Shown here: one piece after another, positions 1 through 64,000 of the stretch
Layout of the letters: every line of letters begins with the position of its first letter
How positions within the stretch are numbered: position 1 is the first letter of the stretch
Assembly: GCA_026545225.1 (NCBI GenBank)
Contig: CM048847.1
Location: 248,001-312,000, forward strand
Length of the DNA stretch: 64,000 nucleotides
From: Cornus controversa
Taxonomy: Eukaryota; Streptophyta; Magnoliopsida; Cornales; Cornaceae
Reading direction: 5' to 3'
Position numbers and translations under genes: made by a program
Notes under the pieces: model-generated
What the model saw: the letters and a program-made list of their open reading frames with translations, nothing else
Databases searched by the model: none
Told to the model about the DNA's origin: nothing

Positions 1-2191
1 TTCCAAGAGAAGTCGTGCCATAATACTAATCGTACGCTGCTTTTTTCAAAATGAAACCATCAAAGGGTCCCAATGAAACGACGAGCATGTCGATCCGATA
101 TTCATCCATGTTTGTTTGAGTTGTTCTGAGTCGAAAGAACAATTGCTTGCTATAATTAGGCATGACGACAACCGTATGGTGCTTTGTGCTAGAATTGACC
201 ATCTGGATGTCCAGAAGAATAGAGAATGACAACAACGGTTTTGAACTTGTTTCGTTTGACCTATCCTGATTCGAAAAGTCCAATCCACGTGAAATCGTGC
301 CATACATAGAATTATACGTTGCTTTATGCCTAATTCGACCGTGAGGACGTCCTGAATCGAAAAGAGTAATTTCTTGCTGCACCCATGAATGATCACAACC
401 GTATGGTGCTCTATGCCAACTTCAACCATCTGGACAAGTAAAAGAAACAATTCCCAAGCTATCGATGATTTGAAACAAGTTTAGTTTAAGTTGTTCTGAG
501 TCGAAAACCCCAGTCCTTGAGAAGTTGTGTCATAATCAGAATCGTAAGTTTCTTTTTTCCAAATTAGACCATCAAAGCATCCAAAAGAAGTGACGAACAT
601 GTCAATCCGATCTTCATCACAACCGTATGGTGCTTTGTTCCAAATTCGACCGTTTCGACATCTAAAGGAAACAATTTGTAAGCTACCAACCATTTTAAAC
701 TTGTTTCATTTGAGCTGTTATGATTAGAAAACCACATTCCAAGAGAAGTCGTGCCATAATACTAATCGTACGCTGTTTTTTTGTAAATGAAACCATCAAA
801 GCGTCCCAAAGAAACGACGAGCATGTCGATCCGATCTTCATCCATATTTGTTTGAGTTGTTATGAGTCGAAAAGAACAATTCCTTGCAATAACCAGGCAT
901 GACCACAACCGTGTGGTGCTTTGTCCTAGAATTGACCATCTGGATGTCTAGAAGAATAGAGAATGACAACAACGGTTTTGAACTTGTTTCGTTTGACCTG
1001 TCCTGATTCGAAAAGTCCAATCCACGTGAAATCGTGCCATACATAGAATTATACGTTGCATTATGCCTAATTCGACCGTGAGGACGTCCTGAATCGAAAA
1101 TAGTAATTCTTTGCTGCACTCATGAATGATCACAACCGTATGGTGCTCTATGCCAACTTCAACCATCTGGAAAAGTAAAAGAAACAATTCCCAAGCTATC
1201 GAGGATTTTAAATAAGTTTAGTTTGAGTTGTTCTGATTCCAAAACCCATTCCTTGAGAAGTCGTGCCATAATCAGAATCGTAAGTTTCTTTTTTCCAAAT
1301 TAGACCATCAAAGCATCCAAAAGAAGTGACGAACATGTCAATCCGATCTTCATCACAATCGTATGGTGCTTTGTTCCAAATTCGACCGTTTGGACATCTA
1401 AAGGAAACAATTTGGAAGCTACCAACCATTTTAAACTTGTTTCATTTGAGTTGTTTTGATTAGAAAACCACATTCCAAGAGAAGTCTTGCCATAATATTA
1501 ATCGTACGCTACTTTTTTCTAAATGAAACCATCAAAGGGTCCCAAAGAAACGACGAGGATGTCGATCCGATCTTCATCCATGTTTGTTTGAGTTGTTCTG
1601 AGTCAAAAAGAACAATTCCTTGCAATAACCAGGCATGACCACAACCGTATGGCGCTTTGTGCTAGAATTGACCATCTGGATGTCCAGAAAAATAGAGAAT
1701 GACAACAACGGTTTCGAACTTGTTTCGTTTGACTTGTCCTGATTCGAAAATTCCAATCCATGTGAAATCGTGCCATACTTAGAATTATACGTTGCTTTAT
1801 GCCAAATTCAACCGTCAGGACTTCCTGAATCAAAAAGAGTAATTCCATACTGCACCCGTGAATGATCACAACCGTATGGTGCTCTATGCCAACTTCAACC
1901 ATCTGGACAAGTAAAAGAAACAATTCCCAAGCTATCGATGATTTCAAACAAGTTTAGTTTGAGTTGTTCTGATTCAAAAACCCATTCCTTGAGAAGTCGT
2001 GCCATAATCAGAATCGTAAGTTTCTTTTTTCCAAATTAGACCATCAAAGCATCCAAAAGAAGTGACGAACATGTCAATCCGATCTTCATCACAACCGTAT
2101 GGTGCTTTGTTCCAAATTCGACCGTTTGGACATCTAAAGGAAACAATTAGCAAGCTACCAACCATTTTAAACTTGTTTCATTTGAGTTGTT
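1..2191. repeat. HOR 1 (partial T1, T2, T3)
   Basis: The window opens 17 bases into a T1. Private changes in this T1: 'cccaatgaaacg' near 70 instead of 'cccaaagaaacg', and 'cctatcctg' near 262 instead of 'cctgtcctg'. T2 starts at 720 and T3 at 1456. Confidence 0.93.
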
Positions 2192-2332
2192 TTGATTCAA
2201 AAACCGCATTCCAAGAGAAGTCGTGCCATAATACTAATCGTACGCTGCTTTTTTCAAAATGAAACCATCAAAGGGTCCCAAAGAAACGACGAGCATGTCG
2301 ATCCGATATTCATCCATGTTTGTTTGAGTTGT
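2192..2332. repeat. Intra-monomer block C (142 bp class)
   Basis: Block C runs from the monomer-start motif to the next 'tctgagtcgaaa' motif. It is an older homologue of the first half of block B: both share 'ttcc(t/a)agagaagt(c/t)gtg(c/t)cataat', then a T-rich stretch, 'accatcaaag', and 'catgtc(g/a)atccgat'. The C and B copies in one monomer differ far more than the same block between HORs, so this duplication predates the HOR. Confidence 0.75.
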
Positions 2333-2375
2333 TCTGAGTCGAAAGAACAATTGCTTGCTATAATTAGGCATGACG

Positions 2376-2391
2376 ACAACCGTATGGTGCT
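2376..2391. repeat. Conserved 16-bp box, copy in block D
   Basis: 'acaaccgtatggtgct' occurs in D, A and B of every monomer, with at most one or two changes: 'accgtgtgg' in T2 block D, 'atcgtatgg' in T2 block B, 'ggcgct' in T3 block D. It survives while flanks have diverged strongly between blocks. It could be a protein-binding site or simply the best-preserved remnant of the ancestral unit; no known motif is matched. Confidence 0.6.
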
Positions 2392-2409
2392 TTGTGCTAG
2401 AATTGACCA

Positions 2410-2423
2410 TCTGGATGTCCAGA
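2410..2423. other. 14-bp perfect dyad in block D
   Basis: 'tctgga-tg-tccaga' is a perfect 6+2+6 inverted repeat, present in block D of T1, T3 and T4. T2 has 'tctggatgtctaga', which breaks one pair. It is a candidate dimeric protein site, or chance; no function is shown by sequence. Confidence 0.55.
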
Positions 2424-2493
2424 AGAATAGAGAATGACAACAACGGTTTTGAACTTGTTTCGTTTGACCTGTCCTGATTCGAAAAGTCCAATC

Positions 2494-2499
2494 CACGTG
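2494..2499. other. CACGTG hexamer in block A of T1/T2
   Basis: 'cacgtg' is an E-box/G-box-type hexamer, present once per T1 or T2 monomer. T3 has 'catgtg', a CpG-type transition, and so do the T1 copies at 44879 and 47087. A hexamer of this kind is expected by chance; regulatory meaning is not supported. Confidence 0.4.
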
Positions 2500-2551
2500 A
2501 AATCGTGCCATACATAGAATTATACGTTGCTTTATGCCTAATTCGACCGTG

Positions 2552-2561
2552 AGGACGTCCT
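2552..2561. other. 10-bp palindrome in block A
   Basis: 'aggacgtcct' is a perfect palindrome in T1 and T2, with centre 140 bp from the centre of the block D dyad. T3 has a different but equally symmetric form at the same place (4023-4036). Confidence 0.55.
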
Positions 2562-2602
2562 GAATCGAAAAGAGTAATTTCTTGCTGCACCCATGAATGA
2601 TC

Positions 2603-2618
2603 ACAACCGTATGGTGCT
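2603..2618. repeat. Conserved 16-bp box, copy in block A
   Basis: This copy lies 227 bp downstream of the block D copy and is followed by 'ctatgccaacttcaaccatctgg'-like sequence, homologous to the 'ttgtgctagaattgaccatctgg' that follows the D copy. A single copy with 'accgtaggg' occurs at 45299 and again at 47507. Confidence 0.6.
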
Positions 2619-2702
2619 CTATGCCAACTTCAACCATCTGGACAAGTAAAAGAAACAATTCCCAAGCTATCGATGATTTGAAACAAGTTTAGTTTAAGTT
2701 GT

Positions 2703-2927
2703 TCTGAGTCGAAAACCCCAGTCCTTGAGAAGTTGTGTCATAATCAGAATCGTAAGTTTCTTTTTTCCAAATTAGACCATCAAAGCATCCAAAAGAAGTG
2801 ACGAACATGTCAATCCGATCTTCATCACAACCGTATGGTGCTTTGTTCCAAATTCGACCGTTTCGACATCTAAAGGAAACAATTTGTAAGCTACCAACCA
2901 TTTTAAACTTGTTTCATTTGAGCTGTT
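2703..2927. repeat. Intra-monomer block B (224 bp class)
   Basis: Block B is the most complete-looking ancestral subunit: opening motif, 'gagaagt(t/c)gtg', a T6 run, 'accatcaaagcatcc', 'atccgatcttcatc', the box (2827-2842), 'attcgaccgtttcgacatc', and the closing 'aaacttgtttcatttgag'. It is the most frequent crossover site in this window: the mosaics at 4400, 8080 and 33104 all switch type inside it. Confidence 0.72.
2827..2842. repeat. Conserved 16-bp box, copy in block B
   Basis: This copy lies 224 bp downstream of the block A copy and 286 bp upstream of the next block D copy. 'ttgttccaaattcgaccgtt' follows. T2 and T4 carry T at the fifth base of the box (for example 5039), which makes it a good marker for crossover mapping. 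Confidence 0.6.
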
Positions 2928-3663
2928 ATGATTAGAAAACCACATTCCAAGAGAAGTCGTGCCATAATACTAATCGTACGCTGTTTTTTTGTAAATGAAA
3001 CCATCAAAGCGTCCCAAAGAAACGACGAGCATGTCGATCCGATCTTCATCCATATTTGTTTGAGTTGTTATGAGTCGAAAAGAACAATTCCTTGCAATAA
3101 CCAGGCATGACCACAACCGTGTGGTGCTTTGTCCTAGAATTGACCATCTGGATGTCTAGAAGAATAGAGAATGACAACAACGGTTTTGAACTTGTTTCGT
3201 TTGACCTGTCCTGATTCGAAAAGTCCAATCCACGTGAAATCGTGCCATACATAGAATTATACGTTGCATTATGCCTAATTCGACCGTGAGGACGTCCTGA
3301 ATCGAAAATAGTAATTCTTTGCTGCACTCATGAATGATCACAACCGTATGGTGCTCTATGCCAACTTCAACCATCTGGAAAAGTAAAAGAAACAATTCCC
3401 AAGCTATCGAGGATTTTAAATAAGTTTAGTTTGAGTTGTTCTGATTCCAAAACCCATTCCTTGAGAAGTCGTGCCATAATCAGAATCGTAAGTTTCTTTT
3501 TTCCAAATTAGACCATCAAAGCATCCAAAAGAAGTGACGAACATGTCAATCCGATCTTCATCACAATCGTATGGTGCTTTGTTCCAAATTCGACCGTTTG
3601 GACATCTAAAGGAAACAATTTGGAAGCTACCAACCATTTTAAACTTGTTTCATTTGAGTTGTT
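2928..3663. repeat. Monomer type T2 (reference copy)
   Basis: T2 starts 'atgattagaaaacc'. Diagnostic sites: a T7 run in 'ctgtttttttg', 'gcgtccc' and 'catatttg' in block C; 'accgtgtgg', 'gtcctag' and 'gatgtctagaag' in block D; 'gcattatgcc', 'gaaaatag' and 'gaaaagtaaaag' in block A; 'gattccaaaaccc' and 'cacaatcgtatgg' in block B. It leads into T3 through 'tttgagttgttttg'. Later copies change 'ttctttgctg' to 'ttccttgctg' (from about 32755 on). Confidence 0.93.
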
Positions 3664-4399
3664 TTGATTAGAAAACCACATTCCAAGAGAAGTCTTGCCA
3701 TAATATTAATCGTACGCTACTTTTTTCTAAATGAAACCATCAAAGGGTCCCAAAGAAACGACGAGGATGTCGATCCGATCTTCATCCATGTTTGTTTGAG
3801 TTGTTCTGAGTCAAAAAGAACAATTCCTTGCAATAACCAGGCATGACCACAACCGTATGGCGCTTTGTGCTAGAATTGACCATCTGGATGTCCAGAAAAA
3901 TAGAGAATGACAACAACGGTTTCGAACTTGTTTCGTTTGACTTGTCCTGATTCGAAAATTCCAATCCATGTGAAATCGTGCCATACTTAGAATTATACGT
4001 TGCTTTATGCCAAATTCAACCGTCAGGACTTCCTGAATCAAAAAGAGTAATTCCATACTGCACCCGTGAATGATCACAACCGTATGGTGCTCTATGCCAA
4101 CTTCAACCATCTGGACAAGTAAAAGAAACAATTCCCAAGCTATCGATGATTTCAAACAAGTTTAGTTTGAGTTGTTCTGATTCAAAAACCCATTCCTTGA
4201 GAAGTCGTGCCATAATCAGAATCGTAAGTTTCTTTTTTCCAAATTAGACCATCAAAGCATCCAAAAGAAGTGACGAACATGTCAATCCGATCTTCATCAC
4301 AACCGTATGGTGCTTTGTTCCAAATTCGACCGTTTGGACATCTAAAGGAAACAATTAGCAAGCTACCAACCATTTTAAACTTGTTTCATTTGAGTTGTT
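3664..4399. repeat. Monomer type T3 (reference copy)
   Basis: T3 is the most divergent type. Diagnostic sites: 'gaagtcttgcc' and 'aatattaatcg' in block C; 'gtcaaaaagaac', 'ggcgctttg', 'ccagaaaaatag' and 'ggtttcgaac' in block D; 'gaaaattccaatccatgtg', 'acttagaat', 'gtcaggacttcc' and 'ccatactgcac' in block A; 'aattagcaagc' in block B. It leads into T1. Its block C has 'gaggatgtcg' in HORs left of ~24 kb and 'gagcatgtcg' in the HORs at 22800-33839 (changed base 24374). Confidence 0.93.
4023..4036. other. 14-bp dyad in block A of T3
   Basis: 'tcagga-ct-tcctga' is a perfect 6+2+6 inverted repeat. Relative to T1/T2 the inner pair is lost and an outer pair is gained, so symmetry is kept with altered bases. 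In later T3 copies 'gtccggacttcc' (for example near 36407, 39351, 44506) alters it again. Confidence 0.55.
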
Positions 4400-5871
4400 T
4401 TGATTCAAAAACCGCATTCCAAGAGAAGTCGTGCCATAATACTAATCGTACGCTGCTTTTTTCAAAATGAAACCATCAAAGGGTCCCAAAGAAACGACGA
4501 GCATGTCGATCCGATATTCATCCATGTTTGTTTGAGTTGTTCTGAGTCGAAAGAACAATTGCTTGCTATAATTAGGCATGACGACAACCGTATGGTGCTT
4601 TGTGCTAGAATTGACCATCTGGATGTCCAGAAGAATAGAGAATGACAACAACGGTTTTGAACTTGTTTCGTTTGACCTGTCCTGATTCGAAAAGTCCAAT
4701 CCACGTGAAATCGTGCCATACATAGAATTATACGTTGCTTTATGCCTAATTCGACCGTGAGGACGTCCTGAATCGAAAAGAGTAATTTCTTGCTGCACCC
4801 ATGAATGATCACAACCGTATGGTGCTCTATGCCAACTTCAACCATCTGGACAAGTAAAAGAAACAATTCCCAAGCTATCGATGATTTGAAACAAGTTTAG
4901 TTTAAGTTGTTCTGAGTCGAAAACCCCAGTCCTTGAGAAGTTGTGTCATAATCAGAATCGTAAGTTTCTTTTTTCCAAATTAGACCATCAAAGCATCCAA
5001 AAGAAGTGACGAACATGTCAATCCGATCTTCATCACAATCGTATGGTGCTTTGTTCCAAATTCGACCGTTTGGACATCTAAAGGAAACAATTTGGAAGCT
5101 ACCAACCATTTTAAACTTGTTTCATTTGAGTTGTTTTGATTAGAAAACCACATTCCAAGAGAAGTCTTGCCATAATATTAATCGTACGCTACTTTTTTCT
5201 AAATGAAACCATCAAAGGGTCCCAAAGAAACGACGAGGATGTCGATCCGATCTTCATCCATGTTTGTTTGAGTTGTTCTGAGTCAAAAAGAACAATTCCT
5301 TGCAATAACCAGGCATGACCACAACCGTATGGCGCTTTGTGCTAGAATTGACCATCTGGATGTCCAGAAAAATAGAGAATGACAACAACGGTTTCGAACT
5401 TGTTTCGTTTGACTTGTCCTGATTCGAAAATTCCAATCCATGTGAAATCGTGCCATACTTAGAATTATACGTTGCTTTATGCCAAATTCAACCGTCAGGA
5501 CTTCCTGAATCAAAAAGAGTAATTCCATACTGCACCCGTGAATGATCACAACCGTATGGTGCTCTATGCCAACTTCAACCATCTGGACAAGTAAAAGAAA
5601 CAATTCCCAAGCTATCGATGATTTCAAACAAGTTTAGTTTGAGTTGTTCTGATTCAAAAACCCATTCCTTGAGAAGTCGTGCCATAATCAGAATCGTAAG
5701 TTTCTTTTTTCCAAATTAGACCATCAAAGCATCCAAAAGAAGTGACGAACATGTCAATCCGATCTTCATCACAACCGTATGGTGCTTTGTTCCAAATTCG
5801 ACCGTTTGGACATCTAAAGGAAACAATTAGCAAGCTACCAACCATTTTAAACTTGTTTCATTTGAGTTGTT
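4400..5871. repeat. HOR 3, dimeric (T1/T2 hybrid, T3), 1,472 bp
   Basis: The first monomer is T1 through 'gttgtgtcat' (4946) and T2 from 'cacaatcg' (5039) onward, so the exchange point lies between these. T3 follows at 5136. One monomer length is missing relative to the trimer, as an unequal T1 x T2 crossover would leave. Confidence 0.92.
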
Positions 5872-8079
5872 TTGATTCAAAAACCGCATTCCAAGAGAAG
5901 TCGTGCCATAATACTAATCGTACGCTGCTTTTTTCAAAATGAAACCATCAAAGGGTCCCAAAGAAACGACGAGCATGTCGATCCGATATTCATCCATGTT
6001 TGTTTGAGTTGTTCTGAGTCGAAAGAACAATTGCTTGCTATAATTAGGCATGACGACAACCGTATGGTGCTTTGTGCTAGAATTGACCATCTGGATGTCC
6101 AGAAGAATAGAGAATGACAACAACGGTTTTGAACTTGTTTCGTTTGACCTGTCCTGATTCGAAAAGTCCAATCCACGTGAAATCGTGCCATACATAGAAT
6201 TATACGTTGCTTTATGCCTAATTCGACCGTGAGGACGTCCTGAATCGAAAAGAGTAATTTCTTGCTGCACCCATGAATGATCACAACCGTATGGTGCTCT
6301 ATGCCAACTTCAACCATCTGGACAAGTAAAAGAAACAATTCCCAAGCTATCGATGATTTGAAACAAGTTTAGTTTAAGTTGTTCTGAGTCGAAAACCCCA
6401 GTCCTTGAGAAGTTATGTCATAATCAGAATCGTAAGTTTCTTTTTTCCAAATTAGACCATCAAAGCATCCAAAAGAAGTGACGAACATGTCAATCCGATC
6501 TTCATCACAACCGTATGGTGCTTTGTTCCAAATTCGACCGTTTCGACATCTAAAGGAAACAATTTGTAAGCTACCAACCATTTTAAACTTGTTTCATTTG
6601 AGCTGTTATGATTAGAAAACCACATTCCAAGAGAAGTCGTGCCATAATACTAATCGTACGCTGTTTTTTTGTAAATGAAACCATCAAAGCGTCCCAAAGA
6701 AACGACGAGCATGTCGATCCGATCTTCATCCATATTTGTTTGAGTTGTTATGAGTCGAAAAGAACAATTCCTTGCAATAACCAGGCATGACCACAACCGT
6801 GTGGTGCTTTGTCCTAGAATTGACCATCTGGATGTCTAGAAGAATAGAGAATGACAACAACGGTTTTGAACTTGTTTCGTTTGACCTGTCCTGATTCGAA
6901 AAGTCCAATCCACGTGAAATCGTGCCATACATAGAATTATACGTTGCATTATGCCTAATTCGACCGTGAGGACGTCCTGAATCGAAAATAGTAATTCTTT
7001 GCTGCACTCATGAATGATCACAACCGTATGGTGCTCTATGCCAACTTCAACCATCTGGAAAAGTAAAAGAAACAATTCCCAAGCTATCGAGGATTTTAAA
7101 TAAGTTTAGTTTGAGTTGTTCTGATTCCAAAACCCATTCCTTGAGAAGTCGTGCCATAATCAGAATCGTAAGTTTCTTTTTTCCAAATTAGACCATCAAA
7201 GCATCCAAAAGAAGTGACGAACATGTCAATCCGATCTTCATCACAATCGTATGGTGCTTTGTTCCAAATTCGACCGTTTGGACATCTAAAGGAAACAATT
7301 TGGAAGCTACCAACCATTTTAAACTTGTTTCATTTGAGTTGTTTTGATTAGAAAACCACATTCCAAGAGAAGTCTTGCCATAATATTAATCGTACGCTAC
7401 TTTTTTCTAAATGAAACCATCAAAGGGTCCCAAAGAAACGACGAGGATGTCGATCCGATCTTCATCCATGTTTGTTTGAGTTGTTCTGAGTCAAAAAGAA
7501 CAATTCCTTGCAATAACCAGGCATGACCACAACCGTATGGCGCTTTGTGCTAGAATTGACCATCTGGATGTCCAGAAAAATAGAGAATGACAACAACGGT
7601 TTCGAACTTGTTTCGTTTGACTTGTCCTGATTCGAAAATTCCAATCCATGTGAAATCGTGCCATACTTAGAATTATACGTTGCTTTATGCCAAATTCAAC
7701 CGTCAGGACTTCCTGAATCAAAAAGAGTAATTCCATACTGCACCCGTGAATGATCACAACCGTATGGTGCTCTATGCCAACTTCAACCATCTGGACAAGT
7801 AAAAGAAACAATTCCCAAGCTATCGATGATTTCAAACAAGTTTAGTTTGAGTTGTTCTGATTCAAAAACCCATTCCTTGAGAAGTCGTGCCATAATCAGA
7901 ATCGTAAGTTTCTTTTTTCCAAATTAGACCATCAAAGCATCCAAAAGAAGTGACGAACATGTCAATCCGATCTTCATCACAACCGTATGGTGCTTTGTTC
8001 CAAATTCGACCGTTTGGACATCTAAAGGAAACAATTAGCAAGCTACCAACCATTTTAAACTTGTTTCATTTGAGTTGTT
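5872..8079. repeat. HOR 4, trimer T1-T2-T3
   Basis: Matches the prototype except for 'agttatgtcat' (A at 6415) in T1 block B, where other T1 copies have G. Confidence 0.93.
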
Positions 8080-9551
8080 TTGATTCAAAAACCGCATTCC
8101 AAGAGAAGTCGTGCCATAATACTAATCGTACGCTGCTTTTTTCAAAATGAAACCATCAAAGGGTCCCAAAGAAACGACGAGCATGTCGATCCGATATTCA
8201 TCCATGTTTGTTTGAGTTGTTCTGAGTCGAAAGAACAATTGCTTGCTATAATTAGGCATGACGACAACCGTATGGTGCTTTGTGCTAGAATTGACCATCT
8301 GGATGTCCAGAAGAATAGAGAATGACAACAACGGTTTTGAACTTGTTTCGTTTGACCTGTCCTGATTCGAAAAGTCCAATCCACGTGAAATCGTGCCATA
8401 CATAGAATTATACGTTGCTTTATGCCTAATTCGACCGTGAGGACGTCCTGAATCGAAAAGAGTAATTTCTTGCTGCACCCATGAATGATCACAACCGTAT
8501 GGTGCTCTATGCCAACTTCAACCATCTGGACAAGTAAAAGAAACAATTCCCAAGCTATCGATGATTTGAAACAAGTTTAGTTTAAGTTGTTCTGAGTCGA
8601 AAACCCCAGTCCTTGAGAAGTTGTGTCATAATCAGAATCGTAAGTTTCTTTTTTCCAAATTAGACCATCAAAGCATCCAAAAGAAGTGACGAACATGTCA
8701 ATCCGATCTTCATCACAATCGTATGGTGCTTTGTTCCAAATTCGACCGTTTGGACATCTAAAGGAAACAATTTGGAAGCTACCAACCATTTTAAACTTGT
8801 TTCATTTGAGTTGTTTTGATTAGAAAACCACATTCCAAGAGAAGTCTTGCCATAATATTAATCGTACGCTACTTTTTTCTAAATGAAACCATCAAAGGGT
8901 CCCAAAGAAACGACGAGGATGTCGATCCGATCTTCATCCATGTTTGTTTGAGTTGTTCTGAGTCAAAAAGAACAATTCCTTGCAATAACCAGGCATGACC
9001 ACAACCGTATGGCGCTTTGTGCTAGAATTGACCATCTGGATGTCCAGAAAAATAGAGAATGACAACAACGGTTTCGAACTTGTTTCGTTTGACTTGTCCT
9101 GATTCGAAAATTCCAATCCATGTGAAATCGTGCCATACTTAGAATTATACGTTGCTTTATGCCAAATTCAACCGTCAGGACTTCCTGAATCAAAAAGAGT
9201 AATTCCATACTGCACCCGTGAATGATCACAACCGTATGGTGCTCTATGCCAACTTCAACCATCTGGACAAGTAAAAGAAACAATTCCCAAGCTATCGATG
9301 ATTTCAAACAAGTTTAGTTTGAGTTGTTCTGATTCAAAAACCCATTCCTTGAGAAGTCGTGCCATAATCAGAATCGTAAGTTTCTTTTTTCCAAATTAGA
9401 CCATCAAAGCATCCAAAAGAAGTGACGAACATGTCAATCCGATCTTCATCACAACCGTATGGTGCTTTGTTCCAAATTCGACCGTTTGGACATCTAAAGG
9501 AAACAATTAGCAAGCTACCAACCATTTTAAACTTGTTTCATTTGAGTTGTT
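8080..9551. repeat. HOR 5, dimeric (T1/T2 hybrid, T3), 1,472 bp
   Basis: Carries the same T1/T2 junction as the unit at 4400, displaced by 3,680 bp (exchange between about 8627 and 8718). An identical hybrid argues for copying, not a second independent crossover. Confidence 0.92.
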
Positions 9552-11759
9552 TTGATTCAAAAACCGCATTCCAAGAGAAGTCGTGCCATAATACTAATCG
9601 TACGCTGCTTTTTTCAAAATGAAACCATCAAAGGGTCCCAAAGAAACGACGAGCATGTCGATCCGATATTCATCCATGTTTGTTTGAGTTGTTCTGAGTC
9701 GAAAGAACAATTGCTTGCTATAATTAGGCATGACGACAACCGTATGGTGCTTTGTGCTAGAATTGACCATCTGGATGTCCAGAAGAATAGAGAATGACAA
9801 CAACGGTTTTGAACTTGTTTCGTTTGACCTGTCCTGATTCGAAAAGTCCAATCCACGTGAAATCGTGCCATACATAGAATTATACGTTGCTTTATGCCTA
9901 ATTCGACCGTGAGGACGTCCTGAATCGAAAAGAGTAATTTCTTGCTGCACCCATGAATGATCACAACCGTATGGTGCTCTATGCCAACTTCAACCATCTG
10001 GACAAGTAAAAGAAACAATTCCCAAGCTATCGATGATTTGAAACAAGTTTAGTTTAAGTTGTTCTGAGTCGAAAACCCCAGTCCTTGAGAAGTTGTGTCA
10101 TAATCAGAATCGTAAGTTTCTTTTTTCCAAATTAGACCATCAAAGCATCCAAAAGAAGTGACGAACATGTCAATCCGATCTTCATCACAACCGTATGGTG
10201 CTTTGTTCCAAATTCGACCGTTTCGACATCTAAAGGAAACAATTTGTAAGCTACCAACCATTTTAAACTTGTTTCATTTGAGCTGTTATGATTAGAAAAC
10301 CACATTCCAAGAGAAGTCGTGCCATAATACTAATCGTACGCTGTTTTTTTGTAAATGAAACCATCAAAGCGTCCCAAAGAAACGACGAGCATGTCGATCC
10401 GATCTTCATCCATATTTGTTTGAGTTGTTATGAGTCGAAAAGAACAATTCCTTGCAATAACCAGGCATGACCACAACCGTGTGGTGCTTTGTCCTAGAAT
10501 TGACCATCTGGATGTCTAGAAGAATAGAGAATGACAACAACGGTTTTGAACTTGTTTCGTTTGACCTGTCCTGATTCGAAAAGTCCAATCCACGTGAAAT
10601 CGTGCCATACATAGAATTATACGTTGCATTATGCCTAATTCGACCGTGAGGACGTCCTGAATCGAAAATAGTAATTCTTTGCTGCACTCATGAATGATCA
10701 CAACCGTATGGTGCTCTATGCCAACTTCAACCATCTGGAAAAGTAAAAGAAACAATTCCCAAGCTATCGAGGATTTTAAATAAGTTTAGTTTGAGTTGTT
10801 CTGATTCCAAAACCCATTCCTTGAGAAGTCGTGCCATAATCAGAATCGTAAGTTTCTTTTTTCCAAATTAGACCATCAAAGCATCCAAAAGAAGTGACGA
10901 ACATGTCAATCCGATCTTCATCACAATCGTATGGTGCTTTGTTCCAAATTCGACCGTTTGGACATCTAAAGGAAACAATTTGGAAGCTACCAACCATTTT
11001 AAACTTGTTTCATTTGAGTTGTTTTGATTAGAAAACCACATTCCAAGAGAAGTCTTGCCATAATATTAATCGTACGCTACTTTTTTCTAAATGAAACCAT
11101 CAAAGGGTCCCAAAGAAACGACGAGGATGTCGATCCGATCTTCATCCATGTTTGTTTGAGTTGTTCTGAGTCAAAAAGAACAATTCCTTACAATAACCAG
11201 GCATGACCACAACCGTATGGCGCTTTGTGCTAGAATTGACCATCTGGATGTCCAGAAAAATAGAGAATGACAACAACGGTTTCGAACTTGTTTCGTTTGA
11301 CTTGTCCTGATTCGAAAATTCCAATCCATGTGAAATCGTGCCATACTTAGAATTATACGTTGCTTTATGCCAAATTCAACCGTCAGGACTTCCTGAATCA
11401 AAAAGAGTAATTCCATACTGCACCCGTGAATGATCACAACCGTATGGTGCTCTATGCCAACTTCAACCATCTGGACAAGTAAAAGAAACAATTCCCAAGC
11501 TATCGATGATTTCAAACAAGTTTAGTTTGAGTTGTTCTGATTCAAAAACCCATTCCTTGAGAAGTCGTGCCATAATCAGAATCGTAAGTTTCTTTTTTCC
11601 AAATTAGACCATCAAAGCATCCAAAAGAAGTGACGAACATGTCAATCCGATCTTCATCACAACCGTATGGTGCTTTGTTCCAAATTCGACCGTTTGGACA
11701 TCTAAAGGAAACAATTAGCAAGCTACCAACCATTTTAAACTTGTTTCATTTGAGTTGTT
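9552..11759. repeat. HOR 6, trimer
   Basis: T1-T2-T3. The T3 at 11024 has 'ccttacaataacc' near 11190 instead of 'ccttgcaataacc'. Confidence 0.93.
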
Positions 11760-13967
11760 TTGATTCAAAAACCGCATTCCAAGAGAAGTCGTGCCATAAT
11801 ACTAATCGTACGCTGCTTTTTTCAAAATGAAACCATCAAAGGGTCCCAAAGAAACGACGAGCATGTCGATCCGATATTCATCCATGTTTGTTTGAGTTGT
11901 TCTGAGTCGAAAGAACAATTGCTTGCTATAATTAGGCATGACGACAACCGTATGGTGCTTTGTGCTAGAATTGACCATCTGGATGTCCAGAAGAATAGAG
12001 AATGACAACAACGGTTTTGAACTTGTTTCGTTTGACCTGTCCTGATTCGAAAAGTCCAATCCACGTGAAATCGTGCCATACATAGAATTATACGTTGCTT
12101 TATGCCTAATTCGACCGTGAGGACGTCCTGAATCGAAAAGAGTAATTTCTTGCTGCACCCATGAATGATCACAACCGTATGGTGCTCTATGCCAACTTCA
12201 ACCATCTGGACAAGTAAAAGAAACAATTCCCAAGCTATCGATGATTTGAAACAAGTTTAGTTTAAGTTGTTCTGAGTCGAAAACCCCAGTCCTTGAGAAG
12301 TTGTGTCATAATCAGAATCGTAAGTTTCTTTTTTCCAAATTAGACCATCAAAGCATCCAAAAGAAGTGACGAACATGTCAATCCGATCTTCATCACAACC
12401 GTATGGTGCTTTGTTCCAAATTCGACCGTTTCGACATCTAAAGGAAACAATTTGTAAGCTACCAACCATTTTAAACTTGTTTCATTTGAGCTGTTATGAT
12501 TAGAAAACCACATTCCAAGAGAAGTCGTGCCATAATACTAATCGTACGCTGTTTTTTTGTAAATGAAACCATCAAAGCGTCCCAAAGAAACGACGAGCAT
12601 GTCGATCCGATCTTCATCCATATTTGTTTGAGTTGTTATGAGTCGAAAAGAACAATTCCTTGCAATAACCAGGCATGACCACAACCGTGTGGTGCTTTGT
12701 CCTAGAATTGACCATCTGGATGTCTAGAAGAATAGAGAATGACAACAACGGTTTTGAACTTGTTTCGTTTGACCTGTCCTGATTCGAAAAGTCCAATCCA
12801 CGTGAAATCGTGCCATACATAGAATTATACGTTGCATTATGCCTAATTCGACCGTGAGGACGTCCTGAATCGAAAATAGTAATTCTTTGCTGCACTCATG
12901 AATGATCACAACCGTATGGTGCTCTATGCCAACTTCAACCATCTGGAAAAGTAAAAGAAACAATTCCCAAGCTATCGAGGATTTTAAATAAGTTTAGTTT
13001 GAGTTGTTCTGATTCCAAAACCCATTCCTTGAGAAGTCGTGCCATAATCAGAATCGTAAGTTTCTTTTTTCCAAATTAGACCATCAAAGCATCCAAAAGA
13101 AGTGACGAACATGTCAATCCGATCTTCATCACAATCGTATGGTGCTTTGTTCCAAATTCGACCGTTTGGACATCTAAAGGAAACAATTTGGAAGCTACCA
13201 ACCATTTTAAACTTGTTTCATTTGAGTTGTTTTGATTAGAAAACCACATTCCAAGAGAAGTCTTGCCATAATATTAATCGTACGCTACTTTTTTCTAAAT
13301 GAAACCATCAAAGGGTCCCAAAGAAACGACGAGGATGTCGATCCGATCTTCATCCATGTTTGTTTGAGTTGTTCTGAGTCAAAAAGAACAATTCCTTGCA
13401 ATAACCAGGCATGACCACAACCGTATGGCGCTTTGTGCTAGAATTGACCATCTGGATGTCCAGAAAAATAGAGAATGACAACAACGGTTTCGAACTTGTT
13501 TCGTTTGACTTGTCCTGATTCGAAAATTCCAATCCATGTGAAATCGTGCCATACTTAGAATTATACGTTGCTTTATGCCAAATTCAACCGTCAGGACTTC
13601 CTGAATCAAAAAGAGTAATTCCATACTGCACCCGTGAATGATCACAACCGTATGGTGCTCTATGCCAACTTCAACCATCTGGACAAGTAAAAGAAACAAT
13701 TCCCAAGCTATCGATGATTTCAAACAAGTTTAGTTTGAGTTGTTCTGATTCAAAAACCCATTCCTTGAGAAGTCGTGCCATAATCAGAATCGTAAGTTTC
13801 TTTTTTCCAAATTAGACCATCAAAGCATCCAAAAGAAGTGACGAACATGTCAATCCGATCTTCATCACAACCGTATGGTGCTTTGTTCCAAATTCGACCG
13901 TTTGGACATCTAAAGGAAACAATTAGCAAGCTACCAACCATTTTAAACTTGTTTCATTTGAGTTGTT
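11760..13967. repeat. HOR 7, trimer
   Basis: T1 11760, T2 12496, T3 13232. Matches the prototype at every diagnostic site I checked. Confidence 0.93.
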
Positions 13968-16175
13968 TTGATTCAAAAACCGCATTCCAAGAGAAGTCGT
14001 GCCATAATACTAATCGTACGCTGCTTTTTTCAAAATGAAACCATCAAAGGGTCCCAAAGAAACGACGAGCATGTCGATCCGATATTCATCCATGTTTGTT
14101 TGAGTTGTTCTGAGTCGAAAGAACAATTGCTTGCTATAATCAGGCATGACGACAACCGTATGGTGCTTTGTGCTAGAATTGACCATCTGGATGTCCAGAA
14201 GAATAGAGAATGACAACAACGGTTTTGAACTTGTTTCGTTTGACCTGTCCTGATTCGAAAAGTCCAATCCACGTGAAATCGTGCCATACATAGAATTATA
14301 CGTTGCTTTATGCCTAATTCGACCGTGAGGACGTCCTGAATCGAAAAGAGTAATTTCTTGCTGCACCCATGAATGATCACAACCGTATGGTGCTCTATGC
14401 CAACTTCAACCATCTGGACAAGTAAAAGAAACAATTCCCAAGCTATCGATGATTTGAAACAAGTTTAGTTTAAGTTGTTCTGAGTCGAAAACCCCAGTCC
14501 TTGAGAAGTTGTGTCATAATCAGAATCGTAAGTTTCTTTTTTCCAAATTAGACCATCAAAGCATCCAAAAGAAGTGACGAACATGTCAATCCGATCTTCA
14601 TCACAACCGTATGGTGCTTTGTTCCAAATTCGACCGTTTCGACATCTAAAGGAAACAATTTGTAAGCTACCAACCATTTTAAACTTGTTTCATTTGAGCT
14701 GTTATGATTAGAAAACCACATTCCAAGAGAAGTCGTGCCATAATACTAATCGTACGCTGTTTTTTTGTAAATGAAACCATCAAAGCGTCCCAAAGAAACG
14801 ACGAGCATGTCGATCCGATCTTCATCCATATTTGTTTGAGTTGTTATGAGTCGAAAAGAACAATTCCTTGCAATAACCAGGCATGACCACAACCGTGTGG
14901 TGCTTTGTCCTAGAATTGACCATCTGGATGTCTAGAAGAATAGAGAATGACAACAACGGTTTTGAACTTGTTTCGTTTGACCTGTCCTGATTCGAAAAGT
15001 CCAATCCACGTGAAATCGTGCCATACATAGAATTATACGTTGCATTATGCCTAATTCGACCGTGAGGACGTCCTGAATCGAAAATAGTAATTCTTTGCTG
15101 CACTCATGAATGATCACAACCGTATGGTGCTCTATGCCAACTTCAACCATCTGGAAAAGTAAAAGAAACAATTCCCAAGCTATCGAGGATTTTAAATAAG
15201 TTTAGTTTGAGTTGTTCTGATTCCAAAACCCATTCCTTGAGAAGTCGTGCCATAATCAGAATCGTAAGTTTCTTTTTTCCAAATTAGACCATCAAAGCAT
15301 CCAAAAGAAGTGACGAACATGTCAATCCGATCTTCATCACAATCGTATGGTGCTTTGTTCCAAATTCGACCGTTTGGACATCTAAAGGAAACAATTTGGA
15401 AGCTACCAACCATTTTAAACTTGTTTCATTTGAATTGTTTTGATTAGAAAACCACATTCCAAGAGAAGTCTTGCCATAATATTAATCGTACGCTACTTTT
15501 TTCTAAATGAAACCATCAAAGGGTCCCAAAGAAACGACGAGGATGTCGATCCGATCTTCATCCATGTTTGTTTGAGTTGTTCTGAGTCAAAAAGAACAAT
15601 TCCTTGCAATAACCAGGCATGACCACAACCGTATGGCGCTTTGTGCTAGAATTGACCATCTGGATGTCCAGAAAAATAGAGAATGACAACAACGGTTTCG
15701 AACTTGTTTCGTTTGACTTGTCCTGATTCGAAAATTCCAATCCATGTGAAATCGTGCCATACTTAGAATTATACGTTGCTTTATGCCAAATTCAACCGTC
15801 AGGACTTCCTGAATCAAAAAGAGTAATTCCATACTGCACCCGTGAATGATCACAACCGTATGGTGCTCTATGCCAACTTCAACCATCTGGACAAGTAAAA
15901 GAAACAATTCCCAAGCTATCGATGATTTCAAACAAGTTTAGTTTGAGTTGTTCTGATTCAAAAACCCATTCCTTGAGAAGTCGTGCCATAATCAGAATCG
16001 TAAGTTTCTTTTTTCCAAATTAGACCATCAAAGCATCCAAAAGAAGTGACGAACATGTCAATCCGATCTTCATCACAACCGTATGGTGCTTTGTTCCAAA
16101 TTCGACCGTTTGGACATCTAAAGGAAACAATTTGGAAGCTACCAACCATTTTAAACTTGTTTCATTTGAGTTGTT
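13968..16175. repeat. HOR 8, trimer with T3 block B patch
   Basis: T1 has 'ataatcagg' (C at 14141), the first copy from the left with this state. The T3 at 15440 has 'aatttggaagc' near 16130 where T3 normally has 'aattagcaagc': a short T2-like conversion tract. 'tttgaattg' near 15431 is private. Confidence 0.92.
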
Positions 16176-18383
16176 TTGATTCAAAAACCGCATTCCAAGA
16201 GAAGTCGTGCCATAATACTAATCGTACGCTGCTTTTTTCAAAATGAAACCATCAAAGGGTCCCAAAGAAACGACGAGCATGTCGATCCGATATTCATCCA
16301 TGTTTGTTTGAGTTGTTCTGAGTCGAAAGAACAATTGCTTGCTATAATTAGGCATGACGACAACCGTATGGTGCTTTGTGCTAGAATTGACCATCTGGAT
16401 GTCCAGAAGAATAGAGAATGACAACAACGGTTTTGAACTTGTTTCGTTTGACCTGTCCTGATTCGAAAAGTCCAATCCACGTGAAATCGTGCCATACATA
16501 GAATTATACGTTGCTTTATGCCTAATTCGACCGTGAGGACGTCCTGAATCGAAAAGAGTAATTTCTTGCTGCACCCATGAATGATCACAACCGTATGGTG
16601 CTCTATGCCAACTTCAACCATCTGGACAAGTAAAAGAAACAATTCCCAAGCTATCGATGATTTGAAACAAGTTTAGTTTAAGTTGTTCTGAGTCGAAAAC
16701 CCCAGTCCTTGAGAAGTTGTGTCATAATCAGAATCGTAAGTTTCTTTTTTCCAAATTAGACCATCAAAGCATCCAAAAGAAGTGACGAACATGTCAATCC
16801 GATCTTCATCACAACCGTATGGTGCTTTGTTCCAAATTCGACCGTTTCGACATCTAAAGGAAACAATTTGTAAGCTACCAACCATTTTAAACTTGTTTCA
16901 TTTGAGCTGTTATGATTAGAAAACCACATTCCAAGAGAAGTCGTGCCATAATACTAATCGTACGCTGTTTTTTTGTAAATGAAACCATCAAAGCGTCCCA
17001 AAGAAACGACGAGCATGTCGATCCGATCTTCATCCATATTTGTTTGAGTTGTTATGAGTCGAAAAGAACAATTCCTTGCAATAACCAGGCATGACCACAA
17101 CCGTGTGGTGCTTTGTCCTAGAATTGACCATCTGGATGTCTAGAAGAATAGAGAATGACAACAACGGTTTTGAACTTGTTTCGTTTGACCTGTCCTGATT
17201 CGAAAAGTCTAATCCACGTGAAATCGTGCCATACATAGAATTATACGTTGCATTATGCCTAATTCGACCGTGAGGACGTCCTGAATCGAAAATAGTAATT
17301 CTTTGCTGCACTCATGAATGATCACAACCGTATGGTGCTCTATGCCAACTTCAACCATCTGGAAAAGTAAAAGAAACAATTCCCAAGCTATCGAGGATTT
17401 TAAATAAGTTTAGTTTGAGTTGTTCTGATTCCAAAACCCATTCCTTGAGAAGTCGTGCCATAATCAGAATCGTAAGTTTCTTTTTTCCAAATTAGACCAT
17501 CAAAGCATCCAAAAGAAGTGACGAACATGTCAATCCGATCTTCATCACAATCGTATGGTGCTTTGTTCCAAATTCGACCGTTTGGACATCTAAAGGAAAC
17601 AATTTGGAAGCTACCAACCATTTTAAACTTGTTTCATTTGAGTTGTTTTGATTAGAAAACCACATTCCAAGAGAAGTCTTGCCATAATATTAATCGTACG
17701 CTACTTTTTTCTAAATGAAACCATCAAAGGGTCCCAAAGAAACGACGAGGATGTCGATCCGATCTTCATCCATGTTTGTTTGAGTTGTTCTGAGTCAAAA
17801 AGAACAATTCCTTGCAATAACCAGGCATGACCACAACCGTATGGCGCTTTGTGCTAGAATTGACCATCTGGATGTCCAGAAAAATAGAGAATGACAACAA
17901 CGGTTTCGAACTTGTTTCGTTTGACTTGTCCTGATTCGAAAATTCCAATCCATGTGAAATCGTGCCATACTTAGAATTATACGTTGCTTTATGCCAAATT
18001 CAACCGTCAGGACTTCCTGAATCAAAAAGAGTAATTCCATACTGCACCCGTGAATGATCACAACCGTATGGTGCTCTATGCCAACTTCAACCATCTGGAC
18101 AAGTAAAAGAAACAATTCCCAAGCTATCGATGATTTCAAACAAGTTTAGTTTGAGTTGTTCTGATTCAAAAACCCATTCCTTGAGAAGTCGTGCCATAAT
18201 CAGAATCGTAAGTTTCTTTTTTCCAAATTAGACCATCAAAGCATCCAAAAGAAGTGACGAACATGTCAATCCGATCTTCATCACAACCGTATGGTGCTTT
18301 GTTCCAAATTCGACCGTTTGGACATCTAAAGGAAACAATTAGCAAGCTACCAACCATTTTAAACTTGTTTCATTTGAGTTGTT
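16176..18383. repeat. HOR 9, trimer
   Basis: T1 reverts to 'ataattagg' (T at 16349). The T2 at 16912 has 'agtctaatcc' near 17209, which creates a stop in one antisense frame that is open in neighbouring copies. Confidence 0.92.
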
Positions 18384-20591
18384 TTGATTCAAAAACCGCA
18401 TTCCAAGAGAAGTCGTGCCATAATACTAATCGTACGCTGCTTTTTTCAAAATGAAACCATCAAAGGGTCCCAAAGAAACGACGAGCATGTCGATCCGATA
18501 TTCATCCATGTTTGTTTGAGTTGTTCTGAGTCGAAAGAACAATTGCTTGCTATAATTAGGCATGACGACAACCGTATGGTGCTTTGTGCTAGAATTGACC
18601 ATCTGGATGTCCAGAAGAATAGAGAATGACAACAACGGTTTTGAACTTGTTTCGTTTGACCTGTCCTGATTCGAAAAGTCCAATCCACGTGAAATCGTGC
18701 CATACATAGAATTATACGTTGCTTTATGCCTAATTCGACCGTGAGGACGTCCTGAATCGAAAAGAGTAATTTCTTGCTGCACCCATGAATGATCACAACC
18801 GTATGGTGCTCTATGCCAACTTCAACCATCTGGACAAGTAAAAGAAACAATTCCCAAGCTATCGATGATTTGAAACAAGTTTAGTTTAAGTTGTTCTGAG
18901 TCGAAAACCCCAGTCCTTGAGAAGTTGTGTCATAATCAGAATCGTAAGTTTCTTTTTTCCAAATTAGACCATCAAAGCATCCAAAAGAAGTGACGAACAT
19001 GTCAATCCGATCTTCATCACAACCGTATGGTGCTTTGTTCCAAATTCGACCGTTTCGACATCTAAAGGAAACAATTTGTAAGCTACCAACCATTTTAAAC
19101 TTGTTTCATTTGAGCTGTTATGATTAGAAAACCACATTCCAAGAGAAGTCGTGCCATAATACTAATCGTACGCTGTTTTTTTGTAAATGAAACCATCAAA
19201 GCGTCCCAAAGAAACGACGAGCATGTCGATCCGATCTTCATCCATATTTGTTTGAGTTGTTATGAGTCGAAAAGAACAATTCCTTGCAATAACCAGGCAT
19301 GACCACAACCGTGTGGTGCTTTGTCCTAGAATTGACCATCTGGATGTCTAGAAGAATAGAGAATGACAACAACGGTTTTGAACTTGTTTCGTTTGACCTG
19401 TCCTGATTCGAAAAGTCCAATCCACGTGAAATCGTGCCATACATAGAATTATACGTTGCATTATGCCTAATTCGACCGTGAGGACGTCCTGAATCGAAAA
19501 TAGTAATTCTTTGCTGCACTCATGAATGATCACAACCGTATGGTGCTCTATGCCAACTTCAACCATCTGGAAAAGTAAAAGAAACAATTCCCAAGCTATC
19601 GAGGATTTTAAATAAGTTTAGTTTGAGTTGTTCTGATTCCAAAACCCATTCCTTGAGAAGTCGTGCCATAATCAGAATCGTAAGTTTCTTTTTTCCAAAT
19701 TAGACCATCAAAGCATCCAAAAGAAGTGACGAACATGTCAATCCGATCTTCATCACAATCGTATGGTGCTTTGTTCCAAATTCGACCGTTTGGACATCTA
19801 AAGGAAACAATTTGGAAGCTACCAACCATTTTAAACTTGTTTCATTTGAGTTGTTTTGATTAGAAAACCACATTCCAAGAGAAGTCTTGCCATAATATTA
19901 ATCGTACGCTACTTTTTTCTAAATGAAACCATCAAAGGGTCCCAAAGAAACGACGAGGATGTCGATCCGATCTTCATCCATGTTTGTTTGAGTTGTTCTG
20001 AGTCAAAAAGAACAATTCCTTGCAATAACCAGGCATGACCACAACCGTATGGCGCTTTGTGCTAGAATTGACCATCTGGATGTCCAGAAAAATAGAGAAT
20101 GACAACAACGGTTTCGAACTTGTTTCGTTTGACTTGTCCTGATTCGAAAATTCCAATCCATGTGAAATCGTGCCATACTTAGAATTATACGTTGCTTTAT
20201 GCCAAATTCAACCGTCAGGACTTCCTGAATCAAAAAGAGTAATTCCATACTGCACCCGTGAATGATCACAACCGTATGGTGCTCTATGCCAACTTCAACC
20301 ATCTGGACAAGTAAAAGAAACAATTCCCAAGCTATCGATGATTTCAAACAAGTTTAGTTTGAGTTGTTCTGATTCAAAAACCCATTCCTTGAGAAGTCGT
20401 GCCATAATCAGAATCGTAAGTTTCTTTTTTCCAAATTAGACCATCAAAGCATCCAAAAGAAGTGACGAACATGTCAATCCGATCTTCATCACAACCGTAT
20501 GGTGCTTTGTTCCAAATTCGACCGTTTGGACATCTAAAGGAAACAATTAGCAAGCTACCAACCATTTTAAACTTGTTTCATTTGAGTTGTT
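18384..20591. repeat. HOR 10, trimer
   Basis: T1 18384 ('ataattagg', T at 18557), T2 19120, T3 19856. No private change noticed. Confidence 0.92.
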
Positions 20592-22799
20592 TTGATTCAA
20601 AAACCGCATTCCAAGAGAAGTCGTGCCATAATACTAATCGTACGCTGCTTTTTTCAAAATGAAACCATCAAAGGGTCCCAAAGAAACGACGAGCATGTCG
20701 ATCCGATATTCATCCATGTTTGTTTGAGTTGTTCTGAGTCGAAAGAACAATTGCTTGCTATAATCAGGCATGACGACAACCGTATGGTGCTTTGTGCTAG
20801 AATTGACCATCTGGATGTCCAGAAGAATAGAGAATGACAACAACGGTTTTGAACTTGTTTCGTTTGACCTGTCCTGATTCGAAAAGTCCAATCCACGTGA
20901 AATCGTGCCATACATAGAATTATACGTTGCTTTATGCCTAATTCGACCGTGAGGACGTCCTGAATCGAAAAGAGTAATTTCTTGCTGCACCCATGAATGA
21001 TCACAACCGTATGGTGCTCTATGCCAACTTCAACCATCTGGACAAGTAAAAGAAACAATTCCCAAGCTATCGATGATTTGAAACAAGTTTAGTTTAAGTT
21101 GTTCTGAGTCGAAAACCCCAGTCCTTGAGAAGTTGTGTCATAATCAGAATCGTAAGTTTCTTTTTTCCAAATTAGACCATCAAAGCATCCAAAAGAAGTG
21201 ACGAACATGTCAATCCGATCTTCATCACAACCGTATGGTGCTTTGTTCCAAATTCGACCGTTTCGACATCTAAAGGAAACAATTTGTAAGCTACCAACCA
21301 TTTTAAACTTGTTTCATTTGAGCTGTTATGATTAGAAAACCACATTCCAAGAGAAGTCGTGCCATAATACTAATCGTACGCTGTTTTTTTGTAAATGAAA
21401 CCATCAAAGCGTCCCAAAGAAACGACGAGCATGTCGATCCGATCTTCATCCATATTTGTTTGAGTTGTTATGAGTCGAAAAGAACAATTCCTTGCAATAA
21501 CCAGGCATGACCACAACCGTGTGGTGCTTTGTCCTAGAATTGACCATCTGGATGTCTAGAAGAATAGAGAATGACAACAACGGTTTTGAACTTGTTTCGT
21601 TTGACCTGTCCTGATTCGAAAAGTCCAATCCACGTGAAATCGTGCCATACATAGAATTATACGTTGCATTATGCCTAATTCGACCGTGAGGACGTCCTGA
21701 ATCGAAAATAGTAATTCTTTGCTGCACTCATGAATGATCACAACCGTATGGTGCTCTATGCCAACTTCAACCATCTGGAAAAGTAAAAGAAACAATTCCC
21801 AAGCTATCGAGGATTTTAAATAAGTTTAGTTTGAGTTGTTCTGATTCCAAAACCCATTCCTTGAGAAGTCGTGCCATAATCAGAATCGTAAGTTTCTTTT
21901 TTCCAAATTAGACCATCAAAGCATCCAAAAGAAGTGACGAACATGTCAATCCGATCTTCATCACAATCGTATGGTGCTTTGTTCCAAATTCGACCGTTTG
22001 GACATCTAAAGGAAACAATTTGGAAGCTACCAACCATTTTAAACTTGTTTCATTTGAGTTGTTTTGATTAGAAAACCACATTCCAAGAGAAGTCTTGCCA
22101 TAATATTAATCGTACGCTACTTTTTTCTAAATGAAACCATCAAAGGGTCCCAAAGAAACGACGAGGATGTCGATCCGATCTTCATCCATGTTTGTTTGAG
22201 TTGTTCTGAGTCAAAAAGAACAATTCCTTGCAATAACCAGGCATGACCACAACCGTATGGCGCTTTGTGCTAGAATTGACCATCTGGATGTCCAGAAAAA
22301 TAGAGAATGACAACAACGGTTTCGAACTTGTTTCGTTTGACTTGTCCTGATTCGAAAATTCCAATCCATGTGAAATCGTGCCATACTTAGAATTATACGT
22401 TGCTTTATGCCAAATTCAACCGTCAGGACTTCCTGAATCAAAAAGAGTAATTCCATACTGCACCCGTGAATGATCACAACCGTATGGTGCTCTATGCCAA
22501 CTTCAACCATCTGGACAAGTAAAAGAAACAATTCCCAAGCTATCGATGATTTCAAACAAGTTTAGTTTGAGTTGTTCTGATTCAAAAACCCATTCCTTGA
22601 GAAGTCGTGCCATAATCAGAATCGTAAGTTTCTTTTTTCCAAATTAGACCATCAAAGCATCCAAAAGAAGTGACGAACATGTCAATCCGATCTTCATCAC
22701 AACCGTATGGTGCTTTGTTCCAAATTCGACCGTTTGGACATCTAAAGGAAACAATTAGCAAGCTACCAACCATTTTAAACTTGTTTCATTTGAGTTGTT
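20592..22799. repeat. HOR 11, trimer
   Basis: T1 carries 'ataatcagg' (C at 20765); all later T1 copies in the window share it. T3 is still the 'gaggatgtcg' form (G at 22166). Confidence 0.92.
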
Positions 22800-25007
22800 T
22801 TGATTCAAAAACCGCATTCCAAGAGAAGTCGTGCCATAATACTAATCGTACGCTGCTTTTTTCAAAATGAAACCATCAAAGGGTCCCAAAGAAACGACGA
22901 GCATGTCGATCCGATATTCATCCATGTTTGTTTGAGTTGTTCTGAGTCGAAAGAACAATTGCTTGCTATAATCAGGCATGACGACAACCGTATGGTGCTT
23001 TGTGCTAGAATTGACCATCTGGATGTCCAGAAGAATTGAGAATGACAACAACGGTTTTGAACTTGTTTCGTTTGACCTGTCCTGATTCGAAAAGTCTGAT
23101 CCACGTGAAATCGTGCCATACATAGAATTATACGTTGCTTTATGCCTAATTCGACCGTGAGGACGTCCTGAATCGAAAAGAGTAATTTCTTGCTGCACCC
23201 ATGAATGATCACAACCGTATGGTGCTCTATGCCAACTTCAACCATCTGGACAAGTAAAAGAAACAATTCCCAAGCTATCGATGATTTGAAACAAGTTTAG
23301 TTTAAGTTGTTCTGAGTCGAAAACCCCAGTCCTTGAGAAGTTGTGTCATAATCAGAATCGTAAGTTTCTTTTTTCCAAATTAGACCATCAAAGCATCCAA
23401 AAGAAGTGACGAACATGTCAATCCGATCTTCATCACAACCGTATGGTGCTTTGTTCCAAATTCGACCGTTTCGACATCTAAAGGAAACAATTTGTAAGCT
23501 ACCAACCATTTTAAACTTGTTTCATTTGAGCTGTTATGATTAGAAAACCACATTCCAAGAGAAGTCGTGCCATAATACTAATCGTACGCTGTTTTTTTGT
23601 AAATGAAACCATCAAAGCGTCCCAAAGAAACGACGAGCATGTCGATCCGATCTTCATCGATATTTGTTTGAGTTGTTATGAGTCGAAAAGAACAATTCCT
23701 TGCAATAACCAGGCATGACCACAACCGTGTGGTGCTTTGTCCTAGAATTGACCATCTGGATGTCTAGAAGAATAGAGAATGACAACAACGGTTTTGAACT
23801 TGTTTCGTTTGACCTGTCCTGATTCGAAAAGTCCAATCCACGTGAAATCGTGCCATACATAGAATTATACGTTGCATTATGCCTAATTCGACCGTGAGGA
23901 CGTCCTGAATCGAAAATAGTAATTCTTTGCTGCACTCATGAATGATCACAACCGTATGGTGCTCTATGCCAACTTCAACCATCTGGAAAAGTAAAAGAAA
24001 CAATTCCCAAGCTATCGAGGATTTTAAATAAGTTTAGTTTGAGTTGTTCTGATTCCAAAACCCATTCCTTGAGAAGTCGTGCCATAATCAGAATCGTAAG
24101 TTTCTTTTTTCCAAATTAGACCATCAAAGCATCCAAAAGAAGTGACGAACATGTCAATCCGATCTTCATCACAATCGTATGGTGCTTTGTTCCAAATTCG
24201 ACCGTTTGGACATCTAAAGGAAACAATTTGGAAGCTACCAACCATTTTAAACTTGTTTCATTTGAGTTGTTTTGATTAGAAAACCACATTCCAAGAGAAG
24301 TCTTGCCATAATATTAATCGTACGCTACTTTTTTCTAAATGAAACCATCAAAGGGTCCCAAAGAAACGACGAGCATGTCGATCCGATCTTCATCCATGTT
24401 TGTTTGAGTTGTTCTGAGTCAAAAAGAACAATTCCTTGCAATAACCAGGCATGACCACAACCGTATGGCGCTTTGTGCTAGAATTGACCATCTGGATGTC
24501 CAGAAAAATAGAGAATGACAACAACGGTTTCGAACTTGTTTCGTTTGACTTGTCCTGATTCGAAAATTCCAATCCATGTGAAATCGTGCCATACTTAGAA
24601 TTATACGTTGCTTTATGCCAAATTCAACCGTCAGGACTTCCTGAATCAAAAAGAGTAATTCCATACTGCACCCGTGAATGATCACAACCGTATGGTGCTC
24701 TATGCCAACTTCAACCATCTGGACAAGTAAAAGAAACAATTCCCAAGCTATCGATGATTTCAAACAAGTTTAGTTTGAGTTGTTCTGATTCAAAAACCCA
24801 TTCCTTGAGAAGTCGTGCCATAATCAGAATCGTAAGTTTCTTTTTTCCAAATTAGACCATCAAAGCATCCAAAAGAAGTGACGAACATGTCAATCCGATC
24901 TTCATCACAACCGTATGGTGCTTTGTTCCAAATTCGACCGTTTGGACATCTAAAGGAAACAATTAGCAAGCTACCAACCATTTTAAACTTGTTTCATTTG
25001 AGTTGTT
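22800..25007. repeat. HOR 12, trimer, start of a marked sub-family
   Basis: T1 gains 'gaattgag' (T at 23037) and 'agtctgatcc' near 23096. T2 gains 'catcgatatttg' near 23657. T3 switches to 'gagcatgtcg' (C at 24374). Confidence 0.92.
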
Positions 25008-27215
25008 TTGATTCAAAAACCGCATTCCAAGAGAAGTCGTGCCATAATACTAATCGTACGCTGCTTTTTTCAAAATGAAACCATCAAAGGGTCCCAAAGA
25101 AACGACGAGCATGTCGATCCGATATTCATCCATGTTTGTTTGAGTTGTTCTGAGTCGAAAGAACAATTGCTTGCTATAATCAGGCATGACGACAACCGTA
25201 TGGTGCTTTGTGCTAGAATTGACCATCTGGATGTCCAGAAGAATTGAGAATGACAACAACGGTTTTGAACTTGTTTCGTTTGACCTGTCCTGATTCGAAA
25301 AGTCTGATCCACGTGAAATCGTGCCATACATAGAATTATACGTTGCTTTATGCCTAATTCGACCGTGAGGACGTCCTGAATCGAAAAGAGTAATTTCTTG
25401 CTGCACCCATGAATGATCACAACCGTATGGTGCTCTATGCCAACTTCAACCATCTGGACAAGTAAAAGAAACAATTCCCAAGCTATCGATGATTTGAAAC
25501 AAGTTTAGTTTAAGTTGTTCTGAGTCGAAAACCCCAGTCCTTGAGAAGTTGTGTCATAATCAGAATCGTAAGTTTCTTTTTTCCAAATTAGACCATCAAA
25601 GCATCCAAAAGAAGTGACGAACATGTCAATCCGATCTTCATCACAACCGTATGGTGCTTTGTTCCAAATTCGACCGTTTCGACATCTAAAGGAAACAATT
25701 TGTAAGCTACCAACCATTTTAAACTTGTTTCATTTGAGCTGTTATGATTAGAAAACCACATTCCAAGAGAAGTCGTGCCATAATACTAATCGTACGCTGT
25801 TTTTTTGTAAATGAAACCATCAAAGCGTCCCAAAGAAACGACGAGCATGTCGATCCGATCTTCATCGATATTTGTTTGAGTTGTTATGAGTCGAAAAGAA
25901 CAATTCCTTGCAATAACCAGGCATGACCACAACCGTGTGGTGCTTTGTCCTAGAATTGACCATCTGGATGTCTAGAAGAATAGAGAATGACAACAACGGT
26001 TTTGAACTTGTTTCGTTTGACCTGTCCTGATTCGAAAAGTCCAATCCACGTGAAATCGTGCCATACATAGAATTATACGTTGCATTATGCCTAATTCGAC
26101 CGTGAGGACGTCCTGAATCGAAAATAGTAATTCTTTGCTGCACTCATGAATGATCACAACCGTATGGTGCTCTATGCCAACTTCAACCATCTGGAAAAGT
26201 AAAAGAAACAATTCCCAAGCTATCGAGGATTTTAAATAAGTTTAGTTTGAGTTGTTCTGATTCCAAAACCCATTCCTTGAGAAGTCGTGCCATAATCAGA
26301 ATCGTAAGTTTCTTTTTTCCAAATTAGACCATCAAAGCATCCAAAAGAAGTGACGAACATGTCAATCCGATCTTCATCACAATCGTATGGTGCTTTGTTC
26401 CAAATTCGACCGTTTGGACATCTAAAGGAAACAATTTGGAAGCTACCAACCATTTTAAACTTGTTTCATTTGAGTTGTTTTGATTAGAAAACCACATTCC
26501 AAGAGAAGTCTTGCCATAATATTAATCGTACGCTACTTTTTTCTAAATGAAACCATCAAAGGGTCCCAAAGAAACGACGAGCATGTCGATCCGATCTTCA
26601 TCCATGTTTGTTTGAGTTGTTCTGAGTCAAAAAGAACAATTCCTTGCAATAACCAGGCATGACCACAACCGTATGGCGCTTTGTGCTAGAATTGACCATC
26701 TGGATGTCCAGAAAAATAGAGAATGACAACAACGGTTTCGAACTTGTTTCGTTTGACTTGTCCTGATTCGAAAATTCCAATCCATGTGAAATCGTGCCAT
26801 ACTTAGAATTATACGTTGCTTTATGCCAAATTCAACCGTCAGGACTTCCTGAATCAAAAAGAGTAATTCCATACTGCACCCGTGAATGATCACAACCGTA
26901 TGGTGCTCTATGCCAACTTCAACCATCTGGACAAGTAAAAGAAACAATTCCCAAGCTATCGATGATTTCAAACAAGTTTAGTTTGAGTTGTTCTGATTCA
27001 AAAACCCATTCCTTGAGAAGTCGTGCCATAATCAGAATCGTAAGTTTCTTTTTTCCAAATTAGACCATCAAAGCATCCAAAAGAAGTGACGAACATGTCA
27101 ATCCGATCTTCATCACAACCGTATGGTGCTTTGTTCCAAATTCGACCGTTTGGACATCTAAAGGAAACAATTAGCAAGCTACCAACCATTTTAAACTTGT
27201 TTCATTTGAGTTGTT
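25008..27215. repeat. HOR 13, trimer
   Basis: Carries the full marker set of HOR 12, including 'catcgatatttg' near 25865, which no other T2 has. HORs 12 and 13 are therefore sister copies. Confidence 0.92.
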
Positions 27216-29423
27216 TTGATTCAAAAACCGCATTCCAAGAGAAGTCGTGCCATAATACTAATCGTACGCTGCTTTTTTCAAAATGAAACCATCAAAGGGT
27301 CCCAAAGAAACGACGAGCATGTCGATCCGATATTCATCCATGTTTGTTTGAGTTGTTCTGAGTCGAAAGAACAATTGCTTGCTATAATCAGGCATGACGA
27401 CAACCGTATGGTGCTTTGTGCTAGAATTGACCATCTGGATGTCCAGAAGAATTGAGAATGACAACAACGGTTTTGAACTTGTTTCGTTTGACCTGTCCTG
27501 ATTCGAAAAGTCTGATCCACGTGAAATCGTGCCATACATAGAATTATACGTTGCTTTATGCCTAATTCGACCGTGAGGACGTCCTGAATCGAAAAGAGTA
27601 ATTTCTTGCTGCACCCATGAATGATCACAACCGTATGGTGCTCTATGCCAACTTCAACCATCTGGACAAGTAAAAGAAACAATTCCCAAGCTATCGATGA
27701 TTTGAAACAAGTTTAGTTTAAGTTGTTCTGAGTCGAAAACCCCAGTCCTTGAGAAGTTGTGTCATAATCAGAATCGTAAGTTTCTTTTTTCCAAATTAGA
27801 CCATCAAAGCATCCAAAAGAAGTGACGAACATGTCAATCCGATCTTCATCACAACCGTATGGTGCTTTGTTCCAAATTCGACCGTTTCGACATCTAAAGG
27901 AAACAATTTGTAAGCTACCAACCATTTTAAACTTGTTTCATTTGAGCTGTTATGATTAGAAAACCACATTCCAAGAGAAGTCGTGCCATAATACTAATCG
28001 TACGCTGTTTTTTTGTAAATGAAACCATCAAAGCGTCCCAAAGAAACGACGAGCATGTCGATCCGATCTTCATCCATATTTGTTTGAGTTGTTATGAGTC
28101 GAAAAGAACAATTCCTTGCAATAACCAGGCATGACCACAACCGTGTGGTGCTTTGTCCTAGAATTGACCATCTGGATGTCTAGAAGAATAGAGAATGACA
28201 ACAACGGTTTTGAACTTGTTTCGTTTGACCTGTCCTGATTCGAAAAGTCCAATCCACGTGAAATCGTGCCATACATAGAATTATACGTTGCATTATGCCT
28301 AATTCGACCGTGAGGACGTCCTGAATCGAAAATAGTAATTCTTTGCTGCACTCATGAATGATCACAACCGTATGGTGCTCTATGCCAACTTCAACCATCT
28401 GGAAAAGTAAAAGAAACAATTCCCAAGCTATCGAGGATTTTAAATAAGTTTAGTTTGAGTTGTTCTGATTCCAAAACCCATTCCTTGAGAAGTCGTGCCA
28501 TAATCAGAATCGTAAGTTTCTTTTTTCCAAATTAGACCATCAAAGCATCCAAAAGAAGTGACGAACATGTCAATCCGATCTTCATCACAATCGTATGGTG
28601 CTTTGTTCCAAATTCGACCGTTTGGACATCTAAAGGAAACAATTTGGAAGCTACCAACCATTTTAAACTTGTTTCATTTGAGTTGTTTTGATTAGAAAAC
28701 CACATTCCAAGAGAAGTCTTGCCATAATATTAATCGTACGCTACTTTTTTCTAAATGAAACCATCAAAGGGTCCCAAAGAAACGACGAGCATGTCGATCC
28801 GATCTTCATCCATGTTTGTTTGAGTTGTTCTGAGTCAAAAAGAACAATTCCTTGCAATAACCAGGCATGACCACAACCGTATGGCGCTTTGTGCTAGAAT
28901 TGACCATCTGGATGTCCAGAAAAATAGAGAATGACAACAACGGTTTCGAACTTGTTTCGTTTGACTTGTCCTGATTCGAAAATTCCAATCCATGTGAAAT
29001 CGTGCCATACTTAGAATTATACGTTGCTTTATGCCAAATTCAACCGTCAGGACTTCCTGAATCAAAAAGAGTAATTCCATACTGCACCCGTGAATGATCA
29101 CAACCGTATGGTGCTCTATGCCAACTTCAACCATCTGGACAAGTAAAAGAAACAATTCCCAAGCTATCGATGATTTCAAACAAGTTTAGTTTGAGTTGTT
29201 CTGATTCAAAAACCCATTCCTTGAGAAGTCGTGCCATAATCAGAATCGTAAGTTTCTTTTTTCCAAATTAGACCATCAAAGCATCCAAAAGAAGTGACGA
29301 ACATGTCAATCCGATCTTCATCACAACCGTATGGTGCTTTGTTCCAAATTCGACCGTTTGGACATCTAAAGGAAACAATTAGCAAGCTACCAACCATTTT
29401 AAACTTGTTTCATTTGAGTTGTT
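27216..29423. repeat. HOR 14, trimer
   Basis: Has the T1 markers 'gaattgag' and 'agtctgatcc', but T2 has the common 'catccatatttg'. Confidence 0.92.
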
Positions 29424-31631
29424 TTGATTCAAAAACCGCATTCCAAGAGAAGTCGTGCCATAATACTAATCGTACGCTGCTTTTTTCAAAATGAAACCAT
29501 CAAAGGGTCCCAAAGAAACGACGAGCATGTCGATCCGATATTCATCCATGTTTGTTTGAGTTGTTCTGAGTCGAAAGAACAATTGCTTGCTATAATCAGG
29601 CATGACGACAACCGTATGGTGCTTTGTGCTAGAATTGACCATCTGGATGTCCAGAAGAATTGAGAATGACAACAACGGTTTTGAACTTGTTTCGTTTGAC
29701 CTGTCCTGATTCGAAAAGTCTGATCCACGTGAAATCGTGCCATACATAGAATTATACGTTGCTTTATGCCTAATTCGACCGTGAGGACGTCCTGAATCGA
29801 AAAGAGTAATTTCTTGCTGCACCCATGAATGATCACAACCGTATGGTGCTCTATGCCAACTTCAACCATCTGGACAAGTAAAAGAAACAATTCCCAAGCT
29901 ATCGATGATTTGAAACAAGTTTAGTTTAAGTTGTTCTGAGTCGAAAACCCCAGTCCTTGAGAAGTTGTGTCATAATCAGAATCGTAAGTTTCTTTTTTCC
30001 AAATTAGACCATCAAAGCATCCAAAAGAAGTGACGAACATGTCAATCCGATCTTCATCACAACCGTATGGTGCTTTGTTCCAAATTCGACCGTTTCGACA
30101 TCTAAAGGAAACAATTTGTAAGCTACCAACCATTTTAAACTTGTTTCATTTGAGCTGTTATGATTAGAAAACCACATTCCAAGAGAAGTCGTGCCATAAT
30201 ACTAATCGTACGCTGTTTTTTTGTAAATGAAACCATCAAAGCGTCCCAAAGAAACGACGAGCATGTCGATCCGATCTTCATCCATATTTGTTTGAGTTGT
30301 TATGAGTCGAAAAGAACAATTCCTTGCAATAACCAGGCATGACCACAACCGTGTGGTGCTTTGTCCTAGAATTGACCATCTGGATGTCTAGAAGAATAGA
30401 GAATGACAACAACGGTTTTGAACTTGTTTCGTTTGACCTGTCCTGATTCGAAAAGTCCAATCCACGTGAAATCGTGCCATACATAGAATTATACGTTGCA
30501 TTATGCCTAATTCGACCGTGAGGACGTCCTGAATCGAAAATAGTAATTCTTTGCTGCACTCATGAATGATCACAACCGTATGGTGCTCTATGCCAACTTC
30601 AACCATCTGGAAAAGTAAAAGAAACAATTCCCAAGCTATCGAGGATTTTAAATAAGTTTAGTTTGAGTTGTTCTGATTCCAAAACCCATTCCTTGAGAAG
30701 TCGTGCCATAATCAGAATCGTAAGTTTCTTTTTTCCAAATTAGACCATCAAAGCATCCAAAAGAAGTGACGAACATGTCAATCCGATCTTCATCACAATC
30801 GTATGGTGCTTTGTTCCAAATTCGACCGTTTGGACATCTAAAGGAAACAATTTGGAAGCTACCAACCATTTTAAACTTGTTTCATTTGAGTTGTTTTGAT
30901 TAGAAAACCACATTCCAAGAGAAGTCTTGCCATAATATTAATCGTACGCTACTTTTTTCTAAATGAAACCATCAAAGGGTCCCAAAGAAACGACGAGCAT
31001 GTCGATCCGATCTTCATCCATGTTTGTTTGAGTTGTTCTGAGTCAAAAAGAACAATTCCTTGCAATAACCAGGCATGACCACAACCGTATGGCACTTTGT
31101 GCTAGAATTGACCATCTGGATGTCCAGAAAAATAGAGAATGACAACAACGGTTTCGAACTTGTTTCGTTTGACTTGTCCTGATTCGAAAATTCCAATCCA
31201 TGTGAAATCGTGCCATACTTAGAATTATACGTTGCTTTATGCCAAATTCAACCGTCAGGACTTCCTGAATCAAAAAGAGTAATTCCATACTGCACCCGTG
31301 AATGATCACAACCGTATGGTGCTCTATGCCAACTTCAACCATCTGGACAAGTAAAAGAAACAATTCCCAAGCTATCGATGATTTCAAACAAGTTTAGTTT
31401 GAGTTGTTCTGATTCAAAAACCTATTCCTTGAGAAGTCGTGCCATAATCAGAATCGTAAGTTTCTTTTTTCCAAATTAGACCATCAAAGCATCCAAAAGA
31501 AGTGACGAACATGTCAATCCGATCTTCATCACAACCGTATGGTGTTTTGTTCCAAATTCGACCGTTTGGACATCTAAAGGAAACAATTAGCAAGCTACCA
31601 ACCATTTTAAACTTGTTTCATTTGAGTTGTT
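29424..31631. repeat. HOR 15, trimer
   Basis: T1 as in HOR 14. T3 (30896) has private CpG-type and other transitions: 'ggcactttg' near 31092, 'aacctattcc' near 31423, 'ggtgttttg' near 31544. Confidence 0.92.
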
Positions 31632-33839
31632 TTGATTCAAAAACCGCATTCCAAGAGAAGTCGTGCCATAATACTAATCGTACGCTGCTTTTTTCAAAAT
31701 GAAACCATCAAAGGGTCCCAAAGAAACGACGAGCATGTCGATCAGATATTCATCCATGTTTGTTTGAGTTGTTCTGAGTCGAAAGAACAATTGCTTGCAA
31801 TAATCAGGCATGACGACAACCGTATGGTGCTTTGTGCTAGAATTGACCATCTGGATGTCCAGAAGAATAGAGAATGACAACAACGGTTTTGAACTTGTTT
31901 CGTTTGACCTGTCCTGATTCGAAAAGTCCAATCCACGTGAAATCGTGCCATACATAGAATTATACGTTGCTTTATGCCTAATTCGACCGTGAGGACGTCC
32001 TGAATCGAAAAGAGTAATTTCTTGCTGCACCCATGAATGATCACAACCGTATGGTGCTCTATGCCAACTTCAACCATCTGGACAAGTAAAAGAAACAATT
32101 CCCAAGCTATCGATGATTTGAAACAAGTTTAGTTTAAGTTGTTCTGAGTCGAAAACCCCAGTCCTTGAGAAGTTGTGTCATAATCAGAATCGTAAGTTTC
32201 TTTTTTCCAAATTAGACCATCAAAGCATCCAAAAGAAGTGACGAACATGTCAATCCGATCTTCATCACAACCGTATGGTGCTTTGTTCCAAATTCGACCG
32301 TTTCGACATCTAAAGGAAACAATTTGTAAGCTACCAACCATTTTAAACTTGTTTCATTTGAGCTGTTATGATTAGAAAACCACATTCCAAGAGAAGTCGT
32401 GCCATAATACTAATCGTACGCTGTTTTTTTGTAAATGAAACCATCAAAGCGTCCCAAAGAAACGACGAGCATGTCGATCCGATCTTCATCCATATTTGTT
32501 TGAGTTGTTATGAGTCGAAAAGAACAATTCCTTGCAATAACCAGGCATGACCACAACCGTGTGGTGCTTTGTCCTAGAATTGACCATCTGGATGTCTAGA
32601 AGAATAGAGAATGACAACAATGGTTTTGAACTTGTTTCGTTTGACCTGTCCTGATTCGAAAAGTCCAATCCACGTGAAATTGTGCCATACATAGAATTAT
32701 ACGTTGCATTATGCCTAATTCGACCGTGAGGACGTCCTGAATCGAAAATAGTAATTCCTTGCTGCACTCATGAATGATCACAACCGTATGGTGCTCTATG
32801 CCAACTTCAACCATCTGGAAAAGTAAAAGAAACAATTCCCAAGCTATCGAGGATTTTAAATAAGTTTAGTTTGAGTTGTTCTGATTCCAAAACCCATTCC
32901 TTGAGAAGTCGTGCCATAATCAGAATCGTAAGTTTCTTTTTTCCAAATTAGACCATCAAAGCATCCAAAAGAAGTGACGAACATGTCAATCCGATCTTCA
33001 TCACAATCGTATGGTGCTTTGTTCCAAATTCGACCGTTTGGACATCTAAAGGAAACAATTTGGAAGCTACCAACCATTTTAAACTTGTTTCATTTGAGTT
33101 GTTTTGATTAGAAAACCACATTCCAAGAGAAGTCTTGCCATAATATTAATCGTACGCTACTTTTTTCTAAATGAAACCATCAAAGGGTCCCAAAGAAACG
33201 ACGAGCATGTCGATCCGATCTTCATCCATGTTTGTTTGAGTTGTTCTGAGTCAAAAAGAACAATTCCTTGCAATAACCAGGCATGACCACAACCGTGTGG
33301 TGCTTTGTCCTAGAATTGACCATCTGGATGTCTAGAAGAATAGAGAATGACAACAATGGTTTTGAACTTGTTTCGTTTGACCTGTCCTGATTCGAAAAGT
33401 CCAATCCACGTGAAATTGTGCCATACATAGAATTATACGTTGCATTATGCCTAATTCGACCGTGAGGACGTCCTGAATCGAAAATAGTAATTCCTTGCTG
33501 CACTCATGAATGATCACAACCGTATGGTGCTCTATGCCAACTTCAACCATCTGGAAAAGTAAAAGAAACAATTCCCAAGCTATCGAGGATTTTAAATAAG
33601 TTTAGTTTGAGTTGTTTTGATTCCAAAACCCATTCCTTGAGAAGTCGTGCCATAATCAGAATCGTAAGTTTCTTTTTTCCAAATTAGACCATCAAAGCAT
33701 CCAAAAGAAGTGACGAACATGTCAATCCGATCTTCATCACAATCGTATGGTGCTTTGTTCCAAATTCGACCGTTTGGACATCTAAAGGAAACAATTAGCA
33801 AGCTACCAACCATTTTAAACTTGTTTCATTTGAGTTGTT
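31632..33839. repeat. HOR 16, trimer with T3/T2/T3 mosaic monomer
   Basis: T1 lacks the 'gaattgag' marker and has 'gatcagatattc' near 31741. T2 (32368) has 'caatggttttg' and 'gaaattgtgcc'. The third monomer (33104) starts as T3, becomes T2 from 'accgtgtgg' near 33293 through block A, and returns to T3 type at 'aattagcaagc' near 33796. Confidence 0.9.
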
Positions 33840-36783
33840 TTGATTCAAAAACCGCATTCCAAGAGAAGTCGTGCCATAATACTAATCGTAAGCTGCTTTT
33901 TTCAAAATGAAACCATCAAAGGGTCCCAAAGAAACGACGAGCATGTCGATCCGATATTCATCCATGTTTGTTTGAGTTGTTCTGAGTCGAAAGAACAATT
34001 GCTTGCTATAATCAGGCATGACGACAACCGTATGGTGCTTTGTGCTAGAATTGACCATCTGGATGTCCAGAAGAATTGAGAATGACAACAACGGTTTTGA
34101 ACTTGTTTCGTTTGACCTGTCCTGATTCGAAAAGTCCGATCCACGTGAAATCGTGCCATACATAGAATTATACGTTGCTTTATGCCTAATTCGACCGTGA
34201 GGACGTCCTGAATCGAAAAGAGTAATTTCTTGCTGCACCCATGAATGATCACAACCGTATGGTGCTCTATGCCAACTTCAACCATCTGGACAAGTAAAAG
34301 AAACAATTCCCAAGCTATCGATGATTTGAAACAAGTTTAGTTTAAGTTGTTCTGAGTCGAAAACCCCAGTCCTTGAGAAGTTGTGTCATAATCAGAATCG
34401 TAAGTTTCTTTTTTCCAAATTAGACCATCAAAGCATCCAAAAGAAGTGACGAACATGTCAATCCGATCTTCATCACAACCGTATGGTGCTTTGTTCCAAA
34501 TTCGACCGTTTCGACATCTAAAGGAAACAATTTGTAAGCTACCAACCATTTTAAACTTGTTTCATTTGAGCTGTTATGATTAGAAAACCACATTCCAAGA
34601 GAAGTCGTGCCATAATACTAATCGTACGCTGTTTTTTTGTAAATGAAACCATCAAAGCGTCCCAAAGAAACGACGAGCATGTCGATCCGATCTTCATCCA
34701 TATTTGTTTGAGTTGTTATGAGTCGAAAAGAACAATTCCTTGCAATAACCAGGCATGACCACAACCGTGTGGTGCTTTGTCCTAGAATTGACCATCTGGA
34801 TGTCTAGAAGAATAGAGAATGACAACAACGATTTTGAACTTGTTTCGTTTGACCTGTCCTGATTCGAAAAGTCCAATCCACGTGAAATCGTGCCATACAT
34901 AGAATTATACGTTGCATTATGCCTAATTCGACCGTGAGGACGTCCTGAATCGAAAATAGTAATTCCTTGCGGCACTCATGAATGATCACAACCGTATGGT
35001 GCTCTATGCCAACTTCAACCATCTGGAAAAGTAAAAGAAACAATTCCCAAGCTATCGAGGATTTTAAATAAGTTTAGTTTGAGTTGTTCTGATTCAAAAA
35101 CCCATTCCTTGAGAAGTCGTGCCATAATCAGAATCGTAAGTTTCTTTTTTCCAAATTAGACCATCAAAGCATCCAAAAGAAGTGACAAACATGTCAATCC
35201 GATCTTCATCACAATCGTATGGTGCTTTGTTCCAAATTCGACCGTTTGGACATCTAAAGGAAACAATTTGTAAGCTACCAACCATTTTAAACTTGTTTCA
35301 TTTGAGTTGTTTTGATTAGAAAACCACATTCCAAGAGAAGTCTTGCCATAATATTAATCGTACGCTACTTTTTTCTAAATGAAACCATCAAAGGGTCCCA
35401 AAGAAACGACGAGCATGTCGATCCGATCTTCATCCATGTTTGTTTGAGTTGTTCTGAGTCAAAAAGAACAATTCCTTGCAATAACCAGGCATGACCACAA
35501 CCGTATGGCGCTTTGTGCTAGAATTGACCATCTGGATGTCCAGAAGAATAGAGAATGACAACAACGGTTTTGAACTTGTTTCGTTTGACCTGTCCTGATT
35601 CGAAAAGTCCAATCCACGTGAAATCGTGCCATACATAGAATTATACGTTGCTTTATGCCTAATTCGACCGTGAGGACGTCCTGAATCGAAAATAGTAATT
35701 CCTTGCTGCACTCATGAATGATCACAACCGTATGGTGCTCTATGCCAACTTCAACCATCTGGACAAGTAAAAGAAACAATTCCCAAGCTATCGAGGATTT
35801 TAAACAAGTTTAGTTTGAGTTGTTCTGATTCAAAACCCCATTCCTTGAGAAGTCGTGCCATAATCAGAATCGTAAGTTTCTTTTTTCCAAATTAGACCAT
35901 CAAAGCATCCAAAAGAAGTGACGAACATGTCAATCCGATCTTCATCACAATCGTATGGTGCTTTGTTCCAAATTCGACAGTTTGGACATCTAAAGGAAAC
36001 AATTTGGAAGCTACCAACCATTTTAAACTTGTTTCATTTGAGTTGTTTTGATTAGAAAACCACATTCCAAGAGAAGTCTTGCCATAATATTAATCGTACG
36101 CTACTTTTTTCTAAATGAAACCATCAAAGGGTCCCAAAGAAACGACGAGGATGTCGATCCGATCTTCATCCATGTTTGTTTGAGTTGTTCTGAGTCAAAA
36201 AGAACAATTCCTTGCAATAACTAGGCATGACCACAACCGTATGGCGCTTTGTGCTAGAATTGACCATCTGGATGTCCAGAAAAATAGAGAATGACAACAA
36301 CGGTTTCGAACTTGTTTCGTTTGACTTGTCCTGATTCGAAAATTCCAATCCATGTGAAATCGTGCCATACTTAGAATTATACGTTGCTTTATGCCAAATT
36401 CAACCGTCCGGACTTCCTGAATCAAAAAGAGTAATTCCATACTGCACCCATGAATGATCACAACCGTATGGTGCTCTATGCCAACTTCAACCATCTGGAC
36501 AAGTAAAAGAAACAATTCCCAAGCTATCGATGATTTCAAACAAGTTTAGTTTGAGTTGTTCTGATTCAAAAACCCATTCCTTGAGAAGTCGTGCCATAAT
36601 CAGAATCGTAAGTTTCTTTTTTCCAAATTAGACCATCAAAGCATCCAAAAGAAGTGACGAACATGTCAATCCGATCTTCATCACAACCGTATGGTGCTTT
36701 GTTCCAAATTCGACCGTTTGGACATCTAAAGGAAACAATTAGCAAGCTACCAACCATTTTAAACTTGTTTCATTTGAGTTGTT
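33840..36783. repeat. HOR 17, tetramer T1-T2-T4-T3, 2,944 bp
   Basis: T1 33840 (private 'cgtaagctgc' near 33889 and 'agtccgatcc' near 34136). T2 34576 with 'aacgattttg' (A at 34831) and 'ttgcggcactc'. T4 35312. T3 36048 with 'aactaggc' near 36221 and 'gtccggactt'. Confidence 0.91.
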
Positions 36784-37519
36784 TTGATTCAAAAACCGCA
36801 TTCCAAGAGAAGTCGTGCCATAATACTAATCGTACGTTGCTTTTTTCAAAATGAAACCATCAAAAGGTCCCAAAGAAACGACGAGCATGTCGATCCGATA
36901 TTCATCCATGTTTGTTTGAGTTGTTCTGAGTCGAAAGAACAATTGCTTGCTATAATCAGGCATGACGACAACCGTATGGTGCTTTGTGCTAGAATTGACC
37001 ATCTGGATGTCCAGAAGAATTGAGAATGACAACAACGGTTTTGAACTTGTTTCGTTTGACCTGTCCTGATTCGAAAAGTCGAATCCACGTGAAATCGTGC
37101 CATACATAGAATTATACGTTGCTTTATGCCTAATTCGACCGTGAGGACGTCCTGAATCGAAAAGAGTAATTTCTTGCTGCACCCATGAATGATCACAACC
37201 GTATGGTGCTCTATGCCAACTTCAACCATCTGGACAAGTAAAAGAAACAATTCCCAAGCTATCGATGATTTGAAACAAGTTTAGTTTAAGTTGTTCTGAG
37301 TCGAAAACCCCAGTCCTTGAGAAGTTGTGTCATAATCAGAATCGTAAGTTTCTTTTTTCCAAATTAGACCATCAGAGCATCCAAAAGAAGTGACGAACAT
37401 GTCAATCCGATCTTCATCACAACCGTATGGTGCTTTGTTCCAAATTCGACCGTTTCGACATCTAAAGGAAACAATTTGTAAGCTACCAACCATTTTAAAC
37501 TTGTTTCATTTGAGCTGTT
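34576..37519. repeat. 2,944-bp segmental duplication, copy 1
   Basis: Order T2-T4-T3-T1. Private changes at 34831 ('aacgattttg'), near 35186 ('gacaaacatg'), near 35977 ('gacagtttgg') and at 37081 recur exactly 2,944 bp later. Confidence 0.85.
35312..36047. repeat. Monomer type T4 (reference copy)
   Basis: T4 is T3-like in block C and early block D ('gaagtcttgcc', 'gtcaaaaag', 'ggcgct'). It is T1/T2-like from 'ccagaagaatag' on ('gaaaagtccaatccacgtg', 'gaggacgtcctg', 'ctcatgaatg'), with its own 'gaggattttaaacaag' and 'gattcaaaaccccattcc'. Copies: 35312, 38256, 41936, 48559, 52975. It looks like an old crossover product that was then amplified. Confidence 0.85.
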
Positions 37520-39727
37520 ATGATTAGAAAACCACATTCCAAGAGAAGTCGTGCCATAATACTAATCGTACGCTGTTTTTTTGTAAATGAAACCATCAAA
37601 GCGTCCCAAAGAAACGACGAGCATGTCGATCCGATCTTCATCCATATTTGTTTGAGTTGTTATGAGTCGAAAAGAACAATTCCTTGCAATAACCAGGCAT
37701 GACCACAACCGTGTGGTGCTTTGTCCTAGAATTGACCATCTGGATGTCTAGAAGAATAGAGAATGACAACAACGATTTTGAACTTGTTTCGTTTGACCTG
37801 TCCTGATTCGAAAAGTCCAATCCACGTGAAATCGTGCCATACATAGAATTATACGTTGCATTATGCCTAATTCGACCGTGAGGACGTCCTGAATCGAAAA
37901 TAGTAATTCCTTGCGGCACTCATGAATGATCACAACCGTATGGTGCTCTATGCCAACTTCAACCATCTGGAAAAGTAAAAGAAACAATTCCCAAGCTATC
38001 GAGGATTTTAAATAAGTTTAGTTTGAGTTGTTCTGATTCAAAAACCCATTCCTTGAGAAGTCGTGCCATAATCAGAATCGTAAGTTTCTTTTTTCCAAAT
38101 TAGACCATCAAAGCATCCAAAAGAAGTGACAAACATGTCAATCCGATCTTCATCACAATCGTATGGTGCTTTGTTCCAAATTCGACCGTTTGGACATCTA
38201 AAGGAAACAATTTGTAAGCTACCAACCATTTTAAACTTGTTTCATTTGAGTTGTTTTGATTAGAAAACCACATTCCAAGAGAAGTCTTGCCATAATATTA
38301 ATCGTACGCTACTTTTTTCTAAATGAAACCATCAAAGGGTCCCAAAGAAACGACGAGCATGTCGATCCGATCTTCATCCATGTTTGTTTGAGTTGTTCTG
38401 AGTCAAAAAGAACAATTCCTTGCAATAACCAGGCATGACCACAACCGTATGGCGCTTTGTGCTAGAATTGACCATCTGGATGTCCAGAAGAATAGAGAAT
38501 GACAACAACGGTTTTGAACTTGTTTCGTTTGACCTGTCCTGATTCGAAAAGTCCAATCCACGTGAAATCGTGCCATACATAGAATTATACGTTGCTTTAT
38601 GCCCAATTCGACCGTGAGGACGTCCTGAATCGAAAAGAGTAATTCCTTGCTGCACTCATGAATGATCACAACCGTATGGTGCTCTATGCCAACTTCAACC
38701 ATCTGGACAAGTAAAAGAAACAATTCCCAAGCTATCGAGGATTTTAAACAAGTTTAGTTTGAGTTGTTCTGATTCAAAACCCCATTCCTTGAGAAGTCGT
38801 GCCATAATCAGAATCGTAAGTTTCTTTTTTCCAAATTAGACCATCAAAGCATCCAAAAGAAGTGACGAACATGTCAATCCGATCTTCATCACAATCGTAT
38901 GGTGCTTTGTTCCAAATTCGACAGTTTGGACATCTAAAGGAAACAATTTGGAAGCTACCAACCATTTTAAACTTGTTTCATTTGAGTTGTTTTGATTAGA
39001 AAACCACATTCCAAGAGAAGTCTTGCCATAATATTAATCGTACGCTACTTTTTTCTAAATGAAACCATCAAAGGGTCCCAAAGAAACGACGAGGATGTCG
39101 ATCCGATCTTCATCCATGTTTGTTTGAGTTGTTCTGAGTCAAAAAGAACAATTCCTTGCAATAACTAGGCATGACCACAACCGTATGGCGCTTTGTGCTA
39201 GAATTGACCATCTGGATGTCCAGAAAAATAGAGAATGACAACAACGGTTTCGAACTTGTTTCGTTTGACTTGTCCTGATTCGAAAATTCCAATCCATGTG
39301 AAATCGTGCCATACTTAGAATTATACGTTGCTTTATGCCAAATTCAACCGTCCGGACTTCCTGAATCAAAAAGAGTAATTCCATACTGCACCCATGAATG
39401 ATCACAACCGTATGGTGCTCTATGCCAACTTCAACCATCTGGACAAGTAAAAGAAACAATTCCCAAGCTATCGATGATTTCAAACAAGTTTAGTTTGAGT
39501 TGTTCTGATTCAAAAACCCATTCCTTGAGAAGTCGTGCCATAATCAGAATCGTAAGTTTCTTTTTTCCAAATTAGACCATCAAAGCATCCAAAAGAAGTG
39601 ACGAACATGTCAATCCGATCTTCATCACAACCGTATGGTGCTTTGTTCCAAATTCGACCGTTTGGACATCTAAAGGAAACAATTAGCAAGCTACCAACCA
39701 TTTTAAACTTGTTTCATTTGAGTTGTT
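36784..39727. repeat. HOR 18, tetramer T1-T2-T4-T3, 2,944 bp
   Basis: Near-copy of HOR 17 from T2 onward. T1 has 'cgtacgttgc' near 36836, 'caaaaggtcc' and 'agtcgaatcc' (G at 37081). T1 block B has private 'atcagagcatcc' near 37373. T4 has 'atgcccaattcg' near 38602. Confidence 0.91.
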
Positions 39728-40463
39728 TTGATTCAAAAACCGCATTCCAAGAGAAGTCGTGCCATAATACTAATCGTACGTTGCTTTTTTCAAAATGAAA
39801 CCATCAAAGGGTCCCAAAGAAACGACGAGCATGTCGATCCGATATTCATCCATGTTTGTTTGAGTTGTTCTGAGTCGAAAGAACAATTGCTTGCTATAAT
39901 CAGGCATGACGACAACCGTATGGTGCTTTGTGCTAGAATTGACCATCTGGATGTCCAGAAGAATTGAGAATGACAACAACGGTTTTGAACTTGTTTCGTT
40001 TGACCTGTCCTGATTCGAAAAGTCGAATCCACGTGAAATCGTGCCATACATAGAATTATACGTTGCTTTATGCCTAATTCGACCGTGAGGACGTCCTGAA
40101 TCGAAAAGAGTAATTTCTTGCTGCACCCATGAATGATCACAACCGTATGGTGCTCTATGCCAACTTCAACCATCTGGACAAGTAAAAGAAACAATTCCCA
40201 AGCTATCGATGATTTGAAACAAGTTTAGTTTAAGTTGTTCTGAGTCGAAAACCCCAGTCCTTGAGAAGTTGTGTCATAATCAGAATCGTAAGTTTCTTTT
40301 TTCCAAATTAGACCATCAAAGCATCCAAAAGAAGTGACGAACATGTCAATCCGATCTTCATCACAACCGTATGGTGCTTTGTTCCAAATTCGACCGTTTC
40401 GACATCTAAAGGAAACAATTTGTAAGCTACCAACCATTTTAAACTTGTTTCATTTGAGCTGTT
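37520..40463. repeat. 2,944-bp segmental duplication, copy 2
   Basis: Second copy, with the matching changes at 37775, near 38130, near 38921 and at 40025. The copies differ at a few sites ('gaaaatag' against 'gaaaagag', 'gcctaatt' against 'gcccaatt'). Confidence 0.85.
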
Positions 40464-43407
40464 ATGATTAGAAAACCACATTCCAAGAGAAGTCGTGCCA
40501 TAATACTAATCGTACGCTGTTTTTTTGTAAATGAAACCATCAAAGCGTCCCAAAGAAACGACGAGCATGTCGATCCGATCTTCATCCATATTTGTTTGAG
40601 TTGTTATGAGTCGAAAAGAACAATTCCTTGCAATAACCAGGCATGACCACAACCGTGTGGTGCTTTGTCCTAGAATTGACCATCTGGATGTCTAGAAGAA
40701 TAGAGAATGACAACAATGGTTTTGAACTTGTTTCGTTTGACCTGTCCTGATTCGAAAAGTCCAATCCACGTGAAATTGTGCCATACATAGAATTATACGT
40801 TGCATTATGCCTAATTCGACCATGAGGACGTCCTGAATCGAAAATAGTAATTCCTTGCTGCACTCATGAATGATCACAACCGTATGGTGCTCTATGCCAA
40901 CTTCAACCATCTGGAAAAGTAAAAGAAACAATTCCCAAGCTATCGAGGATTTTAAATAAGTTTAGTTTGAGTTGTTCTGATTCCAAAACCCATTCCTTGA
41001 GAAGTCGTGCCATAATCAGAATCGTAAGTTTCTTTTTTCCAAATTAGACCATCAAAGCATCCAAAAGAAGTGACGAACATGTCAATCCGATCTTCATCAC
41101 AATCGTATGGTGCTTTGTTCCAAATTCGACCGTTTGGACATCTAAAGGAAACAATTTGGAAGCTACCAACCATTTTAAACTTGTTTCATTTGAGTTGTTT
41201 TGATTAGAAAACCACATTCCAAGAGAAGTCTTGCCATAATATTAATCGTACGCTACTTTTTTCTAAATGAAACCATCAAAGGGTCCCAAAGAAACGACGA
41301 GCATGTCGATCCGATCTTCATCCAAGTTTGTTTGAGTTGTTCTGAGTCAAAAAGAACAATTCCTTGCAATAACCAGGCATGACCACAACCGTGTGGTGCT
41401 TTGTCCTAGAATTGACCATCTGGATGTCTAGAAGAATAGAGAATGACAACAATGGTTTTGAACTTGTTTCGTTTGACCTGTCCTGATTCGAAAAGTCCAA
41501 TCCACGTGAAATTGTGCCATACATAGAATTATACGTTGCATTATGCCTAATTCGACCGTGAGGACGTCCTGAATCGAAAATAGTAATTCCTTGCTGCACT
41601 CATGAATGATCACAACCGTATGGTGCTCTATGCCAACTTCAACCATCTGGAAAAGTAAAACAAACAATTCCCAAGCTATCGAGGATTTTAAATAAGTTTA
41701 GTTTGAGTTGTTTTGATTCCAAAACCCATTCCTTGAGAAGTCGTGCCATAATCAGAATCGTAAGTTTCTTTTTTCGAAATTAGACCATCAAAGCATCCAA
41801 AAGAAGTGACGAACATGTCAATCCGATCTTCATCACAATCGTATGGTGCTTTGTTCCAAATTTGACCGTTTGGACATCTAAAGGAAACAATTTGGAAGCT
41901 ACCAACCATTTTAAACTTGTTTCATTTGAGTTGTTTTGATTAGAAAACCACATTCCAAGAGAAGTCTTGCCATAATATTAATCGTACGCTACCTTTTTCT
42001 AAATGAAACCATCAAAGGGTCCCAAAGAAACGACGAGCATGTCGATCCGATCTTCATCCATGTTTGTTTGAGTTGTTCTGAGTCAAAAAGAACAATTCCT
42101 TGCAATAACCAGGCATGACCACAACCGTATGGCGCTTTGTGCTAGAATTGACCATCTGGATGTCCAGAAGAATAGAGAATGACAACAACGGTTTTGACCT
42201 TGTTTCGTTTGACCTGTCCTGATTCGAAAAGTCCAATCCACGTGAAATCGTGCCATACATAGAATTATACGTTGCCTTATGCCTAATTCGACCGTGAGGA
42301 CGTCCTGAATCGAAAAGAGTAATTCCTTGCTGCACTCATGAATGATCACAACCGTATGGTGCTCTATGCCAACTTCAACCATCTGGACAAGTAAAAGAAA
42401 CAATTCCCAAGCTATCGAGGATTTTAAACAAGTTTAGTTTGAGTTGTTCTGATTCAAAACCCCATTCCTTGAGAAGTCGTGCCATAATCAGAATCGTAAG
42501 TTTCTTTTTTCCAAATTAGACCATCAAAGCATCCAAAAGAAGTGACGAAAATGTCAATCCGATCTTCATCACAATCGTATGGTGCTTTGTTCCAAATTCG
42601 ACCGTTTGGACATCTAATGGAAACAATTTGGAAGCTACCAACCATTTTAAAGTTGTTTCATTTGAGTTGTTTTGATTAGAAAACCACATTCTAAGAGAAG
42701 TCTTGCCATAATATTAATCGTACGCTACTTTTTTCTAAATGAAACCATCAAAGGGTCCCAAAGAAACGACGAGGATGTCGATCCGATCTTCATCCATGTT
42801 TGTTTGAGTTGTTCTAAGTCAAAAAGAACAATTCCTTGCAATAACCAGGCATGACCACAACCGTATGGCGCTTTGTGCTAGAATTGACCATCTGGATGTC
42901 CAAAAAAATAGAGAATGACAACAACGGTTTCGAACTTGTTTCGTTTGACTTGTCCTGATTCGAAAATTCCAATCCATGTGAAATCGTGCCATACTTAGAA
43001 TTATACGTTGCTTTATGCCAAATTCAACCGTCAGGACTTCCTGAATCAAAAAGAGTAATTCCATACTGCACCCATGAATGATCACAACCGTATGGTGCTC
43101 TATGCCAACTTCAACCATCTGGACAAGTAAAAGAAACAATTCCCAAGCTATCGATGATTTCAAACAAGTTTAGTTTGAGTTGTTCTGATTCAAAAACCCA
43201 TTCCTTGAGAAGTCGTGCCATAATCAGAATCGTAAGTTTCTTTTTTCCAAATTAGACCATCAAAGCATCCAAAAGAAGTGACGAACATGTCAATCCGATC
43301 TTCATCACAACCGTATGGTGCTTTGTTCCAAATTCGACCGTTTGGACATCTAAAGGAAACAATTAGCAAGCTACCAACCATTTTAAACTTGTTTCATTTG
43401 AGTTGTT
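39728..43407. repeat. HOR 19, pentamer, 3,680 bp
   Basis: Order: T1 (39728), T2 (40464), T3/T2 mosaic (41200, like the monomer at 33104), T4 (41936), T3 (42672). Private changes are frequent: 'catgaggacg' near 40822, 'catccaagtttg' near 41322, 'tttcgaaatt' near 41773, 'ctacctttttc' near 41989, 'ggttttgacc' near 42190, 'cattctaagag' (T at 42692). Confidence 0.9.
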
Positions 43408-44878
43408 TTGATTCAAAAACCGCATTCCAAGAGAAGTCATGCCATAATACTAATCGTACGCTGCTTTTTTCAAAATGAAACCATCAAAGGGTCCCAAAGA
43501 AACGACGAGCATGTCGATCCGATATTCATCCATGTTTGTTTGAGTTGTTCTGAGTCGAAAGAACAATTGCTTGCTATAATCAGGCATGACGACAACCGTA
43601 TGGTGCTTTGTGCTAGAATTGACCATCTGGATGTCCAGAAGAATTGAGAATGACAACAACGGTTTTGAACTTGTTTCGTTTGACCTGTCCTGATTCGAAA
43701 AGTCCAATCCACGTGAAATTGTGCCATACATAGAATTATACGTTGCATTATGCCTAATTCGACCGTGAGGACGTCCTGAATCGAAAATAGTAATTCCTTG
43801 CTGCACTCATGAATGATCACAACCGTATGGTGCTCTATGCCAACTTCAACCATCTGGAAAAGTAAAAGAAACAATTCCCAAGCTATCGAGGATTTTAAAT
43901 AAGTTTAGTTTGAGTTGTTCTGATTCCAAAACCCATTCCTTGAGAAGTCGTGCCATAATCAGAATCGTAAGTTTCTTTTTTCCAAATTAGACCATCAAAG
44001 CATCCAAAAGAAGTGACGAACATGTCAATCCGATCTTCATCACAATCGTATGGTGCTTTGTTCCAAATTCGACCGTTTGGACATCTAAAGGAAACAATTT
44101 GGAAGCTACCAACCATCTTAAACTTGTTTCATTTGAGTTGTTTTGATTAGAAAACCACATTCCAAGAGAAGTCTTGCCATAATATTAATCGTACGCTACT
44201 TTTTTCTAAATGGAACCATCAAAGGGTCCCAAAGAAACGACGAGCATGTCGATCCGATCTTCATCCATGTTTGTTTGAGTTGTTCTGAGTCAAAAAGAAC
44301 AATTCCTTGCAATAACCAGGCATGACCACAACCGTATGGCGCTTTGTGCTAGAATTGACCATCTGGATGTCCAGAAAAATAGAGAATGACAACAACGGTT
44401 TCGAACTTGTTTCGTTTGACTTGTCCTGATTCGAAAATTCCAATCCATGTGAAATCGTGCCATACTTAGAATTATACGTTGCTTTATGCCAAATTCAACC
44501 GTCCGGACTTCCTGAATCAAAAAGAGTAATTCCATACTGCACCCATCAATGATCACAACCGTATGGTGCTCTATGCCAACTTCAACCATCTGGACAAGTA
44601 AAAGAAACAATTCCCAAGCTATCGATGATTTCAAACAAGTTTAGTTTGAGTTGTTCTGATTCAAAAACCCATTCCTTGAGAAGTCGTGCCATAATCAGAA
44701 TCGTAAGTTTCTTTTTTCCAAATTAGACCATCAAAGCATCCAAAAGAAGTGACGAACATGTCAATCCGATCTTCATCACAACCGTATGGTGCTTTGTTCC
44801 AAATTCGACCGTTTGGACATCTAAAGGAAACAATTAGCAAGCTACCAACCATTTTAAACTTGTTTCATTTGAGTTGTT
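43408..44878. repeat. HOR 20, dimer (T1/T2 hybrid, T3), 1,471 bp
   Basis: The first monomer is T1 in C and D and T2-like in A and B ('gaaattgtgcc', 'gcattatgcc', 'gattccaaaaccc'). At 735 bp it is one base short because T1 block D is one base shorter than T2. T3 at 44143 has 'aatggaacc' (G at 44213) and 'ccatcaatg' (C at 44547). Confidence 0.9.
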
Positions 44879-47086
44879 TTGATTCAAAAACCGCATTCCA
44901 AGAGAAGTCGTGCCATAATACTAATCGTACGCTGCTTTTTTCAAAATGAAACCATCAAAGGGTCCCAAAGAAACGACGAGCATGTCGATCCGATATTCAT
45001 CCATGTTTGTTTGAGTTGTTCTGAGTCGAAAGAACAATTGCTTGCTATAATCAGGCATGACGACAACCGTATGGTGCTTTGTGCTAGAATTGACCATCTG
45101 GATGTCCAGAAGAATAGAGAATGACAACAACGGTTTTGAACTTGTTTCGTTTGACCTGTCCTGATTCGAAAAGTCCAATCCATGTGAAATCGTGCCATAC
45201 ATAGAATTATACGTTGCTTTATGCCTAATTCGACCGTGAGGACGTCCTGAATCGAAAAGAGTAATTTCTTGCTGCACCCATGAATGATCACAACCGTAGG
45301 GTGCTCTATGCCAACTTCAACCATCTGGACAAGTAAAAGAAACAATTCCCAAGCTATCGATGATTTGAAACAAGTTTAGTTTAAGTTGTTCTGAGTCGAA
45401 AACCCCAGTCCTTGAGAAGTTGTGTCATAATCAGAATCGTAAGTTTCTTCTTTCCAAATTAGACCATCAAAGCATCCAAAAGAAGTGACGAACATGTCAA
45501 TCCGATCTTCATCACAACCGTATGGTGCTTTGTTCCAAATTCGACCGTTTCGACATCTAAAGGAAACAATTTGTAAGCTACCAACCATTTTAAACTTGTT
45601 TCATTTGAGCTGTTATGATTAGAAAATCACATTCCAAGAGAAGTCGTGCCATAATACTAATCGTACGCTGTTTTTTTGTAAATGAAACCATCAAAGGGTC
45701 CCAAAGAAACGACGAGCATGTCGATCCGATCTTCATCCATGTTTGTTTGAGTTGTTCTGAGTCAAAAAGAACAATTCCTTGCAATAACCAGGCATGACCA
45801 CAACCGTATGGCGCTTTGTGCTAGAATTGACCATCTGGATGTCCAGAAGAATAGAGAATGACAACAACGGTTTTGAACTTGTTTCGTTTGACCTGTCCTG
45901 ATTCGAAAAGTCCAATCCACGTGAAATTGTGCCATACATAGAATTATACGTTGCATTATGCCTAATTCGACCGTGAGGACGTCCTGAATCGAAAATAGTA
46001 ATTCCTTGCTGCACTCATGAATGATCACAACCGTATGGTGCTCTATGCCAACTTCAACCATCTGGAAAAGTAAAAGAAACAATTCCCAAGCTATCGAGGA
46101 TTTTAAATAAGTTTAGTTTGAGTTGTTCTGATTCCAAAACCCATTCCTTGAGAAGTCGTGCCATAATCAGAATCGTAAGTTTCTTTTTTCCAAATTAGAC
46201 CATCAAAGCATCCAAAAGAAGTGACGAACATGTCAATCCGATCTTCATCACAATCGTATGGTGCTTTGTTCCAAATTCGACCGTTTGGACATCTAAAGGA
46301 AACAATTTGGAAGCTACCAACCATCTTAAACTTGTTTCATTTGAGTTGTTTTGATTAGAAAACCACATTCCAAGAGAAGTCTTGCCATAATATTAATCGT
46401 ACGCTACTTTTTTCTAAATGGAACCATCAAAGGGTCCCAAAGAAACGACGAGCATGTCGATCCGATCTTCATCCATGTTTGTTTGAGTTGTTCTGAGTCA
46501 AAAAGAACAATTCCTTGCAATAACCAGGCATGACCACAACCGTATGGCGCTTTGTGCTAGAATTGACCATCTGGATGTCCAGAAAAATAGAGAATGACAA
46601 CAACGGTTTCGAACTTGTTTCGTTTGACTTGTCCTGATTCGAAAATTCCAATCCATGTGAAATCGTGCCATACTTAGAATTATACGTTGCTTTATGCCAA
46701 ATTCAACCGTCCGGACTTCCTGAATCAAAAAGAGTAATTCCATACTGCACCCATCAATGATCACAACCGTATGGTGCTCTATGCCAACTTCAACCATCTG
46801 GACAAGTAAAAGAAACAATTCCCAAGCTATCGATGATTTCAAACAAGTTTAGTTTGAGTTGTTCTGATTCAAAAACCCATTCCTTGAGAAGTCGTGCCAT
46901 AATCAGAATCGTAAGTTTCTTTTTTCCAAATTAGACCATCAAAGCATCCAAAAGAAGTGACGAACATGTCAATCCGATCTTCATCACAACCGTATGGTGC
47001 TTTGTTCCAAATTCGACCGTTTGGACATCTAAAGGAAACAATTAGCAAGCTACCAACCATTTTAAACTTGTTTCATTTGAGTTGTT
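44879..47086. repeat. HOR 21, trimer with T2/T4/T2 mosaic
   Basis: T1 has 'accgtaggg' (G at 45299) and 'tttcttctttcc' (C at 45450). The monomer at 45615 starts as T2, is T4-like from 'gggtccc' through block D, then T2 in A and B. T3 (46351) repeats the private changes of the T3 at 44143. Confidence 0.9.
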
Positions 47087-50030
47087 TTGATTCAAAAACC
47101 GCATTCCAAGAGAAGTCGTGCCATAATACTAATCGTACGCTGCTTTTTTCAAAATGAAACCATCAAAGGGTCCCAAAGAAACGACGAGCATGTCGATCCG
47201 ATATTCATCCATGTTTGTTTGAGTTGTTCTGAGTCGAAAGAACAATTGCTTGCTATAATCAGGCATGACGACAACCGTATGGTGCTTTGTGCTAGAATTG
47301 ACCATCTGGATGTCCAGAAGAATAGAGAATGACAACAACGGTTTTGAACTTGTTTCGTTTGACCTGTCCTGATTCGAAAAGTCCAATCCATGTGAAATCG
47401 TGCCATACATAGAATTATACGTTGCTTTATGCCTAATTCGACCGTGAGGACGTCCTGAATCGAAAAGAGTAATTTCTTGCTGCACCCATGAATGATCACA
47501 ACCGTAGGGTGCTCTATGCCAACTTCAACCATCTGGACAAGTAAAAGAAACAATTCCCAAGCTATCGATGATTTGAAACAAGTTTAGTTTAAGTTGTTCT
47601 GAGTCGAAAACCCCAGTCCTTGAGAAGTTGTGTCATAATCAGAATCGTAAGTTTCTTCTTTCCAAATTAGACCATCAAAGCATCCAAAAGAAGTGACGAA
47701 CATGTCAATCCGATCTTCATCACAACCGTATGGTGCTTTGTTCCAAATTCGACCGTTTCGACATCTAAAGGAAACAATTTGTAAGCTACCAACCATTTTA
47801 AACTTGTTTCATTTGAGCTGTTATGATTTGAAAACCACATTCCAAGAGAAGTCGTGCCATAATACTAATCGTACGCTGTTTTTTTGTAAATGAAACCATC
47901 AAAGCGTCCCAAAGAAACGACGAGCATGTCGATCCGATCTTCATCCACATTTGTTTGAGTTGTTATGAGTCGAAAAGAACAATTCCTTGCAATAACCAGG
48001 CATGACCACAACCGTGTGGTGCTTTGTCCTAGAATTGACCATCTGGATGTCTAGAAGAATAGAGAATGACAACAACGGTTTTGAACTTGTTTCGTTTGAC
48101 CTGTCCTGATTCGAAAAGTCCAATCCACGTGAAATCGTGCCATACATAGAATTATACGTTGCATTATGCCTAATTCGACCGTGAGGACGTCCTGAATCGA
48201 AAATAGTAATTCCTTGCTGCACTCATGAATGATCACAACCGTATGGTGCTCTATGCCAACTTCAACCATCTGGAAAAGTAAAAGAAACAATTCCCAAGCT
48301 ATCGAGGATTTTAAATAAGTTTAGTTTGAGTTGTTCTGATTCAAAAACCCATTCCTTGAGAAGTCGTGCCATAATCAGAATCGTAAGTTTCTTTTTTCCA
48401 AATTAGACCATCAAAGCATCCAAAAGAAGTGACAAACATGTCAATCCGATCTTCATCACAATCGTATGGTGCTTTGTTCCAAATTCGACCGTTTGGACAT
48501 CTAAAGGAAACAATTTGTAAGCTACCAACCATTTTAAACTTGTTTCATTTGAGTTGTTTTGATTAGAAAACCACATTCCAAGAGAAGTCTTGCCATAATA
48601 TTAATCGTACGCTACTTTTTTCTAAATGAAACCATCAAAGGGTCCCAAAGAAACGACGAGCATGTCGATCCGATCTTCATCCATGTTTGTTTGAGTTGTT
48701 CTGAGTCAAAAAGAACAATTCCTTGCAATAACCAGGCATGACCACAACCGTATGGCGCTTTGTGCTAGAATTGACCATCTGGATGTCCAGAAGAATAGAG
48801 AATGACAACAACGGTTTTGAACTTGTTTCGTTTGACCTGTCCTGATTCGAAAAGTCCAATCCACGTGAAATCGTGCCATACATAGAATTATACGTTGCTT
48901 TATGCCTAATTCGACCGTGAGGACGTCCTGAATCGAAAAGAGTAATTCCTTGCTGCACTCATGAATGATCACAACCGTATGGTGCTCTATGCCAACTTCA
49001 ACCATCTGGACAAGTAAAAGAAACAATTCCCAAGCTATCGAGGATTTTAAACAAGTTTAGTTTGAGTTGTTCTGATTCAAAACCCCATTCCTTGAGAAGT
49101 CGTGCCATAATCAGAATCGTAAGTTTCTTTTTTCCAAATTAGACCATCAAAGCATCCAAAAGAAGTGACGAACATGTCAATCCGATCTTCATCACAATCG
49201 TATGGTGCTTTGTTCCAAATTCGACCGTTTGGACATCTAAAGGAAACAATTTGGAAGCTACCAACCATTTTAAACTTGTTTCATTTGAGTTGTTTTGATT
49301 AGAAAACCACATTCCAAGAGAAGTCTTGCCATAATATTAATCGTACGCTACTTTTTTCTAAATGAAACCATCAAAGGGTCCCAAAGAAACGACGAGGATG
49401 TCGATCCGATCTTCATCCATGTTTGTTTGAGTTGTTCTGAGTCAAAAAGAACAATTCCTTGCAATAACCAGGCATGACCACAACCGTATGGCGCTTTGTG
49501 CTAGAATTGACCATCTGGATGTCCAGAAAAATAGAGAATGACAACAACGGTTTCGAACTTGTTTCGTTTGACTTGTCCTGATTCGAAAATTCCAATCCAT
49601 GTGAAATCGTGCCATACATAGAATTATACGTTGCTTTATGCCAAATTCAACCGTCCGGACTTCCTGAATCAAAAAGAGTAATTCCATACTGCACCCATGA
49701 ATGATCAGAACCGTATGGTGCTCTATGCCAACTTCAACCATCTGGACAAGTAAAAGAAACAATTCCCAAGCTATCGATGATTTCAAACAAGTTTAGTTTG
49801 AGTTGTTCTGATTCAAAAACCCATTCCTTGAGAAGTCGTGCCATAATCAGAATCGTAAGTTTCTTTTTTCCAAATTAGACCATCAAAGCATCCAAAAGAA
49901 GTGACGAACATGTCAATCCGATCTTCATCACAACCGTATGGTGCTTTGTTCCAAATTCGACCGTTTGGACATCTAAAGGAAACAATTAGCAAGCTACCAA
50001 CCATTTTAAACTTGTTTCATTTGAGTTGTT
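47087..50030. repeat. HOR 22, tetramer T1-T2-T4-T3
   Basis: T1 repeats the private changes of the T1 at 44879. T2 (47823) has 'tgatttgaaaacc' and 'catccacatttg'. T4 is at 48559. T3 (49295) has 'catacatagaat' in place of 'catacttagaat' and 'gatcagaacc' (G at 49708). Confidence 0.9.
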
Positions 50031-52974
50031 TTGATTCAAAAACCGCATTCCAAGAGAAGTCGTGCCATAATACTAATCGTACGCTACTTTTTTCAAAATG
50101 AAACCATCAAAGGGTCCCAAAGAAACGACGAGCATGTCGATCCGATATTCATCCATGTTTGTTTGAGTTGTTCTGAGTCGAAAGAACAATTGCTTGCTAT
50201 AATCAGGCATGACGACAACCGTATGGTGCTTTGTGCTAGAATTGACCATCTGGATGTCCAGAAGAATAGAGAATGACAACAACGGTTTTGAACTTGTTTC
50301 GTTTGACCTGTCCTGATTCGAAAAGTCCAATCCACGTGAAATCGTGCCATACATAGAATTATACGTTGCTTTATGCCTAATTCGACCGTGAGGACGTCCT
50401 GAATCGAAAAGAGTAATTCCTTGCGGCACTCATGAATGATCACAACCGTATGGTGCTCTATGCCAACTTCAACCATCTGGACAAGTAAAAGAAACAATTC
50501 CCAAGCTATCGAGGATTTTAAACAAGTTTAGTTTGAGTTGTTCTGATTCAAAACCCCATTCCTTGAGAAGTCGTGCCATAATCAGAATCGTAAGTTTCTT
50601 TTTTCCAAATTAGACCATCAAAGCATCCAAAAGAAGTGACGAACATGTCAATCCGATCTTCATCACAATCGTATGGTGCTTTGTTCCAAATTCGACAGTT
50701 TGGACATCTAAAGGAAACAATTTGGAAGCTACCAACCATTTTAAACTTGTTTCATTTGAGTTGTTTTGATTAGAAAACCACATTCCAAGAGAAGTCTTGC
50801 CATAATATTAATCGTACGCTACTTTTTTCTAAATGAAACCATCAAAGGGTCCCAGAGAAACGACGAGGATGTCGATCCGATCTTCATCCATGTTTGTTTG
50901 AGTTGTTCTGATTCAAAAAGAACAATTCCTTGCAATAACCAGGCATGACCACAACCGTATGGCGCTTTGTGCTAGAATTGACCATCTGGATGTCCAGAAA
51001 AATAGAGAATGACAACAACGGTTTCGATCTTGTTTCGTTTGACTTGTCCTGATTCGAAAATTCCAATCCATGTGAGATCATGCCATACTTAGAATTATAC
51101 GTTGCTTTATGCCAAATTCAACCGTCCGGACTTCCTGAATCAAAAAGAGTAATTCCATACTGCACCCATGAATGATCACAACCGTATGGTGCTCTATGCC
51201 AACTTCAACCATCTGGACAAGTAAAAGAAACAATTCCCAAGCTACCGATGATTTCAAACAAGTTTAGTTTGAGTTGTTCTGATTCAAAAACCCATTCCTT
51301 GAGAAGTCGTGCCATAATCAGAATCGTAAGTTTCTTTTTTCCAAATTAGACCATCAAAGCATCCAAAAGAAGTGACGAACATGTCAATCCGATCTTCATC
51401 ACAACCGTATGGTGCTTTGTTCCAAATTCGACCGTTTGGACATCTAAAGGAAACAATTAGCAAGCTACCAACCATTTTAAACTTGTTTCATTTGAGTTGC
51501 TTTGTTTCAAAAACCGCATTCCAAGAGAAGTCGTGCCATAATACTAATCGTACGCTGCTTTTTTCAAAATGAAACCATCAAAGGGTCCCAAAGAAACGAC
51601 GAGCATGTCGATCCGATATTCATCCATGTTTGTTTGAGTTGTTCTGAGTCGAAAGAACAATTGCTTGCTATAATCAGGCATGACGACAACCGTATGGTGC
51701 TTTGTGCTAGAATTGACCATCTGGATGTCCAGAAGAATAGAGAATGACAACAACGGTTTTGAACTTGTTTCGTTTGACCTGTCCTGATTCGAAAAGTCCA
51801 ATCCACGTGAAATCGTGCCATACATAGAATTATACGTTGCTTTATGCCTAATTCGACCGTGAGGACGTCCTGAATCGAAAAGAGTAATTTCTTGTTGCAC
51901 CCATGAATGATCACAACCGTATGGTGCTCTATGCCAACTTCAACCATCTGGACAAGTAAAAGAAACAATTCCCAAGCTATCGATGATTTGAAACAAGTTT
52001 AGTTTAAGTTGTTCTGAGTCGAAAACCCCAGTCCTTGAGAAGTTGTGTCATAATCAGAATCGTAAGTTTCTTTTTTCCAAATTAGACCATCAAAGCATCC
52101 AAAAGAAGTGACGAACATGTCAATCTGATCTTCATCACAACCGTATGGTGCTTTGTTCCAAATTCGACCGTTTGGACATCTAAAGGAAACAATTTGTAAG
52201 CTACCAACCATTTTAAACTAGTTTCATTTGAGCTGTTATGATTAGAAAACCACATTCCAAGAGAAGTCGTGCCATAATACTAATCGTACGCTGTTTTTTT
52301 GTAAATGAAACCATCAAAGCGTCCCAAAGAAACGACGAGCATGTCGATCCGATCTTCATCCATATTTGTTAGAGTTGTTATGAGTCGAAAAGAACAATTC
52401 CTTGCAATAACCAGGCACGACCACAACCGTGTGGTGCTTTGTCCTAGAATTGACCATCTGGATGTCTAGAAGAATAGAGAATGACAACAACGGTTTTGAA
52501 CTTGTTTCGTTTGACCTGTCCTGATTCGAAAAGTCCAATCCACGTGAAATCGTGCCATACATAGAATTATACGTTGCTTTATGCCTAATTCGACCGTGAG
52601 GACGTCCTGAATCGAAAAGAGTAATTTCTTGCTGCACCCATGAATGATCACAACCGTATGGTGCTCTATGCCAACTTCAACCATCTGGACAAGTAAAAGA
52701 AACAATTCCCAAGCTATCGATGATTTGAAACAAGTTTAGTTTAAGTTGTTCTGAGTCGAAAACCCCAGTCCTTGAGAAGTTGTGTCATAATCAGAATCGT
52801 AAGTTTCTTTTTTCCAAATTAGACCATCAAAGCATCCAAAAGAAGTGACGAACATGTCAATCCGATCTTCATCACAACCGTATGGTGCTTTGTTCCAAAT
52901 TCGACCGTTTGGACATCTAAAGGAAACAATTTGTAAGCTACCAACCATTTTAAACTTGTTTCATTTGAGTTGTT
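48559..52974. repeat. 4,416-bp segmental duplication, copy 1 (six monomers)
   Basis: Order T4-T3-(T1/T4)-T3-T1-(T2/T1). More than ten private changes, from G at 49708 to A at 52220, recur at +4,416. Copy 1 has 'cttgttgcac' (T at 51895) where copy 2 has C at 56311. Confidence 0.88.
50031..51501. repeat. HOR 23, dimer (T1/T4 hybrid, T3), 1,471 bp
   Basis: The first monomer is T1 in C and D with 'cgctacttttttc', then T4-like in A and B ('ttgcggcactc', 'caaaaccccattcc', 'cgacagtttgg'). It is 735 bp. T3 (50766) has 'cccagagaaacg', 'tttcgatcttg', 'gagatcatgcc' and 'gctaccgatg'. Confidence 0.9.
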
Positions 52975-54446
52975 TTGATTAGAAAACCACATTCCAAGAG
53001 AAGTCTTGCCATAATATTAATCGTACGCTACTTTTTTCTAAATGAAACCATCAAAGGGTCCCAAAGAAACGACGAGCATGTCGATCCGATCTTCATCCAT
53101 GTTTGTTTGAGTTGTTCTGAGTCAAAAAGAACAATTCCTTGCAATAACCAGGCATGACCACAACCGTATGGCGCTTTGTGCTAGAATTGACCATCTGGAT
53201 GTCCAGAAGAATAGAGAATGACAACAACGGTTTTGAACTTGTTTCGTTTGACCTGTCCTGATTCGAAAAGTCCAATCCACGTGAAATCGTGCCATACATA
53301 GAATTATACGTTGCTTTATGCCTAATTCGACCGTGAGGACGTCCTGAATCGAAAAGAGTAATTCCTTGCTGCACTCATGAATGATCACAACCGTATGGTG
53401 CTCTATGCCAACTTCAACCATCTGGACAAGTAAAAGAAACAATTCCCAAGCTATCGAGGATTTTAAACAAGTTTAGTTTGAGTTGTTCTGATTCAAAACC
53501 CCATTCCTTGAGAAGTCGTGCCATAATCAGAATCGTAAGTTTCTTTTTTCCAAATTAGACCATCAAAGCATCCAAAAGAAGTGACGAACATGTCAATCCG
53601 ATCTTCATCACAATCGTATGGTGCTTTGTTCCAAATTCGACCGTTTGGACATCTAAAGGAAACAATTTGGAAGCTACCAACCATTTTAAACTTGTTTCAT
53701 TTGAGTTGTTTTGATTAGAAAACCACATTCCAAGAGAAGTCTTGCCATAATATTAATCGTACGCTACTTTTTTCTAAATGAAACCATCAAAGGGTCCCAA
53801 AGAAACGACGAGGATGTCGATCCGATCTTCATCCATGTTTGTTTGAGTTGTTCTGAGTCAAAAAGAACAATTCCTTGCAATAACCAGGCATGACCACAAC
53901 CGTATGGCGCTTTGTGCTAGAATTGACCATCTGGATGTCCAGAAAAATAGAGAATGACAACAACGGTTTCGAACTTGTTTCGTTTGACTTGTCCTGATTC
54001 GAAAATTCCAATCCATGTGAAATCGTGCCATACATAGAATTATACGTTGCTTTATGCCAAATTCAACCGTCCGGACTTCCTGAATCAAAAAGAGTAATTC
54101 CATACTGCACCCATGAATGATCAGAACCGTATGGTGCTCTATGCCAACTTCAACCATCTGGACAAGTAAAAGAAACAATTCCCAAGCTATCGATGATTTC
54201 AAACAAGTTTAGTTTGAGTTGTTCTGATTCAAAAACCCATTCCTTGAGAAGTCGTGCCATAATCAGAATCGTAAGTTTCTTTTTTCCAAATTAGACCATC
54301 AAAGCATCCAAAAGAAGTGACGAACATGTCAATCCGATCTTCATCACAACCGTATGGTGCTTTGTTCCAAATTCGACCGTTTGGACATCTAAAGGAAACA
54401 ATTAGCAAGCTACCAACCATTTTAAACTTGTTTCATTTGAGTTGTT
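51502..54446. repeat. HOR 24, tetramer with T2/T1 hybrid, 2,945 bp
   Basis: T1 (51502) starts 'ttgtttcaaaaacc' and has 'caatctgatc' near 52122. The 737-bp monomer at 52238 is T2 in C and D ('tttgttagag', 'ggcacgacc') and T1 in A and B. T4 is at 52975 and T3 at 53711. Confidence 0.9.
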
Positions 54447-57390
54447 TTGATTCAAAAACCGCATTCCAAGAGAAGTCGTGCCATAATACTAATCGTACGC
54501 TACTTTTTTCAAAATGAAACCATCAAAGGGTCCCAAAGAAACGACGAGCATGTCGATCCGATATTCATCCATGTTTGTTTGAGTTGTTCTGAGTCGAAAG
54601 AACAATTGCTTGCTATAATCAGGCATGACGACAACCGTATGGTGCTTTGTGCTAGAATTGACCATCTGGATGTCCAGAAGAATAGAGAATGACAACAACG
54701 GTTTTGAACTTGTTTCGTTTGACCTGTCCTGATTCGAAAAGTCCAATCCACGTGAAATCGTGCCATACATAGAATTATACGTTGCTTTATGCCTAATTCG
54801 ACCGTGAGGACGTCCTGAATCGAAAAGAGTAATTCCTTGCGGCACTCATGAATGATCACAACCGTATGGTGCTCTATGCCAACTTCAACCATCTGGACAA
54901 GTAAAAGAAACAATTCCCAAGCTATCGAGGATTTTAAACAAGTTTAGTTTGAGTTGTTCTGATTCAAAACCCCATTCCTTGAGAAGTCGTGCCATAATCA
55001 GAATCGTAAGTTTCTTTTTTCCAAATTAGACCATCAAAGCATCCAAAAGAAGTGACGAACATGTCAATCCGATCTTCATCACAATCGTATGGTGCTTTGT
55101 TCCAAATTCGACAGTTTGGACATCTAAAGGAAACAATTTGGAAGCTACCAACCATTTTAAACTTGTTTCATTTGAGTTGTTTTGATTAGAAAACCACATT
55201 CCAAGAGAAGTCTTGCCATAATATTAATCGTACGCTACTTTTTTCTAAATGAAACCATCAAAGGGTCCCAGAGAAACGACGAGGATGTCGATCCGATCTT
55301 CATCCATGTTTGTTTGAGTTGTTCTGATTCAAAAAGAACAATTCCTTGCAATAACCAGGCATGACCACAACCGTATGGCGCTTTGTGCTAGAATTGACCA
55401 TCTGGATGTCCAGAAAAATAGAGAATGACAACAACGGTTTCGATCTTGTTTCGTTTGACTTGTCCTGATTCGAAAATTCCAATCCATGTGAGATCATGCC
55501 ATACTTAGAATTATACGTTGCTTTATGCCAAATTCAACCGTCCGGACTTCCTGAATCAAAAAGAGTAATTCCATACTGCACCCATGAATGATCACAACCG
55601 TATGGTGCTCTATGCCAACTTCAACCATCTGGACAAGTAAAAGAAACAATTCCCAAGCTACCGATGATTTCAAACAAGTTTAGTTTGAGTTGTTCTGATT
55701 CAAAAACCCATTCCTTGAGAAGTCGTGCCATAATCAGAATCGTAAGTTTCTTTTTTCCAAATTAGACCATCAAAGCATCCAAAAGAAGTGACGAACATGT
55801 CAATCCGATCTTCATCACAACCGTATGGTGCTTTGTTCCAAATTCGACCGTTTGGACATCTAAAGGAAACAATTAGCAAGCTACCAACCATTTTAAACTT
55901 GTTTCATTTGAGTTGCTTTGTTTCAAAAACCGCATTCCAAGAGAAGTCGTGCCATAATACTAATCGTACGCTGCTTTTTTCAAAATGAAACCATCAAAGG
56001 GTCCCAAAGAAACGACGAGCATGTCGATCCGATATTCATCCATGTTTGTTTGAGTTGTTCTGAGTCGAAAGAACAATTGCTTGCTATAATCAGGCATGAC
56101 GACAACCGTATGGTGCTTTGTGCTAGAATTGACCATCTGGATGTCCAGAAGAATAGAGAATGACAACAACGGTTTTGAACTTGTTTCGTTTGACCTGTCC
56201 TGATTCGAAAAGTCCAATCCACGTGAAATCGTGCCATACATAGAATTATACGTTGCTTTATGCCTAATTCGACCGTGAGGACGTCCTGAATCGAAAAGAG
56301 TAATTTCTTGCTGCACCCATGAATGATCACAACCGTATGGTGCTCTATGCCAACTTCAACCATCTGGACAAGTAAAAGAAACAATTCCCAAGCTATCGAT
56401 GATTTGAAACAAGTTTAGTTTAAGTTGTTCTGAGTCGAAAACCCCAGTCCTTGAGAAGTTGTGTCATAATCAGAATCGTAAGTTTCTTTTTTCCAAATTA
56501 GACCATCAAAGCATCCAAAAGAAGTGACGAACATGTCAATCTGATCTTCATCACAACCGTATGGTGCTTTGTTCCAAATTCGACCGTTTGGACATCTAAA
56601 GGAAACAATTTGTAAGCTACCAACCATTTTAAACTAGTTTCATTTGAGCTGTTATGATTAGAAAACCACATTCCAAGAGAAGTCGTGCCATAATACTAAT
56701 CGTACGCTGTTTTTTTGTAAATGAAACCATCAAAGCGTCCCAAAGAAACGACGAGCATGTCGATCCGATCTTCATCCATATTTGTTAGAGTTGTTATGAG
56801 TCGAAAAGAACAATTCCTTGCAATAACCAGGCACGACCACAACCGTGTGGTGCTTTGTCCTAGAATTGACCATCTGGATGTCTAGAAGAATAGAGAATGA
56901 CAACAACGGTTTTGAACTTGTTTCGTTTGACCTGTCCTGATTCGAAAAGTCCAATCCACGTGAAATCGTGCCATACATAGAATTATACGTTGCTTTATGC
57001 CTAATTCGACCGTGAGGACGTCCTGAATCGAAAAGAGTAATTTCTTGCTGCACCCATGAATGATCACAACCGTATGGTGCTCTATGCCAACTTCAACCAT
57101 CTGGACAAGTAAAAGAAACAATTCCCAAGCTATCGATGATTTGAAACAAGTTTAGTTTAAGTTGTTCTGAGTCGAAAACCCCAGTCCTTGAGAAGTTGTG
57201 TCATAATCAGAATCGTAAGTTTCTTTTTTCCAAATTAGACCATCAAAGCATCCAAAAGAAGTGACGAACATGTCAATCCGATCTTCATCACAACCGTATG
57301 GTGCTTTGTTCCAAATTCGACCGTTTCGACATCTAAAGGAAACAATTTGTAAGCTACCAACCATTTTAAACTTGTTTCATTTGAGCTGTT
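52975..57390. repeat. 4,416-bp segmental duplication, copy 2
   Basis: Same monomer order and private changes (for example 54124, 56636). The right limit lies before about 57,326, where block B has 'gtttcgac' while copy 1 has 'gtttggac' near 52,910. Confidence 0.88.
54447..55917. repeat. HOR 25, dimer (T1/T4 hybrid, T3), 1,471 bp
   Basis: Copy of HOR 23 displaced by 4,416 bp, with all its private changes, including 'tttcgatcttg' near 55439 and 'gagatcatgcc' near 55491. Confidence 0.9.
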
Positions 57391-58126
57391 ATGATTAGAA
57401 AACCACATTCCAAGAGAAGTCGTGCCATAATACTAATCGTACGCTGTTTTTTTGTAAATGAAACAATCAAAGCGTCCCAAAGAAACGACGAGCATGTCGA
57501 TCCGATCTTCATCCATATTTGTTAGAGTTGTTATGAGTCGAAAAGAACAATTCCTTGCAATAACCAGGCACGACCACAACCGTGTGGTGCTTTGTCCTAG
57601 AATTGACCATCTGGATGTCTAGAAGAATAGAGAATGACAACAACGGTTTTGAACTTGTTTCGTTTGACCTGTCCTGATTCGAAAAGTCCAATCCACGTGA
57701 AATCGTGCCATACATAGAATTATACGTTGCATTATGCCTAATTCGACCGTGAGGACGTCCTGAATCGAAAATAGTAATTCCTTGCTGCACTCATGAATGA
57801 TCACAACCGTATGGTGCTCTATGCCAACTTCAACCATCTGGAAAAGTAAAAGAAACAATTCCCAAGCTATCGAGGATTTTAAATAAGTTTAGTTTGAGTT
57901 GTTCTGATTCAAAAACCCATTCCTTGAGAAGTCGTGCCATAATCAGAATCGTAAGTTTCTTTTTTCCAAATTAGACCATCAAAGCATCCAAAAGAAGTGA
58001 CGAACATGTCAATCCGATCTTCATCACAACCGTATGGTGCTTTATTCCAAATTCGACCGTTTGGACATCTAAAGGAAACAATTAGCAAGCTACCAACCAT
58101 TTTAAACTTGTTTCATTTGAGTTGCT
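55918..58126. repeat. HOR 26, trimer (T1, T2/T1, T2/T3), 2,209 bp
   Basis: T1 is at 55918. The T2/T1 hybrid at 56654 is 737 bp. The hybrid at 57391 is T2 in C, D and A, then T3-like in B ('gattcaaaaaccc', 'aattagcaagc'), and has private 'gaaacaatcaaag' near 57464 and 'ctttattcc' (A at 58044). No true T3 is present. Confidence 0.89.
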
Positions 58127-59599
58127 TTGATTCAAAAACCGCATTCCAAGAGAAGTCGTGCCATAATACTAATCGTACGCTGCTTTTTTCAAAATGAAAC
58201 CATCAAAGGGTCCCAAAGAAACGACGAGCATGTCGATCCGATATTCATCCATGTTCGTTTGAGTTGTTCTGAGTCGAAAGAACAATTGCTTGCTATAATC
58301 AGGCATGACGACAACCGTATGGTGCTTTGTGCTAGAATTGACCATCTGGATGTCCAGAAGAATAGAGAATGACAACAACGGTTTTGAACTTGTTTCGTTT
58401 GACCTGTCCTGATTCGAAAAGTCCAATCCACGTGAAATCGTGCCATACATAGAATTATACGTTGCTTTATGCCTAATTCGACCGTGAGGACGTCCTGAAT
58501 CGAAAAGAGTAATTTCTTGCTGCACCCATGAATGATCACAACCGTATGGTGCTCTATGCCAACTTCAACCATCTGGACAAGTAAAAGAAACAATTCCCAA
58601 GCTATCGATGATTTCAAACAAGTTTAGTTTAAGTTGTTCTGAGTCGAAAACCCCAGTCCTTGAGAAGTTGTGTCATAATTAGAATCGTAAGTTTCTTTTT
58701 TCCAAATTAGACCATCAAAGCATCCAAAAGAAGTGACGAACATGTCAATCCGATCTTCATCACAACCGTATGGTGCTTTGTTCCAAATTCGACCGTTTCG
58801 ACATCTAAAGGAAACAATTTGTAAGCTACCAACCATTTTAAACTTGTTTCATTTGAGCTGTTATGATTAGAAAACCACATTCCAAGAGAAGTCGTGCCAT
58901 AATACTAATCGTACGCTGTTTTTTTGTAAATGAAACCATCAAAGCGTCCCAAAGAAACGACGAGCATGTCGATCCGATCTTCATCCATATTTGTTAGAGT
59001 TGTTATGAGTCGAAAAGAACAATTCCTTGCAATAACCAGGCACGACCACAACCGTGTGGTGCTTTGTCCTAGAATTGACCATCTAGATGTCTAGAAGAAT
59101 AGAGAATGACAACAACGGTTTTGAACTTGTTTCGTTTGACCTGTCCTGATTCGAAAAGTCCAATCCACGTGAAATCGTGCCATACATAGAATTATACGTT
59201 GCTTTATGCCTAATTCGACCGTGAGGACGTCCTGAATCGAAAAGAGTAATTTCTTGCTGCACCCATGAATGATCACAACCGTATGGTGCTCTATGCCAAC
59301 TTCAACCATCTGGACAAGTAAAAGAAACAATTCCCAAGCTATCGATGATTTGAAACAAGTTTAGTTTAAGTTGTTCTGAGTCGAAAACCCCAGTCCTTGA
59401 GAAGTTGTGTCATAATCAGAATCGTAAGTTTCTTTTTTCCAAATTAGACCATCAAAGCATCCAAAAGAAGTGACGAACATGTCAATCCGATCTTCATCAC
59501 AACCGTATGGTGCTTTGTTCCAAATTCGACCGTTTCGACATCTAAAGGAAACAATTTGTAAGCTACCAACCATTTTAAACTTGTTTCATTTGAGCTGTT
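57391..59599. repeat. 2,209-bp segmental duplication, copy 1
   Basis: Order (T2/T3)-T1-(T2/T1). Markers at 58044 and 58256 recur 2,209 bp later. The odd length comes from a 737-bp hybrid monomer. Confidence 0.82.
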
Positions 59600-60335
59600 A
59601 TGATTAGAAAACCACATTCCAAGAGAAGTCGTGCCATAATACTAATCGTACGCTGTTTTTTTGTAAATGAAACCATCAAAGCGTCCCAAAGAAACGACGA
59701 GCATGTCGATCCGATCTTCATCCATATTTGTTAGAGTTGTTATGAGTCGAAAAGAACAATTCCTTGCAATAACCAGGCACGACCACAACCGTGTGGTGCT
59801 TTGTCCTAGAATTGACCATCTGGATGTCTAGAAGAATAGAGAATGACAACAACGGTTTTGAACTTGTTTCGTTTGACCTGTCCTGATTCGAAAAGTCCAA
59901 TCCACGTGAAATCGTGCCATACATAGAATTATACGTTGCATTATGCCTAATTCGACCGTGAGGACGTCCTGAATCGAAAATAGTAATTCCTTGCTGCACT
60001 CATGAATGATCACAACCGTATGGTGCTCTATGCCAACTTCAACCATCTGGAAAAGTAAAAGAAACAATTCCCAAGCTATCGAGGATTTTAAATAAGTTTA
60101 GTTTGAGTTGTTCTGATTCAAAAACCCATTCCTTGAGAAGTCGTGCCATAATCAGAATCGTAAGTTTCTTTTTTCCAAATTAGACCATCAAAGCATCCAA
60201 AAGAAGTGACGAACATGTCAATCCGATCTTCATCACAACCGTATGGTGCTTTATTCCAAATTCGACCGTTTGGACATCTAAAGGAAACAATTAGCAAGCT
60301 ACCAACCATTTTAAACTTGTTTCATTTGAGTTGCT
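58127..60335. repeat. HOR 27, trimer (T1, T2/T1, T2/T3), 2,209 bp
   Basis: T1 (58127) has 'atgttcgtttg' (C at 58256) and 'gatgatttcaaac' near 58612, a T3-like patch. The T2/T1 hybrid (58863) has 'catctagatg' near 59083. The T2/T3 hybrid at 59600 repeats 'ctttattcc' (A at 60253). Confidence 0.89.
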
Positions 60336-61807
60336 TTGATTCAAAAACCGCATTCCAAGAGAAGTCGTGCCATAATACTAATCGTACGCTGCTTTTTTCA
60401 AAATGAAACCATCAAAGGGTCCCAAAGAAACGACGAGCATGTCGATCCGATATTCATCCATGTTCGTTTGAGTTGTTCTGAGTCGAAAGAACAATTGCTT
60501 GCTATAATCAGGCATGACGACAACCGTATGGTGCTTTGTGCTAGAATTGACCATCTGGATGTCCAGAAGAATAGAGAATGACAACAACGGTTTTGAACTT
60601 GTTTCGTTTGACCTGTCCTGATTCGAAAAGTCCAATCCACGTGAAATCGTGCCATACATAGAATTATACGTTGCTTTATGCCTAATTCGACCGTGAGGAC
60701 GTCCTGAATCGAAAAGAGTAATTTCTTGCTGCACCCATGAATGATCACAACCGTATGGTGCTCTATGCCAACTTCAACCATCTGGACAAGTAAAAGAAAC
60801 AATTCCCAAGCTATCGATGATTTGAAACAAGTTTAGTTTAAGTTGTTCTGAGTCGAAAACCCCAGTCCTTGAGAAGTTGTGTCATAATCAGAATCGTAAG
60901 TTTCTTTTTTCCAAATTAGACCATCAAAGCATCCAAAAGAAGTGACGAACATGTCAATCCGATCTTCATCACAACCGTATGGTGCTTTGTTCCAAATTCG
61001 ACCGTTTCGACATCTAAAGGAAACAATTTGTAAGCTACCAACCATTTTAAACTTGTTTCATTTGAGCTGTTATGATTAGAAAACCACATTCCAAGAGAAG
61101 TCGTGCCATAATACTAATCGTACGCTGTTTTTTTGTAAATGAAACCATCAAAGCGTCCCAAAGAAACGACGAGCATGTCGATCCGATCTTCATCCATATT
61201 TGTTTGAGTTGTTATGAGTCGAAAAGAACAATTCCTTGCAATAACCAGGCATGACCACAACCGTGTGGTGCTTTGTCCTAGAATTGACCATCTGGATGTC
61301 TAGAAGAATAGAGAATGACAACAACGGTTTTGAACTTGTTTCGTTTGACCTGTCCTGATTCGAAAAGTCCAATCCACGTGAAATCGTGCCATACATAGAA
61401 TTATACGTTGCATTATGCCTAATTCGACCGTGAGGACGTCCTGAATCGAAAATAGTAATTCCTTGCTGCACTCATGAATGATCACAACCGTATGGTGCTC
61501 TATGCCAACTTCAACCATCTGGACAAGTAAAAGAAACAATTCCCAAGCTATCGAGGATTTTAAACAAGTTTAGTTTGAGTTGTTCTGATTCAAAACCCCA
61601 TTCCTTGAGAAGTCGTGCCATAATCAGAATCGTAAGTTTCTTTTTTCCAAATTAGACCATCAAAGCATCCAAAAGAAGTGACGAACATGTCAATCCGATC
61701 TTCATCACAATCGTATGGTGCTTTGTTCCAAATTCGACCGTTTGGACATCTAAAGGAAACAATTTGGAAGCTACCAACCATTTTAAACTTGTTTCATTTG
61801 AGTTGTT
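59600..61807. repeat. 2,209-bp segmental duplication, copy 2 (last monomer diverges)
   Basis: Markers at 60253 and 60465 match copy 1. The third monomer (61072) is T2/T4, not T2/T1, so the shared segment ends inside it. Confidence 0.75.
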
Positions 61808-62543
61808 TTGATTAGAAAACCACATTCTAAGAGAAGTCTTGCCATAATATTAATCGTACGCTACTTTTTTCTAAATGAAACCATCAAAGGGTCCCAAAGA
61901 AACGACGAGGATGTCGATCCGATCTTCATCCATGTTTGTTTGAGTTGTTCTGAGTCAAAAAGAACAATTCCTTGCAATAACCAGGCATGACCACAACCGT
62001 ATGGCGCTTTGTGCTAGAATTGACCATCTGGATGTCCAGAAAAATAGAGAATGACAACAACGGTTTCGAACTTGTTTCGTTTGACTTGTCCTGATTCGAA
62101 AATTCCAATCCATGTGAAATCGTGCCATACTTAGAATTATACGTTGCTTTATGCCAAATTCAACCGTCAGGACTTCCTGAATCAAAAAGAGTAATTTCAT
62201 ACTGCACCCATGAATGATCACAACCGTATGGTGCTCTATGCCAACTTCAACCATCTGGACAAGTAAAAGAAACAATTCCCAAGCTATCGATGATTTCAAA
62301 CAAGTTTAGTTTGAGTTGTTCTGATTCAAAAACCCATTCCTTGAGAAGTCGTGCCATAATCAGAATCGTAAGTTTCTTTTTTCCAAATTAGACCATCAAA
62401 GCATCCAAAAGAAGTGACGAACATGTCAATCCGATCTTCATCACAACCGTATGGTGCTTTGTTCCAAATTCGACCGTTTGGACATCTAAAGGAAACAATT
62501 AGCAAGCTACCAACCATTTTAAACTTGTTTCATTTGAGTTGTT
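60336..62543. repeat. HOR 28, trimer (T1, T2/T4, T3)
   Basis: T1 repeats 'atgttcgtttg' (C at 60465). The monomer at 61072 is T2 through block A and T4-like after 'gacaagtaaaag' ('gattcaaaaccccattcc'). T3 (61808) has 'cattctaagag' (T at 61828) and 'gtaatttcatac' near 62192. Confidence 0.9.
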
Positions 62544-64000
62544 TTGATTCAAAAACCGCATTCCAAGAGAAGTCGTGCCATAATACTAATCGTACGCTGC
62601 TTTTTTCAAAATGAAACCAACAAAGGGTCCCAAAGAAACGACGAGCATGTCGATCCGATATTCATCCATGTTTGTTTGAGTTGTTCTGAGTCGAAAGAAC
62701 AATTGCTTTCTATAATCAGGCATGACGACAACCGTATGGTGCTTTGTGCTAGAATTGACCATCTGGATGTCCAGAAGAATAGAGAATGACAACAACGGTT
62801 TTGAACTTGTTTCGTTTGACCTGTCCTGATTCGAAAAGTCCAATCCACGTGAAATCGTGCCATACATAGAATTATACGTTGCTTTATGCCTAATTCGACC
62901 GTGAGGACGTCCTGAATCGAAAAGAGTAATTTCTTGCTGCACCCATGAATGATCACAACCGTATGGTGCTCTATGCCAACTTCAACCATCTGGACAAGTA
63001 AAAGAAACAATTCCCAAGCTATCGATGATTTGAAACAAGTTTAGTTTAAGTTGTTCTGAGTCAAAAACCCCAGTCCTTGAGAAGTTGTGTCATAATCAGA
63101 ATCGTAAGTTTCTTCTTTCCAAATTAGACCATCAAAGCATCCAAAAGAAGTGACGAACATGTCAATCCGATCTTCATCACAACCGTATGGTGCTTTGTTC
63201 CAAATTCGACCGTTTCGACATCTAAAGGAAACAATTTGTAAGCTACCAACCATTTTAAACTTGTTTCATTTGAGCTGTTATGATTAGAAAACCACATTCC
63301 AAGAGAAGTCGTGCCATAATACTAATCGTACGCTATTTTTTTGTAAATGAAACCATCAAAGCGTCCCAAAGAAACGACGAGCATGTCGATCCGATCTTCA
63401 TCCATATTTGTTTGAGTTGTTATGAGTCGAAAAGAACAATTCCTTGCAATAACCAGGCATGACCACAACCGTGTGGTGCTTTGTCCTAGAATTGACCATC
63501 TGGATGTCTAGAAGAATAGAGAATGACAACAACGGTTTTGAACTTGTTTCGTTTGACCTGTCCTGATTCGAAAAGTCCAATCCACGTGAAATCGTGCCAT
63601 ACATAGAATTATACGTTGCATTATGCCTAATTCGACCGTGAGGACGTCCTGAATCGAAAATAGTAATTCCTTGCTGCACTCATGAATGATCACAACCGTA
63701 TGGTGCTCTATGCCAACTTCAACCATCTGGAAAAGTAAAAGAAACAATTCCCAAGCTATCGAGGATTTTAAATAAGTTTAGTTTGAGTTATTCTGATTCA
63801 AAAACCCATTCCTTGAGAAGTCGTGCCATAATCAGAATCGTAAGTTTCTTTTTTCCAAATTAGACCATCAAAGCATCCAAAAGAAGTGACGAACATGTCA
63901 ATCCGATCTTCATCACAATCGTATGGTGCTTTGTTCCAAATTCGACCGTTTGGACATCTAAAGGAAACAATTTGTAAGCTACCAACCATTTTAAACTTGT
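62544..64000. repeat. HOR 29, partial (T1, T2; runs off the window)
   Basis: T1 has 'gaaaccaacaaag' near 62618, 'ttgctttctataatc' near 62705 and 'tttcttctttcc' (C at 63115). T2 (63280) has 'cgctatttttttg' and 'gagttattctg', and is cut about 15 bases before its end. Confidence 0.9.

What the first reader, a model, noticed from the sequence alone, without database searches (positions are those of the whole stretch)
1..64000. Pure 736-bp satellite with a trimeric 2,208-bp higher-order repeat
87 monomers with no interruption, in three main types that alternate T1-T2-T3. Between-HOR identity is visibly much higher than between-type identity, the hallmark of HOR homogenisation known from alpha satellite. 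I recognise no published family with this monomer.
Basis: partly seen in the sequence, partly recalled or inferred. Interest (0 to 1): 0.7.

Follow-up and report, generated by a model that had tools for sequence, protein, structure and literature searches.

The report
Nested plant satellite repeat array
The whole window is one block of repeated DNA from a plant chromosome, built by several rounds of repeat duplication and unequal crossing over, much as human centromere DNA is, and probably part of that plant's centromere regions, though this is not proven.

Summary
The satellite is real: the 64-kb window is one uninterrupted 736-bp array with three main types and a 2,208-bp period (lag-3 identity 97.7%; 0 of 5,000 permutations reach it). 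Three corrections. (1) The trimer is regular only to about 33 kb; beyond that 2-, 4-, 6- and 7-unit blocks occur, and nine monomers are crossover chimeras. (2) 736 bp is not the base unit: it is a decayed trimer of a ~285-bp unit (223+286+227; two carry ~60-bp deletions), itself an old dimer of ~143 bp. Full-length ~282-287-bp arrays exist elsewhere in the same genome. (3) The window lies at 248-312 kb of a 77-Mb contig in a 772-Mb genome. The array starts at base 1 and the family recurs to 5 Mb. Relatives start contigs C2 and C4-C8, end C2, and lie patchily inside C1 (39-42 Mb). A TTTAGGG telomere and excess C>T at CG and CHG sites indicate a plant with methylated repeats. Changing HOR types, orientation switches and an older flank resemble alpha-satellite organisation. 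Centromere is my leading reading (about 0.55) over subtelomeric heterochromatin; there are no CENH3 data. Species and family could not be named. A new member of a known kind.

The parts
1..64000 (+). Uninterrupted array of a 736-bp satellite (86 complete + 2 partial monomers); equals G000:C3:248001-312000
251..33371 (+). Regular part: trimeric HOR A-B-C (2,208 bp), monomers m01-m45, with two ABCBC blocks; lag-3 identity 99.05%
33372..63547 (+). Irregular part: monomers m46-m86, blocks ABBC, ABBCBC, ABBBCBC, A-AD, ABC
394..617 (+). Example subunit S1 (about 223 bp; a ~285-bp unit lacking about 60 bp at its 3' end)
618..903 (+). Example subunit S2 (286 bp; the full-length unit, two ~143-bp halves)
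904..1130 (+). Example subunit S3 (about 227 bp; a ~285-bp unit with an internal deletion)
4947..5039 (+). Crossover interval A->B in chimeric monomer m07 (0 mismatches to the two parents)
8627..8719 (+). Same A->B junction in chimeric monomer m12 (0 mismatches)
33255..33298 (+). Switch B->A in m45
33745..33798 (+). Switch B->C in m46 (type D)
41351..41394 (+). Switch B->A in m56 (same junction as m45)
45679..45697 (+). Switch A->B in m62
52879..52911 (+). Crossover interval A->B in m72 (0 mismatches)
57885..57911 (+). Switch B->C in m79 (type D)
60094..60120 (+). Switch B->C in m82 (type D; same junction as m79)

Best explanation
The window is part of a multi-megabase, non-coding plant satellite domain built in nested steps. 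A ~143-bp repeat was doubled to a ~285-bp unit. Three ~285-bp units, two with ~60-bp deletions, became a 736-bp composite, now seen on at least three chromosomes (C3, C4, C8). On C3, adjacent diverged 736-bp copies were then co-amplified into 2-mer (1,472 bp), 3-mer (2,208 bp) and longer HORs. Out-of-register (unequal) crossing over, with conversion, removed and added monomers and keeps copies alike. Methylation at CG and CHG slowly adds C>T changes. Shown here: the hierarchy, the HOR, the chimeras, the CG/CHG excess of C>T, and the location at one end of a 77-Mb contig with relatives on other contigs. Inferred: the order of the steps, the methylation, and that the domain is centromeric or pericentromeric heterochromatin of mostly acrocentric chromosomes, serving as substrate for CENH3 and silent chromatin through its repetitive form rather than any encoded product.
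For: Hierarchy: S1/S2/S3 are 72-81% identical pairwise. The S2 halves align with local score 52 against a maximum of 34 in 500 shuffles; 7 of 8 half-by-half comparisons exceed all their shuffles. The C2 start has a 287-bp period and C7 282/565. Mostly full-length ~280-bp units occur at C2, C5, C6, C7 and C3 5 Mb, while the ~212/225/281 pattern repeats on C3, C4 and C8. HOR. Unequal crossover: nine chimeric monomers with six distinct junctions, three monomers with zero mismatches to their two parents; 15 of 18 flanks keep canonical order. HOR form changes along C3: dimers at 1-130 kb, trimers and mixtures to about 0.5 Mb, mainly another type from 0.75 Mb. Orientation is reversed at 2.2-4.5 Mb and arrays of 70% identity lie at 5 Mb. 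C1 interior: all 100 listed of 2,909 27-mer matches lie at 41.43-41.81 Mb; samples at 39.0, 41.6 and 42.0 Mb are positive. The ten big contigs sum to 756.6 Mb (lengths), so only about 15 Mb is left in the other 51, little room for missing short arms. Methylation footprint: C>T at CHG 13/95, CG 12/170, CHH 11/594, with no such bias in transversions; repeated in other loci.
Against: No CENH3 data. C2 carries the family at both ends. C7 has it at the start and two exact 47-mer matches near 19.1 and 19.2 Mb, though samples at 18.5, 19.15 and 20.0 Mb are negative. On C1 the samples at 41.0 and 41.3 Mb are negative, so that domain is patchy. Nothing was found on C9 or C10 in 13 samples each. C8 is negative at 1 Mb. 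Two retroelement pieces in the C3 domain were scanned by Pfam only, which does not tell whether they are of the centromeric CRM type. No CENP-B box. Short arms could be missing from the assembly altogether.
Confidence: 0.57

Rival explanations
1. Subtelomeric or interstitial heterochromatin satellite, in the manner of CS-1/HSR1 of Cannabaceae or RAE730 of Rumex acetosa: the same amplification and homogenisation, but no kinetochore role.
For: Arrays lie at the very start of contigs C2-C8 and also at the end of C2. CS-1 and HSR1 show that plant satellites (370-383 bp) can be subtelomeric in one species and pericentromeric in another (PMC12406709, passages).
Against: C1 carries the family in its interior. 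Of the ten contig ends sampled, the one with telomere repeats (C6) is opposite that contig's array, and C1 end, C9 start and C10 end carry a TG-rich minisatellite without this family.
Confidence: 0.33
2. Functionally neutral, knob-like satellite blocks spread by drive or drift, with no fixed chromosomal position.
For: Uneven placement: both ends of C2, C7 start plus two matches near 19 Mb, none found on C9/C10.
Against: All seven sampled starts of C2-C8 carry the family, with contig-specific arrays where a second sample was positive (C4, C5, C6, C7), and C1 carries it inside.
Confidence: 0.08
3. Assembly artefact: a short array inflated or mis-joined.
For: Contig C3 begins inside the array, so the assembly breaks there. 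Exact repeats up to 4,243 bp occur.
Against: 51 of 86 monomers are distinct. Rare variants favour CG/CHG context. HOR types change over the first 0.75 Mb.
Confidence: 0.02

Closest known systems
Primate alpha satellite HOR arrays
   Same: Diverged monomers co-amplified into HORs, near-identical HOR copies, chromosome-specific arrays, layers of older divergent repeats beside a homogeneous core (PMC9549924, passages)
   Different: Base unit ~285 bp (2 x ~143) rather than ~171 bp; an extra nested level with deletions (736 bp); no CENP-B box; plant-type mutation footprint; CENP-A/CENH3 not shown; only one flank seen on C3
Cannabaceae satellites CS-1, HSR1, HJSR
   Same: Plant satellites in long arrays whose position switches between subtelomere and pericentromere (PMC12406709, passages)
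Rumex acetosa RAE730
   Same: Similar unit length (about 730 bp; recalled) in plant heterochromatin
   Different: [quoted passage not shown] sequence not available for comparison

Membership tests
Higher-order-repeat satellite DNA (kind) | Tandem diverged monomers repeated as a multi-monomer unit with higher identity between units than between adjacent monomers | tested here: met
   lag-3 97.67% against lag-1 94.69%; 0 of 5,000 permutations
Higher-order-repeat satellite DNA (kind) | Unequal-crossover products (chimeric monomers) | tested here: met
   nine chimeras, six distinct junctions; 15 of 18 flanks canonical
Alpha satellite | ~171-bp monomer, primate, CENP-B box in a subset (recalled) | tested here: not met
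   base unit ~285/143 bp; best CENP-B box match 11 of 17, shuffles' best averages 11.8 (first 2,944 bp); TTTAGGG telomere
Centromeric satellite (by function) | CENH3 occupancy | not testable with these tools
   no ChIP data held
Centromeric satellite (by function) | One interior or acrocentric block on every chromosome | tested here: inconclusive
   C1 interior and C2-C8 starts positive; C2 end and C7 near 19 Mb also positive; C9 and C10 none in 13 samples each
Rumex acetosa RAE730 | Confined to one autosomal segment | tested here: not met
   related arrays on eight large contigs; holds only if the superfamily is taken as the family
Rumex acetosa RAE730 | Sequence identity | not testable with these tools
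   no sequence seen in the passages read or the listing
Cannabaceae CS-1/HSR1 | 370-383-bp monomer | tested here: not met
   no base period of that length; ~285-bp unit; sequence identity itself untested

The most novel reading that the evidence does not exclude
One plant satellite superfamily repeats much of the alpha-satellite programme: nested units (143, 285, 736, 1,472/2,208 bp), chromosome-specific HORs, orientation switches and an age gradient away from the youngest HOR block, at CENH3 centromeres of mostly acrocentric chromosomes, with CG/CHG C>T decay as a built-in clock against homogenisation.
Probability: 0.35. Interest if true: 0.6.

Novelty: new member of a known kind. Interest (0 to 1): 0.45.

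Why it matters
It gives a readable fossil record of satellite growth in a plant: the ~285-bp, 736-bp, dimer and trimer levels survive side by side in one genome, crossover junctions can be placed to within tens of bases, and a methylation-like footprint is visible without any methylation data. If CENH3 maps to the young HOR block, the layered-expansion model of primate centromeres could be tested in plants.

Tried and rejected
Coding origin: no Pfam match in the two longest minus-strand ORFs (131 and 144 aa) of the first 8 kb, and both are cut short in other monomer types. RNA gene: no Rfam hit up to E=1 in 1-2944. Plasmid or phage relation: no blastn match of 1-2208. 17-mer CACAACCGTATGGTGCT in viral and genome contigs: 1 and 10 loci, one match each; blastn of the first 2,208 bp against these 11 loci gave nothing longer than 23 bp in the 15 best rows shown, taken as chance. 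Long palindrome: reverse-complement score 38, within ten shuffles of 34-54. CENP-B box: none. RIP-type (CpA) mutation: CAG 8/35 against CAA 5/141, CAT 1/106, CAC 0/44, so the third base matters. Half-by-half comparison of S1 (32 against a shuffle maximum of 37) does not support the ~143-bp dimer in S1 itself. Published family: searches showed no satellite of this unit in their listings (one search listed 20 of 253 papers, 10 of 11). For 8 papers, 2 and 6, I read the passages with 736, all incidental; the other papers listed were not opened for this. Species: not identified. The ~81% mean identities mix cross-subunit alignments and were not used.
Full report
Observation. The window has no N, GC 0.38-0.40 and no interruption. 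Autocorrelation is highest at 2,208 (0.803) and 4,416 bp (0.783), with 736 bp at 0.709. Cutting at an anchor gives 86 complete monomers, 51 of them distinct. Average-linkage clustering at 3% gives A (26), B (32), C (25) and a small D group (3). Identity within A, B and C is 98.6-99.4%, between them 93.5-95.1%. Identity between monomers three apart is 97.67% against 94.69% for neighbours; none of 5,000 random orders reaches the lag-3 or lag-6 value. So the HOR is real. It is regular in m01-m45 (lag-3 99.05%) and irregular afterwards (96.1%); 13 of 26 A-initiated blocks are plain ABC.

Mechanism seen in the sequence. Painting monomers by diagnostic columns shows mosaics. A one-breakpoint fit improves nine monomers by at least 6 mismatches: m07, m12 and m72 become exact joins of two types, the other six leave 4-6 mismatches. 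Three pairs (m07/m12, m45/m56, m79/m82) share a junction, so there are six distinct junctions, some later copied. Fifteen of 18 flanks follow the order expected from the parent types; the exceptions are one side of m62 and both sides of m72. That is what out-of-register crossing over leaves behind. Exact repeats reach 4,243 bp; the 15 longest of 27 (at least 1,500 bp) all have spacings that are multiples of 736, which suggests recent amplification.

The real base unit. The 736-bp consensus contains three paralogous subunits, S1 223, S2 286 and S3 227 bp, 81, 72 and 74% identical (S1/S2, S1/S3, S2/S3). The two halves of S2 are themselves related (local score 52; 500 shuffles reach at most 34); of eight half-by-half comparisons seven exceed all their shuffles and S1 with itself does not. 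In the same genome the start of C2 has a 287-bp period with a weaker 143, C7 has 282 and 565, C6 285 and 864, C2 end 283, C3 at 5 Mb 282 and 565. A profile search shows mostly full-length units there, but a repeating pattern of about 212, 225 and 281 bp on C3, C4 (with one extra full unit) and C8. S2 of the window is 90.9% identical to S2 of C8 and 83.0% to the S2 class of C4, and S3 91.5% and 88.1%, against 67-80% to other subunits (the S1 class there contains some partial S3 pieces and the C4 S2 class the extra unit). Most simply, the 736-bp composite formed once and then spread to these chromosomes.

Surroundings. The window is G000:C3:248001-312000 of a 771.7-Mb assembly in 61 contigs. Ten contigs of 48-129 Mb (lengths) sum to 756.6 Mb. 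C3 begins inside the array, and all 18 samples of 10 kb in the first 1.01 Mb carry it, two of them interrupted. Samples at 1.2, 1.5 and 1.8 Mb are positive in plus orientation; 2.2, 2.5, 3.0 and 4.5 Mb in minus; 5.0 Mb in plus at about 70% identity; 2.0, 3.5, 4.0 Mb and 15 places from 6 Mb to the contig end are negative. Related arrays start C4-C8 and end C2, at 69-91% identity in the best alignments to the 736-bp consensus, and start C2, whose ~285-bp consensus aligns at 79-83% in its three best-scoring alignments. A second sample at 0.5 Mb (C7) or 1 Mb (C4, C5, C6) is still satellite, with its own contig's start as best match; C8 is negative at 1 Mb. Single 300-bp samples at 3 Mb of C2 and C4-C8, at C2 50 and 103 Mb, C4 38 Mb, C8 30 Mb and C1 64 Mb were negative. 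C9 and C10 were negative in 13 samples each. A 27-mer close to the ancestral unit has 2,909 exact matches (1,955 + 954; reversed control 0). Only 100 are listed, all on the forward strand, so the listing may favour one strand and the first contig; all 100 lie on C1 at 41.43-41.81 Mb, with spacings such as 725+1,165 bp. Of 12 spot samples on C1, 39.0 (minus), 41.6 and 42.0 Mb (plus) are positive, 41.0, 41.3 and six from 42.5 to 52 Mb negative, and one was unreadable. Two exact 47-mer matches lie on C7 near 19.1 and 19.2 Mb; samples there at 18.5, 19.15 and 20.0 Mb are negative. The detection profile was trained on these families, so its 20-of-20 sensitivity on 200-bp slices of each is not independent.

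HOR form changes along C3. Clustering 301 full monomers from the window and 19 other samples (a twentieth, at 3 Mb, gave none): from 1 to 130 kb mostly dimers of the window's type B with a type absent from the window; from 150 to about 500 kb trimers and mixtures of the window's three types; further types by 540-700 kb; from 750 kb mainly one other type without clear HOR. Mean best-match identity between monomers is 98.6-99.1% at all distances up to 600 kb, 95.8% at 0.6-1.1 Mb and 94.8% beyond, so the homogenised domain is about half a megabase wide. This looks like a one-sided version of the layers described for human centromeres (PMC9549924, passages).

Taxon and chromatin. Of ten contig ends sampled, C6 ends in (TTTAGGG)n, the common plant telomere repeat (recalled). 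Within types, C>T changes fall on 13 of 95 CHG, 12 of 170 CG and 11 of 594 CHH sites; Fisher p = 2e-6 and 1e-3 against CHH (the nine chimeras left out). Transversions at C/G (CHG 0, CG 3, CHH 16) and T>C changes show no such bias. Counting each column once and dropping changes that match another type leaves CHG 10, CG 8, CHH 9 (p = 3e-5 and 0.03). Using rare alleles only, the window gives 12/94, 11/168, 11/589; other loci below 700 kb give CHG 13/224, CG 28/403, CHH 24/1,369 (p = 9e-4 and 7e-7); loci from 700 kb give CHG 5/90, CG 5/180, CHH 4/574 (clusters under five members dropped). Polarity is assumed from the consensus and events may be shared by descent, so p-values are nominal. Between-type differences show only a weak trend (CHG 4/32, CG 6/58, CHH 12/202). 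CG plus CHG methylation of repeats is typical of plants (recalled). CpG is not depleted overall (observed/expected 1.02), as expected if homogenisation outruns decay.

Interpretation. I favour a centromeric or pericentromeric satellite (about 0.55), because C1 carries it in the interior, C3-C8 carry it at one sampled end only, the telomere found is at the end opposite the array, and only about 15 Mb of sequence is left for short arms. Against it: both ends of C2, the extra C7 matches, patchiness on C1, nothing found on C9 and C10, the possibility that short arms are missing from the assembly, and no CENH3 data. A subtelomeric or heterochromatic role remains possible (about 0.33). Plant centromeres usually hold tandem repeats in HORs together with LTR, mostly Ty3, elements (PMC12371157, passages).

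Novelty. No satellite of this unit appeared in the listings of the paper searches. Open-access papers only were searched, the species is unknown, and no satellite database was available, so the family may already be described. The kind of thing, a plant HOR satellite, is known.

After re-reading the calls I corrected the sum of contig lengths, the description of the type changes along C3, the reading of the capped and one-stranded listing, and the number of independent junctions, and added negative samples and controls.

Noticed in passing
L031:712-4930 (G000:C3 about 600,712-604,930): A ~4.2-kb insertion in the array beginning TGTAAG and ending GTGACA, flanked by TTTCG on both sides: looks like a solo long LTR or non-autonomous LTR element with a 5-bp target duplication.
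   Followed up: partly
L026:7744-10000 and L041 (G000:C3 207,744 on; 2.0 Mb): Retroelement pieces next to or inside the satellite domain (SH3_Tf2-1 and Retrotrans_gag/Ty3_capsid Pfam hits).
   Followed up: partly
L081 (C5 end) and L059 (C20 start): 5S rRNA genes (Rfam RF00001; four in tandem in L059, one cut off at the C5 end), suggesting that contigs break in tandem arrays.
   Followed up: yes
L046 (C1 end), L054 (C9 start), L086 (C10 end): TG-rich degenerate minisatellite around TTTTGGGGTGATTTTGG at contig ends, possibly telomere-associated.
   Followed up: no
L037 (C3 1.0 Mb), L042 (C3 3.0 Mb): Local sub-periods 444/1,180 bp and 473/1,209 bp: perhaps 736-bp units that lost or gained a subunit.
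   Followed up: no
consensus columns 280-371 counted from 0 (window m01: about 531-622): Longest stretch without any between-type difference (about 92 bp); could be conversion, constraint or chance.
   Followed up: no
736-bp consensus: CAG is rare (3 against 9.2 expected) but CTG is not (9 against 7.9): a strand-asymmetric depletion.
   Followed up: no
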